Part shown: positions 1 through 52,936 of the stretch, piece by piece
Layout: every line of letters begins with the position of its first letter
How positions within the stretch are numbered: position 1 is the stretch's first letter
Assembly: GCA_017550535.1 (NCBI GenBank)
Contig: JAFZOS010000061.1
Location: 1 to 52,936 of the forward strand
Direction: 5' to 3'
Origin: Lachnospiraceae bacterium
GTDB taxonomy: Bacteria; Bacillota; Clostridia; Lachnospirales; Lachnospiraceae
DNA: 52,936 nucleotides
The notes under the pieces: model-generated
Database searches by the model: none
What the model was told of the DNA's origin: nothing
What the model saw: only the letters and a program-made list of their open reading frames with translations
Made by a program: the position numbers and the translations under genes

Positions 1-244
1 CCACTTCTTCCTGCCCGTAAGGATCATCCGCACCCGTATCAGAATCATCTGCCCTGACTTCATCGGATGCCCCCTCAGGCTTATCCGCCGCCTGTGATCC
101 TTCCTCCTTAAAAACCGTTTCTTCGATCACTGCCCCGGGCTTTGATTCATCCGTCACATCACCGGACTCCCGCACTCCTGCCTCCTTACAGCCGTAAAGA
201 AACAGGGCGCAGCTAAGCATTAAAAAAGCCGCCGTCACCTTCAT
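1..244 (-). CDS. Lipoprotein, C-terminus beyond the window
   Basis: This is the N-terminal 81 codons of a minus-strand gene that leaves the window at its left edge. The first 19 residues form a lipoprotein signal: Lys2, a hydrophobic core, then a lipobox ending LYG-C with the lipid-modified Cys at residue 19. What follows is a low-complexity, Asp/Glu/Ser/Thr-rich stretch typical of the flexible tether of a Gram-positive lipoprotein exposed outside the membrane. The start ATG overlaps the TGA of the upstream EAL gene in an ATGA junction, so translation is probably coupled. No catalytic or binding domain is visible in the part present, so no function is assigned. Confidence 0.8.
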   Translation of the reverse strand, partial: MKVTAAFLMLSCALFLYGCKEAGVRESGDVTDESKPGAVIEETVFKEEGSQAADKPEGASDEVRADDSDTGADDPYGQEEV

Positions 245-2157
245 GCTTCACCTTTTGTAAAATAGCCTGTCAGTTCTTCAATGGGAATGGGTTTTGAATA
301 CTTATAACCCTGCAGATAAGATGCAGACATATTGATACATCTTTCCTCATCCTGATCGTTTTCTATGCCCTCGTAAAGCACCGAATAATCAACATCCGAA
401 AACATCGACGCAAGGCTGCCGACCATCTTCCTTGAACGTTCGTTGCTGCCGCTTGCAAGCACTAATGACCTGTCAAACTTTATGATATCAAACGGAAGTT
501 CAAGTATCCTTTCCATATTGGAATACCCCGTGCCAAAGTCATCAAGGTAAAACTTTATTCCCCTTTCCTTCATCTCATCGATCTTATTCTTAAGGGCCAT
601 AAAGTCGGTCTCGCTTCTTGATTCTGTTATCTCAAAGGCGATCTTCTCATCCGGTATCCCGCTTTGTTTTATGATACTTTCCACATCATTTGTGAAGCTG
701 TCGTCACGCATCTCAAGGGCGGAAACATTGACCGATATCCGCCTAAGATCATATCCGCTGTCAAGCAGCTTCCTTATACCGTCACAGGTCTTCTTAAGTA
801 TTATCTGTGTAAGTACATGGATGAAACCGTTATCCTCTGCAAGTGATATGAACTTATCGGGATATACCAGTCCAAGATTCGGAAGGCTTAACCTCATAAG
901 GGCTTCCGCCGTATCGTACCTGTCCCTTTTTATACTGTAAACAGGCTGGCAATACACAAGTATCCTGGGATCGTCAAGATCCTTTTTCTTAAATATATCT
1001 ATAAGCTCGGACAGGATATATTTTTGTTCGTTGAACCTGTCCACATCATTCAGAGTCACCGTGTAAATATCATTTATCTTCATCCTGCGGTGTATGCTAT
1101 TTATAAAGCTCAAGCCTTCATTTCCGCGGCTTATCTCTTCGATCGAAGAACCGATGACTATCTTGTAGTCATACATATATTTAAGGTATTCCTGCCTGAA
1201 CGCTTCCAGTATCCTGTTTATCTTATCCCTGTAATCCGGGTTTGAATCCTTCCATGCCGTAAGTATTATATGGCCGCTGCTTATCTGGAACAGCATGGTG
1301 CCCTTAAAATAATCAGCCGAAAAACGCCTTATCGTTTCATATATCTCATGCGGTATGGACTTTCCTTCAACATCGAGTTCCGGCAGGTACAGGCTTGTAA
1401 ATATAAAATCCTTCTTCTTCCTGTAACTTCGACTGACCATATCTTCGAAAGCTCCGGTATCAACAGTACCGATCTCAATGTTTTCATATGGATTTGAATG
1501 GATAATATAAAGCATCGCTATTACGGGGAACAAAAACGATGCAACCGTAAAGGATGACTGGCCATGCCTCCCCTGTATGAGCAGGATAAGGAACGACATT
1601 CCGATAGTACCGTAAAATCCCCACATTACGCGCCTGTAAAACAACCGCCTTGAAACGATCAGAAGATAAACTATGATGGCAATAAATCCAATGTATCCGT
1701 ACAGAAAAACATTCTGCGCGCTAAAAGCCTGTGCGTTATCCTTTAACTTAAAGCTCGTGCCGTTTACGACAGACACTATATCCGTAATGATCACAACAAA
1801 ATATATGATCATTGCAAGCACCCTGACAAACAGACTCTTCTTCCTCTCAAGGTTCTGCATCACAATGATATATACAACATAAAGCAGAAGATTTGAAAAC
1901 AGCAGGGCATGATAAAAGACGCGGATGATATATACCGCATTGTAATTACCGTTGGTTATCTTTCCGTACAGGTTGTGATAAAATACATCACTTAATCCCG
2001 CGAGCATAAGATATACCACGATAGTTACAAAGATGTAGAAATTCTTGGTCCTTTTAACGTATGATGTTGCGATCAAAATGAAGATCACTATACATACGGC
2101 AACAGTAGTAAGATCTCCTACCGGTGAATAATTTTCGAAAAAAACCTGTTCTCCCAT
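241..2157 (-). CDS. Membrane EAL-domain c-di-GMP phosphodiesterase
   Basis: Likely cleaves cyclic di-GMP to pGpG at the inner face of the membrane. Residues about 15-225 form seven or so hydrophobic segments with no recognisable ligand domain. Residues about 230-390 resemble a degenerate GGDEF fold without a GG(D/E)EF motif, so no cyclase activity is expected. Residues about 395-635 are an EAL domain with its metal and catalytic residues in place: EALMR at 418, NVSA, FEITES, DDFGTG, IKFD, YEGIE and LQGY. The gene follows the papain-like protein gene by 25 bp and overlaps the next lipoprotein gene by 4 bp. There is no Shine-Dalgarno sequence. A TTGAAC-N16-TATAAT promoter ends six bases before the ATG, so the message may be leaderless. 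The input signal is unknown. Confidence 0.9.
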   Translation of the reverse strand: MGEQVFFENYSPVGDLTTVAVCIVIFILIATSYVKRTKNFYIFVTIVVYLMLAGLSDVFYHNLYGKITNGNYNAVYIIRVFYHALLFSNLLLYVVYIIVMQNLERKKSLFVRVLAMIIYFVVIITDIVSVVNGTSFKLKDNAQAFSAQNVFLYGYIGFIAIIVYLLIVSRRLFYRRVMWGFYGTIGMSFLILLIQGRHGQSSFTVASFLFPVIAMLYIIHSNPYENIEIGTVDTGAFEDMVSRSYRKKKDFIFTSLYLPELDVEGKSIPHEIYETIRRFSADYFKGTMLFQISSGHIILTAWKDSNPDYRDKINRILEAFRQEYLKYMYDYKIVIGSSIEEISRGNEGLSFINSIHRRMKINDIYTVTLNDVDRFNEQKYILSELIDIFKKKDLDDPRILVYCQPVYSIKRDRYDTAEALMRLSLPNLGLVYPDKFISLAEDNGFIHVLTQIILKKTCDGIRKLLDSGYDLRRISVNVSALEMRDDSFTNDVESIIKQSGIPDEKIAFEITESRSETDFMALKNKIDEMKERGIKFYLDDFGTGYSNMERILELPFDIIKFDRSLVLASGSNERSRKMVGSLASMFSDVDYSVLYEGIENDQDEERCINMSASYLQGYKYSKPIPIEELTGYFTKGEA

Positions 2158-2163
2158 AGCTGT

Positions 2164-2191
2164 ATTATAACATATACAAATGTCAGTTCAA
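2164..2191 (-). promoter_or_regulatory. Sigma-A-type promoter of the EAL gene, leaderless geometry
   Basis: On the minus strand TTGAAC (2191-2186) is followed by a 16-nt spacer and a perfect TATAAT (2169-2164), then six bases (ACAGCT) and the ATG at 2157. Transcription would begin at or within a base or two of the start codon. The -35 box lies at the 3' end of the upstream papain-like gene. Confidence 0.65.
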
Positions 2192-3166
2192 CTTTGATCC
2201 CCTTATAAACCTTCCGAAGAGTCCCCTGAATAAGGCCTTAAAAAACATACCGGCAGCATTTCGCATATCCGCGCGTACAACCGCCTCCGAGCCGGCCGGG
2301 GTCATATAATAAAGGCAGCTCGTGTATGCCCTGCTTAAATGCCATGAACGGTTAAGCTTCTCATAAGGCACGGTGGCCACGCGTCCCCATGTGGACAGCT
2401 TAATGAGCGGCTTACCCTGCTCGTCCTCCTCGATCCCGGTGATGGTCATAAAATGCGACCTTACGCCGTTCTTGCTGTCGTATCCGTTTTCAAGCCTGCC
2501 GCTTTTTCCCGAATAAAGCTTAAGCGGATGCCTGTTAAGCGATGTGAGCATTACGACCGAACCGCATTTATCAAGCCCTTCCTTTATAAACTCAAGGCCC
2601 TTATCATATGAACAGAATGCCGTCAGCAGCGAGTGCATATGGAGCATAAGCCCCCTGCTTTTGCAGAACTTAAGGCTCCCCCTTATAAAGCCTCCCGCAC
2701 CCATGCCGTAGCTTGGCATGACCGGCCCCTTGAACAGCTTGCTGCCGCGCTTGCACATATCGTAGATCTTACGGACAACGGGCAGTTCAAATACGAGCAT
2801 CGACTTGTAAATGTTACCCATGAACGAAATGAATTCATCCTTATAACATTCGCTTCCCGTTAATGCCCTTAAATCCTCAGACACATTTTTATCATTAAAT
2901 CTATCCGGATATTTAAACGCTAAAGTACGCAGCATATTGGCGCACGCCACCGAACCGCAGCCCGCAAAGGCCTGCGTGTTTGACTTATACCAGTCCTGGT
3001 CGCCGCCGTAATACTTTTTTCCCGTCCCCCTGTCGGTGATGATCAGGGGATCAAATTCGGTTTTATCCACGTTTCCGCCCATCATACTGTTTCCAAAAAC
3101 CTTCTTTTGTATATCACCTATGATCAAGGATAACAGAATCACAGGAAAAATTAAACCTCCGATCAT
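2183..3166 (-). CDS. Membrane-anchored papain/C39-like cysteine peptidase family protein
   Basis: An N-terminal hydrophobic segment (residues 3-17) should anchor or export the protein. The body looks like a papain-fold (C39-like) domain: a Cys motif at residues 69-76 (GCGSVACA, nucleophile Cys70), a His motif at 237-243 (SHFMTIT, His238), and a strand ending STWG at 258-261. These match the Cys-His arrangement of bacterial C39-like proteins, but the substrate is not known and peptidase activity is inferred. The ATG at 3166 lies in the loop of the preceding terminator and has no ribosome site. A GTG at 3142, 13 nt after a GGAGG that is itself the 3' arm of that terminator, is a possible true start. 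The gene is followed by the EAL gene after 25 bp. Confidence 0.65.
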   Translation of the reverse strand: MIGGLIFPVILLSLIIGDIQKKVFGNSMMGGNVDKTEFDPLIITDRGTGKKYYGGDQDWYKSNTQAFAGCGSVACANMLRTLAFKYPDRFNDKNVSEDLRALTGSECYKDEFISFMGNIYKSMLVFELPVVRKIYDMCKRGSKLFKGPVMPSYGMGAGGFIRGSLKFCKSRGLMLHMHSLLTAFCSYDKGLEFIKEGLDKCGSVVMLTSLNRHPLKLYSGKSGRLENGYDSKNGVRSHFMTITGIEEDEQGKPLIKLSTWGRVATVPYEKLNRSWHLSRAYTSCLYYMTPAGSEAVVRADMRNAAGMFFKALFRGLFGRFIRGSKLN

Positions 3167-3181
3167 GTGGACCGGAGGTTT
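3153..3181 (-). terminator. Rho-independent terminator after glgP
   Basis: Reading the minus strand, AAACCTCCG (3181-3173) pairs perfectly with CGGAGGTTT (3161-3153) around an 11-nt loop, followed by AATTTTT. It starts 20 nt after the glgP stop codon. The 3' arm contains GGAGG, which may double as the ribosome site of the downstream gene. Confidence 0.85.
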
Positions 3182-3200
3182 TCAATCGTTATATTCTGTC

Positions 3201-5666
3201 TTATTTTCTTAATGTCACCTTATCAAGATGCCATATCTCATCAACATACTGCTGGATGGTACGGTCGGATGTGAACTTGCCCGAGCATGCCACATTGAGT
3301 ATTGCCATCTTTGCCCATCTCTTCTCATCCCTGTATGCCTCTTCGACACGCTTCTGAGCCTCTGCGTAAGCCTTGAAATCCTTAAGGATGAAGTAAGTAT
3401 CAGCCCTTGAAGATACCTGCGTGTTGAGCAGTGAGTTGTACAGATCCCTGAACAGCTCGGGATCATTCGGAGCAAAGTATCCGTTTATAAGCTGCATCAG
3501 TACCTTGCGGATATCGGGATCGTTGTTGAATATCTCCTGAGGATTGTAGCCGCCCTTGTTCTCGTAGTCTATTACTTCCTGCGAAGAAAGTCCGAAGATG
3601 AATGCATTTTCCTTGCCCACTTCCTCAACTATCTCAACATTGGCACCGTCCATCGTACCTAAGGTAACGGCACCGTTTAACATGAACTTCATGTTACCTG
3701 TTCCGGATGCTTCCTTACTTGCCGTCGATATCTGCTCGGATACATCTGCCGCAGCAAATATCCACTCGGCATTAGATACGCGGTAGTCCTCGATGAACAC
3801 GATCTTTATCTTGCCCTTTATCGAAGGATCATTGTTTACCACATCCGCAACGGAATTTATAAGCTTGATCGTAAGCTTGGCGGTACGGTATCCTGCTGCC
3901 GCCTTGGCACCGAAGATGAATGTCCTCGGATAAAATTCCATATCCGGATGTTCCTTAAGCTCATTGTAAAGGTACATGATGTGCAGGATGTTAAGGAGCT
4001 GCCTCTTGTATTCATGAAGCCTCTTTACCTGTACATCGAAAATCGACCTCGGATCTACCTCGATACCGTTATTCTCAAGGATGTATTTCGCAAGGCGCAC
4101 CTTGTTCTTGTACTTGATGTTCATGAACTCCTGCTGAGCCTTGGGGTCATCCGCAAATACCTTAAGCTTGTTGATCTTCGGCAGGTTCTTGATCCAGTCA
4201 TCGCCGACCCTTCCGGTTACCCAGTCTGCAAGCAGCGGATTGCCGTGTAAGAGGAAACGCCTCTGGGTGATACCGTTTGTCTTATTGTTGAACTTCTCGG
4301 GCATCATCTCGTAGAAATCCTTAAGCTCCTGATTCTTAAGGATCTCGGTATGAAGCCTTGCAACACCGTTTACCGAGAAGCCTGCGCAGATCGCAAGGTG
4401 AGCCATCTTGACCTGTCCGTCGTAGATTATAGCCATCTTGCGAACCTTCTCCTCATTACCGGGATACTTCGCCCTTATCTGCTCAACGAACCTTCTGTTT
4501 ATCTCCTCGACTATCTGATATATCCTCGGGAGCAGGCGTGAGAACAGCTCGATCGGCCATTTCTCCAAAGCTTCCGACATTATCGTATGGTTGGTGTAAG
4601 CGCAGGTCTTTGTCGTTACTGCCCATGCTTCATCCCAGCCGAGTCCGTAATCATCCATAAGAATACGCATAAGCTCGGCAACCGTGACCGTCGGATGCGT
4701 ATCGTTAAGCTGGAACACAACCTTTTCATGGAGGTTCCTTACATCGTCATGGCTGCGCATGTACTTTTCAACGGCTTCCTGGATGCTGGCCGAAATGAAG
4801 AAGTACTGCTGCTTAAGCCTTAACTCCTTACCTGCGTAGTGGTTATCGTTGGGGTAAAGCACCTCGCATATGTTCCTTGCAAGGTTCTCCTGCTCAACGG
4901 CCATCTTGTAATCGCCCTTGTCAAAAGAATCAAGCTGGAAGCACTCGATAGGCTGCGCATCCCATATCCTTAATGTATTAACTATCCTGTTGCCGTAGCC
5001 GACGATCGGAAGGTCATAGGGGATAGCCTGTACCGACTGATATCCCTCCTGCGAGAAATGACTCTCACCGAACTCATCCACATCGACCTTAACGTATCCG
5101 CCGAACTTTACTATCTTCGCATACTCGGGACGACGAAGTTCGAACGGGTTGCCGTCCTTTAACCAGTTATCCGGAACCTCGATCTGATAACCGTCGCGGA
5201 TCTCCTGCTTGAACATACCGTAGCGGTACCTGATGCCGCAGCCGTATGCGCTGTATCCGAGAGTTGCGAGAGAATCAAGGAAACATGCCGCAAGCCTTCC
5301 GAGACCGCCGTTTCCGAGGGCCGCATCCCTCTCCTGATCCTCAACGAGGTTTATGTCTATGCCAAGCTCCTTAAGAGCCTGCGCAACTTCCTTATATTCA
5401 CACAGGTTGATAAGGCTGTTTCCGAGCGCACGTCCCATAAGGAATTCCATCGACAGATAGTACACTGTTTTCGGATCCTTTTTCTCGTATGCCTTCTGCG
5501 TGTCCATCCAGTTGTCGATGATCGTATCCTTGACCGCATAGCAAACGGCCTGGAAGATCTGCTGCTCCGACGCTTCCTTAAGAGTCTTGCGGTACAGCGT
5601 TTTTACGTTATCGCTGACTACCTTCTTAAAAGCTTCCTTGTCAAACTGCTGCTGTTTTTTTACCAA
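3201..5666 (-). CDS. glgP: Glycogen/maltodextrin phosphorylase (GT35)
   Basis: Phosphorolyses alpha-1,4-glucan from the non-reducing end to glucose-1-phosphate in the cytoplasm. At 821 residues it has the usual family length. The pyridoxal-phosphate lysine is Lys660 in the motif GTGNMKF, and other family blocks are clear (NGGLGRLAACFLDSLA near residue 117, VKRLHEYKRQ, EASGTGNMK, GTMDGANVEI). The start codon is TTG at 5666, set by GGGAGG eight bases upstream; no ATG lies nearby. The gene is 15 bp downstream of ileS and is the last member of the pncB-CPBP-ileS-glgP transcription unit, which ends at the hairpin at 3153-3181. The sequence alone does not separate glycogen from maltodextrin preference. 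Confidence 0.97.
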   Translation of the reverse strand: MVKKQQQFDKEAFKKVVSDNVKTLYRKTLKEASEQQIFQAVCYAVKDTIIDNWMDTQKAYEKKDPKTVYYLSMEFLMGRALGNSLINLCEYKEVAQALKELGIDINLVEDQERDAALGNGGLGRLAACFLDSLATLGYSAYGCGIRYRYGMFKQEIRDGYQIEVPDNWLKDGNPFELRRPEYAKIVKFGGYVKVDVDEFGESHFSQEGYQSVQAIPYDLPIVGYGNRIVNTLRIWDAQPIECFQLDSFDKGDYKMAVEQENLARNICEVLYPNDNHYAGKELRLKQQYFFISASIQEAVEKYMRSHDDVRNLHEKVVFQLNDTHPTVTVAELMRILMDDYGLGWDEAWAVTTKTCAYTNHTIMSEALEKWPIELFSRLLPRIYQIVEEINRRFVEQIRAKYPGNEEKVRKMAIIYDGQVKMAHLAICAGFSVNGVARLHTEILKNQELKDFYEMMPEKFNNKTNGITQRRFLLHGNPLLADWVTGRVGDDWIKNLPKINKLKVFADDPKAQQEFMNIKYKNKVRLAKYILENNGIEVDPRSIFDVQVKRLHEYKRQLLNILHIMYLYNELKEHPDMEFYPRTFIFGAKAAAGYRTAKLTIKLINSVADVVNNDPSIKGKIKIVFIEDYRVSNAEWIFAAADVSEQISTASKEASGTGNMKFMLNGAVTLGTMDGANVEIVEEVGKENAFIFGLSSQEVIDYENKGGYNPQEIFNNDPDIRKVLMQLINGYFAPNDPELFRDLYNSLLNTQVSSRADTYFILKDFKAYAEAQKRVEEAYRDEKRWAKMAILNVACSGKFTSDRTIQQYVDEIWHLDKVTLRK

Positions 5667-5681
5667 AACCTTATCCTCCCA

Positions 5682-8600
5682 TTATATCTTTTTAACAGCA
5701 AGAATCACCTTCTCGCCGTTTATATCCCATGACTTCTCGTATCCGTCGGTCTCGCCGAACTTAATCTCCTCAGCCAGAACGTCATGCTTTATCTCGGCTC
5801 CGTTGTTTTCCATTATGCCCTTTAACTTATCGTTATCCTTAGCATAAACCGTGATCTTGTCCATGACCTCGAAGCCGGCTTCCTTACGCATCGTCTGGAT
5901 CTTGCTGATAAGCTCGCGGACGAAGCCTTCCTCGATGAGTTCGGGCGTTAAATTGGTATCGAGCACGACGGTCACCTTATTGTCGCTTTCGGATACAAAA
6001 CCGTCCTTTTCGACCGTCTCGATAAGCAGGTCTTCCTTAGATAATACAACCTCTTCTCCGCCTATGTCAAACTTAAGGGCGCCCTCCGAGTTAAGCTCAT
6101 TCATGGCTGCATTTCCGTCGATCTCAGCCAGTGTCTGCTTGATCGAACCTATGAGTTTACCGTACTTCGGACCCACCGTCTTAAGCTGCGGCTTGAACGA
6201 ATACGAAGTGAAATCACTCACATCATCCATGAACTTAACTTCCTTAACGTTAAGCTCATCCTCGATTATTTCCTTATAGAAATCGGATAAGGTAAAGTCA
6301 GCCTTAACGAGCATCGTTCCTATCGGCTGCCTGTTCTTTATGTTGCAGGCGTTCCTGCATGCGCGGCCCATGACAACGGTCTTAAGTACCGCATCCATGT
6401 TCTCCTCAAGTTCCTTATCGATGAACGCCTTATTGACGGTCGGGAAATCACACATATGGATGCTCTCGATCGCATCCTTGTCGATGCTCCTTACAAGGTT
6501 CTGATAAATCTGCTCGGTCATGAACGGGATCATAGGAGCGGCTGCCTTGCTTATCGTTACAAGCGAGGTATAAAGAGTCATATAAGCGTTGATCTTATCC
6601 TGCTCCATGCCCTTTGCCCAGAAACGCTCACGGCAGCGCCTTACATACCAGTTCGACAGATCGTCAACGAACTCGGCAAGCGCCCTTGCAGCCTCGGGGA
6701 TCCTGTAATTGTCAAGGTTATCATCAACCTCACCGACAACGGTGTTAAGCTTGCTTAATATCCACTTATCCATTACCGGTAACTTATCGTATTCAAGTGT
6801 ATATTTGCTCGCATCGAAATCATCGATGTTTGCATATAATACGAAGAATGCATATGTGTTCCACAGCGTGCCCATGAACTTGCGCTGTCCTTCCATAACG
6901 GCTTTGTCATGGAAACGGTTCGGAAGCCACGGTGCGGAATTTATATAGAAATACCAGCGGATCGCATCTGCGCCCATTGTCTTAAGCGCTTCAAAAGGAT
7001 CAACGGCATTACCCTTACTCTTACTCATCTTCTCGCCGTTTTCGTCAAGCACGAGACCGAGAACTATAACGTTCTCATAAGGGGATTTGTTAAACAGCAG
7101 GGTTGATTCTGCCATAAGCGAATAGAACCATCCTCGTGTCTGGTCAACGGCTTCCGATATGAACTGTGCCGGGAACTGCTGCTCGAACAGATCCTTGTTC
7201 TCAAACGGATAATGATGCTGCGCAAAAGGCATTGCGCCCGAATCAAACCAGCAGTCGATAACCTCGGGTACACGCTTCATCTCCTTGCCGCAGTCGGGAC
7301 ACTTGCAGGTAAACTCATCTATATAAGGCCTGTGGAGTTCAACCGTAAGCGCATCCTCACGTCCGGAAGCTTCCTTAAGCTCCTCCCTAGAACCTATGCA
7401 CAGCTGCTTTCCGCAGTCAGGACACTCCCAGATATTAAGCGGGGTTCCCCAGTAACGGTTACGTGATACGCCCCAGTCCTGGATGTTCTCAAGCCAGTTG
7501 CCGAAACGTCCCTCACCGATCGAAGGCGGGATCCAGTTAACGGTCTTGTTGTTTGCAACAAGGTCATCCCTTACAGCTGTCATCTTTATAAACCATGATT
7601 CCCTCGCGTAGTAAAGCAGAGGAGTATCGCAGCGCCAGCAGTGCGGATAATCATGCTCAACCTTGGGAGCCGAGAATAACTGACCCCTCTTGTCAAGCTC
7701 AATAAGCACGTTCTTGTCACAGTCAACCGCGCCTGCCTCAAGCTCCTCCTTGGTGGGCTTACACCTCATGCCCGCAAAAGGAGTAACATCCTTCATGATA
7801 CCGCGCTCGTCAACCATCTGTACAAACGGAGCATCATATTTGCGTCCAACCCTCGCATCATCTTCACCGAAAGCGGGTGCTATATGAACGATACCTGTAC
7901 CGTCAGACATAGTTACGTAATCGTCACAGTATATGAAGAAGGCCTTTTTATGCTGCTTTTCGGCTTCATCCGCCGCACACTGATACAGTGGCTCGTATTC
8001 CTTATATTCAAGGTCTGTGCCTTTGTAAGTTTCAAGAACTTCATATGCGGGAGTTCCTTCTTCCCTTTCAATACCGCCGAGCACCGTATCCGCCAGTGCC
8101 TGTGCAAGTATATAAACCATGCCGTCGGCAGCCTTTACCTTAATATATGTCTCATCGGGATTAACGCAAAGAGCGATGTTAGAAGCAAGAGTCCAGGGCG
8201 TGGTCGTCCATGCAAGGAAGAATGCATTCTCCTCGCCCTTTATCTTAAACCTTACGATAGCCGTGCGTTCCTTAAGTGTCTTATAACCCTGCGCAACCTC
8301 GTGTGATGAGAGCGGTGTACCGCAGCGCGGGCAGTAAGGCACGATCTTAAAGCCCTTGTATAAAAGGCCTTTGTCCCAGATCTGTTTAAGAGCCCACCAT
8401 TCGGACTCGATAAAGTCATCATGATAGGTAACGTAAGGATCATCCATATCCGCCCAGAAACCAACGGTGCCGGAGAAATCCTCCCACATGCCCTTGTACT
8501 GCCAAACGGATTCCTTACATTCCTTTATAAAGGGATCAAGTCCGTATTCCTCGATCTGCTCCTTGCCGTCAAGCCCGAGCTTTTTCTCAACTTCAAGCTC

Positions 8601-8882
8601 GACCGGAAGCCCGTGGGTATCCCAGCCTGCCTTACGCGGAACATAGTATCCTTTCATGGTACGGTACCTCGGGATCATGTCCTTTATGACACGTGTGAGC
8701 ACATGCCCTATATGCGGCTTTCCGTTCGCTGTGGGCGGCCCGTCGTAGAAGGTATAGGTCTCACCTTCCTTACGGTTCTCCATGCTCTTTTTAAATATGT
8801 CATTGTCCGACCAAAACTTCTCGATCTCTTTTTCTCTTTCAACGAAGCTTAAGTCCGTAGATACCTTGTTGTACATATTCAT
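5682..8882 (-). CDS. ileS: Isoleucyl-tRNA synthetase
   Basis: Charges tRNA-Ile with isoleucine; a class I synthetase with an editing (CP1) domain. HIGH is at residues 57-60 (GKPHIGHV) and the second signature is KMSKSKGN. Several CxxC pairs are present (CPRCG, CPDCGKQ, CPDCGKEM). At 1066 residues it has the long form common in clostridia, closer to the type 2 (eukaryote-like) branch than to the roughly 930-residue type 1 enzyme; this placement is from memory of family patterns. The two ATGs at residues 1 and 3 are both near a weak AAGG ribosome site. The gene sits 14 bp after the CPBP gene, so there is no room for the T-box leader that often controls ileS in Firmicutes. Confidence 0.98.
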   Translation of the reverse strand: MNMYNKVSTDLSFVEREKEIEKFWSDNDIFKKSMENRKEGETYTFYDGPPTANGKPHIGHVLTRVIKDMIPRYRTMKGYYVPRKAGWDTHGLPVELEVEKKLGLDGKEQIEEYGLDPFIKECKESVWQYKGMWEDFSGTVGFWADMDDPYVTYHDDFIESEWWALKQIWDKGLLYKGFKIVPYCPRCGTPLSSHEVAQGYKTLKERTAIVRFKIKGEENAFFLAWTTTPWTLASNIALCVNPDETYIKVKAADGMVYILAQALADTVLGGIEREEGTPAYEVLETYKGTDLEYKEYEPLYQCAADEAEKQHKKAFFIYCDDYVTMSDGTGIVHIAPAFGEDDARVGRKYDAPFVQMVDERGIMKDVTPFAGMRCKPTKEELEAGAVDCDKNVLIELDKRGQLFSAPKVEHDYPHCWRCDTPLLYYARESWFIKMTAVRDDLVANNKTVNWIPPSIGEGRFGNWLENIQDWGVSRNRYWGTPLNIWECPDCGKQLCIGSREELKEASGREDALTVELHRPYIDEFTCKCPDCGKEMKRVPEVIDCWFDSGAMPFAQHHYPFENKDLFEQQFPAQFISEAVDQTRGWFYSLMAESTLLFNKSPYENVIVLGLVLDENGEKMSKSKGNAVDPFEALKTMGADAIRWYFYINSAPWLPNRFHDKAVMEGQRKFMGTLWNTYAFFVLYANIDDFDASKYTLEYDKLPVMDKWILSKLNTVVGEVDDNLDNYRIPEAARALAEFVDDLSNWYVRRCRERFWAKGMEQDKINAYMTLYTSLVTISKAAAPMIPFMTEQIYQNLVRSIDKDAIESIHMCDFPTVNKAFIDKELEENMDAVLKTVVMGRACRNACNIKNRQPIGTMLVKADFTLSDFYKEIIEDELNVKEVKFMDDVSDFTSYSFKPQLKTVGPKYGKLIGSIKQTLAEIDGNAAMNELNSEGALKFDIGGEEVVLSKEDLLIETVEKDGFVSESDNKVTVVLDTNLTPELIEEGFVRELISKIQTMRKEAGFEVMDKITVYAKDNDKLKGIMENNGAEIKHDVLAEEIKFGETDGYEKSWDINGEKVILAVKKI

Positions 8883-8896
8883 CTTACCTTTCTTTC

Positions 8897-9760
8897 TTAC
8901 TTTTCTTTCTTTCCTTTTTTAACGATCAAAACGATAACCGCCGTCGCGACCGGAAATAAAATGACCACGGGCAGACCGCCCTCAAGGCCAAATTCCACAT
9001 TATAAAAGAGGCTTCCCTTTACTGCATCCGGTGTGAACAATGCCCGCGGACAGACAATTCCCGAATTCGGAAGTCCAAGGAGCATGTTCTGAGTAAAATT
9101 CCAGGCTGTATGAACCATAATGGGAAACCATATACTGTCAAGTACCACGGTCATTATACCAAAGCATAAACCTACCACAAAGATCGTGATCAGAGAATAA
9201 GCATCTACTCCCGTATTACCGAGATGACCGAGACTGAAAGTAATGGGGTTTAATAGAATGGCAAATATCAGATTATATCTTTCCTTAATGGCACTCAGCC
9301 CGTATCCCCTGAAGACAAGCTCCTCCGCACCGGACTGGATACATACAACAGCAAGTGCCGCAATAAGAAACAGGGGATCAAATTTCACAAAAGAAAGATG
9401 GATATCCCCATTCAGCATTGCAATGAAGGCGCACAGCATATTTAATGCAAATCCGGTCAAAAGACCAAGCAATGCCATTTTTATAGTGTTTCCGCTCCTG
9501 CCCTTATGCTTTGCGTGTCCAAGGCTGTAAAAAATCGGTTTCTCAGCAAAAAAACAATACCCTATCAATATCAGATCGGTCATTATAAACGGGAGATAGA
9601 GTGTAAAAAGCAGATTCCATCCTCCGTCTTTAATTCCGGAAAACAGATAATACGCCGGGTAATACCCGCAGTATAATCCGCCGAACATGATAACCATCAT
9701 CATGATCGTAACAAATAAAAAATTGTGCCGTTTCAGTTTTTTATTATTTTCTGTCCCCAT
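8897..9760 (-). CDS. CPBP-family intramembrane metalloprotease
   Basis: A multi-spanning membrane protein of the CPBP/Abi (Rce1-like) family. The motifs expected for its active site are present: EELVFRG (Glu146, Glu147, Arg151), a His at 179 in LGHLG, and HTAWN (His217, Asn221). Family members cleave membrane-proximal substrates or protect against bacteriocins; the substrate here is unknown. About eight hydrophobic segments are visible and the C-terminus is Lys-rich. The ribosome site (AAGGTGA) overlaps the stop codon of pncB, so the two are probably co-translated. Confidence 0.88.
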   Translation of the reverse strand: MGTENNKKLKRHNFLFVTIMMMVIMFGGLYCGYYPAYYLFSGIKDGGWNLLFTLYLPFIMTDLILIGYCFFAEKPIFYSLGHAKHKGRSGNTIKMALLGLLTGFALNMLCAFIAMLNGDIHLSFVKFDPLFLIAALAVVCIQSGAEELVFRGYGLSAIKERYNLIFAILLNPITFSLGHLGNTGVDAYSLITIFVVGLCFGIMTVVLDSIWFPIMVHTAWNFTQNMLLGLPNSGIVCPRALFTPDAVKGSLFYNVEFGLEGGLPVVILFPVATAVIVLIVKKGKKEK

Positions 9761-9764
9761 TGAC

Positions 9765-10979
9765 TCACCTTATAACCACCGACTCATGTTCCATACGCCA
9801 TTTGATACATCTCTTAAGATAATGTATGTAGTCAGGGTTCTTGCACATGCCCTTGCCCTCGACGTCGGAGATCTTTGCAACATCCATTCCGTTGCAGGCG
9901 GTCGTTTTCATTACTATGTTAAGCGCGGGTACCTCGGTGTCGTTTGCTATATATGTTCCGATACCGAACGCCGTCTTTACCTTATCCTTAAAGTACCTGT
10001 TTATCTTCGTCGCCCTGTCAAAGTCAAGGCTGTCTGAAAACAGGAGTGTCTTTGTTTTGGGATCGATCCCGAGCTCATTATAGTGGCTTATCATCTTATC
10101 GCCCCACTCATACGGATCGCCGCTGTCATGACGAACACCCGAAAACAGTGTTGAATAAGTAAGCTGAAAATCCCTTAAGAAGCAGTCCGTCGTGATCGCA
10201 TCCGTAAGCGCGGTTCCGTTTAACACCCCGTACTCCTTAACCCACGCATCAAGGGCATACCAGTTAGAGTAAGCGGGATTGTGCTTGTGGTTTCCCTGCC
10301 CCACGCACATGATCCATTCATGGGCCATCGTGCCGACCGGAGTTATCCCGTACTTCTTTGCAAGATATACGTTGGATGTTCCGACAAACCTCGATCCGTC
10401 GTACTTTCCTTCCTTCAAAGCTTTTATCGCAAGCTCCTGCGCCTCGGCCGATAAACGCCTCCTTATTCCGAACTCGGAAAATGCGTTGATCTCGTATTCA
10501 CCGTTTTCAAGCTTTGCGACCTTATCCCTTAAGCGTTCCTTAAAGCTCTTGATCAGCTTATCGTAATCGTAAGCCATCCTGAAATATACTTCGTTTACGA
10601 TCGCAAGCGTCGGTATCTCATACATGGAAGTGTTAAGCCAGGTGCCCTTTGTCTCGATAGTGAGCCCGCATTCTGCGTCCGTTCCGAATTCAAAGTCATT
10701 AAACCTCGGCTTCCAAAGCCGCAGGAAATCAACATACGAGCCCCTTAACCACTTTATATTGTTAAGGTATTCAAGTTCATCCTCGTCAAAGCGTAAGTTA
10801 CAGTACATCCTGATCTGGTCCTTTATCTCCTCGACCATCTCAGGCGTGAAATGCACATCCTCATTCCTGCACTTAAAGCTCCATGTCGTCTTGTAATCAC
10901 TGAACTGGTGATATATGGCCTGTCCCATCGAGAACTTGTACATATCCGTCTCAAGCAGGCTTTTAATGATCTGATCCAT
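9765..10979 (-). CDS. pncB: Nicotinate phosphoribosyltransferase
   Basis: Converts nicotinate, PRPP and ATP to nicotinate mononucleotide, the first step of the Preiss-Handler NAD salvage route. The N-terminal block LLETDMYKFSMGQAIYHQF and the block SGVRHDSGDPYEWG, which holds the autophosphorylated His, are diagnostic; the 404-residue length is normal. It is the first gene of a four-gene minus-strand unit with a CPBP protease, ileS and glgP, an unusual grouping of NAD salvage, translation and glycogen use. A strong promoter (TTTACA-N17-TATAAT) lies 52-80 bp upstream. Confidence 0.96.
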   Translation of the reverse strand: MDQIIKSLLETDMYKFSMGQAIYHQFSDYKTTWSFKCRNEDVHFTPEMVEEIKDQIRMYCNLRFDEDELEYLNNIKWLRGSYVDFLRLWKPRFNDFEFGTDAECGLTIETKGTWLNTSMYEIPTLAIVNEVYFRMAYDYDKLIKSFKERLRDKVAKLENGEYEINAFSEFGIRRRLSAEAQELAIKALKEGKYDGSRFVGTSNVYLAKKYGITPVGTMAHEWIMCVGQGNHKHNPAYSNWYALDAWVKEYGVLNGTALTDAITTDCFLRDFQLTYSTLFSGVRHDSGDPYEWGDKMISHYNELGIDPKTKTLLFSDSLDFDRATKINRYFKDKVKTAFGIGTYIANDTEVPALNIVMKTTACNGMDVAKISDVEGKGMCKNPDYIHYLKRCIKWRMEHESVVIR

Positions 10980-11030
10980 ATGTATCTCCCGCCCGTAAGG
11001 GCCAATGTTCCTATAAAACAGCTATCCCCC

Positions 11031-11059
11031 ATTATATCGTCTAAACAAAGGTTTGTAAA
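11031..11059 (-). promoter_or_regulatory. Promoter of the pncB operon
   Basis: On the minus strand TTTACA (11059-11054), a 17-nt spacer and TATAAT (11036-11031). The -35 box shares bases with the -35 box of the divergent antiporter promoter. An imperfect palindrome, ACAAA-GG-TTTGT, covers 11045-11056. Confidence 0.8.
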
Positions 11060-11080
11060 CAATCGCAACTGTGATACAAT
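11053..11080 (+). promoter_or_regulatory. Promoter of the antiporter/RCK operon
   Basis: TTGTAA (11053-11058), a 16-nt spacer and TACAAT (11075-11080), 36 bp before the antiporter ATG. It overlaps the -35 box of the divergent pncB promoter, so the two should compete for RNA polymerase. Confidence 0.7.
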
Positions 11081-11116
11081 AAAAAAGTCAGAATCAGCAA
11101 GATCAGGGGGAAAATA

Positions 11117-12406
11117 ATGAACATCCTTCTATTTCTTATCATAATCTTAGCCTATATCGTAGTCATAGGCATACTTAACGAAAAGGTATTCCGTCTGCAG
11201 TCGGATATAGCACTTATATTCTTCTCCCTCATACTTTCCGTTATACTTTTGATACTTAGGTACTTACTCCCGATAGAAACCTTAAGGATATTCACAGATA
11301 ACCTGGGAAGCTTCGGCTTTGAGGAATACTTAATGGACGGCGTGCTGTGCTTTATGCTGTTTGCCGGCGCGGGCAAGGTTAACATGGGCAAGTTTAAGCA
11401 GAACTTAAAGCCCATCTGCCTGCTTGCACTGCTCACAACACTGATATCGTCCTTCCTTTACGGAATGCTTTTCTACCTTATAGCGATGCTGTTTAAGATA
11501 CCGATGGATATATGGATGTGCATTCTCCTTGGCTGCGTTGTTTCCCCTACGGATCCTATCGCAGCGACCGGCATACTTAACAAGATTGGGCTTTCCAAAA
11601 ATGTGTGCTCGGTCATCGAAAACGAATCCCTGTTTAACGACGGCACGGGTGTGACTCTTTTTATCTTCGTGCGGTCCGTCATCATACACAGCGGCGACAG
11701 CAATTTTGCCGTGCTCATGTTCAAGGAGATCGTCGGTGCGGTTGCCGTTGCGCTCATCGTCTCCTGGCTCCTTTTTAAGCTCATGAAGCTCACGCGCGAC
11801 CCGGTAAGGTACATCCTCATTTCACTGCTTGATGTATCGTCGGTTTATATGATATGCGAACATCTCGGATTCTCGGGTGTCATCGCGTCCGTTGTCTGCG
11901 GCATGTTCTTCTCCTACAACATGGATAAGATGGAACGCAGCGTCATGGTCATCGACCCCAAGGAATACTACAGGGATTTCTGGGAGATAATCGAGAACAT
12001 ACTAAACTCGGTACTGTTCGTAATGATCGGCATGCTGGTACTGGATATAAAGATAAGCAATTACGCACCGGTCGTCATTCCCGCTGCCATCCTGATACTC
12101 ATCCTTTCGCGTTCGATCGGAGTGTTCATAAGCAGCATTCTTACCAAAAACAACATCCCCGGCAATTACAGCATGTCGGAATTTGTGATACTTATGACAT
12201 GGTCTGCCTTAAAGGGCGGCCTGTCGCTGGCGCTCGCACTCGAAACGGCGGAATATCTTCCGGATCCCGTATACAACATATTCATAAACGTCGCCTATGT
12301 TACGATATTCTTCACGGTCCTTGTTCAGGGGCTGTCGGTAAGGCGCGTGTACTTTGCACTTGAAAAGCATAAATCGGACAGGCACAGGAGGGAAGTCAGT
12401 CAATGA
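11117..12406 (+). CDS. CPA1-family cation/proton antiporter
   Basis: Exchanges Na+ or K+ for protons across the membrane. About 12 hydrophobic segments span the 429 residues. Two CPA1 signatures are clear: SPTDPIAATG and ENESLFNDGTG, the latter with the Asn-Asp pair of the ion-binding site. There is no C-terminal regulatory domain; instead the next gene, overlapping by ATGA, encodes a stand-alone RCK (TrkA-type) protein. That pairing suggests ligand-gated antiport, with K+ as a plausible ion, but the cation cannot be read from sequence. AGGGGG lies seven bases before the ATG. Confidence 0.9.
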   Translation: MNILLFLIIILAYIVVIGILNEKVFRLQSDIALIFFSLILSVILLILRYLLPIETLRIFTDNLGSFGFEEYLMDGVLCFMLFAGAGKVNMGKFKQNLKPICLLALLTTLISSFLYGMLFYLIAMLFKIPMDIWMCILLGCVVSPTDPIAATGILNKIGLSKNVCSVIENESLFNDGTGVTLFIFVRSVIIHSGDSNFAVLMFKEIVGAVAVALIVSWLLFKLMKLTRDPVRYILISLLDVSSVYMICEHLGFSGVIASVVCGMFFSYNMDKMERSVMVIDPKEYYRDFWEIIENILNSVLFVMIGMLVLDIKISNYAPVVIPAAILILILSRSIGVFISSILTKNNIPGNYSMSEFVILMTWSALKGGLSLALALETAEYLPDPVYNIFINVAYVTIFFTVLVQGLSVRRVYFALEKHKSDRHRREVSQ

Positions 12407-13770
12407 AGATAATCATAGTAGGCTTAGGAAGGACAGGCACTTCACTTGTAAAAACATTATCGGGCGAGAATTACGACATCACGGTCATCGACAGCGAGAA
12501 GGAACTTGTCGATGCCATAACCGACAAATATAACGTAAACGGCATAACCGGCAGCGGCGCATCTACGGAAACCCTTATGGCAGCCGGCGCCGACTCTGCC
12601 GATGCGATAATAGCGCTTACACACACTGATGAAGTAAACCTTTTAAGCTGCATGCAGGCAAGGTCCCTCGGTACCAGAAGGAGCGCCGCGCGTCTGCTTT
12701 TGCCTGATTTTGTCCATGAGGCAGAATCACTCAAAAAGGAATACTCGATCGATTACTTCGTAAAACCCAAATCGGACGTTGCCGAGGAGATATGCCGCAA
12801 CATAGGCATGCCGGGATTTATGAAGCTTGAGGGCTACTGGGAAGATAATGTTCAGATAATAGATATGAACCTGCTTGATAACAGTCCCCTTATAGGCAGG
12901 ACTTTATCGGATATAAAGCATTCCACCGGACTTAACATACTGGTGATCGCCGTAATAAGGGACGACAAGCTGTATATCCCTGACGGTAACTTTGTGCTTA
13001 AGGAAGGTGACAACATAAGCATCGCCGCGGCAAAGGGCAATATCGCGGATACACTCAAAACTCTCGGCATCACCAGATGCGATACAAAAAAGATCGTTAT
13101 CGTCGGAGGCGGGATAACGGGAATGTACCTTATAGATATGTTAAAGGATGCCCATAAAGATATAACCGTACTTGAAAATGACGTAAAAAGGTGCCGCGAA
13201 CTCATGCAGAAATATCCCGATATAAATGTCGCCTATTCGGGAGGAGAGATACTTGATGTGCTCGAAGAGGAACAGGTATCCGGATCGGACTGTGTGATAT
13301 CCATGACCGATAACGATGAGACCAACCTCGTGATAAGCATGTACGCCTGGTCCTGCAGGATCCCGTCAATAATAACCAGGGTCGACAAGCCCGAGCATGT
13401 AAAGCTCCTGCACAAGGTAAACATCGATATAACCGTATCCCCGACCGAATTATCAACCCTTAAGATGGTGCGTTTCATCCGCGACCATGAGATGGGTGAT
13501 CAGGAGAACGGGATAGGCAAGTTTTACAATATCGCAGACAACAAAGCCGAAGTCATGGAATTCACGGCTTCGGCTGAGTTTAAGGGGATCGATATCCCCT
13601 TATCCGATCTTGGTCTTAAAAAAGATATACTTATAACCTCCATAATACGGAACGGAAAGCTTATAATACCTTCGGGACAGGAATGTATCAAAAACGGCGA
13701 TAAGGTTATCGTGACCTCCGCCAAAAGCAACAAGATACGGAACCTGCGCGAGATACTTTTAAAAGGCTGA
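12403..13770 (+). CDS. TrkA-like protein with tandem RCK domains
   Basis: A cytosolic nucleotide-binding regulator of a cation transporter. It has the TrkA layout: an RCK_N domain (residues 1-120, Rossmann motif VGLGRTGTSL), a TrkA_C domain (about 140-220), then a second RCK_N (about 230-350, VGGGITGMYL) and a second TrkA_C (about 370-455). Such proteins bind NAD(H), ATP or c-di-AMP and gate Trk/Ktr channels or CPA antiporters. No TrkH/KtrB channel gene is nearby. The start overlaps the antiporter stop by 4 bp, so the antiporter is the likely partner. The gene ends five bases from the convergent T7SS lipoprotein gene. Confidence 0.9.
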   Translation: MKIIIVGLGRTGTSLVKTLSGENYDITVIDSEKELVDAITDKYNVNGITGSGASTETLMAAGADSADAIIALTHTDEVNLLSCMQARSLGTRRSAARLLLPDFVHEAESLKKEYSIDYFVKPKSDVAEEICRNIGMPGFMKLEGYWEDNVQIIDMNLLDNSPLIGRTLSDIKHSTGLNILVIAVIRDDKLYIPDGNFVLKEGDNISIAAAKGNIADTLKTLGITRCDTKKIVIVGGGITGMYLIDMLKDAHKDITVLENDVKRCRELMQKYPDINVAYSGGEILDVLEEEQVSGSDCVISMTDNDETNLVISMYAWSCRIPSIITRVDKPEHVKLLHKVNIDITVSPTELSTLKMVRFIRDHEMGDQENGIGKFYNIADNKAEVMEFTASAEFKGIDIPLSDLGLKKDILITSIIRNGKLIIPSGQECIKNGDKVIVTSAKSNKIRNLREILLKG

Positions 13771-13775
13771 TCGCA

Positions 13776-14618
13776 TCACTGACCGCCCGCGATATCATCA
13801 TAACTTGAGTAAGGCAGCGTTGATTCTACCTTTATATCCCTGTATCCCTGCGAGCAGTCTATCGATACAACGGACATATTTTCAACATCCAGCATCGTGA
13901 GCTTGCCGTGTGAATCAAGGAATTCCTTCTCGGCTTTTGCATAAGCGGCTTCGTCCACTTCCTCACCGTCAACGAAATACACCGTTTCATAATCCTTTTC
14001 GGGATCGTCACAGTATTCAAGGGTAAGTACGCTGTCAAGCTCACCGTCCCTTATCGAATAATACTCATGCCTCTCTCCCATCGCCGAACCGGAGATATCT
14101 ATGATGTTTTCGCCTTCATAAAAACCGAGTGAATGACCTTCCATGCCGGGAGCTATATCGCTTGCGAGTAGTACCGCAACGCCGTTGTTTATCCCGTAAA
14201 TAAATACCTGGTCCTTATCCCATGACCCTTCCGAGCTGCTTGCGACAAACTCGGGGATATCATCACCGTCAAGGTTTACGAATGCGAACTGATCCGCATC
14301 GCCAGCATCAAGCAGCGTTTTTGCTTCCTCAAGGTATGCCTGTTTGTACTGATCCTCTTCACTGCCGATATCAGAAGCCTCTTCATCGTCGATCACATCG
14401 CCCATGCCGTCTTCTTCCAAAGCTTCGGCAGGCTCGTCAGCCACTTCGGTTTTTCCGGTATCATCCGTCACAGCCTCCGTGACTTCGTTTGACTGATCCG
14501 GCGCTAAAGCTGCCGTATCGCCTCCGCATGCCGTTAACATTGCAAGCATGGCTGCTGTCACAGCCATGCTTATCATCATTCTTTTTTTATCCATCTTTAT
14601 CACGACCTTTTTGATCAT
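13776..14618 (-). CDS. T7SS-operon lipoprotein
   Basis: Last gene of the T7SS operon. A signal peptide ends in a lipobox (LTAC), followed by an acidic Glu/Asp/Thr-rich linker to about residue 90 and then a compact domain of about 190 residues. That domain contains FAFVNLDGDDIPEFVASS, the kind of Asp-rich block seen in Firmicutes lipoproteins that read like calcium-binding or FG-GAP-like folds; this is only a resemblance. The longest reading starts at 14618, overlapping the previous gene by ATGA. A second ATG at 14594 directly before the Lys-rich signal n-region is an equally good or better start. It should sit on the outer face of the membrane, so a role as secretion accessory or substrate chaperone is possible but unproven. 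Confidence 0.75.
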   Translation of the reverse strand: MIKKVVIKMDKKRMMISMAVTAAMLAMLTACGGDTAALAPDQSNEVTEAVTDDTGKTEVADEPAEALEEDGMGDVIDDEEASDIGSEEDQYKQAYLEEAKTLLDAGDADQFAFVNLDGDDIPEFVASSSEGSWDKDQVFIYGINNGVAVLLASDIAPGMEGHSLGFYEGENIIDISGSAMGERHEYYSIRDGELDSVLTLEYCDDPEKDYETVYFVDGEEVDEAAYAKAEKEFLDSHGKLTMLDVENMSVVSIDCSQGYRDIKVESTLPYSSYDDIAGGQ

Positions 14619-15340
14619 TCTTCGTTAAGCGCTTCTTCAAGCGTTTTGGGCGCTTCGCCTGCTTCGGCCTCGGCCTTTTTCTTATCCTTATTATCAAGGA
14701 TCGCGGCTCCGCCTATTCCGGCTGCCGCAGCTGCGATCGTGCCTGCTGCCACCGCTATACCGCCCATGTCCGCCATGCCGCCTGCTGCCGATGACGATAC
14801 GGAATCCTTGATACTCGCTGCTGCCGAGCTTAAGTCTACCGAAGACGCCGCCGCTCCGGCACCGCCGCCCGATGAACCCGAAGGCATGTTGAACACGTTT
14901 GTGGTATTTGAAACCTTTTCAAACGATGCCTGAGTTGAATTTACGTTTACGGAAGTCGCACTTGCTGCTGCTCCCGCTCCCGCTGCCGCTGCCGTTGCAG
15001 TACCACCGCCTGCCGATGCGACCGAAACAGGACGCTTGTAAAAATCACGGTTATGGGCCTTGGCCTTATCAACCTTTGACACGCTCTTTTTCTCAACGCC
15101 GGTATAACCCTGGACAACATCGGTTATGACCTGGCCCGCCAGGTTAAAGATCGTCTTTTCCTCTTCAAGCTGCTGCTTGAACTTGTTTAAGTCGCTCCTT
15201 ACGGACTGAAGCAGCTCATCGCTTCCAAGCTTTGAAACGATCTGATTGACCTGGGTAATGTAATTATCCATTTCCTTAGCTATGTTCTTAAGCTGCTCGC
15301 CCTGCTGCGACACTACCTTATATGAAACCTTATATGCCAT
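14615..15340 (-). CDS. T7SS-associated Ala/Gly-rich protein with WXG-like N-terminus
   Basis: Residues 1-80 are predicted all-helical and resemble one WXG100/LXG-type helical hairpin, but the W-x-G turn itself is absent. Residues 105-200 are low-complexity Ala/Gly/Ser. Residues about 193-218 form an Ala/Gly/Ile-rich hydrophobic segment followed by a Lys/Glu-rich tail, which could be a membrane anchor. The gene lies between the last WXG100 gene (16 bp away) and the lipoprotein gene (4-bp overlap). Its position and helical N-terminus suggest a secreted or membrane-associated partner of the WXG100 proteins. I do not recognise a named family. Confidence 0.7.
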   Translation of the reverse strand: MAYKVSYKVVSQQGEQLKNIAKEMDNYITQVNQIVSKLGSDELLQSVRSDLNKFKQQLEEEKTIFNLAGQVITDVVQGYTGVEKKSVSKVDKAKAHNRDFYKRPVSVASAGGGTATAAAAGAGAAASATSVNVNSTQASFEKVSNTTNVFNMPSGSSGGGAGAAASSVDLSSAAASIKDSVSSSAAGGMADMGGIAVAAGTIAAAAAGIGGAAILDNKDKKKAEAEAGEAPKTLEEALNEE

Positions 15341-15356
15341 ATTATCACCGCCTGTA

Positions 15357-15683
15357 TCACTTTAAGAAATTTGTGGGTAACTTGGGTATATCTTTTACAC
15401 TGGACTGGACATTCTGAAACGTCCTGTCATACCTGTCAGCGGTATCGTACATGGAATTGACCATCTTCGCAAGTGTATTTAAAGATTCGTTGCACGCATC
15501 CATCAGCTTCTGAAACCCTGTCTGATAACTGGTCGCCGCATCACCTGTCCATACGTTTTTAAGTGAATCTATCTGGGACTTGGCCGAATAACACGAATCC
15601 TTAAGCCCCTTCTGTACCCTGTCAATGGATTCCGCAAGCAGCCTTAACTTAGCCGCATCCACCTGAATATTAACTTCTGCCAT
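15357..15683 (-). CDS. WXG100-family protein 5
   Basis: A small helix-turn-helix secreted protein of the ESAT-6/EsxA type, 108 residues, with the central W45-T-G47 turn. The C-terminal helix contains YDTAD, a match to the YxxxD/E secretion signal of T7SS substrates. It is the fifth WXG100 gene in a row; spacing to its neighbours is 13 and 16 bp. Such proteins form dimers, are exported by EssC, and often act as partners of larger effectors, none of which is evident here. Confidence 0.93.
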   Translation of the reverse strand: MAEVNIQVDAAKLRLLAESIDRVQKGLKDSCYSAKSQIDSLKNVWTGDAATSYQTGFQKLMDACNESLNTLAKMVNSMYDTADRYDRTFQNVQSSVKDIPKLPTNFLK

Positions 15684-15696
15684 GATCTACCTCCCG

Positions 15697-16002
15697 TCAG
15701 CGCTTGCCCATTTTTGCAACGATATCAAGTGCACTGTTGTCAACCATATCATAAGTGTTGCATGCCTCGGCCAATGCATTGACTGCCGAATTAATGGCAT
15801 TTGCCATGGCCTGGAAATCCTTCTGGTTTTTCTGATAGCCCTTGATATATGTATTTGCCGCTTCGCCGGTCCATACCTTTTTTACGGAATTCATGGTCTC
15901 ATCAAGGCTCTTCATCTGAGCCTGCATGTTTGAATGGATATTCTCAAGCTCCGTAATGGCCGACCTCATTTTTTGTTTGTTTACAGTATTTTTAGATGCC
16001 AT
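15697..16002 (-). CDS. WXG100-family protein 4
   Basis: 101 residues, W44-T-G46 turn between two amphipathic helices, and YDMVD near the C-terminus, a match to the YxxxD/E T7SS signal. The N-terminus is Lys/Arg-rich. Part of the five-gene WXG100 array, 15 bp after protein 3. It is clearly related to protein 5 around the turn (VWTG-(D/E)-AA) but differs elsewhere, so this is an old duplication rather than a recent one. Confidence 0.93.
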   Translation of the reverse strand: MASKNTVNKQKMRSAITELENIHSNMQAQMKSLDETMNSVKKVWTGEAANTYIKGYQKNQKDFQAMANAINSAVNALAEACNTYDMVDNSALDIVAKMGKR

Positions 16003-16017
16003 TTTTGACCCTTTCCG

Positions 16018-16311
16018 TTAAAATCCCGCAGCCGATGCCTCTGCTGCCTCTTCCGCTTCTTTTATCTGCTTTGCAGCCTTCTTAAGATAATCCGCCACTC
16101 CGCGCAGATACTTTGCCTTGGCGTCAAGATCCGACTCGGCCTTTGACAAAAACTGAATGAAGTTCTTGCCCGCATTGCCGGTCCATGCGGCATTTAAGTT
16201 TTCCCTTACGCCGCTTACCTTGCCCTTGGTCTTGCCGGATAAGTCCGATGCCATCTGCTCAAGCTTCTGCGCCTGCTGGATCGTCTCCTGATAATTAAAT
16301 TTAATAGCCAT
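16018..16311 (-). CDS. WXG100-family protein 3
   Basis: 97 residues with the W43-T-G45 turn. The first helix carries a Gly/Lys-rich break (SGKTKGKVSGV) not seen in the sister proteins, and the C-terminal tail is Glu/Ala-rich and lacks a clear YxxxD/E signal. It may therefore be exported as a heterodimer with a sister that has the signal. Ten bases separate it from protein 2. Confidence 0.92.
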   Translation of the reverse strand: MAIKFNYQETIQQAQKLEQMASDLSGKTKGKVSGVRENLNAAWTGNAGKNFIQFLSKAESDLDAKAKYLRGVADYLKKAAKQIKEAEEAAEASAAGF

Positions 16312-16321
16312 TTAGTGCACC

Positions 16322-16645
16322 TCACTTAAATGTAGAATCAAACTTTAACGATTTTCCTGCTTCGCTGGCCTTGGTCTCGCCCTTGTCATAAACCCCTGCG
16401 AGCTCCTTTAAGCCGCTTACGTATCCGTTAAGTACCTTTAATATCTCCGCCGAGCTTGACTTAAGCTGTGCTGCCGTATTCCTGATATCATCAGAAGCAT
16501 CACCCTGCCATTCGCCCCTTGAACTCTTGATCTCCTGCTGGAACTGGTCAAAGACGTTTTCAAGGTTTTTTATAAGCGGAGTTAAACTTTCAGCCGTGTT
16601 AGCAAGTAACGCGGTGTCAACCTTTGTTTCACTTCCTCCTGCCAT
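16322..16645 (-). CDS. WXG100-family protein 2
   Basis: 107 residues with a W46-Q-G48 turn and YDKGE in the C-terminal helix, a match to the YxxxD/E T7SS export signal. The second gene of the WXG100 array, 18 bp after protein 1. The short N-terminal extension (AGGSETK) before helix 1 sets it apart from the others. Confidence 0.92.
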   Translation of the reverse strand: MAGGSETKVDTALLANTAESLTPLIKNLENVFDQFQQEIKSSRGEWQGDASDDIRNTAAQLKSSSAEILKVLNGYVSGLKELAGVYDKGETKASEAGKSLKFDSTFK

Positions 16646-16663
16646 ATTGCCTCCTTATTTACA

Positions 16664-16966
16664 TCACATTTTCAGTTTTCCGACCAGCCCCTCCGCTTCC
16701 TGTTCGGATGAAGCGAAATCCTGTGCCAGTTCGTTCATGATATCCTGTACTTCCCTGTACTGTTCCACCATTTCCTTAAGTGCTTCCTCGTCCGTGCGCC
16801 AGTTCTGCATAAACTTTGTGGCCGCTTCGGACTGCCAGCTTTTCGTGAGGTTGTTGAGTGCCTCATTGATCTTGGTCACATTACTGTTAAGCTGGCTTGC
16901 GAGGCTTCCTATCTTTGATGCGGTCTGCCTTAACTTCGCGGCATCCACGTTTGTCATATCAGCCAT
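16664..16966 (-). CDS. WXG100-family protein 1
   Basis: 100 residues with a W44-Q-S46 turn, so the canonical Gly is replaced by Ser; the helical hairpin is otherwise typical. The C-terminus has YREVQD, with the acidic residue one position later than in YxxxD/E. It is the first WXG100 gene, directly after the YukD-like gene (10 bp). Confidence 0.92.
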   Translation of the reverse strand: MADMTNVDAAKLRQTASKIGSLASQLNSNVTKINEALNNLTKSWQSEAATKFMQNWRTDEEALKEMVEQYREVQDIMNELAQDFASSEQEAEGLVGKLKM

Positions 16967-16976
16967 GTCATCCCTC

Positions 16977-17231
16977 CTAGATAAGCATTATCTGTCCGCC
17001 GCTCTTTACACCGATGTTTCCCAGTGTTTCGCAGTCCTGCAAAAGACCCTTCATATCGATACTGCACACGAGTACCTTGTCGGGATCCGGGAACACTGTC
17101 ATGTTCTCAACGGCACTTATCTGCTCTATCATTGCCTTTTTAACGGTCCCTACGGTCATCACGGAATCAGCCGAGAACTCGTATGTCTTTGCAATACCGG
17201 GAACCTTTGTCTCCAAAAAAATCTTACTCAT
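16977..17231 (-). CDS. yukD: YukD/EsaB-like ubiquitin-fold T7SS protein
   Basis: An 84-residue ubiquitin-like protein, the cytosolic accessory or regulator of Firmicutes T7SS (YukD in Bacillus, EsaB in Staphylococcus). The order of strands and the late hydrophobic block ending in GGQIMLI fit the family. It lacks a diglycine tail, so it is not expected to be a protein modifier. It sits between essC and the WXG100 genes, the conserved place for this family, with GGAGG 9 bases before the ATG. Confidence 0.88.
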   Translation of the reverse strand: MSKIFLETKVPGIAKTYEFSADSVMTVGTVKKAMIEQISAVENMTVFPDPDKVLVCSIDMKGLLQDCETLGNIGVKSGGQIMLI

Positions 17232-17247
17232 AGGTTTTTCCTCCCTC

Positions 17248-20200
17248 CTAGACCAAAGCCGTGAGCAGCCTTATGGGTGCTCCGTTTGAATCAAGTGCAT
17301 ATCCGAAACCTGCCGGAAGCTGCCTTACCGCATCAGCCGATGACATTTCCCAATGGAGCACGTTCTGCTGATCGAACAGGCCGCCTAAGTTAACGCCGCT
17401 CTCCATCGATGTGAACTGGCGTGATAACTGATACCTTGCGCAATCGGATACATCATCACCCGTCATTGCCGCAACAAACTGGATCTTGTGATCCCTCCCC
17501 TTCTCAAGTGCCACCTCAAAGAACCCGCTCATTTCGTAGTCCTCCGAGTAAACGGCCTCAACAAATGCAGTGTAATCATTTACAAGGATCAGTATCCTCT
17601 TTGTATCCTTAAGTGCCTCGACAACAGATGTACCTGCATCCCTTGCCTCGTTTACGGCCTTGTTGCGCTCACCGAACGTACCTACTATCTCATCCTCCAT
17701 GAGCTTGAAAAGACCCGCATCGTCGGTAACGTAATTCTTTATCTTGTTGGCCTTGGCGAAATCCTTAAGTTCCTCTGCCTTATTATCAAACAGGATCACT
17801 TCGTCGCCCTTTGCGTTTGCTTCAAGCGCAAGCAGCTTTATAAGGTTTGTCTTACCTGTCTTGCCCATGCCGATAACGCTTATGCAGTACTCATTGTCCA
17901 TATCAAGCGTGATCGTCGTCTCGCCGTCCATCGTTTTACCGATCGCAAACTGATTCTCGGGCAGATCCTTTGATTCTTCCTTAAGGTCCTTATAGCTTAA
18001 AGAATCAAGTACCTGGCCGGGCTTTTTCGCACCCTTTTCCTTGGGGTCAATGCTGAGTCCCGCGATAGCCTTCTTAATACTCTGTGCCTGAGACAGACCT
18101 TCGGTTTCCTTAACGGGAAGTGCAACCTGGAACTCAACCGGAGCCGGAGCCTTGATAAGTCCGCGACCCGGAGTCTTGCCTTCAGGTATGATTTCCGAAC
18201 GCTCACCGATGACTGCTTCATATTCGAAACGGTCGGGCATCTGGAGGCCTATGCCTGTATTGAAGTTCTGCCTTAACCTGCTCCTTAAGTCGCCCGAATT
18301 GTTCGAAGTGATGACGGTGTAGATACCGTAGCTTACGCCTTCTCTTGTGATAAGTGCAAGGTCGTCATCATACTTGTCGTAATTCTCATAGAAGGCCGAG
18401 AAGTTATCAAGTATAAGAAGCAGCGCCGGGCAGTCGTCGTTGAACTGAACATATTCCTTAAAGGAACCGATGCCCATTCCCGCAAATTTCTTCTTCCTTT
18501 CGGCAAGCTCAGCCGTGAAAAATCCGAATGTATCGTTAAGCTTGTCATCCTCACCGTCGAAGCAGATACTTCCTACATGAGGCACTGACGAGAATACCGC
18601 CATCGTGCGTGACGAGAAATCAAGGATATGGATGTTGACTTCACTCGCCTTGTAACCCGTAACCGCACCGTAGATGATCGTCTGCAGCAGCGTTGTCTTA
18701 CCCGATCCGGAAGGACCGCAGATGAGGAGGTTGCCGTCTGAAAGGAAATCGACGAAAGCGGGATACTGACTCTGTGCTTCCGGATTGTCCGCAAGTCCGA
18801 CAGGCAGTCTTAACGAGAATCCCTCAGCCTTAGGTGCATTAAGCTCCTCAAGGTACATCCTTCCCTTAAGTGCAGGCAGCCAAATCTGGCGTACCGATGC
18901 TATGTTATGCTCCTTTGCTATCTGAGCCGTGTATTTTACTATCGCATCAAGCTGTGTAACCTTCTGGATATTGTCGGATTTCTTGTTCTTATCCTTCTTA
19001 ACCGGTACTCCGCTCTTTCCTATTAAGTTAAGGAGCTCAACCTTTGCATTCTTTTCCTCGCTGAACTCAACGTCGGGCTCATATGCGGCACCCGACCATC
19101 CGGACTGGAACTCCTCGAAAATTTCGTCGCTGCCGACCTGGAAGTATCCGCGTCCTGTTCCGGTGATGTAAGCCGCATCGGGTTTTTTTAACATCTCATT
19201 AGAATCAGACTTATCAGCAACACGTAAGCACAGACGGAACCTTGTGTTTGACCATATCTCGTCATCGACTACACCCGAAGGCTTCTGGGTCGCAAGGATT
19301 AAGTTTACACCGAGCGAACGGCCGACACGTGCTGCCGATACGAGTGAACGTACGAACTCGGGCTGTTCCTTCTTAAGCTCAGCAAACTCATCCGCGATTA
19401 TAAGGAGATGCGGCATGGGTTCTGTTGCTACTCCCGAACGGTAAAGTTCGATGTATGCGTCTATATGCTTAACCTTGAAATCATTGAACAGCTTCTGCCT
19501 GTGCTTTATCTCGGCATTTATCGAAAGCAGGGCCCTGTTCGTTGCGTTTCCGCCAAGGTTTGTGATAACGCCGGATACATGAGGAAGGCCTTCGAAGCTC
19601 TGAGCCATTCCGCCGCCCTTATAGTCGATAAGGATAAATGCAACTTCATCCGGATGATAATTGATCGCGAGCGAAAGTATGTAGCTCTGCAGCGTTTCCG
19701 ATTTACCTGAACCTGTAGTACCTGCAACAAGTCCGTGAGGTCCGTGGTACTTCTCGTGTATGTCAAGGTACAGAGGCTGGTTGCCCGACTTGTAACCGAC
19801 CATAGCCCTCATGCTCTCGTAGGTACGATTCTCAAGCCACCTGTGATATATGGAAAGATCTTCAACCCTTGATGTCTTATACATATCAAGGAAAGTAAGC
19901 ATATCAGGTATGCCTGCAGACGCACCCATCTCGCGGAGATGGATGCCGGACAGCGACCTTGCAAAATTCTCAGCCATACGGGGCGGCAGATGATCGAAAT
20001 TAACGTTATCCCTCTCAGGGAAAGCGTTGATCGTCGAAAGGAAGTTTTGAACTCCCCCTTCATCTGTTATGATGGCATTGCAGCTGCTCGGAAGCTTGTC
20101 TGCTGAGTCTGCAAGCATAACAACGGATATACCCATATCCTCAGTAGGATTTAACAGATATTTGGAAATTGCTTCATCTTCAAGAAGGGAACTGTCCGCG

Positions 20201-21837
20201 ATAACAAATACATAGTGCGGAAGTATCTTCTTATCGTCATCTTTATCGGCGTCCATTCCTATCTTTTCGACACGGTCACGGATAACTCCCGATAAGAAGT
20301 ACATTACATCACCGACTGTATTCTTATCACAGCACATAAGGCGGAGCTTTCCGTCCGGTGCCCATACATGGGGCAGATACCTCATGTAATTCCATTCATC
20401 CCTTTCCTTTGGCGGGAATACCACACACATCCTTACATCGGTATACGGATGGGTGCTTGCTATCTGAACGCACATGACACGTGCAAGATTTAATGCCTTT
20501 TCCCTGTCGGATGACAGTATTCCGACGAAGCGGTTGTCGTAAAGCGATATTGAAACCGGCACGTCCTTTAAGGTGGACATAGCAAGCTTTATCTCTTCCG
20601 TCTTATTGTTGAGCGGATCATGCTCCTGCAGGATCTGCTCCTTGGGTACCTGGATCTCATTAAATGAAGGGATGTCGCCGGTACCTAAACGGATATCAAG
20701 GAAATCCTTATGCACGGGACTCTTTCCCCATAACGAAGGCATTGCGTTTATACCAACCTGTGCGACCTCCTGAGCCGAAGGATACATCCTTTCAAGGACC
20801 CCCGCATTGTATTTCATCTTGTCCCTGATAAGTCCCGTCATCTTAACGGCATAGGCCTCGTAATTATCCACGCGCGCCTGCTCGTTCTTTTTGTATTTTT
20901 CGTCTTCATACTTGGTATTTATCACAGCCCATACGGCACCTATTCCGGCTGCGCCGGCGCCCATTAACACACCACCGAGGCCCATGCTGCCCGAAAATGC
21001 GGCACCGAGAGCCAGCGGTATGATCATCGTGAATGCAGGGCCTATCGTGAACTTAAGCGGCTGTTTTTCATATTTCTGTTTCTGAGGACATTTCTCAAGA
21101 GCGAATGTCTCCGTATCGATGACCTCTATCTTCCTGGGCGTACGAAGGAAAAACTTCTCCTCTTCGACTTCGGTATCTGCCTCATCACCGCTTCCCGATG
21201 AAGTAATGTTAATCTCCTTCATCCCGTTAACCGTGCAGTTATTGTCGGGGTTGTTGATAGCAAGAGTATTTACAAGGTATACGACCTTAAGTCCGATGAT
21301 ATATATCGTATCGCCGAATACCAGCCTCTGTTCGCCTTCTATCATCCTTCCGTTAACAAACGTGCCGTTAACGCTCCCCAAGTCCTTTAAGATAGCGCCT
21401 TCATCGGTTATGACGATCTCAGCATGCTTGGGTGATACGAACTTGTTGGCATAACAGATAGAATTAGATGAATCCTTTCCTATCGTTATCTTGCCCTTTG
21501 AATCGGGTTTTAACAGATATTTCTTAAACTGGTTGTCGCCTTCGCCTACTTCCTTTACGGTAAGTGAAAATATCTGACCGTCCGGGAATTCGCAGTTGAC
21601 AAACAGGCCTTCCTTAAAAGTTATCTGCTCAACCGGCTGTTCGTTCTGAGTTATAACGAATTTGCCCTGGCCCGACAGCGTCCATACACCGTCCCATACT
21701 TCCACGGGAAGGATGATGTCATCGTCCCTTCCGCTTATGTACGGCTTGATCTCCAGCGGTACCTTCCTGTTATCCACGCTGGGAAGATACAGTTCGCAGA
21801 AACCGTTTTCAAATACGGCTGTAAGTAAATAGCTCAT
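17248..21837 (-). CDS. essC: EssC-type T7SS FtsK/SpoIIIE ATPase with FHA domain
   Basis: The membrane motor of the type VII secretion system. Numbering from the first of two close ATGs: an N-terminal region (1-100) in the place of the first EssC FHA domain, a canonical FHA at about 110-190 (IGKDSS, VSPKH, LGSVNGTFVNG), a hydrophobic pair at 265-308, then three P-loop domains. Domain 1 has Walker A GTTGSGKS at 708-715 and Walker B LLIIADEF at 813-820. Domain 2 has GPSGSGKT at 1043-1050 and LLLILDNF. Domain 3 has GMGKTGKT at 1325-1332 and a weak Walker B, ILILVNDY. The length of about 1530 residues matches full-length EssC. GGAGG lies eight bases before the second ATG (21837) and only two before the first (21843), so I use the second. 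Confidence 0.95.
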   Translation of the reverse strand: MSYLLTAVFENGFCELYLPSVDNRKVPLEIKPYISGRDDDIILPVEVWDGVWTLSGQGKFVITQNEQPVEQITFKEGLFVNCEFPDGQIFSLTVKEVGEGDNQFKKYLLKPDSKGKITIGKDSSNSICYANKFVSPKHAEIVITDEGAILKDLGSVNGTFVNGRMIEGEQRLVFGDTIYIIGLKVVYLVNTLAINNPDNNCTVNGMKEINITSSGSGDEADTEVEEEKFFLRTPRKIEVIDTETFALEKCPQKQKYEKQPLKFTIGPAFTMIIPLALGAAFSGSMGLGGVLMGAGAAGIGAVWAVINTKYEDEKYKKNEQARVDNYEAYAVKMTGLIRDKMKYNAGVLERMYPSAQEVAQVGINAMPSLWGKSPVHKDFLDIRLGTGDIPSFNEIQVPKEQILQEHDPLNNKTEEIKLAMSTLKDVPVSISLYDNRFVGILSSDREKALNLARVMCVQIASTHPYTDVRMCVVFPPKERDEWNYMRYLPHVWAPDGKLRLMCCDKNTVGDVMYFLSGVIRDRVEKIGMDADKDDDKKILPHYVFVIADSSLLEDEAISKYLLNPTEDMGISVVMLADSADKLPSSCNAIITDEGGVQNFLSTINAFPERDNVNFDHLPPRMAENFARSLSGIHLREMGASAGIPDMLTFLDMYKTSRVEDLSIYHRWLENRTYESMRAMVGYKSGNQPLYLDIHEKYHGPHGLVAGTTGSGKSETLQSYILSLAINYHPDEVAFILIDYKGGGMAQSFEGLPHVSGVITNLGGNATNRALLSINAEIKHRQKLFNDFKVKHIDAYIELYRSGVATEPMPHLLIIADEFAELKKEQPEFVRSLVSAARVGRSLGVNLILATQKPSGVVDDEIWSNTRFRLCLRVADKSDSNEMLKKPDAAYITGTGRGYFQVGSDEIFEEFQSGWSGAAYEPDVEFSEEKNAKVELLNLIGKSGVPVKKDKNKKSDNIQKVTQLDAIVKYTAQIAKEHNIASVRQIWLPALKGRMYLEELNAPKAEGFSLRLPVGLADNPEAQSQYPAFVDFLSDGNLLICGPSGSGKTTLLQTIIYGAVTGYKASEVNIHILDFSSRTMAVFSSVPHVGSICFDGEDDKLNDTFGFFTAELAERKKKFAGMGIGSFKEYVQFNDDCPALLLILDNFSAFYENYDKYDDDLALITREGVSYGIYTVITSNNSGDLRSRLRQNFNTGIGLQMPDRFEYEAVIGERSEIIPEGKTPGRGLIKAPAPVEFQVALPVKETEGLSQAQSIKKAIAGLSIDPKEKGAKKPGQVLDSLSYKDLKEESKDLPENQFAIGKTMDGETTITLDMDNEYCISVIGMGKTGKTNLIKLLALEANAKGDEVILFDNKAEELKDFAKANKIKNYVTDDAGLFKLMEDEIVGTFGERNKAVNEARDAGTSVVEALKDTKRILILVNDYTAFVEAVYSEDYEMSGFFEVALEKGRDHKIQFVAAMTGDDVSDCARYQLSRQFTSMESGVNLGGLFDQQNVLHWEMSSADAVRQLPAGFGYALDSNGAPIRLLTALV

Positions 21838-21865
21838 AAACATTTCCTCCTAAGTGTGTCTTCAT

Positions 21866-23395
21866 TTACAGATCCGTGAGCCTGTCAAGGCTCTTATCAA
21901 ATATCTGGGTATAAATATCCCTGTGCTTTTCAGGTACAAGGGTTATGATATTGATCGAATACAGCTTGCCTGTCCTGTTGTCCTGCCAAAGATCCGAGTA
22001 ATCCCTTTCCCAGAACGTAACGCCTCCTATCACATCCCTGAAGTTCGATTCATAGGCAAGTCCGTTTTCACGCGGTCTTGAATCATCAAGGAAGTTCCGG
22101 CTCTCAACCGCGGAATTAAACCTGTTTACACCGCTTTGTGCCTTATCCTTGAAGTAATTTATGACATCCTCCTCCATATTGAAGGCATCCTCAACCGTTA
22201 TCTCGGTCTGTTCGTATGCCTGGGCTATGACAACAGTACCGTCTATATCACTCCATACGGCATACAGGTCACTGTCTTCGCTTGAGTACTTGACAAACCT
22301 GTCCTTCGGCACGGGCATTCCCAGATGCACTGCATCGATCTCAAGCATCCCGTCAACCTCGAGTTTTTCGGGCGGGTTATTGCCGGGCACCATGATCGCA
22401 TCGGCCGAATTTGCTTCGGTAAACTTATCGGCCATGGCTTTGCAGCCGGATGCATCATCTGAAGCCGTTTTGCTTATCACGAGGACACGGCAGCATTCTT
22501 CGTTACCGTTTACATCTATCCATGCCGATATGCTTCCCTTCCCGTTTTCGCCTGCATCGAACGAACAGGTGTAGGCGTATTTCCCGGCATCATCCGCGCT
22601 TATGTCGGTAGAAACCTCATCGGATGTTGACACGCCGGGGATAAGCTCTTCAACACGCTTCTTTATCTTTTTCTGGAAGCCCTGCTGCATGTCGCTTGCC
22701 GCGCACATATATGCTCCTGTCTTCGTGATGATATCATCCGTGTTGTCATACCTGTATTTGGTGATGACAACATCGGTATTTACATCTTTCTCGCTTCCGG
22801 TATTAAAGTGGACCGTCACCTCTTCATCACCGGAACTTTCCTCGGTAACTTCGGTATATACGGAATCCGGATAAAGGAGTTTTACATCATATCCTTGTTC
22901 CTTCGGAGTATACTCGGCGTTTAACTCAAGCTCCGTAAGATCGGCACTGCTTCCACCGCCCTTGCCGCTTTTTCCGCCTTTGCCTCCGAGTACGACCGCA
23001 ATGATTATAATGAGCACCAATGCTGCGGCACCGATACCGATATACATCGGCAGCTTCGATTTCCCGGAAGCTTCATCTGTTGTAACCTTTTTTTCTTTTA
23101 CCTTTTTTTCCTTTGGAGGAGGCGTGGGAGCTTCAGCCCTGTTTGCCTTGTTTTCCCTGCTTAGCTCGATCTCCCTTTCGGCCTGCTCTAAAGCTATTTT
23201 CTCTTCCTCGGCCCTTCTTCTTCGCTCCTCTACTTCAAGCTCCATCCTGCGGGCTTCTTCCTGCGCAGCCGCTAACCTTGCCTGTTCTTCTTCCGCTTTA
23301 CGTTTTGCTTCTTCTTCGGCTTTCTTTTTCTTCTGCGTTGAAACAAACAGTCCCGCAGTATCGTCAAAGCCGTTATTCAGGTTTTCATCTCCCAT
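21866..23395 (-). CDS. T7SS-operon coiled-coil/TM/ectodomain protein B
   Basis: A 509-residue bitopic membrane protein. Residues 21-82 form a highly charged Glu/Arg/Lys coiled coil in the cytosol, followed by a Pro/Lys linker, one transmembrane helix (117-137), a Gly/Lys stretch and an ectodomain of about 360 residues. The ectodomain has no family I recognise. It is a clear paralogue of the adjacent protein A: both begin their ectodomain with an LE-x-N-x-EY block followed by GYD, both contain SRNFLDD and a later GG-x-T-x-WE block, and both end with PEK and a short helix. It lies 22 bp before essC. Position and topology suggest it takes the place of EssB/EsaA in this system, which is inference. 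Confidence 0.8.
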   Translation of the reverse strand: MGDENLNNGFDDTAGLFVSTQKKKKAEEEAKRKAEEEQARLAAAQEEARRMELEVEERRRRAEEEKIALEQAEREIELSRENKANRAEAPTPPPKEKKVKEKKVTTDEASGKSKLPMYIGIGAAALVLIIIIAVVLGGKGGKSGKGGGSSADLTELELNAEYTPKEQGYDVKLLYPDSVYTEVTEESSGDEEVTVHFNTGSEKDVNTDVVITKYRYDNTDDIITKTGAYMCAASDMQQGFQKKIKKRVEELIPGVSTSDEVSTDISADDAGKYAYTCSFDAGENGKGSISAWIDVNGNEECCRVLVISKTASDDASGCKAMADKFTEANSADAIMVPGNNPPEKLEVDGMLEIDAVHLGMPVPKDRFVKYSSEDSDLYAVWSDIDGTVVIAQAYEQTEITVEDAFNMEEDVINYFKDKAQSGVNRFNSAVESRNFLDDSRPRENGLAYESNFRDVIGGVTFWERDYSDLWQDNRTGKLYSINIITLVPEKHRDIYTQIFDKSLDRLTDL

Positions 23396-23420
23396 TTTCC
23401 GACTCCTTCTTTATAAAGCC

Positions 23421-24920
23421 TTAGATATCCTGTACCCTGTCGATCGATTTTTCAAGCAGCGGCTTGTAAATATCCTTATCCTTCTCGGGTGCAAGCATTA
23501 TTACATCGTAGAAATAGTATTCCTGGGTCCTTACATCACGCCACATGCTTGAATAGAACCCTTCCCAGTAGGTTATGCCGCCGTATACATCCCTGTAATT
23601 TGCCATATAGGCAAGCCTGTCATTATAGTCAGTTGCATCATCAAGGAAATTCCTGCTTTCCACATCGTCAAAATAATCATTGATGCCACTCTGTGCACCC
23701 TCCTTGACAGCGGTATAATATTCATCCTTGACTGATTTTACTTCATCAAATGTGTAATCGCACGTATCATAGGCTACAATAACCAATGCTCCGTTATCGT
23801 CTGCCCACATAAGGCAATCCTTGTCGGTTTCCACCCTCTTAAACCTGTCCTTGGGCATGATGAGTCCAAGATGTATTTCATCAACTTCAAGCATACCGTC
23901 GGTATCCGTAGATGTGGGAGGATTTCCGCCCGGTACCACTACAGCTCCTTCCGAGTTGTTTGCATCAAAAAGATCCCTGAGTGCTACTAAATTTTTCTCG
24001 ATCTCTTCTAAGTTTTTGCCTTCCTGATAGAGCATTATTATCGGCATCAGATAACTTCCGTTACCCTGAGACACCATGCATGCCGTTGCCGTATATGCTC
24101 CTTTTTCCGTCTCGGCGGTTATATTACCGAAGTACTTACCCGGTTCATCCGAAGTTATATCCGTGCTGTTCTGTTCAACGATATTTGTCACTCCTTCATC
24201 AGGTATCAAATCTTTCATACCCGCAAGCATATCCGCCATTTTCTTTGCCTGCTGTAATCCGAGGTTTCCGGCATCCTCTAACTTAAAGAGCAGGAAAGAC
24301 GTCTGGGGTATACCCGAATCTTCGCTTCCAAGTGTTACCGTCAGACAATCACCGTCTGATTCTTCCTCAACCGAATTGTAAAGGCTTTCGGGATATTTGA
24401 GAGTAAAATCATATCCTTCTTCCTTAACCTTATATTCCTTATTAAACTCAAGTGCCGAATAATCGATCTCTGCAACCTTGCCCTTCTTGCCCTTGCCGCC
24501 AAGTACGACCGCCAGGACTATTATGAGAACCAAAGCTGCTGCTCCGATACCGATAAACAGCGGAAGCTTTGACTTGCCTTCACCCTTTGCGGCTTCTTTT
24601 GCGGCTCCTGCTGCGGCTGCTGCCTTTTCCTTGATCGCATCAACGTTGACCGAAGGCTTGGGTATATTAAGCTGCTTTGCTTTTGCAGCCTCAAGCCTCT
24701 CGGCTTCCTCGAGTGCCCTTTTCTCCTCCTCAGCTCTCCTCCTGCGTTCCTCAACTTCCTGTTCCATCCTGAGGACTTCCGCTTCGGCAGCATCACGCTT
24801 GGCCTGCTCGGCTTCCGCCTTTCTCCTGGCCTCTTCCTCGGCTGCCTTCTTCTTCTGCGACGATACAAACAATGCCGCGGTTTCTTCGTTACTGTTGTTG
24901 TTCATGTTTTCTTCACTCAT
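23421..24920 (-). CDS. T7SS-operon coiled-coil/TM/ectodomain protein A
   Basis: A 499-residue paralogue of protein B and the first gene of the T7SS operon. The cytosolic N-terminus starts with an Asn/Glu-rich segment and the shared LFVSSQKKK block, then a charged coiled coil (about 25-82), an Ala-rich linker (95-112), one transmembrane helix (121-141) and an ectodomain of about 350 residues. The ectodomain shares the LE-x-N-x-EY start, SRNFLDD and final PEK block with protein B. Domain organisation is constant between the two while sequence has diverged, so they probably form a heteromeric pair. AGGGGG lies about nine bases before the ATG. Transcription should start near 24962 from the motif-linked promoter upstream. 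Confidence 0.8.
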   Translation of the reverse strand: MSEENMNNNSNEETAALFVSSQKKKAAEEEARRKAEAEQAKRDAAEAEVLRMEQEVEERRRRAEEEKRALEEAERLEAAKAKQLNIPKPSVNVDAIKEKAAAAAGAAKEAAKGEGKSKLPLFIGIGAAALVLIIVLAVVLGGKGKKGKVAEIDYSALEFNKEYKVKEEGYDFTLKYPESLYNSVEEESDGDCLTVTLGSEDSGIPQTSFLLFKLEDAGNLGLQQAKKMADMLAGMKDLIPDEGVTNIVEQNSTDITSDEPGKYFGNITAETEKGAYTATACMVSQGNGSYLMPIIMLYQEGKNLEEIEKNLVALRDLFDANNSEGAVVVPGGNPPTSTDTDGMLEVDEIHLGLIMPKDRFKRVETDKDCLMWADDNGALVIVAYDTCDYTFDEVKSVKDEYYTAVKEGAQSGINDYFDDVESRNFLDDATDYNDRLAYMANYRDVYGGITYWEGFYSSMWRDVRTQEYYFYDVIMLAPEKDKDIYKPLLEKSIDRVQDI

Positions 24921-24968
24921 TTTAAACTGCCCCCTGTTTAAAATATTGATTAATAAACTACATTGTCT

Positions 24969-25014
24969 ATTTTATTCACATACCCAAAATAAAAATACAT
25001 ACTAAAAGTATACT
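24969..25014 (-). promoter_or_regulatory. Motif site A and promoter of the T7SS operon
   Basis: The 13-mer ATACTAAAAGTAT lies at 24999-25011. On the minus strand it continues as GTATTTTT and is followed 24 nt later by TAAAAT (24974-24969), a 5/6 match to the -10 consensus. There is no -35 consensus. The expected start near 24962 gives a 42-nt leader. Confidence 0.75.
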
Positions 25015-25030
25015 TTTTGAGTTTCATGCA

Positions 25031-25056
25031 AAAAAAAAGCTGCCTTAGCAGCTTTT
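25031..25056 (-). terminator. Rho-independent terminator after the NarL-type regulator gene
   Basis: Nine-base stem AAAAGCTGC / GCAGCTTTT (25056-25048 with 25043-25035) and a 4-nt loop, ending in eight T on the minus strand. The stem begins inside the stop codon of the regulator gene, and the T7SS promoter follows within 20 bp, so the two operons are insulated. Confidence 0.92.
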
Positions 25057-25678
25057 ATATCAGATATCTCCTAATATCCCCTCTCTTCTCAAGTGCCAGC
25101 TTCTCTTTAATGGAAGCAACAAGCTTTTTGGCATAAGGCATTGAGATATAAAGGATATCGCATATCTCCCGGTCGGAACGAAACTCCGCCATGAGCCTTG
25201 CGACCTCAAGCTCCCTGTCTGTAAGCGGCTCCGGCAGTGACTTTAATTTATCTTCGTCGAGCTTTCCCCTTTCTTCCTGATCGGAATATAGGTCAAGGTA
25301 ATGCTGTACCCTCGCAAACAATACGGTACTTGCCACGGGCTTTTTAAGATAATCGACCACATCCATCTCAAGCCCCTTACATTCCGACATCTCATCGGTC
25401 ATTCCCGTAAGAAATACGACCGGTATCTTCTTAAACCCTTCATTTAACTTAAGCCTGTTTAGCACCTCATACCCGTCCATATCCTTCATCATGATATCAA
25501 GAAGTATAAGGTTTGGAAGGCCTTCACCTCCATTCCTCACCTGCCTGTCCTTAAGGTACTCAAGGGCGTATTCCCCGGAGGCAAAGTCGATCACATCATA
25601 AAGGACTTCAAGCTGTTTTTTCATGAGTTTTAAGGTTTCAACGTCATCATCTATTATCATTACCCTCTTCTTATCCAT
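25055..25678 (-). CDS. Response regulator, receiver plus LuxR/NarL-type HTH
   Basis: Residues 5-125 are a receiver domain with the acidic pocket (Asp10-12), phosphoacceptor Asp61 (LILLDIMM), Thr in FLTGM and the conserved Lys in LKKP. Residues about 148-207 are a LuxR/NarL-type helix-turn-helix beginning LTDRELEVARLMAE. It overlaps the hybrid kinase gene by 8 bp, so the two are a translationally coupled two-component pair. Its operon has motif site B and ends just upstream of the T7SS promoter with site A. NarL-class regulators bind short inverted repeats much like the motif, which makes this the leading candidate for the regulator of the local regulon; that link is inference. Confidence 0.9.
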   Translation of the reverse strand: MDKKRVMIIDDDVETLKLMKKQLEVLYDVIDFASGEYALEYLKDRQVRNGGEGLPNLILLDIMMKDMDGYEVLNRLKLNEGFKKIPVVFLTGMTDEMSECKGLEMDVVDYLKKPVASTVLFARVQHYLDLYSDQEERGKLDEDKLKSLPEPLTDRELEVARLMAEFRSDREICDILYISMPYAKKLVASIKEKLALEKRGDIRRYLI

Positions 25679-27827
25679 GCTTTAACTCCTCCTCAACCCT
25701 TAATTTTACTATGCCCTCTCGCACTCGCTTAAACTCATCGATCAGCATTCCGTTGGCTTTTACGGAAAAATCATTATCCCTTCTTAACTCAATAGTCTCT
25801 GCAAGCTCGGCAAGAAGATAGGCTCCGATCCCCCTGGCTACCGATTTTGCGGAATGCACCCGTATGTAATAATCATCATCATATGTCGTTTTTCTTAAAT
25901 ACCTGATACCATCATCGGCATAATCCTCAAACAGAGCTGTCCGGTTTAAGAACTCGTCAACATCCCCGCCGTTATTATCGATCGCCGTCTTTATATTGAT
26001 ACCGTACGGCATCAGCATTTCCTGATAACTTTCGATCCTGGATACGGAAAGCCCGCTCTCCTCCTCCATTTCTATGGACATTATCTTATCGGGGATGTAT
26101 TTGCGTATTGTCTCAAAAAGGAGCGTGGAGTTTATTGGTTTTGAAAGGAAATCCGAAAAACCGCGCGCAAGCATCTTATCCTCGATCCCGTTCATTATAT
26201 CGGCGGTAAGCAGGATCACGGGCGTTTTAAGATCCGGATATTCCTCCTTCATCTTATCAAGAGTCTCGGCGCCGTCCATCTTAGGCATACGAAGATCCAT
26301 AAAGATCAGGTCGTATTCCTTTATATCTATCATCTCAAGCGCCTCAAATCCGCTTTCCACGCTGTCAACATGTATAAGGGTAGGCTCTAAAAAGTTTTCA
26401 ATTATCTTTAAGTTAAACGGTGTATCATCGACAACCAGTATCTTCGCTTCAGGCGCAACAAACCGTTTGAGCGTCTGCTTTTCATCTGTTGATTCTTCCT
26501 TTGTCAATTCCCTCTTTTCTGTTTCATCAATATGCTCCTTAAGCGGTAACTTTACGTAAAACGCAGTCCCGACATTAACCTCGCTTTTACAGTCAATGCT
26601 TCCGCCAAGGACATCCACAAGCTCCTTTACGATCGCAAGTCCCAGCCCGCTTCCGCTTGTCTCCCTGTAAACATCCTGGACTCCCCTTTCAAACGGCTTG
26701 AAGATATTGGCAAGGTACTCGGGCGCTATTCCCACACCGGTATCGGTTATCGTAAGCTTAAGCTCCCCGTCCCAGTCGACGTTTAAGATAACACTCCCCG
26801 CCCTTGTATATTTGACGGCATTACTTAACAGGTTATTCGTTATCTTCCTTATTACATCCTCATCGCCCTTGAGGAAGGCCGGCACCTCAGGGGCATGCTC
26901 ATATATAAAATCAAGTCCCTTCCTGTCCGCCTGCGGCTTCCACAACCTTTGCGTTTCCTTAAACAGGCGCGAGATATCGAGCGGCCGCTCTATAAGCTCG
27001 ATCTTTCCGGCTTCGATTCTTGTTAAGTCAAGCATATCGTCTATAAGCGACAAAAGGATGCGTCCCGAAACATTACTGTCATTGACCCATTCCCTTATCC
27101 TTGCCGAGGATGTGTTGTCGGCTATCATCTCGTTCATCGCAAGGATGGTATTGATGGGCGTCCTTATATCATGGCTCATCTTGGCCAGGAAATCACTCTT
27201 TGCCCTGTTGGCTTCATCCGCCGCCCTGATCGCCTCGTTAAGCTCATTCTGCTTTTTCCTGTAAATACGTATCTGTAAGTACATGGTAAGGGCAAGGCTT
27301 ATGGCGACCACCATCCCGCTGAACCAGACATCCAGCAAAACAGATATTTCGTCTTCAAGTGCGGAAACCATTTCGGGATTCGCATACGCAACACACATAA
27401 GCCCCGAATACCATACAAGCTCCAAAAGCACAAATATCGGCATTGAAATCCCGTCAAGCATGAAGGCCGTAAAAACTATCGCGAAAATAAAGAATGTCGG
27501 CATACCGCTGTGATACCCGCCGCCCGAGAAAAACAGGAACGTAAACAGCCCGATAAAAATGATCAGTATGGTAAGGATCATGGCCGGTTTGTATTTACCT
27601 GTCTTTCTTGTATAAAGAAGAAGTGCAAGGGATATGAACATCCCGACAAAGCATGCAAAGAAACCGAAAAACGAAGCCTCAACCAACAGATTGATAAAAG
27701 CCGTGACAACACATATTATAACACCACAGAGGGCCAGGATATTAAATATCCTGGCTCTCAGATCATCCCCTTTGGGGAATATGATATCTATAAACTTTTC
27801 CAGCTTTTCCCTTTTTTCATTATCCAA
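25671..27827 (-). CDS. Hybrid sensor histidine kinase (TM - HisKA - HATPase - REC - Hpt)
   Basis: A membrane-bound hybrid kinase of about 718 residues that should phosphorylate the overlapping NarL-type regulator by phosphorelay. Order: about six transmembrane segments with very short loops (30-190), HisKA with His222 (AKMSHDIRTPINT), an HATPase domain (G-boxes LTITDTGVGIAP and SGSGLGLAIV), a receiver domain (LVVDDTPFNL, FMDLRMPKMDG) and a C-terminal Hpt-like region with HSAKS. There is no extracellular sensor domain, so the signal is probably in the membrane or internal. No ATG fits. A TTG at 27836 abuts the GGGAGG, while the TTG at 27827 is nine bases from it and is preferred. The -10 of site B puts the transcript start almost on this ribosome site. 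Confidence 0.92.
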   Translation of the reverse strand: MDNEKREKLEKFIDIIFPKGDDLRARIFNILALCGVIICVVTAFINLLVEASFFGFFACFVGMFISLALLLYTRKTGKYKPAMILTILIIFIGLFTFLFFSGGGYHSGMPTFFIFAIVFTAFMLDGISMPIFVLLELVWYSGLMCVAYANPEMVSALEDEISVLLDVWFSGMVVAISLALTMYLQIRIYRKKQNELNEAIRAADEANRAKSDFLAKMSHDIRTPINTILAMNEMIADNTSSARIREWVNDSNVSGRILLSLIDDMLDLTRIEAGKIELIERPLDISRLFKETQRLWKPQADRKGLDFIYEHAPEVPAFLKGDEDVIRKITNNLLSNAVKYTRAGSVILNVDWDGELKLTITDTGVGIAPEYLANIFKPFERGVQDVYRETSGSGLGLAIVKELVDVLGGSIDCKSEVNVGTAFYVKLPLKEHIDETEKRELTKEESTDEKQTLKRFVAPEAKILVVDDTPFNLKIIENFLEPTLIHVDSVESGFEALEMIDIKEYDLIFMDLRMPKMDGAETLDKMKEEYPDLKTPVILLTADIMNGIEDKMLARGFSDFLSKPINSTLLFETIRKYIPDKIMSIEMEEESGLSVSRIESYQEMLMPYGINIKTAIDNNGGDVDEFLNRTALFEDYADDGIRYLRKTTYDDDYYIRVHSAKSVARGIGAYLLAELAETIELRRDNDFSVKANGMLIDEFKRVREGIVKLRVEEELKHG

Positions 27828-27847
27828 ACCGAACAACCTCCCTGTTT

Positions 27848-27890
27848 ATTCTATTACGGATCATCGGAAAATGCTATATACTAAAAGTCT
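27848..27890 (-). promoter_or_regulatory. Motif site B and promoter of the kinase/regulator operon
   Basis: The variant 13-mer ATACTAAAAGTCT at 27878-27890 overlaps the stop codon of the Ig-protein gene. On the minus strand it is followed after 24 nt by TAGAAT (27853-27848), a 5/6 match to the -10 consensus. The predicted start near 27841 falls at the GGGAGG ribosome site, giving an extremely short leader. Confidence 0.6.
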
Positions 27891-30800
27891 ACTTCCACAC
27901 TCCGCCTATCAGTGCGCTGCCATTTGTTTTCCATTTGCCCGTCTTCCTGCTGATCTTAAAGGTAAATGTCTTTGTACCGCCGAGCATCAACTCGTTACCC
28001 GAAGCATCCTTACCGGGGATACCCCTTACAGTCACCTGGGCCGTTCCCGTTTTGTCATTCTTGCTGTAACCGGTTACCACAAAGTTAACACCGGGTACAA
28101 GCTTTACATTATTATATGTAAGCCATCCCGTCATATCTTTATCGGTCAGGGTGACCGGGCAGCCTCCGTAAACCTTTTCGATATTTTTAACCATAACCAC
28201 CCTGTTTATAAGCTGTGACTGATCTATAAGCCGGTATGCTGCCTCAGCGGTTCCCGTATACTCATCGCTCTTAGCCTTAAGTTTAATGGTTATGAGGGTA
28301 CCTGTCGCAGGGGCTGAACTGATGACTGCTCCGTTTACTTCAAATCCCACTATCTCATAGTCCTTTACGCCGAGCTTCTTTCCTCCGTCAGTTACGGTAA
28401 GTACGGGCTTGTTCCACTTCTTCGCATCCGCAACATCATCGGCCGTTATCGTTACATCACTTAATTCCCGACTTACTATATCAAAATACAGTAATTTGGT
28501 GAACTTATAATTTCCCTTGCCCACTACCTTGGCATAAGCATTCTTCCTTCCGTATGTAAGCTTTGAATTTCCCGCATAGGATATCTTATAATCGGTCCCT
28601 TCGGTGAGTAACCTGCCTGTGTCATTATCCTTTATCGCAACCGCCGGCTTGACACCGCTCTTTACAAAAGGTACGGAGCTCTCAATATCAAAGCTTAAGT
28701 TTTCCTCTGTCTTTCCGGCCTTTATGGTAAAGCCTGTCGAAATACTGCCAACATAACCGCCTTCCCTTGAATCGTTTGCACTTACGGTAAGGATTGCCTT
28801 GCCGGGAGCTGTATTGTTTAAATAGGATACGCTGTAGTAATCCGGATCAACCACCTTTCCCGTGCTGTCTGTCACCGTGATCTCACCAGCATTAAGCACG
28901 ATGGGTACTCCTGTCCAGGTTTTTTTGGATGTTGTAAGCTTTACCTTGCCCTTTGACAGCATCCTCTTCTGATCCCCGACAACGGTAACTTTAACATCCA
29001 GGCTTCCTTCAAAGTTACTGCCGGTGGGCTTAATGACTGCAGTGTATACACCTTCAACTGTCGGTGCGCTCACCGCCTCACCGGCTGCGTTTTTGTAGGA
29101 TACACTATAGTTCTTAGCTGAAAGTGCAAGTCCTGTATCCTTCCATTTAACATTTATCACAGGCTTTAATGCCCTGCCGTTTGCGGCCTTTATGTCTACG
29201 CTGTCGGCAATTATATCCTTACCGAATACCGCGGGAACAATAGTAAAATTAATATCCTTCGGAGCCGTTGCCTTGTAATTGTTTATAAATGTCACCTTAA
29301 GCTGTGCATCCTTACCGGCGTTTATATTATTCTTATACATAACACTGTATTCGGTACTGCCAAGTAAGTTAACGCCGTCATATACACGGATCTGAGGCTT
29401 TATCTTTCCGCCTGTGTAAACATAAGAACTCTTTATACCACCAACCCATATCTTTGTTTCTATCTTTTCTTCACCGCTCTCGGTTACGGTTTTTTCCACT
29501 ATATCATCTATGATTTTGTCAAGGTCATCATTATCATCGTCAGGGTCAGGTTCAGGATCAGGGTCCCCGGAATTCTCTTCCGTTACTTCAACATCACATT
29601 TTGCACTGAAGGTTCCGCCCTTTGCGGTAATACTTGCCGTTATGGTCGTGCTGCCTGCCTTAACGCCGGTAACAACCCCTGTAACGGCATCAACCGAAGC
29701 AATGTTATCATCGCCCGATGACCATGTCACAGTGGCCGTTTCGGTTGCATTTGAAGGTAAAACCGATGCCGAAAGTGCCAGGGTTTTTCCTTTTATGATA
29801 TTGCCCTGCGAAGGTGTGACCGTGATCCCTGTTATGTTTGTTACTGAAGGGCCCGGGCTCGGCGTGGGCTGTACAGACGGTATTTTTGTATATGTTTCCG
29901 TTACCACGGGACTCATGATCCGGTCATCCGATACTGCAACAGCCTTAACTGTGGTCGATCCAAATGCGCCGATATCCGTAAATGTCACCCTGCCTGTACC
30001 TGATCGTGAACTAATCGTGGGGTCGGTTCCGTCGGTGGTGTAATATATGACATCAGTTGGCTTATCCGCAACGATAGTTACTTCATGTTGATCATAAAAA
30101 GTTGTTGACGCAGGTGATATCACCGGTGATACGGTCGCATCCGGCGTTGTTATGCTCCTGCTTACTGCAAGGGCCGGACTTACTGTGTAATAATTTGATC
30201 CCTTAAAACGTACTGCTCCCGTGATCGTCTCTCCTGCCCCCGCAGTATAGCTGTTTTCATCCTTATAGCTTTGACCGCCGTCAAAACTGTATTCAAGTGA
30301 ACCTCTCCCGCTCACACCACTTAAGTCAAATGCAACGGCATAGCTTTTCTTATCAGCTGATAAGGGACATGTTAATGCCAACGTCCCTGTGGGTGCAGCC
30401 TGAGCTTTTTTCTCCACGTTAACAGTAAATGTTTTGGAGTCTCCCGTACAGGTAGATGTTCCCACTAAATCCACTTTTATTTTTGCGGTTCCTCCACCTA
30501 CGATGTAGAATATTCCATAATTTCTATCCTCTAAAATATCGCTTCCTTCAATAATGGAATAGGTCAGCGTTGCATTAAAGGGAGCCTTTCTTACCCCAAA
30601 GGCTTCACTGACACTAAACCAATCTGAGCCCGGATTTATAATCTGTTTATTTATTACATCCCTTTCCGCCGTGAGCTGCCCCCTGTACTTGGTTACCGTC
30701 AATTGATAGCTTGTAGAAACCTCTTGATAATCATAATACATATCATTTATCTCTACATCCTGCAATTTTTTTGCGGTTGCCTTTATCGTGGTGGTGCCTA

Positions 30801-31926
30801 TGCCCGTTAATGTCAGTAAGCCGTCTTCAGTAATAGTAGCAACATCATTGTTGCTGGATTCATATTTTATTTCTCCTCCCCAAAACAGATAAGTGATTAC
30901 TTCCGTACTATATGGATCCGTAATTGTAAGGTTGTTGTAATCCAGTATTGTTTCACCGTACACTAACGATTGTTCATCATATTCAAACGTCAATGTGACA
31001 GCGGTCACATCTTTTACCGATACCGTAACGTCATCCGTGGCAACTATATCGCCTGATTCATATTTGGCTGTTATTGTATAATTACCGGGTGCCGTACCCC
31101 CTGCTATCGTTATGGTCTTGCCTGAAGCGCTTATTCCGCTGGCACTTGAACAATCCCAGGTAAGAGAATCCTTTTTATCCGATCCGTCAGTCGAGAGTAT
31201 CGCACTGTCTACAGTCAGTGTGCTGGCTGATGTGCTTTTACTTACCTTGTTATTTGACAGAACAACATTAAGCCCGACGTATTTTGCAGTAACCGTCAGG
31301 TCGCTGTTTATCGCTTCTGACGGATCAAACTTGCTTCCATCCTGCTTAAACCAGCCCCGGAAATTCATATCATCTTTTACGGGGTCATCGGGAGCACTGA
31401 CAGTTCCGCCCGAAACAACTTCCTTTTTGGTTGATCCAAACCCGCCGTCCGCATCAAATGTAACTGTATGAATCGTACTTGACGGATCAACAATTGTTAC
31501 ATTGCATTTGGCACCTCCGTCTACCCAGGCGCCATTTTTACATACTTCGCTGCCGACAATAAACTTGGCTCCGGGAACAGTCGTGTCATATGTTTTTACA
31601 ATGAATTTATTATCTTCATTACGCCAGTTATATATACAGTAATGCCAACTTTCGGGGTCTGTAGGATCAGGCCCGCCAATATCCTGCGTATTAAAGTCAT
31701 ACAATAAATATCCGTCACGGAGTGTTGCACTAACAGCCCTTTCTTCTCCGGGTTTAAAGCACATTTCCGAATAATCAAAAACGACATCGGACACACTCTT
31801 CGCATGTGCCGTTACGATACCTGCACCGATCCGCTGCGCCACGGCGGTACTCGGAAACATAAGTATTATCGCCGTCATTACGATAAACCTGTACTTTAAT
31901 CGTCTGAACCATTTGTTAGTGCTCAT
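27889..31926 (-). CDS. Large secreted multi-Ig-like protein
   Basis: A 1345-residue exported protein with a Sec signal peptide (Arg/Lys n-region, hydrophobic core, AVA and AHA cleavage candidates at about residues 28-42). Modules in order: an InlB/Listeria-Bacteroides repeat at about 153-216 (FDADGG, FRGWF), several Ig-like segments, a chitobiase C-terminal-type repeat at about 605-665 (YYTTDGTDPT), a Big_2 domain at about 695-780 (VTWSSGDDNIASVD), an acidic Asp/Pro/Glu linker near 785-800, then four or five divergent Ig-like repeats sharing a Y-x-V-x-Y-x-N-N pattern. There is no LPxTG or other visible anchor, so it may be released or bound non-covalently. Motif sites C and D lie upstream, and AAGGAGG precedes the ATG by six bases. 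Confidence 0.85.
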   Translation of the reverse strand: MSTNKWFRRLKYRFIVMTAIILMFPSTAVAQRIGAGIVTAHAKSVSDVVFDYSEMCFKPGEERAVSATLRDGYLLYDFNTQDIGGPDPTDPESWHYCIYNWRNEDNKFIVKTYDTTVPGAKFIVGSEVCKNGAWVDGGAKCNVTIVDPSSTIHTVTFDADGGFGSTKKEVVSGGTVSAPDDPVKDDMNFRGWFKQDGSKFDPSEAINSDLTVTAKYVGLNVVLSNNKVSKSTSASTLTVDSAILSTDGSDKKDSLTWDCSSASGISASGKTITIAGGTAPGNYTITAKYESGDIVATDDVTVSVKDVTAVTLTFEYDEQSLVYGETILDYNNLTITDPYSTEVITYLFWGGEIKYESSNNDVATITEDGLLTLTGIGTTTIKATAKKLQDVEINDMYYDYQEVSTSYQLTVTKYRGQLTAERDVINKQIINPGSDWFSVSEAFGVRKAPFNATLTYSIIEGSDILEDRNYGIFYIVGGGTAKIKVDLVGTSTCTGDSKTFTVNVEKKAQAAPTGTLALTCPLSADKKSYAVAFDLSGVSGRGSLEYSFDGGQSYKDENSYTAGAGETITGAVRFKGSNYYTVSPALAVSRSITTPDATVSPVISPASTTFYDQHEVTIVADKPTDVIYYTTDGTDPTISSRSGTGRVTFTDIGAFGSTTVKAVAVSDDRIMSPVVTETYTKIPSVQPTPSPGPSVTNITGITVTPSQGNIIKGKTLALSASVLPSNATETATVTWSSGDDNIASVDAVTGVVTGVKAGSTTITASITAKGGTFSAKCDVEVTEENSGDPDPEPDPDDDNDDLDKIIDDIVEKTVTESGEEKIETKIWVGGIKSSYVYTGGKIKPQIRVYDGVNLLGSTEYSVMYKNNINAGKDAQLKVTFINNYKATAPKDINFTIVPAVFGKDIIADSVDIKAANGRALKPVINVKWKDTGLALSAKNYSVSYKNAAGEAVSAPTVEGVYTAVIKPTGSNFEGSLDVKVTVVGDQKRMLSKGKVKLTTSKKTWTGVPIVLNAGEITVTDSTGKVVDPDYYSVSYLNNTAPGKAILTVSANDSREGGYVGSISTGFTIKAGKTEENLSFDIESSVPFVKSGVKPAVAIKDNDTGRLLTEGTDYKISYAGNSKLTYGRKNAYAKVVGKGNYKFTKLLYFDIVSRELSDVTITADDVADAKKWNKPVLTVTDGGKKLGVKDYEIVGFEVNGAVISSAPATGTLITIKLKAKSDEYTGTAEAAYRLIDQSQLINRVVMVKNIEKVYGGCPVTLTDKDMTGWLTYNNVKLVPGVNFVVTGYSKNDKTGTAQVTVRGIPGKDASGNELMLGGTKTFTFKISRKTGKWKTNGSALIGGVWK

Positions 31927-31949
31927 CTTAAACCTCCTTAAAGGGCTGT

Positions 31950-31986
31950 GGATGAGTTAACGGGGACGCTTCTCCCTGACTCATCC
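31950..31986 (-). promoter_or_regulatory. Two-tier hairpin in the leader of the Ig-protein mRNA
   Basis: GGATGAGT (31986-31979 on the minus strand) pairs with ACTCATCC (31957-31950), and a second GC-rich stem (GGGA/TCCC) can form inside. It stands 24 nt before the start codon, immediately ahead of AAGGAGG, and could protect the message or modulate translation. I do not match it to a known riboswitch. Confidence 0.5.
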
Positions 31987-31989
31987 TGC

Positions 31990-32027
31990 AATATTTTGTA
32001 CCAAATCACATGGTAATACAAAATATT
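31990..32027. repeat. Inverted repeat around the Ig-protein -10 region
   Basis: Perfect 11-bp arms AATATTTTGTA (31990-32000) and TACAAAATATT (32017-32027) with a 16-bp spacer that contains the predicted -10 of the site C promoter. It could be an operator for a second regulator. Confidence 0.55.
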
Positions 32028-32055
32028 GTGGTTTAATACATACTAAAAGTATACT
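32010..32055 (-). promoter_or_regulatory. Motif site C and promoter of the Ig-protein gene
   Basis: The exact 13-mer ATACTAAAAGTAT at 32040-32052, followed on the minus strand after 24 nt by TACCAT (32015-32010), a 4/6 match to the -10 consensus. The flanks closely match site F: both read TTTGTATTAC-Y-AT at the -10 side. The predicted leader is about 77 nt. Confidence 0.65.
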
Positions 32056-32098
32056 ATTTAAAAATTTGTCACAAAAAACACGGGGTGATTCTTAATAC

Positions 32099-32111
32099 AT
32101 ATCAAAAATAT
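32099..32111. promoter_or_regulatory. Motif site D, degenerate copy
   Basis: ATATCAAAAATAT is a diverged form of the 13-mer, 59 bp from site C in the same orientation. Its left flank GTGATTCTTAATACATA is identical to that of site F, which marks it as a true relative and not chance. No -10 is found at the 24-nt position on the minus strand. It lies eight bases before the -35 box of the divergent YkgJ-type gene. Confidence 0.5.
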
Positions 32112-32118
32112 GCTTTTA

Positions 32119-32147
32119 TTGATTATATATCCGCATAAGAATATAAT
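32119..32147 (+). promoter_or_regulatory. Promoter of the YkgJ-type gene, leaderless geometry
   Basis: TTGATT (32119-32124), a 17-nt spacer and TATAAT (32142-32147), then six bases and the ATG at 32154. The transcript should start at the start codon. Confidence 0.65.
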
Positions 32148-32153
32148 TATCGC

Positions 32154-32804
32154 ATGAGACGGGACGTTGATATAAATGAAATATCGGACGGGAGGCGCTA
32201 CAAAAGCAGTGACATGGTAAAGGTCGGGTGTTCGGACTGCAGGGGCTGCTCCGAATGCTGCAGGCAGGTCGACGACACCATCATACTTGACCCTTACGAT
32301 ATCTGGCAGTTTAAGAAGGGCCTTAACTTAACCTTTGATGAAATGCTTGCCGAAAACACCGAGCCCGTGATCGAACTCGGGCTCGCGGACGGGCTGCTGC
32401 TGCCGCACCTTAAGATAAACACAACTGCAGGCGCTTGCTCTTTTTTAGGTTCCGACGGCAGGTGTACCATACATGCATTCCGTCCGGGATTCTGCCGGCT
32501 GTATCCTTTGGGACGCATTTACGAAAACGGTGGGTTTTCCTATTTTATACAGATAAACGAATGCCCTTATCAGGGTAAGACCAAGGTAAAGATAAAGAAA
32601 TGGCTCGGCATTAATGACCTGCCCTCATATGAAGCCTTCGTACTTAAATGGCACGATATCCTTGAAGAGAAAAGGAACGGGCTTACCGCCATAACGGATC
32701 AGTCGGAGCGCTCACGATATATCGTTGACTTTCTTAAGCGCTTTTATCAGGATCCGTATGATGAAGCCCGTCCTTTTTATGAACAGTTTAACGAAAGAGT
32801 GTGA
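32154..32804 (+). CDS. YkgJ-family Cys-cluster protein
   Basis: A cytosolic 216-residue protein of the YkgJ family (putative zinc- or iron-chelating domain). The N-terminal Cys cluster reads CSDCRGCSECC, followed by CSFLGSDGRCTIHAFRPGFCRLYPLG and a later Cys in NECPY, the family's eight-Cys pattern. Function in the family is not settled; metal or Fe-S binding is the usual proposal. It is a lone plus-strand gene between two minus-strand genes and ends 12 bp from the convergent clostripain gene. The ATG has no ribosome site, and the promoter places the 5' end at the ATG. A GGGAGG inside the gene is too far from the next in-frame ATG (18 nt) to support a shorter start. Confidence 0.88.
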   Translation: MRRDVDINEISDGRRYKSSDMVKVGCSDCRGCSECCRQVDDTIILDPYDIWQFKKGLNLTFDEMLAENTEPVIELGLADGLLLPHLKINTTAGACSFLGSDGRCTIHAFRPGFCRLYPLGRIYENGGFSYFIQINECPYQGKTKVKIKKWLGINDLPSYEAFVLKWHDILEEKRNGLTAITDQSERSRYIVDFLKRFYQDPYDEARPFYEQFNERV

Positions 32805-32816
32805 TTCTTATAAATA

Positions 32817-34970
32817 TCAGATCTCGGATTCGTATATCTCACCGTCTTTGATCTCGATGTAAACGGGATCGCCGGTCAACTCATTTCCAAATACGTCTTC
32901 CAGGCAGTACATATAGAAGAAATCGCCGTCACCCAGATCTTCATCCGTCATGACCATATCGTCACTCCAGGTGATCTCACCGAGTTCCACAAAATCCACA
33001 TCATCGTCATCGGATTCAAGATCGAATACTCCGAACAGGAAGGTTATCTTATCCCCTGCCTTAAGCTTTTTGACATCCCTTCCGCTTTGTCCGGTTTCGT
33101 CATCCATACCGTCATATACACCGAGTATCCTGTAATCCTCCGTATTATAATCATATACAGCCTTTATGAACATCTCCTCGCCGTTTAGCTTTACCGGTAT
33201 CGTATAAAGGTTGTAATCATCATTCTGCTCGATGAGTTCCGCATATACATACTCGCCGCCGATGGTCATCCATTCACCGTTGAAATTGTCTTCGAATACA
33301 CCGGTTTCATAATCAGCGTTTATATTGTTGTCGGAACCTAAGTAAATAAACGTTTCCGTTTCATCATCCATAAAGAAAAGCTGGAAGCTTACATTTGCTA
33401 TCGCCTCGAGACCGGAAGTCACCGAAAGCTGAAGGTATCCTTCGTCCGTAACATGCTGCGAGAACTCGATGTTATAATCCTCACCGCTTACGGGTTCCAT
33501 GGAACTTACGGATTCGTAGTATTCCTCATCCGGTATGTAACCTGCTTCGGAAATGATGCTTTCTCCGTTATTAAAATATTCGTCGTATTTTCCTTCCTCA
33601 GCCTGCGAAGTCGCAGCATATGCATCCTGCCAGGCCTGCTGCCATGCTGACTCGTCCCAGTCGCCGGATACGATACTTACATACTCGGCAAATGCAGTAT
33701 TATCGGAAACACGTGTATATTCTTCAAATAATTCATCATCAATGTACAGCGGATAGAATACTGACAGTCCGTTTGAATTTGCCCTGTTTGCTCCGTGAAC
33801 CTCATACTGAACGGCATCCTTAAGAGCCTGTGTTACGGATGCGGAATTCTCATTAAGTACACCTGATGTCTGTGCTACCAGGTCACCGATATCCACCATA
33901 TCGGAATATCCCTCTTTATCGTTGTTTCCTCCGTAATTCTCAGCCCTTGTTGCTCCCTGTGTGACTTCCCTGAATGATGAGACATCCTGCGTGGAAAGAA
34001 GAATCTCTCCCGAAAGCCCCTTATATGCCGATGAAAGCGCCGGTATCCTGGTCAAGTCCGTTACGGACAGTGTTGCAAGCGCATCCGTTTCATCCTCCGC
34101 GCATTTATCCATGTAGCTGTCTGCGATCTTTTTGCCAAGCTCCAATCCGCTTATACCCGTATCATTGCTAAGATAGCTTATAAAGTCCGTATATGCCCAG
34201 CCGCCTCCGGGTTCTACTTCCTCGGATGCGACCATGTAATGACCGTAACCCTGTATGGCTTCGGCTGTCTCTAAGCTGGCCATCAGGCAGGCATCAAATC
34301 CCACTACCTCGAGCGGAATATCGGCTCCCGTGATCGCTTCTTTTACTTCGGTAAGGCTTAAGTTATCCCCCTCATACAGCTCGTCGCAGCATACACCACC
34401 GACCGAACCGCCGCCGTGATCCCAGAATATGAGCATATACTTATCTGCCGGATAACTTGCAGAACCCCATTTAAGAAAGTCCCTGAGGTTACTTGCATCA
34501 CCCATTGATTTAGACGGTTCCGTTTTTTCAAGGATCATATTTCCGGGAACAACATGGTAGAAGTTTAAAAGATCCGGATCGACATCCGTAAATCCGTCCA
34601 TGTCATCGGAATAATCATTGATGTACCAGTTTTCCGTACCGCCGGCTTCAACCAGGATATTTATGTTGTCCGAATGCTGCGCATCCATCATCTCAGCCAG
34701 GTTCATCGTCGCACAGGCGCCTTCAGATTCAAGATCCGTTCCGCACATATACACCATTATCGTCCATTTGTCATCGCTTGACGATGTTACCGTACCTCCG
34801 GATGATTCTTCCCCGTAATCTTCTTCTCCTGTTTCGGTGTCTTCATATTCCGCTTCGTACTGTCCGTCATCCGATCCGCCCGATCCTATGGCTATCACTA
34901 TTATGATAAGCAAAAGGACGACCGCGGCAATGATAATGATCTTTAATTTCTTATTCTTCTTTTTTTCCAT
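32817..34970 (-). CDS. Clostripain-family (C11) cysteine peptidase, membrane-anchored
   Basis: A 717-residue peptidase of family C11. A Lys-rich start and one transmembrane helix (9-29) anchor it, with a Glu/Asp/Ser linker (about 33-66) holding the catalytic domain outside the cell. The catalytic His185 is in FWDHGGGSVGG and Cys228 in GFDACLMA; both are intact. Clostripain relatives cleave after Arg or Lys and are often self-activated. The C-terminal half (about 480-717) looks like beta-rich accessory domains. Motif site E lies 82-94 bp upstream of the start, so it is probably co-regulated with the T7SS operon and could process exported proteins; that role is inference. Confidence 0.92.
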   Translation of the reverse strand: MEKKKNKKLKIIIIAAVVLLLIIIVIAIGSGGSDDGQYEAEYEDTETGEEDYGEESSGGTVTSSSDDKWTIMVYMCGTDLESEGACATMNLAEMMDAQHSDNINILVEAGGTENWYINDYSDDMDGFTDVDPDLLNFYHVVPGNMILEKTEPSKSMGDASNLRDFLKWGSASYPADKYMLIFWDHGGGSVGGVCCDELYEGDNLSLTEVKEAITGADIPLEVVGFDACLMASLETAEAIQGYGHYMVASEEVEPGGGWAYTDFISYLSNDTGISGLELGKKIADSYMDKCAEDETDALATLSVTDLTRIPALSSAYKGLSGEILLSTQDVSSFREVTQGATRAENYGGNNDKEGYSDMVDIGDLVAQTSGVLNENSASVTQALKDAVQYEVHGANRANSNGLSVFYPLYIDDELFEEYTRVSDNTAFAEYVSIVSGDWDESAWQQAWQDAYAATSQAEEGKYDEYFNNGESIISEAGYIPDEEYYESVSSMEPVSGEDYNIEFSQHVTDEGYLQLSVTSGLEAIANVSFQLFFMDDETETFIYLGSDNNINADYETGVFEDNFNGEWMTIGGEYVYAELIEQNDDYNLYTIPVKLNGEEMFIKAVYDYNTEDYRILGVYDGMDDETGQSGRDVKKLKAGDKITFLFGVFDLESDDDDVDFVELGEITWSDDMVMTDEDLGDGDFFYMYCLEDVFGNELTGDPVYIEIKDGEIYESEI

Positions 34971-35021
34971 TATTGCCTTACTCCTTTTATCACATTATTA
35001 CACCAGGTACTTCTGCCATAT

Positions 35022-35064
35022 ATCATAATGAAATACCATGGCTTATGATACATACTAAAAGTAT
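35022..35064 (-). promoter_or_regulatory. Motif site E and promoter of the clostripain gene
   Basis: The exact 13-mer ATACTAAAAGTAT at 35052-35064, followed on the minus strand after 24 nt by TATGAT (35027-35022), a 5/6 match to the -10 consensus. No -35 consensus. The predicted leader is about 45 nt. It lies just past the stop of the TIR gene. Confidence 0.75.
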
Positions 35065-35089
35065 ACATTTGACTGACAGGCTTTCTGTT

Positions 35090-36040
35090 TTATTTTTTTA
35101 CAAAGAGACCTTTGACGGGTGTGAACGGGAGTATTTCCCCATCGGTAAGATAATGCCTGTATAACCTGTCGGTTTCCAACAGACACAGCATAAAGAATAT
35201 CACGGCAAGTAAGACAATGATAAAGAAAGGCAGTATAAAGCTGAATATGATCGCAACAACGGCTCCCACTACGGCAAACCATTGATTTAACCTTAATTGG
35301 GCAAGGACCGTAAATGCGATAAGGATCATACCTCCGATCAGTCCTCCGACAAACATCATAACGACCGCAAACACATATATTGCTATCGCGGAACCGAATA
35401 TGCAGTTCCCGGCTATCCTGTATTCTTCCTTTTTAAGGAAGTCCTTTTTTGTTATACCGACTTTTACATCGCTGGCCGGTTTTGTTTCGGCTCCCTTTTT
35501 TGTTCCTGCTTCCGCTTTTACTTCGACTACCGGTTTTGCATTGGTTTCCGGTTTGACTTCAGCTTCCGGTTTATCTTCAATGGGAGCTGCGGCCTGTTTG
35601 TATTCTTTGGATGATACATCGTTCTCCTTAAACAAAGGAGCCTTTGTAAGCTCAGCAAAGAAGTCATCTATTTTATCATATTTATATCTGTGGAGTGCCT
35701 GGATACGGTTAAGCCTCATCGCCATACCCGCGGGAAGCTCCACCGGCTCAAGATATACAAGTACCCTGCCCTTCCCGAGATCCCGGGCATAATTAAGCTC
35801 GTCCTTGCAGTTTTCGGAATTTAAGTAGTTTTCAGACAAAAAAGCAAGTATACCGACACAGCCGTTTAAGTGAGCGGCGATATTTTCATCCCATTCCGTT
35901 CCCGGATCGATACCTTCATCATACCAGATGTTATACCCCTCATTCAGAAAGTATTCAATTATCGGATAAACCCTGTCTGCATCCTTGTGCGAATAGCTGA
36001 CAAATATATAATCCCCGCCACCCGTATATGGTTTCATCAC
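35090..36040 (-). CDS. TIR-domain membrane protein
   Basis: Residues 10-130 are a bacterial TIR domain: FVSYSHKD at 13-20, a BB-loop region around W39-Y40-D41, and ENCKDEL with the putative NADase glutamate Glu81. A repetitive Lys/Glu/Pro/Val/Ala linker (about 140-195) leads to a C-terminal region with four hydrophobic segments (about 208-290) and a short tail. The TIR domain should be cytosolic. Bacterial TIR proteins can hydrolyse NAD+ or act as adaptors, often in phage defence; here no second defence gene is present. The gene overlaps the PrsW-type protease gene by ATGA, so the two are made together. Which role applies is open. Confidence 0.88.
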   Translation of the reverse strand: MMKPYTGGGDYIFVSYSHKDADRVYPIIEYFLNEGYNIWYDEGIDPGTEWDENIAAHLNGCVGILAFLSENYLNSENCKDELNYARDLGKGRVLVYLEPVELPAGMAMRLNRIQALHRYKYDKIDDFFAELTKAPLFKENDVSSKEYKQAAAPIEDKPEAEVKPETNAKPVVEVKAEAGTKKGAETKPASDVKVGITKKDFLKKEEYRIAGNCIFGSAIAIYVFAVVMMFVGGLIGGMILIAFTVLAQLRLNQWFAVVGAVVAIIFSFILPFFIIVLLAVIFFMLCLLETDRLYRHYLTDGEILPFTPVKGLFVKK

Positions 36041-36774
36041 AATCCCTCCGTTATTTCATCGGTACCCGTATACTCCGCGGCTTCCTCATGAGGAGATATT
36101 TCCCTGTCTTCGTTTGATAACTGCTTAAACTTTTTGATCGCTTTTCTTATAACCACTATCTCAAATACTATGAATGCAACAAGCAGGATAGTGTAATCCG
36201 TGCTTATGCAGAAATCGTAAACCCCATGGAGCAGTACAGGGACGATCAACGCAAGTTTAAGGTTTCGCGACCTGCCGGCATCATCCTGTGCGGCATCCGC
36301 GCATTTGGCAAGGCCGTAGTAATATCCCATAAATATCGCGTCTATAACATGTCCCGGAACACTTAACAGCCCACGGATGATGGCAATGTCAATACCCTCA
36401 TCAATCAGATAAAATATGTTTTCGACAGTTGCAAAGCCCAGTGAAACACATACGGCATACACTACCGCATCAAACGTATAGTTAAATTCAGGGTGCTTCC
36501 ATGTCACCTTCTTAAGGACGAAGTACTTGCCTGCTTCCTCCACCAGCGCGGTAACTATCATGTTGTCAAAAAGGATGAACAGCAGGTTCTGTTTATTTAC
36601 CGATGCGAAAACGACATCATCACAAAACATGCCTATCACAAGTGCGCTTATTACCGTAAGCGCACCTAAACCGAAAAGCTTAAGAAGCAGCTTTATGGGT
36701 TCCTTCTCTATCTTATCGGCCCGCCATACTATTATAAAAAGTATGATACTTGGTAAGATTGCAAGCAGAAACAT
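36037..36774 (-). CDS. PrsW-family intramembrane metalloprotease
   Basis: A 245-residue protein with eight or so membrane segments. The family motifs are present: LVEEAGKYF (Glu79, Glu80, Lys83), FDAVVYAVCVSLGFATVEN at about 101-119, His142 in PGHVIDAIFMG, and HGVYD at 183-187. Bacillus PrsW makes the first cut in the anti-sigma factor RsiW. In this operon an RsiV-like lipoprotein is two genes upstream, but no sigma factor gene is present. GGGAGG lies seven bases before the ATG and overlaps the end of the LysR gene, and the stop overlaps the TIR gene. Confidence 0.88.
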   Translation of the reverse strand: MFLLAILPSIILFIIVWRADKIEKEPIKLLLKLFGLGALTVISALVIGMFCDDVVFASVNKQNLLFILFDNMIVTALVEEAGKYFVLKKVTWKHPEFNYTFDAVVYAVCVSLGFATVENIFYLIDEGIDIAIIRGLLSVPGHVIDAIFMGYYYGLAKCADAAQDDAGRSRNLKLALIVPVLLHGVYDFCISTDYTILLVAFIVFEIVVIRKAIKKFKQLSNEDREISPHEEAAEYTGTDEITEGL

Positions 36775-36776
36775 AT

Positions 36777-37661
36777 TTAATCCTCCCTAATATTGTTTAC
36801 TATATCCCAGAACTTAAGAGCTACCTTTGACAACCTGCGCTCCGCACTCCTGACAAGAACATATCCGGCCATTACATCAGGCTTTGTTATCCTTTTTATA
36901 ACAACATCTTCTCCTACGTATTTTGCGGCCGATGCGGGATATATCGCGATACCCATTCCGTGTGCCGTCAGTTCGTAGGCATTTAACATATGTGCTATAC
37001 GGCAGATGATCTTGGGCTCCAGATTAAGCGGTGCGAACCAGTTTTCTATCTCCTTTCGCCGCGACTGCCTTGAAGGGATTATAAGTTCATAAGGAGCCAG
37101 TTCCTTAAGCTCAACGCTGTCGCCTTTTATGCCTGCAAGCGGATGCCCTTTCGGGATCATCGCCACCCACGGTTCCTCAAAGATGACGCGTCCGTCAAGG
37201 CCCTCCTCATCGTAAGGCAGGGTGATCACCGCCACGTCGCTCAATCCGGAGAGTACACGCTTTACCACATCATCGGAATTACCGTTCCACAGTTCGAACT
37301 CAACCAGAGGGTATTTTTCCTTAAAATCGACCATCCACTGTGCGAACATTTCGGGCGCGTGGCCTTCAACGGTTGCAAGGTAAAGCTTGCCCGACAGGCC
37401 TTCGCTCATTTCACGTATATCTTCCACCGACTGGTCGGACAGCTGCCGTATCCTTAAGGCATACTGTAAGAATCGCTCGCCCTCTTCAGTAAGCGCCAGG
37501 CCCCTTGCCTTTCTTATAAACAGTTGTGCGTCAAGCTCCTCCTCAAGGTCCCGTATCTGACGGCTTAAGGGAGGCTGGGCAATACAAAGCTTATCGGCTG
37601 CTTTTGTAAAGCTGCCTTCTTCCGCCACTGCCAGAAAATATCTTATATGCCTTAATTCCAT
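36777..37661 (-). CDS. LysR-family transcriptional regulator
   Basis: A 294-residue LysR-type regulator. Residues 1-60 form the winged helix (MELRHIRYFLAVAEEGSFTK at the start, then AQPPLSRQIRDLEEE), and residues about 90-290 the periplasmic-binding-protein-like effector domain. The effector is unknown. It follows the lipoprotein gene by 36 bp and precedes the PrsW gene by 2 bp, so it is embedded in an operon rather than divergent from a target, which is less usual for the family. Confidence 0.93.
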   Translation of the reverse strand: MELRHIRYFLAVAEEGSFTKAADKLCIAQPPLSRQIRDLEEELDAQLFIRKARGLALTEEGERFLQYALRIRQLSDQSVEDIREMSEGLSGKLYLATVEGHAPEMFAQWMVDFKEKYPLVEFELWNGNSDDVVKRVLSGLSDVAVITLPYDEEGLDGRVIFEEPWVAMIPKGHPLAGIKGDSVELKELAPYELIIPSRQSRRKEIENWFAPLNLEPKIICRIAHMLNAYELTAHGMGIAIYPASAAKYVGEDVVIKRITKPDVMAGYVLVRSAERRLSKVALKFWDIVNNIRED

Positions 37662-37697
37662 ACCTCATCCCGCCCCGACATTTTGATAGTTAAGCAA

Positions 37698-39098
37698 TTA
37701 TTCAAGGCTTATCAGTTCGACCGATGCGATGCTTTCCTCATACAGGTCTGCATTTTCATCAAAGGCATCTATCGGACAGCTGAAGCCGTAGAAATATGTG
37801 AAATTATCAGTCAGTATGACGATACCCATAGCCTGACGGGTATCCTCGTTTTCGCCGCTCTCCCAATCAACACGGTAAACGGGATAGGTGAGTGATTCTT
37901 CCAGTGCATCATCCTGTTTTGAACCCGATATACGTGCATCATTGTCAACAAGTGCGCATACGAAATTCTCGGCATATGCATCCGTATCCTGACCGTCCCT
38001 TTGTGAGTTGGGGTAGCACATGTTCGTGATAACGGTCATGCCGTCTTCCGTCATATCTTCATAATAATATGTGCCGTCATCGTTGTTTTCATTCTTTAAA
38101 TTTGTAAGGCCGGTAAATTCCGCCCCTTTAACGGCAAGCACGTTCTTAGATCCGATCTCCTCCTCGGCCGCCGCCTCATCATCCCCGATAACATCGCCGC
38201 GTCCTTCTTCGGCATAGTCATCATATATGAAGCCTTCCTTCAAAAAGTCAGCCATTTCTTCATACATGATATCGATCTGCTGGGAACCATCCGCATACGA
38301 GTTAAGATCGTAAGGTCCGAAATAGAAGCTTAATCCTGCAGGATCCACAGTGAATACATAAGCCGGATCGGCATCATCACCCTGCTCTTCATCAAGTTCG
38401 AAAAGGCTGAGTGATTCTTCAAGATCAAAGAAATTCCCGTCCGGGTATTTCTTATTGAGCTTGTCAATAAGGAGGCTCTTTAACTTATCTTTATCCGTAA
38501 TGATATCTGACAGAAGGATATCCTCGCCCGTTTTGGTATCTAAGTTAAACGCCTGATAAAAGTAATCTGGATGGGCGCCGCCCAAGTATCCGTTCTCTGT
38601 ACGAAGGAGGCTTACCGCCCTTTCATCTGCACATTTTAATGCAGTTTCCGAATATCTGAAATAGGTGTAATCCGCGCCTTCCTCCACCTGAGCAGCTGCA
38701 AACTCTTTTGCATCCTCCAAATTTGCATCGATCGACTCCTGATAAAAGGCCTTTTCGTTTTCATCGATCGCCTTAAGTGCCTCACTTAAGTCAGGATAAA
38801 CTTCCGCCGAGGCATCGGTGCAAAGGTAGGAATTACCGTAGCTTTCAAATATCATATGATCATCATTTTCGTCATAAACCGAAAGGTTAAAATCAACCGA
38901 TTTAAGCTCGGGCAGCTTTATCTCATCCGTTTCCTGCGCACCTTCCTTGTCGTCCGCTTCAGGGGCTTCCTCCTTGGCTGCTTCGTTTTTGTTTTTCCTG
39001 TTGTCATTTACATTTACGTTTACGTTGCACGCACACACAGATGACATTAAAAGAACCGCTGTAAGCATTACCGCTATCATCCTGCTCCTGTTTAACAT
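37698..39098 (-). CDS. RsiV-like (DUF3298/DUF4163) lipoprotein
   Basis: A signal peptide ends VCA-C, giving a lipid-anchored Cys24. An Asn/Val/Lys- then Glu/Asp-rich tether follows. Residues about 70-290 match the DUF4163/DUF3298 fold, whose hallmark GGAHPDYFYQAFNLDTKTGE is present. RsiV, the Bacillus anti-sigma-V lysozyme receptor, carries the same extracellular domain, but this protein lacks the cytosolic anti-sigma domain. It may therefore bind muramidase or peptidoglycan ligands; that is inference. A second module of about 130 residues follows residue 320. It lies between the flavin reductase and LysR genes in the site F operon. Confidence 0.82.
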   Translation of the reverse strand: MLNRSRMIAVMLTAVLLMSSVCACNVNVNVNDNRKNKNEAAKEEAPEADDKEGAQETDEIKLPELKSVDFNLSVYDENDDHMIFESYGNSYLCTDASAEVYPDLSEALKAIDENEKAFYQESIDANLEDAKEFAAAQVEEGADYTYFRYSETALKCADERAVSLLRTENGYLGGAHPDYFYQAFNLDTKTGEDILLSDIITDKDKLKSLLIDKLNKKYPDGNFFDLEESLSLFELDEEQGDDADPAYVFTVDPAGLSFYFGPYDLNSYADGSQQIDIMYEEMADFLKEGFIYDDYAEEGRGDVIGDDEAAAEEEIGSKNVLAVKGAEFTGLTNLKNENNDDGTYYYEDMTEDGMTVITNMCYPNSQRDGQDTDAYAENFVCALVDNDARISGSKQDDALEESLTYPVYRVDWESGENEDTRQAMGIVILTDNFTYFYGFSCPIDAFDENADLYEESIASVELISLE

Positions 39099-39131
39099 GA
39101 CTTTACCCTCCTGTTTCCTCTGTTAATGAGT

Positions 39132-39725
39132 TTATTTCCTTTTTGCCTGCTTTTTTACTGATCCCGGCTTTTTAACGGAATAACCGAACTTGCCGAGCTT
39201 CTTCCCAAGCGCAAAGTATTCACCGTGGGAATATGCGATAAGGCCGCATTTATCAAGCCTGAACCTGTCCTTTTCATCCATGTATGCTTCATCTACCGTA
39301 ACTCCGACGACTTCTGCGAGAAACATATCGTGCGAACCCAGCTTCTCGGTTTTTACGACCTTGCAGTAGATGTTTACGGGGCTTTCCTTTATAGCCGGCG
39401 CATTCATGAATTCGGACTTATACTTATGCAGCTTCATTTCCTTGAACTTGTCATGATCCCTTCCGGACTTTACTCCGCACCAGTCACATGACTTTACCAG
39501 CTTGTCCGTGACAAGGTTTATGACAAACTCACCGCTGTCTTTTATTATATCATAGGAATAGCGTTCGGGGCGTACAGATATCGACACCATGGCCGGATCG
39601 GAACATATGGTTCCCGCCCAGGCTACCGTTATGATATTTGCACTCTCTTCCTTCCTTTTACAGCTTACCATTACTGCCGGCACCGGGTACAGCATGTTCC
39701 CGGGTTTCCATGTCTTCTTTCCCAT
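39132..39725 (-). CDS. Flavin reductase-like (FMN-binding split barrel) protein
   Basis: A 197-residue protein of the flavin reductase-like family, which binds FMN in a split beta-barrel. Family features include the N-terminal block NMLYPVPAVMVS, then ITVAWAGTICSDPAMVSISVRPERYS and EFVINL. Clostridial members act as flavoredoxins or NAD(P)H:flavin reductases. The reading frame is open to 39779, but AGGAGG seven bases before the ATG at 39725 fixes the start there. It is the first gene of the operon running to the TIR gene and is placed under motif site F. Confidence 0.9.
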   Translation of the reverse strand: MGKKTWKPGNMLYPVPAVMVSCKRKEESANIITVAWAGTICSDPAMVSISVRPERYSYDIIKDSGEFVINLVTDKLVKSCDWCGVKSGRDHDKFKEMKLHKYKSEFMNAPAIKESPVNIYCKVVKTEKLGSHDMFLAEVVGVTVDEAYMDEKDRFRLDKCGLIAYSHGEYFALGKKLGKFGYSVKKPGSVKKQAKRK

Positions 39726-39789
39726 GACGGATCCTCCTCGTATAATATGTATCGTCCCCTCAAAAACAGTCGACGGCATATTTTACTAC

Positions 39790-39832
39790 ATAGTAATACA
39801 AACCCGTGATTCTTAATACATACCAAAAGTAT
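39790..39832 (-). promoter_or_regulatory. Motif site F and promoter of the flavin reductase-to-TIR operon
   Basis: The 13-mer variant ATACCAAAAGTAT at 39820-39832, followed on the minus strand after 24 nt by TACTAT (39795-39790), a 4/6 match to the -10 consensus. The site also lies 52 bp before the divergent OmpR-type regulator gene; a TATACT (39843-39848) could serve that plus-strand gene, in which case the motif covers its -35 region. Confidence 0.65.
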
Positions 39833-39883
39833 ACTAATATGATATACTCAGATAAGACATAGTTTTCCGAGGTATATATAGTT

Positions 39884-40639
39884 ATGGAAGAAATTAAAGT
39901 ACTTATGATCGACGACGATGAAGTGATCGCCCAGTCAACGGCAGAATACTTCAACATGTTTAATGTTAAAACCGCATATGTGACTTCTTATGATGAGGCG
40001 GTTGATTTTCTTGAAGCCCATCTTGTATCGCTGCTGCTGCTCGATATAAACTTAGGCGACAAGTCAGGATTTGACTTATGCAAAAAGGTACGGGAAAACT
40101 ACGACATGCCTATCCTTTTTATAAGCGCAAGGACCAGTGACGACGATGTGCTCATCGCGCTTAACATAGGCGGCGATGATTATATAAAGAAGCCGTTTAC
40201 CTTAAGCATCCTGCTGGCAAAGGTAAAGGCCATCCTTGACAGGTATGAAAAAGCCCGTGAAGCCGCAGCGGTTTCAGACACGGGGCCAGTTCCGTCCGGT
40301 TTTGACGGCAGGACAGGGGATAACACGATCATACCGGTGGCAGACGGCATCAGCCTGGATACGGGAATGCACATAATAAGGAAGGGCGATGAGCGGGTAA
40401 GCCTAAAGGCGATGGAGTACAAGCTTCTTAAGTACCTTGCGGATAATACGGGACGGGTCGTTACCAAAGACGAGCTGCTTAAAAACGTGTGGGATGACGA
40501 ATTTATCGGCGAAGGCACACTGGCGGTACATATAAGGCATTTAAGGGAGAAGATAGAATCAGACCCCAAGGATCCTCAGGTGATCAAAACTATCTGGGGC
40601 GTCGGATATATGATGGAAAGATATGAAGAATTATCATAA
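39884..40639 (+). CDS. OmpR-family response regulator
   Basis: A receiver domain (residues 3-120, phosphoacceptor Asp54 in LLLDINLG, Lys in IKKP) and a winged-helix DNA-binding domain (about 154-250, ending VIKTIWGVGYMMER). It regulates, with the overlapping kinase gene, most likely the ABC transporter genes downstream. The interdomain linker is unusually long. Residues 130-140 (VSDTGPVPSGF) are encoded by a half-copy of the palindromic element found whole in the kinase gene. The flexible linker is a place where an insertion can be tolerated. Confidence 0.95.
   Translation: MEEIKVLMIDDDEVIAQSTAEYFNMFNVKTAYVTSYDEAVDFLEAHLVSLLLLDINLGDKSGFDLCKKVRENYDMPILFISARTSDDDVLIALNIGGDDYIKKPFTLSILLAKVKAILDRYEKAREAAAVSDTGPVPSGFDGRTGDNTIIPVADGISLDTGMHIIRKGDERVSLKAMEYKLLKYLADNTGRVVTKDELLKNVWDDEFIGEGTLAVHIRHLREKIESDPKDPQVIKTIWGVGYMMERYEELS
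40271..40303 (+). repeat. Half-copy of a palindromic element inside the regulator gene
   Basis: Thirty-three bases starting GTTTCAGACACGGGG match the left arm of the kinase-gene element at 30 of 33 positions with one 3-nt gap. Both copies are read in the same frame. The matching right arm is absent here. Confidence 0.75.
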
Positions 40640-41981
40640 AACGGTGTTGATATTCGGGATACTGTATTTTGCGGCGCTCCTTGCATTTGTAATCCTTACG
40701 GGAAGCAGGAGCTTTACAGTTACGGGAAGAGATACGGATATCATAAAACTGAATGATATCGCCAAAAGCGCAGGTAATTCATGGAATGATCCGGGAAAAC
40801 TCGGTGAAACGGATTACGGAGTTGACTTTGCGGTGATAGATACCGCAGACAATGTTTTATATGCATCATATCCTGCTGACGGTACAGGCTTATCCCTAAG
40901 CTCCGCCATGAAAAAGGGGTGTCTTTATACCTGTGTTACCGTTGGCGATAAAATGGTCGGCTATGTGATCCTTAAGGATGACGGGATAGGAAGATGGAGG
41001 GATATAAGGTTTAAGCTTATCATAGGTCTTGCCGTTATCGGAGTGCTGCTCATTGCCGCCGCATTCCTGTTTGGCAAGTATGTTGATAAAAACATAATAA
41101 CCCCTTTTAATAATATGAAGGATTTCGCCGGCCGTATCGCGGAAGGAAAACTCGATGCACCGCTTGAGATGGACCGTAACAATATGTTCGGCGCTTTCAC
41201 GGAAAGCTTCGATATCATGCGCGAGGAGCTTGCCGCCTCAAAGAAACGGGAGGTTGAGCTTCAGCGCCGCGAACGCGAGCTCGTTGCATCGCTAAGCCAC
41301 GACTTAAAAACCCCCATCACCGGGATCAAGGTGACCTGTGAATTGCTGAAGGCACAACTGGAACTCGGTCAGAATGAGGTTTCAGACACGGGGACGGTTC
41401 TTCCGTCTGGTTTTCGGGAAGACCAGACGGAAGAACCGTCCCCATGTCTGAAAAAGCTTGATAACATATACAAAAAAGCCGATCAGATCGATGTGCTCGT
41501 AAGCGACCTGTTTTCGGCCACCCTTGAGGATCTTGATGAGCTTAAGGTCTCCTGTACCGATGAAAGTTCCGAAGTGATCGGGGAGATTATCCGCAAATAT
41601 GATGACAGAGAACTTGTGACTCTTAATGATATACCGAAGATGCTCATCCGCGTCGATGTCAAGCGCTTAAGCCAGGTTATCGGCAACATCATTTCGAATT
41701 CATATAAATATGCGAACACTAAGATCGAGGTTTCGTATAAGCTTGTTGATGATTACCTTGAAATGAGAATTAAGGATTTCGGCCCGGGCGTGCCCCCGGA
41801 TGAGCTTGACCTTATAACCAATAAGTTCTACCGCGGAAAACAGTGGGCTGAAAGTAAGGAAGAAGGCAGCGGCCTCGGACTTTATATCGCAAAGATGCTG
41901 ATGGAGAAGATGGACGGTGAGCTGCTGACGGCAAGTGAGGGTGAGGGACTCACGGTAACCCTCATGATATCTTTGAGTTAA
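40623..41981 (+). CDS. Sensor histidine kinase, partner of the OmpR-type regulator
   Basis: A 452-residue membrane kinase: TM1 (8-26), an extracellular region of about 100 residues, TM2 (131-150), HAMP (about 152-205), a DHp domain with His226 (LVASLSHDLKTPITG) and an HATPase domain (IGNIISNSYKYANT, GPGVPPDELD, GSGLGLYIAK). The start overlaps the regulator stop by 17 bp. The two DHp helices are normally joined by a short turn; here about 25 residues (253-277) are encoded entirely by a 74-nt palindromic element. His226 and the ATP-binding motifs are intact, so the kinase is probably active despite the insertion. Confidence 0.93.
   Translation: MKNYHKTVLIFGILYFAALLAFVILTGSRSFTVTGRDTDIIKLNDIAKSAGNSWNDPGKLGETDYGVDFAVIDTADNVLYASYPADGTGLSLSSAMKKGCLYTCVTVGDKMVGYVILKDDGIGRWRDIRFKLIIGLAVIGVLLIAAAFLFGKYVDKNIITPFNNMKDFAGRIAEGKLDAPLEMDRNNMFGAFTESFDIMREELAASKKREVELQRRERELVASLSHDLKTPITGIKVTCELLKAQLELGQNEVSDTGTVLPSGFREDQTEEPSPCLKKLDNIYKKADQIDVLVSDLFSATLEDLDELKVSCTDESSEVIGEIIRKYDDRELVTLNDIPKMLIRVDVKRLSQVIGNIISNSYKYANTKIEVSYKLVDDYLEMRIKDFGPGVPPDELDLITNKFYRGKQWAESKEEGSGLGLYIAKMLMEKMDGELLTASEGEGLTVTLMISLS
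41380..41453 (+). repeat. In-frame palindromic element in the kinase gene
   Basis: Arms of 36 nt (41380-41415 and 41418-41453) are inverted copies matching at 34 of 36 positions around a 2-nt centre. The left arm begins TTTCAGACACGGGGACGG. It supplies residues 253-277 of the kinase without breaking the frame. This is the form expected of a REP/MITE-like mobile palindrome. No transposase is in the window. Confidence 0.9.
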
Positions 41982-42042
41982 GAAACTGATAAGAATTTAA
42001 TAATACTCTCACAAAGAAGTAATTCCCACAGCCATATATAAT
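41979..42042 (+). promoter_or_regulatory. Promoter and direct repeats upstream of the ABC transporter
   Basis: TATAAT at 42037-42042 stands 43 bp before the ATPase ATG without a -35 consensus. Upstream, TAAGAA occurs at 41979 and 41990, an exact 11-bp period, with a looser third unit (TAATAC) after it. OmpR-class regulators bind such tandem repeats, so the adjacent regulator is the candidate activator. Confidence 0.5.
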
Positions 42043-42085
42043 ACAACCGTAACATGGCAATAATGCATGAAAGGATGTATCATAT

Positions 42086-42847
42086 ATGGCTTCTTCTATT
42101 TTAAGAACGGAAAAACTGTGCAAATCATTTTCAAACATGGGCGTGCAGCAGCATGTCATAAAAAACCTCGACCTTGATATAAGGGAAGGTGACTTCACGG
42201 TCATCATGGGTTCATCGGGTTCGGGCAAATCAACCCTGCTTTATGCACTCTCCGGAATGGACAAGCCCACCATGGGCAAGGTATTGTTCGCGGATACCGA
42301 GATCCAGGGTTATTCAAACGACGAACTTGCGATCTTTCGCCGCGGCAACTGCGGCTTCGTGTTCCAGAGTGTGTACCTCCTTGAGAATCAAACAGTCCTC
42401 GACAACGTTTTGACCGGAGCGCTCATCGTGCAAAAGAATTCACCCGAACTTGTAAACAAGGCAAAGGATCTTCTTAAAAAGACAGGCCTTAACGATGAAG
42501 ATATGAAGAAATACCCCAACCAGTTATCGGGCGGCGAAGCACAGCGTGTCGGCATCGTACGCGCGATCATCAACGATCCTAAGATCCTGTTTGCGGATGA
42601 ACCCACAGGCCAGCTTAATTCATCATCGAGTAAGGACGTACTTGATATCTTCACCGATATCCACAAAAACGGCCAGAGCATAGTAATGGTAACTCACGAC
42701 CTTAAGACAGCTCTCCGCGGTACCAGGGTCCTTTACTTAAGGGACGGCGGTATCGTCGGTGACTATGAAATGCCGCCTTACGGAGAGGATGATATTAAGA
42801 ATCGCAGGAACAAACTGACCGCATTCCTTGATGAGATGGGGTGGTAA
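42086..42847 (+). CDS. ABC transporter ATP-binding protein (MacB/LolD type)
   Basis: A 253-residue ABC ATPase with Walker A GSSGSGKST, Q-loop FVFQSVYLL, signature LSGGEAQRV, Walker B KILFADEPT and the switch His in VMVTHD. It belongs to the group that pairs with FtsX-like permeases and drives mechanotransmission or peptide efflux rather than solute import. The permease gene starts directly after the stop codon. Together with the preceding two-component pair the layout resembles antimicrobial-peptide sensing and detoxification modules of Firmicutes. Confidence 0.95.
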   Translation: MASSILRTEKLCKSFSNMGVQQHVIKNLDLDIREGDFTVIMGSSGSGKSTLLYALSGMDKPTMGKVLFADTEIQGYSNDELAIFRRGNCGFVFQSVYLLENQTVLDNVLTGALIVQKNSPELVNKAKDLLKKTGLNDEDMKKYPNQLSGGEAQRVGIVRAIINDPKILFADEPTGQLNSSSSKDVLDIFTDIHKNGQSIVMVTHDLKTALRGTRVLYLRDGGIVGDYEMPPYGEDDIKNRRNKLTAFLDEMGW

Positions 42848-42848
42848 A

Positions 42849-45368
42849 ATGAAGATTTTACGATTATCGCTTTTTAACTTAAAAAAGAACAAAAGGGAAG
42901 CCGCCGCAGTCGCCTTCCTTACGATGGTCACGGTTTTCATGCTTTCGATCTTCTTTGCAAACGGTTCAAAGCTTAAGAGGGCATTTGACGAAAGCTTTGC
43001 CGCTTCCGGCAGCATAAATCAGATCGTCATATTCAAGGATTCCTTCTACCACGATGAGTTCAGGCGTATCCTCGAAAGTGATTACAAAACAGACAGGCTT
43101 ACGGAAAACCCTTTCATATTCGCAGGAGCCACGGATGTCCGATATGAGTCCGGGGAGGAAGTATCCTTCAACTTCCTTTTTGCAACGGAGCGGACCGAGC
43201 GCAGGATCGAAAACTTTTTAAAGACGGATGCCATGTCCGATGAAGAGCTTAAATCGGTAAGCCATCCGATATGGATGCCGGTCAATTTTAATATAACCAA
43301 AGGTCTCCGTGTGGGTGAAACCTTCACGATCATAAAGAGCGGCAGGGATTATCCTTTTACGATAGCCGGGTTTTATGATACGGGCCTTGATTCTTCCGAC
43401 GGCTATGGGTTTAAGTGCATCCTCTCGGATGAAGACTATGATCTGTTTTCCATGCTTTTTTCTTCGGGATCGGCATTCAGTTATAACTGCGTGGGACTGT
43501 GCTTTGATGCTTATGATGATTTTAACTTTGATGAATTTATTGAAAAGTGTTCAGAGTCATCCTCCGAAAACTTAACAAGCGGCACCGTTAACCTGAGTTA
43601 TGAAGGTGAGAAAAATAATGAAACGGTGTTTGCCGATATGTTCCTTAACATGACAGCGTTTCTATCACTTATCACGATGATATCCGCTCTGTTTATGATA
43701 AGGCATAAGATAAGCAATGACATTGAGGATCAGATGCAGCAGATCGGAGTACTGGAAGCCTTAGGCTACAGGGCACACGAGATAAGCCTTTCATACCTTT
43801 ATGAATACATGATCTCGGGAGGACTGGGATGCATACTCGGGGCACTGGCTGCCTGCCTTTCCACTCCGCTTATGAATACATTTGACGAGACAATGCTCGG
43901 ACGTACGGTCACAGGCAATACGGAAGTCATAAAGATGATCTTAACGGCACTTGCGATCTTTATCATCGTGATAATGTTTGCCCTTATAAAAGCCCGGACT
44001 GTCAAAAAGTATCCGCCCGTGGTTGCCTTAAGACGCGGGATATTGACGCACCATTTCGGCAGGAATGTTCTTCCGCTTGAAAACACCAAAGGAAATATAA
44101 ACTTAAGGCTTGCGATGAAGAGCCTGTTTTCTGAATTAAGATCATGTATCGGTGTCACCGTATGTATAATAGCCGCCGGTATAACCATCCTTTTCAGCAC
44201 GGTATCATTTGATTTTTTTAAGGACGGTGCCAATGGTCTTATGGCAATGATGGGTACGGATGATGTGATGATGATCACCTTAATGAGCGGAGTCGATCCC
44301 GAAAACATCCGGGATGAGATCCTTAAGATGCCCGATGTAAGGAAGGCGATAGTTACATACGACCTTACCGAGATCGGCGTTAAGGGATCGGATTTCTCCG
44401 GCACGGTCCAGGTTTATGAGGATTATAAGGATGCGGAAAGCATCACTCCCGCATTCGGAAGATACCCCGAGCATGATAACGAAATAATGATAAGTTACAG
44501 GAGGTCAAAAATCGAAAACTTATCCCTTGGAGACAGCATCGTACTCGAAAGGGCAGGTCTTGAAAAAAGCTACATGATAACAGGCATTGTCAGCTCTATT
44601 ATGAACAGCGGTTCTTCACTGTATCTTACAAGTGACGGATACAGAAGGATCGATCTTAATGCCCGTCCGAACAGGATCAATGTCTATCTTAAAGAAGGAG
44701 TAGGCTATGACGAATTTGAAGATAAGCTCACCGCAAAATTCGGATTAAGCGCCAAGGATGCGGCAGCAAACCAAACCGTAGGCGGCAGCATGGAAGATAA
44801 GATAAGGGCAGCGGCGGACGAAAAGATAGCGGCCATGTTATCTCAGTACGGCGTTACAAGTGTTGAATATGCGGTGCGGATCGGGGATGAGCTGATCACC
44901 GGAAACAGCAGGTCCTTTGTCATAAAGGAGACAGCCACCTGGGAGGGCATGGCCAAGACGCAGCTGGTTCCGATCGCAGGCACATTCAAAAAATTCACCG
45001 TCGTTGCGGCGATCCTCATCTCGGTCATAGTAGGTGTGATCCTTTCAATAATCGCAGCATCAAATGTAAGACGGCAGAGGCACAGCCTCGGGATCATGAA
45101 GGGCCTCGGTTATTCGTCGAAAGACCTTATGACACAGATGGCGGTAAGGATAATGCCTGTGATCATAGTATCGCTGCTCATCGCTTCATTCGGCGCACTG
45201 TGGCTCAATAAATTCTTCTGGCTTGCGGTGATAGGCGCCATAGCAAGGACCAGTATAAAGGCCATAGTCATAACCGATATCGTGCTTGTGATATTCTGCT
45301 ATGTCGTTACATACCTTGGCGCCGGCAGGATAAAGAAGATATCCGTTAACGAGCTGATGACGGAGTAA
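42849..45368 (+). CDS. FtsX-like ABC transporter permease
   Basis: An 839-residue permease partner of the preceding ATPase. It has two FtsX-type halves: TM1 near the N-terminus (about 17-35), an extracellular domain (about 40-265), three TMs (about 270-400), then a second set with a TM near 435, another extracellular domain (about 465-740) and three C-terminal TMs. This is the duplicated LolC/YtrF-like layout, distinct from the ten-TM BceB type. GGGGTGG precedes the ATG at 42849, which lies two bases past the ATPase stop; a longer in-frame reading from 42828 has no ribosome site. The substrate is not readable. Confidence 0.9.
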   Translation: MKILRLSLFNLKKNKREAAAVAFLTMVTVFMLSIFFANGSKLKRAFDESFAASGSINQIVIFKDSFYHDEFRRILESDYKTDRLTENPFIFAGATDVRYESGEEVSFNFLFATERTERRIENFLKTDAMSDEELKSVSHPIWMPVNFNITKGLRVGETFTIIKSGRDYPFTIAGFYDTGLDSSDGYGFKCILSDEDYDLFSMLFSSGSAFSYNCVGLCFDAYDDFNFDEFIEKCSESSSENLTSGTVNLSYEGEKNNETVFADMFLNMTAFLSLITMISALFMIRHKISNDIEDQMQQIGVLEALGYRAHEISLSYLYEYMISGGLGCILGALAACLSTPLMNTFDETMLGRTVTGNTEVIKMILTALAIFIIVIMFALIKARTVKKYPPVVALRRGILTHHFGRNVLPLENTKGNINLRLAMKSLFSELRSCIGVTVCIIAAGITILFSTVSFDFFKDGANGLMAMMGTDDVMMITLMSGVDPENIRDEILKMPDVRKAIVTYDLTEIGVKGSDFSGTVQVYEDYKDAESITPAFGRYPEHDNEIMISYRRSKIENLSLGDSIVLERAGLEKSYMITGIVSSIMNSGSSLYLTSDGYRRIDLNARPNRINVYLKEGVGYDEFEDKLTAKFGLSAKDAAANQTVGGSMEDKIRAAADEKIAAMLSQYGVTSVEYAVRIGDELITGNSRSFVIKETATWEGMAKTQLVPIAGTFKKFTVVAAILISVIVGVILSIIAASNVRRQRHSLGIMKGLGYSSKDLMTQMAVRIMPVIIVSLLIASFGALWLNKFFWLAVIGAIARTSIKAIVITDIVLVIFCYVVTYLGAGRIKKISVNELMTE

Positions 45369-45418
45369 TATCCTTTGGGCCAAAACCCTCAGAGTGACAG
45401 ATAGAAAGGACTTAGATC

Positions 45419-47365
45419 ATGAAAAACAAAAGTTTAAAATACATTATCGGGACAGCGATCCTTGCAGTTACGGCAGGTCTTATGATTACCGGAACATCCG
45501 TAAAAGCCGATGACGAACTCGTATACTGCGTGGGCTCGGTAAGCAAGGTGTATGTCACCGCGGCGGTCATGAAGCTTGTCGATGAAGGAAAAGTTGGGCT
45601 TGATAACCCGGTCACCGATTATATCCCGGATTTTAAGATGGCGGATGAGCGGTATAAGGATATCACCGTGCGCATGCTTATGGACCACACATCAGGCATC
45701 ATGGGGACCAGCCAGATCGGAACCTTCCTTTATGATGATGCAGACACTTACCATCATGATCATCTGCTTGAAACCTTATCAGCCCAGCGGCTCAAAGCCG
45801 ATCCCGGCGAATATGCCGCATACTGTAACGATGGCTTCGACCTCCTTGAGCTTATCGTTGAAAACGTAAGCGGAGAATCATACACTGATTTCGTATCAAA
45901 AGAAGTCGCCGCTCCTACCGGCGGAAAAAGGACGGGAACGGCCTTAAGCTATGCTCACTCAAAAGATCTTGTTCCCGCATACGGCACCGGAAACCTTTTA
46001 TATGACAATGAAAGCTGCATGTGCTTAGGAGCCGGCGGAGTGTATTCCGTTGCCTCTGATGTGGCTAAGTTCGGAGCTTCATTCTTTAAGGATAATGACT
46101 CTCTCCTATTAAAAGAGTCAAAGGAAAAGATGAGTGAGTGCTGGAACGCTGATAAAGACGATCATATGGATGTAAACGGGCTCGGCTGGGATTACGTATC
46201 GATGCTTAAATATGAGGAAAAGGGTGTTGACGTGCTCGGTAAGGGCGGAGATGTGCTTTTAAACCATGCCTTCCTTATGGTGGCTCCCGATGAGGAGATA
46301 AGCATCGCAGTATTAAGCAACGGCGGATCGAGCATGTATAACGGAATGCTGGCTGAGTCACTTATGGATACGGTCCTTTCAGAAAGAGGGATCACGGTCA
46401 ATGACAGCACAACGGAATATACGGCCGCAGGATCGATCCCTCAGGAGTATGATGAACTTGCAGGTTTTTATATCACACAAAACTCCATGGAAGGCGGCGC
46501 CGTTATATCAAAGATCTCATTCCCGGAGCATAAATACATGCACGTTGAAAACATAAGTCCCGTAAATACTGCCGTAACCGATTATATCTATACCACCGAA
46601 GGAAAGTTCGCGGAGCTTGCCTGCGAAGTTGAGGATATTGCTGCGGATTCAAGGATCGCGGTCAATCCCGCAGTCCTGACATTTAATAAGTCCGAAAACG
46701 GAAACATATACATCGCCTGCGATTCAAGGACTACCGCACCGGGGCTTGGGGTTCATGACCGTAAATCCTATATCGGTGAGAAAATGAGTGAAAACCCGGT
46801 AAGTGATGAAACGTTAAAAGCATGGGAAGAGATATGCGGAAAAGACATGCTGCTTTGCAATGATGTTCCTTCTTCCGCCAATTACCAATACGGCATAATA
46901 AGAGCGTATATGTGCAATGAGGTGCCGGGTTACATCTTCGTGGTAACCGGTCAGGGATCAAGGCTCCTTAAGATAACCGATGATGCGCATGCTGTTGCAT
47001 TTCAGACGATACCGTCAAGCTCAAACAGGGATATCATGGATGTGACTATTAATAAAGAGGGTAAAAATGTGAGCCTTTCTACCAGCACAGGCACCGAATA
47101 TATCTGCGATGATAAGATACCTGAATTTCACGGTACGTCGGAAGAAATAAAAACTTCCGGCGACATGGCCGCCTGGTATAAGATAAGCGACGATATCGCC
47201 GGAACATCTGTCTCCTTAAGTGAAATGCAAAAGGACAGTGTGATCTATGTATATAATAAATACGGTGATGTTGTTTATACCTCACACGTTAAGGATGCCG
47301 GGGATGAAGTACCGATGCCAAAGGGAGGAAAGATAGTGTTCCTTATTTTGACTCTTCATAAATAG
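45419..47365 (+). CDS. Secreted serine hydrolase, beta-lactamase/PBP-like
   Basis: A Sec signal peptide (1-30) precedes a PF00144-type domain. The SxxK motif is Ser40-Val-Ser-Lys43 and the YxN motif Tyr135-Cys-Asn137; a KGGDVLLNH block is a candidate for the third motif. Only nine residues separate the signal peptide from SxxK, whereas family members usually have about 50 or more residues including two beta strands there. Residues about 340-648 form a second region with no recognised family. It follows the permease by 50 bp and probably belongs to the same unit, perhaps acting on cell-wall or peptide targets sensed by the two-component system. The AAAGGA ribosome site supports the start. Confidence 0.82.
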   Translation: MKNKSLKYIIGTAILAVTAGLMITGTSVKADDELVYCVGSVSKVYVTAAVMKLVDEGKVGLDNPVTDYIPDFKMADERYKDITVRMLMDHTSGIMGTSQIGTFLYDDADTYHHDHLLETLSAQRLKADPGEYAAYCNDGFDLLELIVENVSGESYTDFVSKEVAAPTGGKRTGTALSYAHSKDLVPAYGTGNLLYDNESCMCLGAGGVYSVASDVAKFGASFFKDNDSLLLKESKEKMSECWNADKDDHMDVNGLGWDYVSMLKYEEKGVDVLGKGGDVLLNHAFLMVAPDEEISIAVLSNGGSSMYNGMLAESLMDTVLSERGITVNDSTTEYTAAGSIPQEYDELAGFYITQNSMEGGAVISKISFPEHKYMHVENISPVNTAVTDYIYTTEGKFAELACEVEDIAADSRIAVNPAVLTFNKSENGNIYIACDSRTTAPGLGVHDRKSYIGEKMSENPVSDETLKAWEEICGKDMLLCNDVPSSANYQYGIIRAYMCNEVPGYIFVVTGQGSRLLKITDDAHAVAFQTIPSSSNRDIMDVTINKEGKNVSLSTSTGTEYICDDKIPEFHGTSEEIKTSGDMAAWYKISDDIAGTSVSLSEMQKDSVIYVYNKYGDVVYTSHVKDAGDEVPMPKGGKIVFLILTLHK

Positions 47366-47366
47366 A

Positions 47367-48341
47367 TCAGTATGCGTTAACATATTCATCCGTCATATGC
47401 CAAAGAGCCGATGTATCATAACTCCCCGGCAGATGTACCCAGTTACCGTCGTCTGTTTCGATATACCATGCTCCTTCGTCCATATCGTATTCCATCCAGC
47501 CGTAATCGCCGTAGTCGGAAGATATCCCTTCATACCAGTACTGCCACTGATCCGGAGATACGTCATCGTTATAATAAAACCAGCATTTTGTCTGACTGTC
47601 ATACCAGTCTTCACCGTCCAGATAGCAGGTCCTTCCGATCTCCTCCACATAAACCGAGTTCTTTACGGATTCCGTTTTGTATCTTGTTCCTGCCGATCCG
47701 ATGCGTGAGCTAAAAGTCAAAAACAGGCTGGCGGCAATAACAAAGAACGGCAGTAAAAGACATATCAAAAATACCACTATTGCAGCTTTTCCGGCAAACG
47801 GTGTCTGGGAAAACACTTCCTTAAATCCTGTACCGATCCTGCCGCCATTGTTATATACTTTTTGCTCTTTATCCGTGATATCAATCTGAAACTGGGCTCC
47901 GCATTTATCACAGACCGGTACGGTACCCTCTTTCCACTGATACACCATGCGGTTTCCGCAGAAATCGCACTTAAGCATCGTCTCTCCGCCGACCATGACC
48001 ATATTGTCATAATGCTGACCGTTCTCGTCATAGTAGCCTTCTTCAAACGAACGGCCGTCCGATGCCGTCCAGCCCTGCGGATAATAATCATAATCATGCG
48101 CTGCACAGTTGAAATGGCGTACTGTGCCATGCACCGCGCTGTTCCAGCCATACGGCTGCGAAGTACGATTGCGGCGCACGCTCGTGCTTCTTTTATAGCT
48201 GCTGCGCGAAGACAGTACAGAGGAGCCATGATGACTCGATGAATGGCTCGAATGACTTCTGCTGCTTGAATGATGCGATGAGCTGTGTGAACTGTGATGA
48301 CTGCTGCTGTGATGCGAACTGCTGTGTCTGCTTGGCGGCAT
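47367..48341 (-). CDS. His/Ser-rich zinc-ribbon membrane protein
   Basis: The first 40 residues are almost only Ser and His, with 12 His, followed by an Arg-rich stretch. Residues 125-147 form a zinc ribbon with CDFCG and CDKCG (Cys125, 128, 144, 147). One transmembrane helix spans about 186-210, and a C-terminal domain of about 110 residues is rich in Trp, Tyr and Asp (repeated W-Y-x-D-like units). The His-rich head and the zinc ribbon suggest metal binding or buffering at the cytosolic face; this is inference. I do not recognise a named family. GGAGG lies six bases before the ATG. It ends two bases from the convergent serine hydrolase gene. Confidence 0.75.
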   Translation of the reverse strand: MPPSRHSSSHHSSSHHSSHSSSHHSSSRSHSSHSSSHHGSSVLSSRSSYKRSTSVRRNRTSQPYGWNSAVHGTVRHFNCAAHDYDYYPQGWTASDGRSFEEGYYDENGQHYDNMVMVGGETMLKCDFCGNRMVYQWKEGTVPVCDKCGAQFQIDITDKEQKVYNNGGRIGTGFKEVFSQTPFAGKAAIVVFLICLLLPFFVIAASLFLTFSSRIGSAGTRYKTESVKNSVYVEEIGRTCYLDGEDWYDSQTKCWFYYNDDVSPDQWQYWYEGISSDYGDYGWMEYDMDEGAWYIETDDGNWVHLPGSYDTSALWHMTDEYVNAY

Positions 48342-48414
48342 TTTTATCCTCCGTTTCCTGATTCTTCCATATAAAAGGCATTACTTTGTTAATATTATAC
48401 CTTGGTTTTACACC

Positions 48415-51315
48415 TTAAAAAAGAGTAACCAATTCAAGATATCGTCCAAACATACTGCTGTCATAAAAAAGATCATTATGAGTATGTTCAGGAAAGTCAT
48501 AAACATGAGAATCAGGCGCGTACTTCTTTAATGTCTTAAGCTTTTTATCATGAACCTTATAAGCATCGGGATCGGAAAAGACGGAACCTGTCTCAGTTCT
48601 TCCCGCCGAAAGGAATATAACCTTCCCTTCATATACAGGGATACTTTTTACCGTGCAGTTAAGCCTGTCAGCCATATTGAGTTTATTGACTACCTCCAGC
48701 TGAGTTATCGCTCCGTTTGTCATTTCATACAGGTTCTCAGGGAAATCCGAGATATCCACATATTCAGGCTCACTGCGTCCTATTGCTTTATTAAGGTCGG
48801 TATCTCCCATCATAACAAAGGGCTCCTGCCCTGTCTTATCCTTCCAGGCCGATGCAAGGGTAAATGACAAAAGACCGCCCCATGAGAATCCCATAAAACC
48901 GTCTATCTTTTTATGATCTCCGGGAAGATGATTTTCAAGTATGGCTAAATACATATCATTTACATCAGCATAATCGGCATCCTTAAACAGGATATTATAA
49001 TGGGCATCCGTAGCCTCTATAACAAAAATGTTAAACTTACTGTTAAAGATCTCAAACATCTTAAGTGTTCCTGCAACGGGAGCAATCCCATATACAAAAA
49101 CAAGCAGGGGCTTACCCGGATCATATTCTCCGTAGTTGTAGAATATCCGCCTGCTTCCTTCTATAAGCGCCCTTATATTCCTGTAATGCATTATATCCGT
49201 TACCCTGAACTCATCATGAAAGGGCAGTGAATTGATCCTGGATATAAACCGCATGGCTGTCAGGGATTTCATACCCAGATCAAACAGATCATCTGTCACT
49301 CCAAAGTCAGTATCATTAATGAATTCCCTTGCTGCCGAAAGAAAAGCTGTTTCCATTGCGGTCGCAGGCTTTATGCCTTTTATCTTATTCGAAAACTCCG
49401 GTATCGGAAGGTTTCTCCTGTCAACCTTGCCATTTGGAAGGCGCGGCATGGTATCAAGCTTAACATATATTTCCGGATACATATATTCAGCAATGCCGCT
49501 TGACTGCGTATGTGCCTTAAGGCTGTTTTCATCAGGTCCCGTTTGATCCGATACTGTATAATACAGAACAAGATGTTTTGCGGCCCCGAATTGTGATATA
49601 ACTGCCACAGCTTCTTTAACTCCCTTACACTGCATGCAGGCAGCCTCTATCTCCCCAAGTTCTATCCTGTATCCGTTCAGCTTGACCTGAGTATCCTTAC
49701 GTCCAAGATAATACAGAAGCCTGTCGTTTCCATATCTTGCTATATCCCCTGTATGGTACATCCTTTCTCCGTGATGGAAGGGACATTTAACAAATACCGA
49801 ATCAGTCAGTTCCTTTCTCTTATAATATCCGTTCCCGACCTGAACTCCCGACACACACAGTTCACCCGGTAATCCAAGGGGGAGCAGCTTTCCAAAGCTG
49901 TCAACAACATAGCATTCAGTATTCTGAAGAGGACGTCCAATGGGAACCGCATTGTAGGAAACCCCCGGCTGCAATATGAAAAACGTTGAATTATCCGTGC
50001 ATTCCGTAGGCCCGTATTTATTGATTATAGTCATTTCCGAACCGGCAATAACTCCGTTCAGCGCTTCTCCGCCGCATGTCAAATACCTCAGTGGCAGCCT
50101 GTTATCGTTAATAAGGAGCTTGCCCACCGAAGTAGTAAATCCTCCGCCCGTTATTTTGTGTTTGTTCATAAAATCAATGATCATGGAAGTATCGCGTCTT
50201 ATTTCCTCCGGCATAATATATACACTCGCGCCGCTGCATAATGTCGGAAAGAAATCCTCAATGTGGGCATCAAAGGAAAAAGCCCTGTGTGAACTGACAC
50301 GATCCGCCCTCTTTATCCCTATGTTCTTTATCATAGACATAGTGAAATTAGTGAGGGAACTGTGCGCTATCATGGCTCCCTTGGGTTTACCCGTGGAACC
50401 CGAGGTATAGATCATATAAGCGAGGCCGTCAGGTACCGCTCTGTTTATGCTGCCTGTTTTTGTTTTTACCGCTTCCTCAATTATTTCCTGCGTCAGCACC
50501 AGTTTGGCATCGGAATCCTCAAGCATATAGTCAATGCGTTTCTGCGGGTATGAAATATCAATTGGAACAAAAGCGCATCCTGCCTTATGTATCCCCGCAA
50601 CTCCTATCATGTATTCCTTCACACGACCGGTCATAAGCGCGATAAAATCATTTTCTTTCACTCCCCTGTCAAGAAGGTAAGCTGCAAGACTGTCGGAAGC
50701 TTCATCAAGCCGGGCATATGTAAGTGTACCGTTCCCGGCCCATATTGCCATATCATCCGGGCATTTCCTGACCCATTCCCTAAAGAAGTCGATCCAGGTT
50801 TTACCGATATCATATACAAGCTCCTCACCCTGCGATTCTTCAAGAACACGGCTTTCATTACTGCCGTCTACCCGTTTAAGTTTTGATAAGGGCATATTTG
50901 GATCTTTAACTATCTGACGTGCAAGTGTCTCAAGCAATACTCCTATTCCTTCGGCCTCATCCTCTTCACACCTGTCAAGAGCAAGAGATAATCCTGTTTC
51001 ATCATGTTCAAAATGTCCATACATGAAATCGCCGAAACCATTTTCGGCATTGTAAAATCTATAAGAAGTAAGCGGCTTATTAATAACCTTTTGTACTTTT
51101 GACAATATTTCACATGTACTTTCGCCATGTTCAAAACTTAAATCAATACGGCTTTTTTGACCACTCTCCATATCCTTCACATTAAAAGAAACCTCACCCG
51201 AATGTGTGTATACAGACAGCAGCAATCCCCACAGGAGTACTTCAACATTGTTCAGTTTATATAACTCATTAAGGGCTGAATCACCAGCCCTTAATATCAT
51301 GATCTTACCGTTCAT
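48415..51315 (-). CDS. Single-module NRPS: C-remnant - A - T - TE
   Basis: A 966-residue peptide synthetase. Residues 1-150 resemble only the C-terminal lobe of a condensation domain and lack HHxxxDG. The adenylation domain (about 170-640) has A3 TSGSTGKPKG at 304-313, A5 NKYGPTE at 432-438, A7 YHTGD, A8 GRKDTQVKLNGYRIELGE and the A10 Lys630. The A4 Asp that grips an alpha-amino group is kept (Asp349), so an alpha-amino acid is likely, but I do not predict which. A thiolation domain follows with the phosphopantetheine Ser684 (LGMKSL), then a type I thioesterase with Ser811 (GFSWGG) and His944 or His946. No other biosynthetic gene, phosphopantetheinyl transferase or dedicated exporter lies nearby. 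Confidence 0.92.
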   Translation of the reverse strand: MNGKIMILRAGDSALNELYKLNNVEVLLWGLLLSVYTHSGEVSFNVKDMESGQKSRIDLSFEHGESTCEILSKVQKVINKPLTSYRFYNAENGFGDFMYGHFEHDETGLSLALDRCEEDEAEGIGVLLETLARQIVKDPNMPLSKLKRVDGSNESRVLEESQGEELVYDIGKTWIDFFREWVRKCPDDMAIWAGNGTLTYARLDEASDSLAAYLLDRGVKENDFIALMTGRVKEYMIGVAGIHKAGCAFVPIDISYPQKRIDYMLEDSDAKLVLTQEIIEEAVKTKTGSINRAVPDGLAYMIYTSGSTGKPKGAMIAHSSLTNFTMSMIKNIGIKRADRVSSHRAFSFDAHIEDFFPTLCSGASVYIMPEEIRRDTSMIIDFMNKHKITGGGFTTSVGKLLINDNRLPLRYLTCGGEALNGVIAGSEMTIINKYGPTECTDNSTFFILQPGVSYNAVPIGRPLQNTECYVVDSFGKLLPLGLPGELCVSGVQVGNGYYKRKELTDSVFVKCPFHHGERMYHTGDIARYGNDRLLYYLGRKDTQVKLNGYRIELGEIEAACMQCKGVKEAVAVISQFGAAKHLVLYYTVSDQTGPDENSLKAHTQSSGIAEYMYPEIYVKLDTMPRLPNGKVDRRNLPIPEFSNKIKGIKPATAMETAFLSAAREFINDTDFGVTDDLFDLGMKSLTAMRFISRINSLPFHDEFRVTDIMHYRNIRALIEGSRRIFYNYGEYDPGKPLLVFVYGIAPVAGTLKMFEIFNSKFNIFVIEATDAHYNILFKDADYADVNDMYLAILENHLPGDHKKIDGFMGFSWGGLLSFTLASAWKDKTGQEPFVMMGDTDLNKAIGRSEPEYVDISDFPENLYEMTNGAITQLEVVNKLNMADRLNCTVKSIPVYEGKVIFLSAGRTETGSVFSDPDAYKVHDKKLKTLKKYAPDSHVYDFPEHTHNDLFYDSSMFGRYLELVTLF

Positions 51316-51316
51316 A

Positions 51317-51387
51317 AGGTTTTAAACCTCTTTGAGTCGTACGTCGTTAAATTGATAGAATCAAACGAATAATATGATCACTGATCA
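51317..51387. repeat. Three short palindromes upstream of the NRPS gene
   Basis: AGGTTTTAAACCT (51317-51329, spanning the GAGG ribosome site), TTGATAGAATCAA (51352-51364) and TGATCACTGATCA (51375-51387) fill the 72-bp gap between the XRE gene and the NRPS gene. The first could sequester the ribosome site; the others are possible operators. Confidence 0.45.
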
Positions 51388-52386
51388 CTAGTCTCTGGTA
51401 TTGATAAGGGATTCGCCGATAACGCGGATCAGGGCAAAAAGTACTCCCGATACCGCCCAGATGATCCATGTCATATCCCAACGGCGTGTGGTGAAGCTTA
51501 CCGCAAGATAGATGACTGTGATGGCCAGCCAGTATATCCTTGCAAGGGGCTCAAGTTTCTGATTCTTTTTCTTATTATCATATGTGTAGTCCTCTGTCTG
51601 AAGCAGGACCTTATATGAACTGTGCACGCCGCATACGGATACGAACATATATACAGCACATCCCACAGCAAGCAGGAGCAGATCTACCATGCCTACGATA
51701 ACGACATTGGGAGCGTCGAGTACCGAACAGATCACAAGAGGTACACAACCCAGCACACAGAGTAATACACCAGTCGTAAGAGCCCTTCTGTTGTAAGGCT
51801 CGGATGCCGCCATTTTCTCCCTGGCCATACCGTCTACGCCATATTCCGTATCGAAGGCTTCCTTCTCCAAAAAATCATACTTACCAAGCTTACCGCCCTG
51901 AGATATGAACAGCCATACAGCCGTACCGATCTGTACGAATAAGAAAAGCAATCCTATCGCTGCCGCAACATTCTCCGTTATGCCTATGATACCTGCATTC
52001 TGTAAGCCGGCTAAGAGTATTAATACCACGGGACATGTTACACATAAGAATACGCCCAAACCGATCTTGGGTAATAACGCTTTTCTTAATGAGATATATT
52101 CGGAAGCCTCCTCCATGGATACTTTTCTTAAAGGACTTACCGCATCGTGCTGTTCATAATAAGGAACAACTCTGTTATCCTCAGGCTCTATCTCATCTTT
52201 TAATAAGTAGTCTGTGGTGACACCGAATATCTCGGCCATCTTAAGTATCTTGGAAAGGTCCGGAACACTCTGCGCTCCTTCCCATTTAGATACCGACTGC
52301 CTTGACACATCAAGCATATCCGCCAGTTCTTCCTGTGACCATCCGTTCTTCTTTCTTTCATTGATTATCTTATCTGCTAAGATCAT
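51388..52386 (-). CDS. Membrane-bound XRE-family regulator
   Basis: A 332-residue protein: an N-terminal helix-turn-helix (residues about 3-60, WSQEELADMLDVSRQSVSKWE) followed by a linker and a membrane domain with about seven hydrophobic segments. Clostridia have many such membrane-tethered XRE regulators, often next to transporters or cell-envelope genes. The reading frame is open to 52521, but the ATG at 52386 with AAAGGAC nine bases upstream and the start of the helix-turn-helix directly after it is the clear start. The NRPS gene lies 72 bp downstream. Duplicated sites flanking its promoter suggest autoregulation. Confidence 0.9.
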   Translation of the reverse strand: MILADKIINERKKNGWSQEELADMLDVSRQSVSKWEGAQSVPDLSKILKMAEIFGVTTDYLLKDEIEPEDNRVVPYYEQHDAVSPLRKVSMEEASEYISLRKALLPKIGLGVFLCVTCPVVLILLAGLQNAGIIGITENVAAAIGLLFLFVQIGTAVWLFISQGGKLGKYDFLEKEAFDTEYGVDGMAREKMAASEPYNRRALTTGVLLCVLGCVPLVICSVLDAPNVVIVGMVDLLLLAVGCAVYMFVSVCGVHSSYKVLLQTEDYTYDNKKKNQKLEPLARIYWLAITVIYLAVSFTTRRWDMTWIIWAVSGVLFALIRVIGESLINTRD

Positions 52387-52438
52387 ATCTTTGTCCTTTC
52401 CGAAGCATACACGCTTCATAAATATTCTGTCAGTTGTC

Positions 52439-52450
52439 TTGTTCGAACAA
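52439..52450. repeat. 12-bp perfect palindrome in the XRE leader
   Basis: TTGTTCGAACAA is a perfect palindrome about 53 bp upstream of the XRE start codon, within the predicted 5' leader. It is a possible operator for the XRE protein. Confidence 0.5.
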
Positions 52451-52468
52451 CCTGAGAATACCTTTTCT

Positions 52469-52520
52469 GGCGGTTGCATTCCATAAATCAGGCTTTTCAA
52501 TCTGTCAACCGGCGGTTGCA
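52469..52520 (-). promoter_or_regulatory. XRE promoter bracketed by direct repeats
   Basis: On the minus strand TTGACA (52508-52503), a 17-nt spacer and TATGGA (52485-52480, weak -10). The identical 10-mer TGCAACCGCC stands two bases before the -35 (52520-52511) and again one base after the -10 (52478-52469), 42 bp apart, four helical turns. This is a plausible looping or cooperative operator. Confidence 0.6.
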
Positions 52521-52623
52521 ATCCTTTAATTATTATAACACAGGGCTTTACAATTTCCTTATCCTTAGTGCTTAATATGCTATTCCCCGGTTTTTCATCT
52601 CAAATATGAGTAGTCAGTCAAAG

Positions 52624-52936
52624 TTATACAGTGATCTCAATCTGATTATCCTCAATGGCAACGATACAGGACTCGTAATACCCGTCTCCCGTTGTCCTTG
52701 GACCGCTTATCACTTCATATCCTGCTGATCTTGCCTTTTTTGTCAGTTCATCCACCTTTTCCCGGCTTCCGACCGAAAAGGCTATATGTGCATAACCGGT
52801 ACGGTTAAGTGTTTTGGGATCATCTTTTAAATCCGGCTTACTCATTATCTCAAGACGCGCACCATCCTCAAAAGAGATGAAATAAGATCTGAATCCGGTC
52901 TTTTCGTTATGGTATCCCCGGTTGGATGCTCCTCCG
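52624..52936 (-). CDS. VOC-family (glyoxalase-like) protein, N-terminus beyond the window
   Basis: The visible 103 residues are the C-terminal part of a vicinal-oxygen-chelate fold protein; the frame stays open to the right edge, so the gene starts outside. Hallmarks are a segment with [19 protein letters not shown] and LEIM (metal-ligand Glu), then [12 protein letters not shown] and a final strand ending NQIEITV. The shorter reading that begins at 52845 is only an internal Met. Members include lactoylglutathione lyase-like and resistance proteins; the substrate is not known. Between its stop and the XRE promoter lie about 100 bp without other clear features. Confidence 0.88.

Follow-up and report, generated by a model that had tools for sequence, protein, structure and literature searches.

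A promoter site at fixed distance from the -10 element in a Lachnospiraceae type VII secretion locus, and its proposed LuxR/NarL-type activator

Genes and repeated sites at the locus

The window analysed here, a stretch of 52,936 nucleotides from a Lachnospiraceae genome (contig JAFZOS010000061.1), carries on its minus strand a type VII secretion (T7SS) operon, a hybrid kinase/response regulator operon, genes for an Ig-like surface protein and a clostripain, and a flavin reductase-to-TIR operon (Table 1). The secretion cluster combines EssC with WXG100 proteins, which assigns it to the firmicute type VIIb; Pfam, which may miss divergent forms, gave no match to EssA, EssB or EsaA in the cluster's five other proteins. 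A fold search with the first T7SS protein returned single PsbP/Mog1 domains and, weakly, immunity proteins of type VI systems (best E 5e-5, TM 0.16), and pointed to no function.

Table 1. Coordinates of genes and predicted promoter features in the window
Feature	Position	Strand	Evidence
Five WXG100 genes	15357..16966	-	Pfam WXG100 above cut-off, 5/5
EssC	17248..21843	-	TIGR03928, 1127 bits, cut-off 778
Paralogue of first T7SS gene	21866..23395	-	41% identical
First gene of T7SS operon: coiled coil, probable TM (by eye), PsbP/Mog1-like outer part	23421..24920	-	
-10-like TAAAAT, T7SS operon	24969..24974	-	24 nt from 13-mer
Predicted activator site, T7SS operon	24995..25013	-	19-mer, 0 mismatches
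Response regulator, receiver + LuxR/GerE helix-turn-helix, proposed binder	25055..25678	-	Response_reg 1.7e-19
Hybrid kinase: hydrophobic N-terminal part (by eye), HisKA, HATPase, receiver, HPt-like end	25671..27836	-	Pfam
-10-like TAGAAT, kinase/regulator operon	27848..27853	-	
Predicted activator site, hybrid kinase/regulator operon (autoregulation)	27874..27892	-	19-mer, 3 mismatches
Exported protein with Big_2 domains	27889..31926	-	Pfam; signal by heuristic
-10-like TACCAT, Ig-like surface protein	32010..32015	-	
Predicted activator site, Ig-like surface protein	32036..32054	-	19-mer, 0 mismatches
Clostripain-family peptidase	32817..34970	-	Peptidase_C11 1.6e-42
-10-like TATGAT, clostripain	35022..35027	-	
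Predicted activator site, clostripain	35048..35066	-	19-mer, 0 mismatches
Operon (by gene order): flavin reductase, DUF3298 protein, LysR, PrsW, TIR	35090..39779	-	Pfam
-10-like TACTAT, flavin reductase-to-TIR operon	39790..39795	-	
Predicted activator site, flavin reductase-to-TIR operon	39816..39834	-	19-mer, 1 mismatch

A preliminary description of this DNA had listed five copies of ATACT-N3-AGTAT, one upstream of each of these minus-strand units, each exactly 24 nt from a -10-like hexamer and none with a -35 element. All five were located, each upstream of the gene named for it, but only those at 24999, 32040 and 35052 are exact, the copies at 27878 and 39820 having one mismatch each. With up to one mismatch the 13-mer, ATACTNNNAGTAT, has 8 matches in the window against a shuffle mean of 1.56. 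The extended 19-mer with up to three mismatches finds exactly the five sites, all on the minus strand (minus-strand pattern GTATACTTTTAGTATGTAT), where 0.02 would be expected by chance; five were reached in 0 of 100 shuffles. The 24-nt distance was confirmed at five of the five sites, the hexamer being TANNAT each time, and the absence of a -35 was borne out across the 79 sites tabulated here (the window's included), at which TTGACA-like sequences with a spacer of 16-18 nt occur at the level of random positions. The kinase/regulator-operon site extends into the 3' end of the gene for the Ig-like protein.

Geometry and symmetry of the promoter site

The spacing was examined in 24 held-out loci that had no role in defining the pattern, several of them mutually close relatives. 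Among sites with up to three mismatches, leaving out matches no more than 110 nt from the end of a locus, TANNNT lies at exactly 24 nt in 31 of 35 and at 23-25 nt in 34 of 35. The background rate is 0.015 per position, rising to about 0.04 when the A+T content of such promoters is taken into account (product of base fractions). The preliminary description had staked its claim on this spacing being kept in relatives, as indeed it is. In the first set of relatives, 20 of the 22 matches with up to three mismatches (L061 included) had TANNNT at 24 nt; the comparison made with that set used 23 sites, namely these matches minus L061 plus two with four mismatches added post hoc (L046:6812 and L050:1425).

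Only sites with TANNNT at 23-25 nt, and for weaker ones also ACTTTT, were entered in the table of 79, so that the logo (72 sites, reduced to 65 by removing near-duplicates) overstates the TANNNT and ACTTTT columns. The conserved block measures some 24 bp and stops about 20 nt ahead of the -10, which in the logo is of the plain TATAAT type; if the -10 sits at -12 to -7, the block spans about -55 to -32. Between about -56 and -76 information content is near zero, with no class I upstream inverted repeat. A GTATAC-N5-GTATGT direct repeat fits the site (score 2.33 at a shift of 11), and the inverted-repeat reading of the 13-mer scores nearly as high (2.03, centred at -43). The arrangement has the geometry of a class II promoter, with an overlapped and degenerate -35 and a constant phase to the -10; contact with RNA polymerase is predicted from it.

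The motif is AT-rich, as copies of a repeat or mobile element, or chance matches in AT-rich DNA, might be. We consider such an origin refuted and give it practically no weight: spacers and flanks mostly vary between sites while the block and the -10 are kept, the sites are conserved across species, and the chance expectation for the window is the very low one given above. The fixed distance to the -10 and the missing normal -35 might also be explained if an alternative sigma factor recognised the block as its -35-type element. This seems most improbable, since the block, ending about 20 nt before the -10, is longer than a sigma -35 element, the -10 itself is of the ordinary type, and no sigma factor was found among the 30 window proteins scanned with Pfam. 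Only slightly less improbable is a repressor blocking the -35 region: the site does overlap that region, but there is no -35 left to block, and a repressor needs no exact phase with the -10, yet the held-out sites keep theirs.

The regulator and its occurrence together with the sites

The response regulator next to the T7SS operon is of the NarL/FixJ (LuxR) type, having both a receiver and a tetrahelical GerE/LuxR domain. Its D61 sits in an LDI stretch invariant in 10 sequences. The GerE profile scores just above its cut-off of 23.5 bits on the last 60 residues (23.7 bits, 3.8e-5) and below it on the full-length protein (19.9 bits). The modelled C-terminal domain has four helices, one of five models being good (pLDDT 80.7, the rest 50-70), and in sequence VraR/LiaR rank among the nearest DNA-binding domains of solved structure. 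The fold search with the full model is led by RpaA, a regulator of the OmpR type, then StyR, with DesR, LiaR, VraR and FixJ following; as all full-length matches have a TM of about 0.5 and RpaA leads, this search is not decisive alone. The kinase is a hybrid one, with HisKA, HATPase and receiver in a single chain; in its HPt-like end the H661-x-x-K-S motif is conserved in 8 of 8 aligned kinases, the Pfam Hpt match being weak (0.16).

Regulator and sites were compared across 37 congeneric genomes, the regulator being scored by its DNA-binding domain and promoters by two sequence models, R1 and R2. R2 was trained on 56 of 60 listed sites (L134, L135, L136 and L140 left out), and its scores for its own training sites, high by construction, were excluded as evidence. 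Strong R1 sites (E<=0.001) occur in 10 of 10 regulator-encoding genomes and in 3 of 27 without the regulator (Fisher 8e-7), an association partly built in because the training of R1 and the degenerate letters of the pattern came from regulator-positive genomes; many of the sites counted are moreover orthologous and hence non-independent. With the degenerate pattern only, 0-mismatch sites are present in 9 of 10 regulator-positive and 1 of 27 negative genomes; this exact class is the only informative one, since up to two mismatches give 70 matches (in 27 of the 37 genomes) versus 53 for the reversed control.

Sites precede the kinase or regulator gene in 24 of the 79 tabulated cases, representing 23 of 34 kinase/regulator (hub) loci. 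In the other 11, neither gene is directly preceded by one. Some of these loci are truncated by the end of a contig; those of G035 and G029 are not, and in G002 the site and the kinase are separated by other genes. Two cultured relatives, Lachnospiraceae AC2028 and AC3007, also possess the hub.

It could be argued that the LuxR-type regulator is a mere target and that another activator reads the site, whether LysR from the TIR operon, the regulator of OmpR type at 39884 or a factor encoded elsewhere. LysR is encoded inside one target operon, the genes of the OmpR-type pair diverge from the 39816 site, and sites are kept in three genomes in which the LuxR-type regulator was not detected (G003, G023 and G033; completeness 92, 90 and 85%). 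G023 keeps a kinase fragment. But homologues of LysR (E<=1e-50) are absent from 4 of the 10 site-bearing regulator-positive genomes (G035, G030, G012 and G010) and occur in 13 of the 24 that have no site, whereas 10 of the 13 site-bearing genomes encode the LuxR-type regulator and none of the 24 site-free ones does. LysR does not track the sites (Fisher 0.49) and was rejected as binder; we judge a different activator unlikely overall.

Considering site, spacing, conservation, co-occurrence and target genes at the sequence level, the 19-mer is very probably the binding site of the LuxR/NarL-type regulator, acting as a class II activator of the T7SS, its own operon and genes for exported proteins. 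The preliminary description's proposal of an activator site read by this regulator gains support from the spacing, from the joint occurrence of gene and sites, and from the hub position. As we picture it, the hybrid kinase would sense a signal and phosphorylate the regulator, which would then bind at about -43, over the -35 region, standing in for a -35 element, and contact sigma-A RNA polymerase. Such class II contact would account for both the fixed 24-nt spacing and the missing -35, and the outcome would be activation, rather than repression, of the target operons.

The predicted regulon and its relation to known systems

Beyond the window, the whole genome has only two 19-mer matches with up to three mismatches (reversed-pattern control, 2). 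One, at C1:55044, has TATAAT at 25 nt and lies upstream of an exported protein; the other, at C96:2086, falls at the start of an opposite-strand coding frame and has no -10. R1 found a further site at C72:10427 (E = 0.0013); it has its TATAAT at 24 nt, and the gene behind it encodes an exported protein of 1767 aa. The source genome thus has two more good sites outside the window. The regulon, described before as local, is not only that: further sites lie on C1 and C72 and, in relatives, on other contigs. Four weaker matches outside the hub, in regulator-negative G009, G011 and G036 and at G035:C71, all lack TANNNT at 23-25 nt. An order-level sample of 295 genomes gave matches in 2 of the 294 others, both weak. 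Both were rejected: L195 has TAAAAT at 23 nt but falls within a frame of 898 aa, and L196 has no TANNNT at 24 nt and no same-strand gene behind it within the 3 kb examined.

Units headed by a site are the T7SS and kinase/regulator operons, a TIR gene and many genes whose products are exported. Apart from the T7SS and kinase/regulator sites, 45 have a readable gene, and 42 of these genes were scored by a heuristic as exported or membrane-anchored (41 after one false positive), against a background of 153 of 483 frames. Clostripain was dropped as an always-regulated family: site-less orthologues (48-63%) occur in five regulator-negative and two positive genomes (G029 and G008; second G017 copy left out). 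The T7SS operon is headed by a site, as described before, but the tie is not obligatory, a close EssC being present in 5 of 10 regulator-positive genomes (absent from G002, G006, G008, G010 and G012). Nor is the site a general T7SS mark, since the genome's second, distant T7SS (C85, EssC 34%) is without one. As predicted from these sites, the regulon is wider than the window and its membership changes between species.

Among known systems, VraR and LiaR resemble the regulator in DNA-binding domain sequence and full-length fold; their targets are envelope stress genes, a different set, and the kinase here is of the hybrid type. DegU, of the same family as LuxR/NarL-type regulators, is a global regulator, whereas the regulator here has few sites in its own genome. 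DegU-P activates the Bacillus subtilis T7SS (yuk), a response regulator turning on a T7SS operon as predicted here, and the available part of that account mentions no shared fixed-spacing site (PMC3701619). Closest in promoter design is B. subtilis ComA, as far as the accessible portion of the source describes it: it too has a LuxR-type tetrahelical DNA-binding domain, and at class II position, adjoining poor -35 elements and contacting sigma-A, it reads a direct repeat of hexamers 5 nt apart, with an 11-bp period and the first more conserved (PMC4797271). ComA promoters add an upstream inverted repeat (class I) in the region where nothing is conserved here. Its recognition hexamer is TTGCGG, as against GTATAC/GTATGT, and ComA serves peptide quorum sensing. 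The LuxR lux box, in the excerpt available, is likewise a site of about 20 bp centred near -42.5 and bound by the same kind of domain (PMC4471428). LuxR differs in that the regulator here has a receiver, no lactone-binding domain in the Pfam scan, and another site sequence. By analogy with these systems, the proposed class II activation is a mechanism of an already known kind.

The literature searched held no description of this regulon and no regulon map that covers type VII secretion and the surface proteins of these gut bacteria. The set may be a phosphorelay regulon of rumen Lachnospiraceae that has not been described before. A single rigid promoter design, one LuxR-type site 24 nt ahead of a -10 with no -35, would join a T7SS with secreted cysteine proteases, lipoproteins, Ig-like surface proteins and a TIR protein. 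The hub and a few families would be kept while the surface genes, the T7SS included, change fast between species, and the whole might serve competition or cell contact, recruiting members as genes acquire the site. The 79 tabulated sites are natural variants of one predicted class II promoter with near-invariant geometry. Together with the likely regulator, the predicted binding site would give a regulon map for T7SS and surface proteins in gut bacteria, and in regulator-bearing genomes it offers a way to predict which surface proteins are co-regulated and, where a T7SS is present, what its substrates may be.

Five sites in the contig and their spacing in relatives

The 19-mer GTATACTTTTAGTATGTAT (minus strand) matches the window five times at <=3 mismatches, against 0.02 matches expected from shuffles, and TANNAT lies exactly 24 nt past the 13-mer core (ATACT-N3-AGTAT) at 5/5 of these sites, as the preliminary description had it. 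Its statement that the 13-mer occurs at all five needs adjusting: the match is exact at three sites but carries one mismatch at the other two. Scanning the own genome (2.74 Mb) at <=3 mismatches gave just two matches beyond these five, and the reversed-pattern control likewise gave two; R1, a sequence model of the sites, added one more. The regulon had been presented as local, and five of the genome's seven good sites do sit in the window, but further ones lie on contigs C1 and C72.

The spacing extends to relatives. Across the window and the hub loci (hybrid kinase plus response regulator) of nine relatives, TANNNT stands exactly at 24 nt in 22/23 chosen sites, and in 20/22 taken without selection at <=3 mismatches. 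A stronger test was provided by 24 named loci not used in defining the pattern, with 35 sites at <=3 mismatches. Here TANNNT was found exactly at 24 nt in 31/35 and at 23-25 nt in 34/35, the runner-up offset being 26 with 8 sites and the background 0.015 per position; the loci are partly close relatives of one another, so that their sites are not fully independent, and the spacer sequences differ for most of them. Loss of the spacing in relatives was not seen. The absence of a -35 consensus was likewise confirmed, TTGACA matches at spacers 16-18 being equal to those at random positions.

Coordinates of features (window positions unless a genome, G, contig, C, or comparison locus, L, is named)
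Feature	Position	Remark
Response regulator gene	25055-25678	minus strand
Window sites with one mismatch in the 13-mer	27878, 39820
Further genome match	C1:55044	TATAAT at 25 nt; upstream of exported protein with Ig-like match
Further genome match	C96:2086	no -10; at start of other-strand coding frame
Extra site from R1	C72:10427	E = 0.0013; TATAAT at 24 nt; gene behind it encodes 1767-aa exported protein
T7SS paralogues	21866-24920	alignment A4
Second, distant T7SS	L240, G000:C85, 4763-10013	own genome; EssC ~34%; no site
Kinase/WXG100-like junction	L238, G023:C253, 7739-8241	contig end
TIR gene string	35090-39779	with PrsW, LysR, DUF3298 protein, flavin reductase
TIR gene of G029	L099:9029-9893	first behind site
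-10-straddling repeats	32010-32054; L048:192, L053:16267, L096:948, L156:2951, L168:2386, L176:2639
ACCT sites	L046:6812, L050:1425, L135:3528, L137:4229, L138:4739, L140:1088, L160:1187, L164:1187, L171:7681

A predicted class II promoter and its probable regulator

With the -10 taken as -12 to -7, the conserved columns span about -55 to -32 and the 13-mer -49 to -37, centred at -43. Constant phase to the -10, overlap of the -35 region and the lack of a -35 are, judged from sequence, a class II activator design, in which the regulator would occupy the -35 region, locked in phase with the -10. According to excerpts of two papers, the usual centre of a LuxR box is -42.5 (PMC4471428), and ComA, of the same family, binds at the class II position to direct-repeat hexamers separated by 5 nt, its strong activity requiring the direct repeat there (PMC4797271). 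The present site can be written GTATAC-N5-GTATGT, with a spacer identical to ComA's, and the first hexamer is better conserved than the second (exact in 38/57 and 23/57 sites, a contrast arising partly from selection), as in the ComA sites of the same excerpt. ComA promoters also carry an upstream inverted repeat (class I), whereas no conservation is seen here farther upstream. An inverted repeat is an alternative reading of the site, which scores 2.03 against 2.33 for the direct repeat.

Two peculiarities were observed among 79 promoters. Inverted repeats cross the -10 in 18/79 (shuffle fraction <=0.05; ~4 expected); by eye, several resemble the intrinsic terminator of the upstream gene with the next promoter's -10 in the loop, and the one at 32010, which has no T-run, could be an operator. 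The downstream end reads ACCT instead of ATGT in 9/79 sites, and the genes behind six of these nine carry a lipoprotein-type signal.

The regulator consists of a receiver and a LuxR/GerE domain (Pfam). In the best predicted model its C-terminal domain has four helices; this model averages pLDDT 80.7, with residues 96-108 weak, and the remaining four of five models are at 50-70. RpaA, of OmpR type, and StyR led the fold search with the full model, and DesR, LiaR, VraR, FixJ and RcsB were among the best 50 matches listed. The evidence for the LuxR type is the Pfam result together with sequence matches of the lone DNA-binding domain, for which the top match was named CAP repeat and response regulators came next. 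The N-terminal part of the kinase is hydrophobic and is followed by HisKA, HATPase, a receiver and an HPt-like end, whose histidine is conserved in 8/8 sequences (Pfam Hpt only 0.16). In 23/34 hub loci (10 genomes plus 24 named loci, some cut) a site stands immediately before the kinase gene or, in three of them, before the regulator gene, which points to autoregulation of the hub genes. G035 and G029 have no site directly before either gene; in G002 the nearest lies several genes upstream of the kinase.

Co-occurrence of regulator and site

Close relatives of the regulator (69-90%) are present in 9/36 other genomes of the genus, and a query with the 60-residue DNA-binding domain (E<=1e-8) returned the identical ten of 37 genomes, own included, and none further. 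Named genomes yielded 42 loci: nine distant receiver-domain matches and 33 that are 54-90% identical, named Lachnospiraceae, Clostridiales, Eubacterium or Oribacterium and, by title, mostly ruminant-gut MAGs; isolates AC2028 and AC3007 also belong to the 33.

Strong R1 sites (E<=0.001) were found in 10/10 regulator-positive vs 3/27 regulator-negative genomes (Fisher 8e-7), the model having been built from 21 sites of regulator-positive genomes. The plain pattern, whose two degenerate letters also derive from sites of regulator-positive genomes, matched 9/10 vs 1/27 at 0 mismatches; at <=2 mismatches its 70 matches barely exceeded the 53 of the reversed control, so only the exact class is informative. 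The three negative genomes with strong sites (G003, G023, G033) are all incomplete assemblies. G023 keeps the kinase's first part, joined to a WXG100-like stretch that is 81% identical over 32 residues with the first WXG100 protein of the window, either through a deletion or as an assembly chimera. In the order sample (295 genomes, E<=0.001), 2/294 others had a match, scarcely more than chance allows, and neither showed TANNNT at 24 nt.

Genes behind the sites

First genes behind the 79 sites (all chosen to have a -10 at 23-25 nt; 72/79 at 24)
First gene	Sites	Remark
Kinase or regulator	24/79
First gene of T7SS operon	9/79	one (L149) by 36-residue match alone
Exported or membrane-anchored protein	42/79	41 by heuristic; L048:192 by eye, its gene spanning the border of fetched sequence
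Other	4/79	flavin reductase, TIR, 86-aa frame, 331-aa protein

For the 45 sites outside hub and T7SS that have a readable gene, a simple heuristic scored 42 genes as exported, the flavin reductase wrongly so, vs 153/483 background frames. Close EssC (82-92%) is confined to regulator-positive genomes (G014, G029, G030, G035 and own) and absent from the remaining five; distant EssC (33-39%) is present in other genomes of the genus. Two tandem paralogues (three in G035) head the T7SS operon, with a well-conserved N-terminal coiled coil, a probable TM segment and a fast-changing outer part whose fold weakly matches PsbP/Mog1 domains and type VI immunity proteins.

Some protein families recur behind sites at different places. 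Clostripain stands behind one site in the window and, in G014, behind one on another contig (81%); its orthologues (48-63%) in regulator-negative G005, G007, G017, G022 and G023 lack the site, as do those of regulator-positive G008 and G029. The window's DUF3298 protein resembles site-associated proteins of G002, G006, G012, G030 and G023 (47-72%, 158-172 residues); the three of them that were scanned with Pfam gave no DUF3298 hit. In G029 a TIR protein follows a site that is not on the hub contig.

Response-regulator control of T7SS is already known for DegU-P in B. subtilis (PMC3701619, in excerpt). Among open-licence papers on T7SS regulation, Lachnospiraceae/rumen, clostripain, NarL in Firmicutes and the 13-mer, searched by title and start of abstract, none on this regulon was found among the matches listed. 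The proposed regulon is well supported by the comparative data, and its membership turns over.
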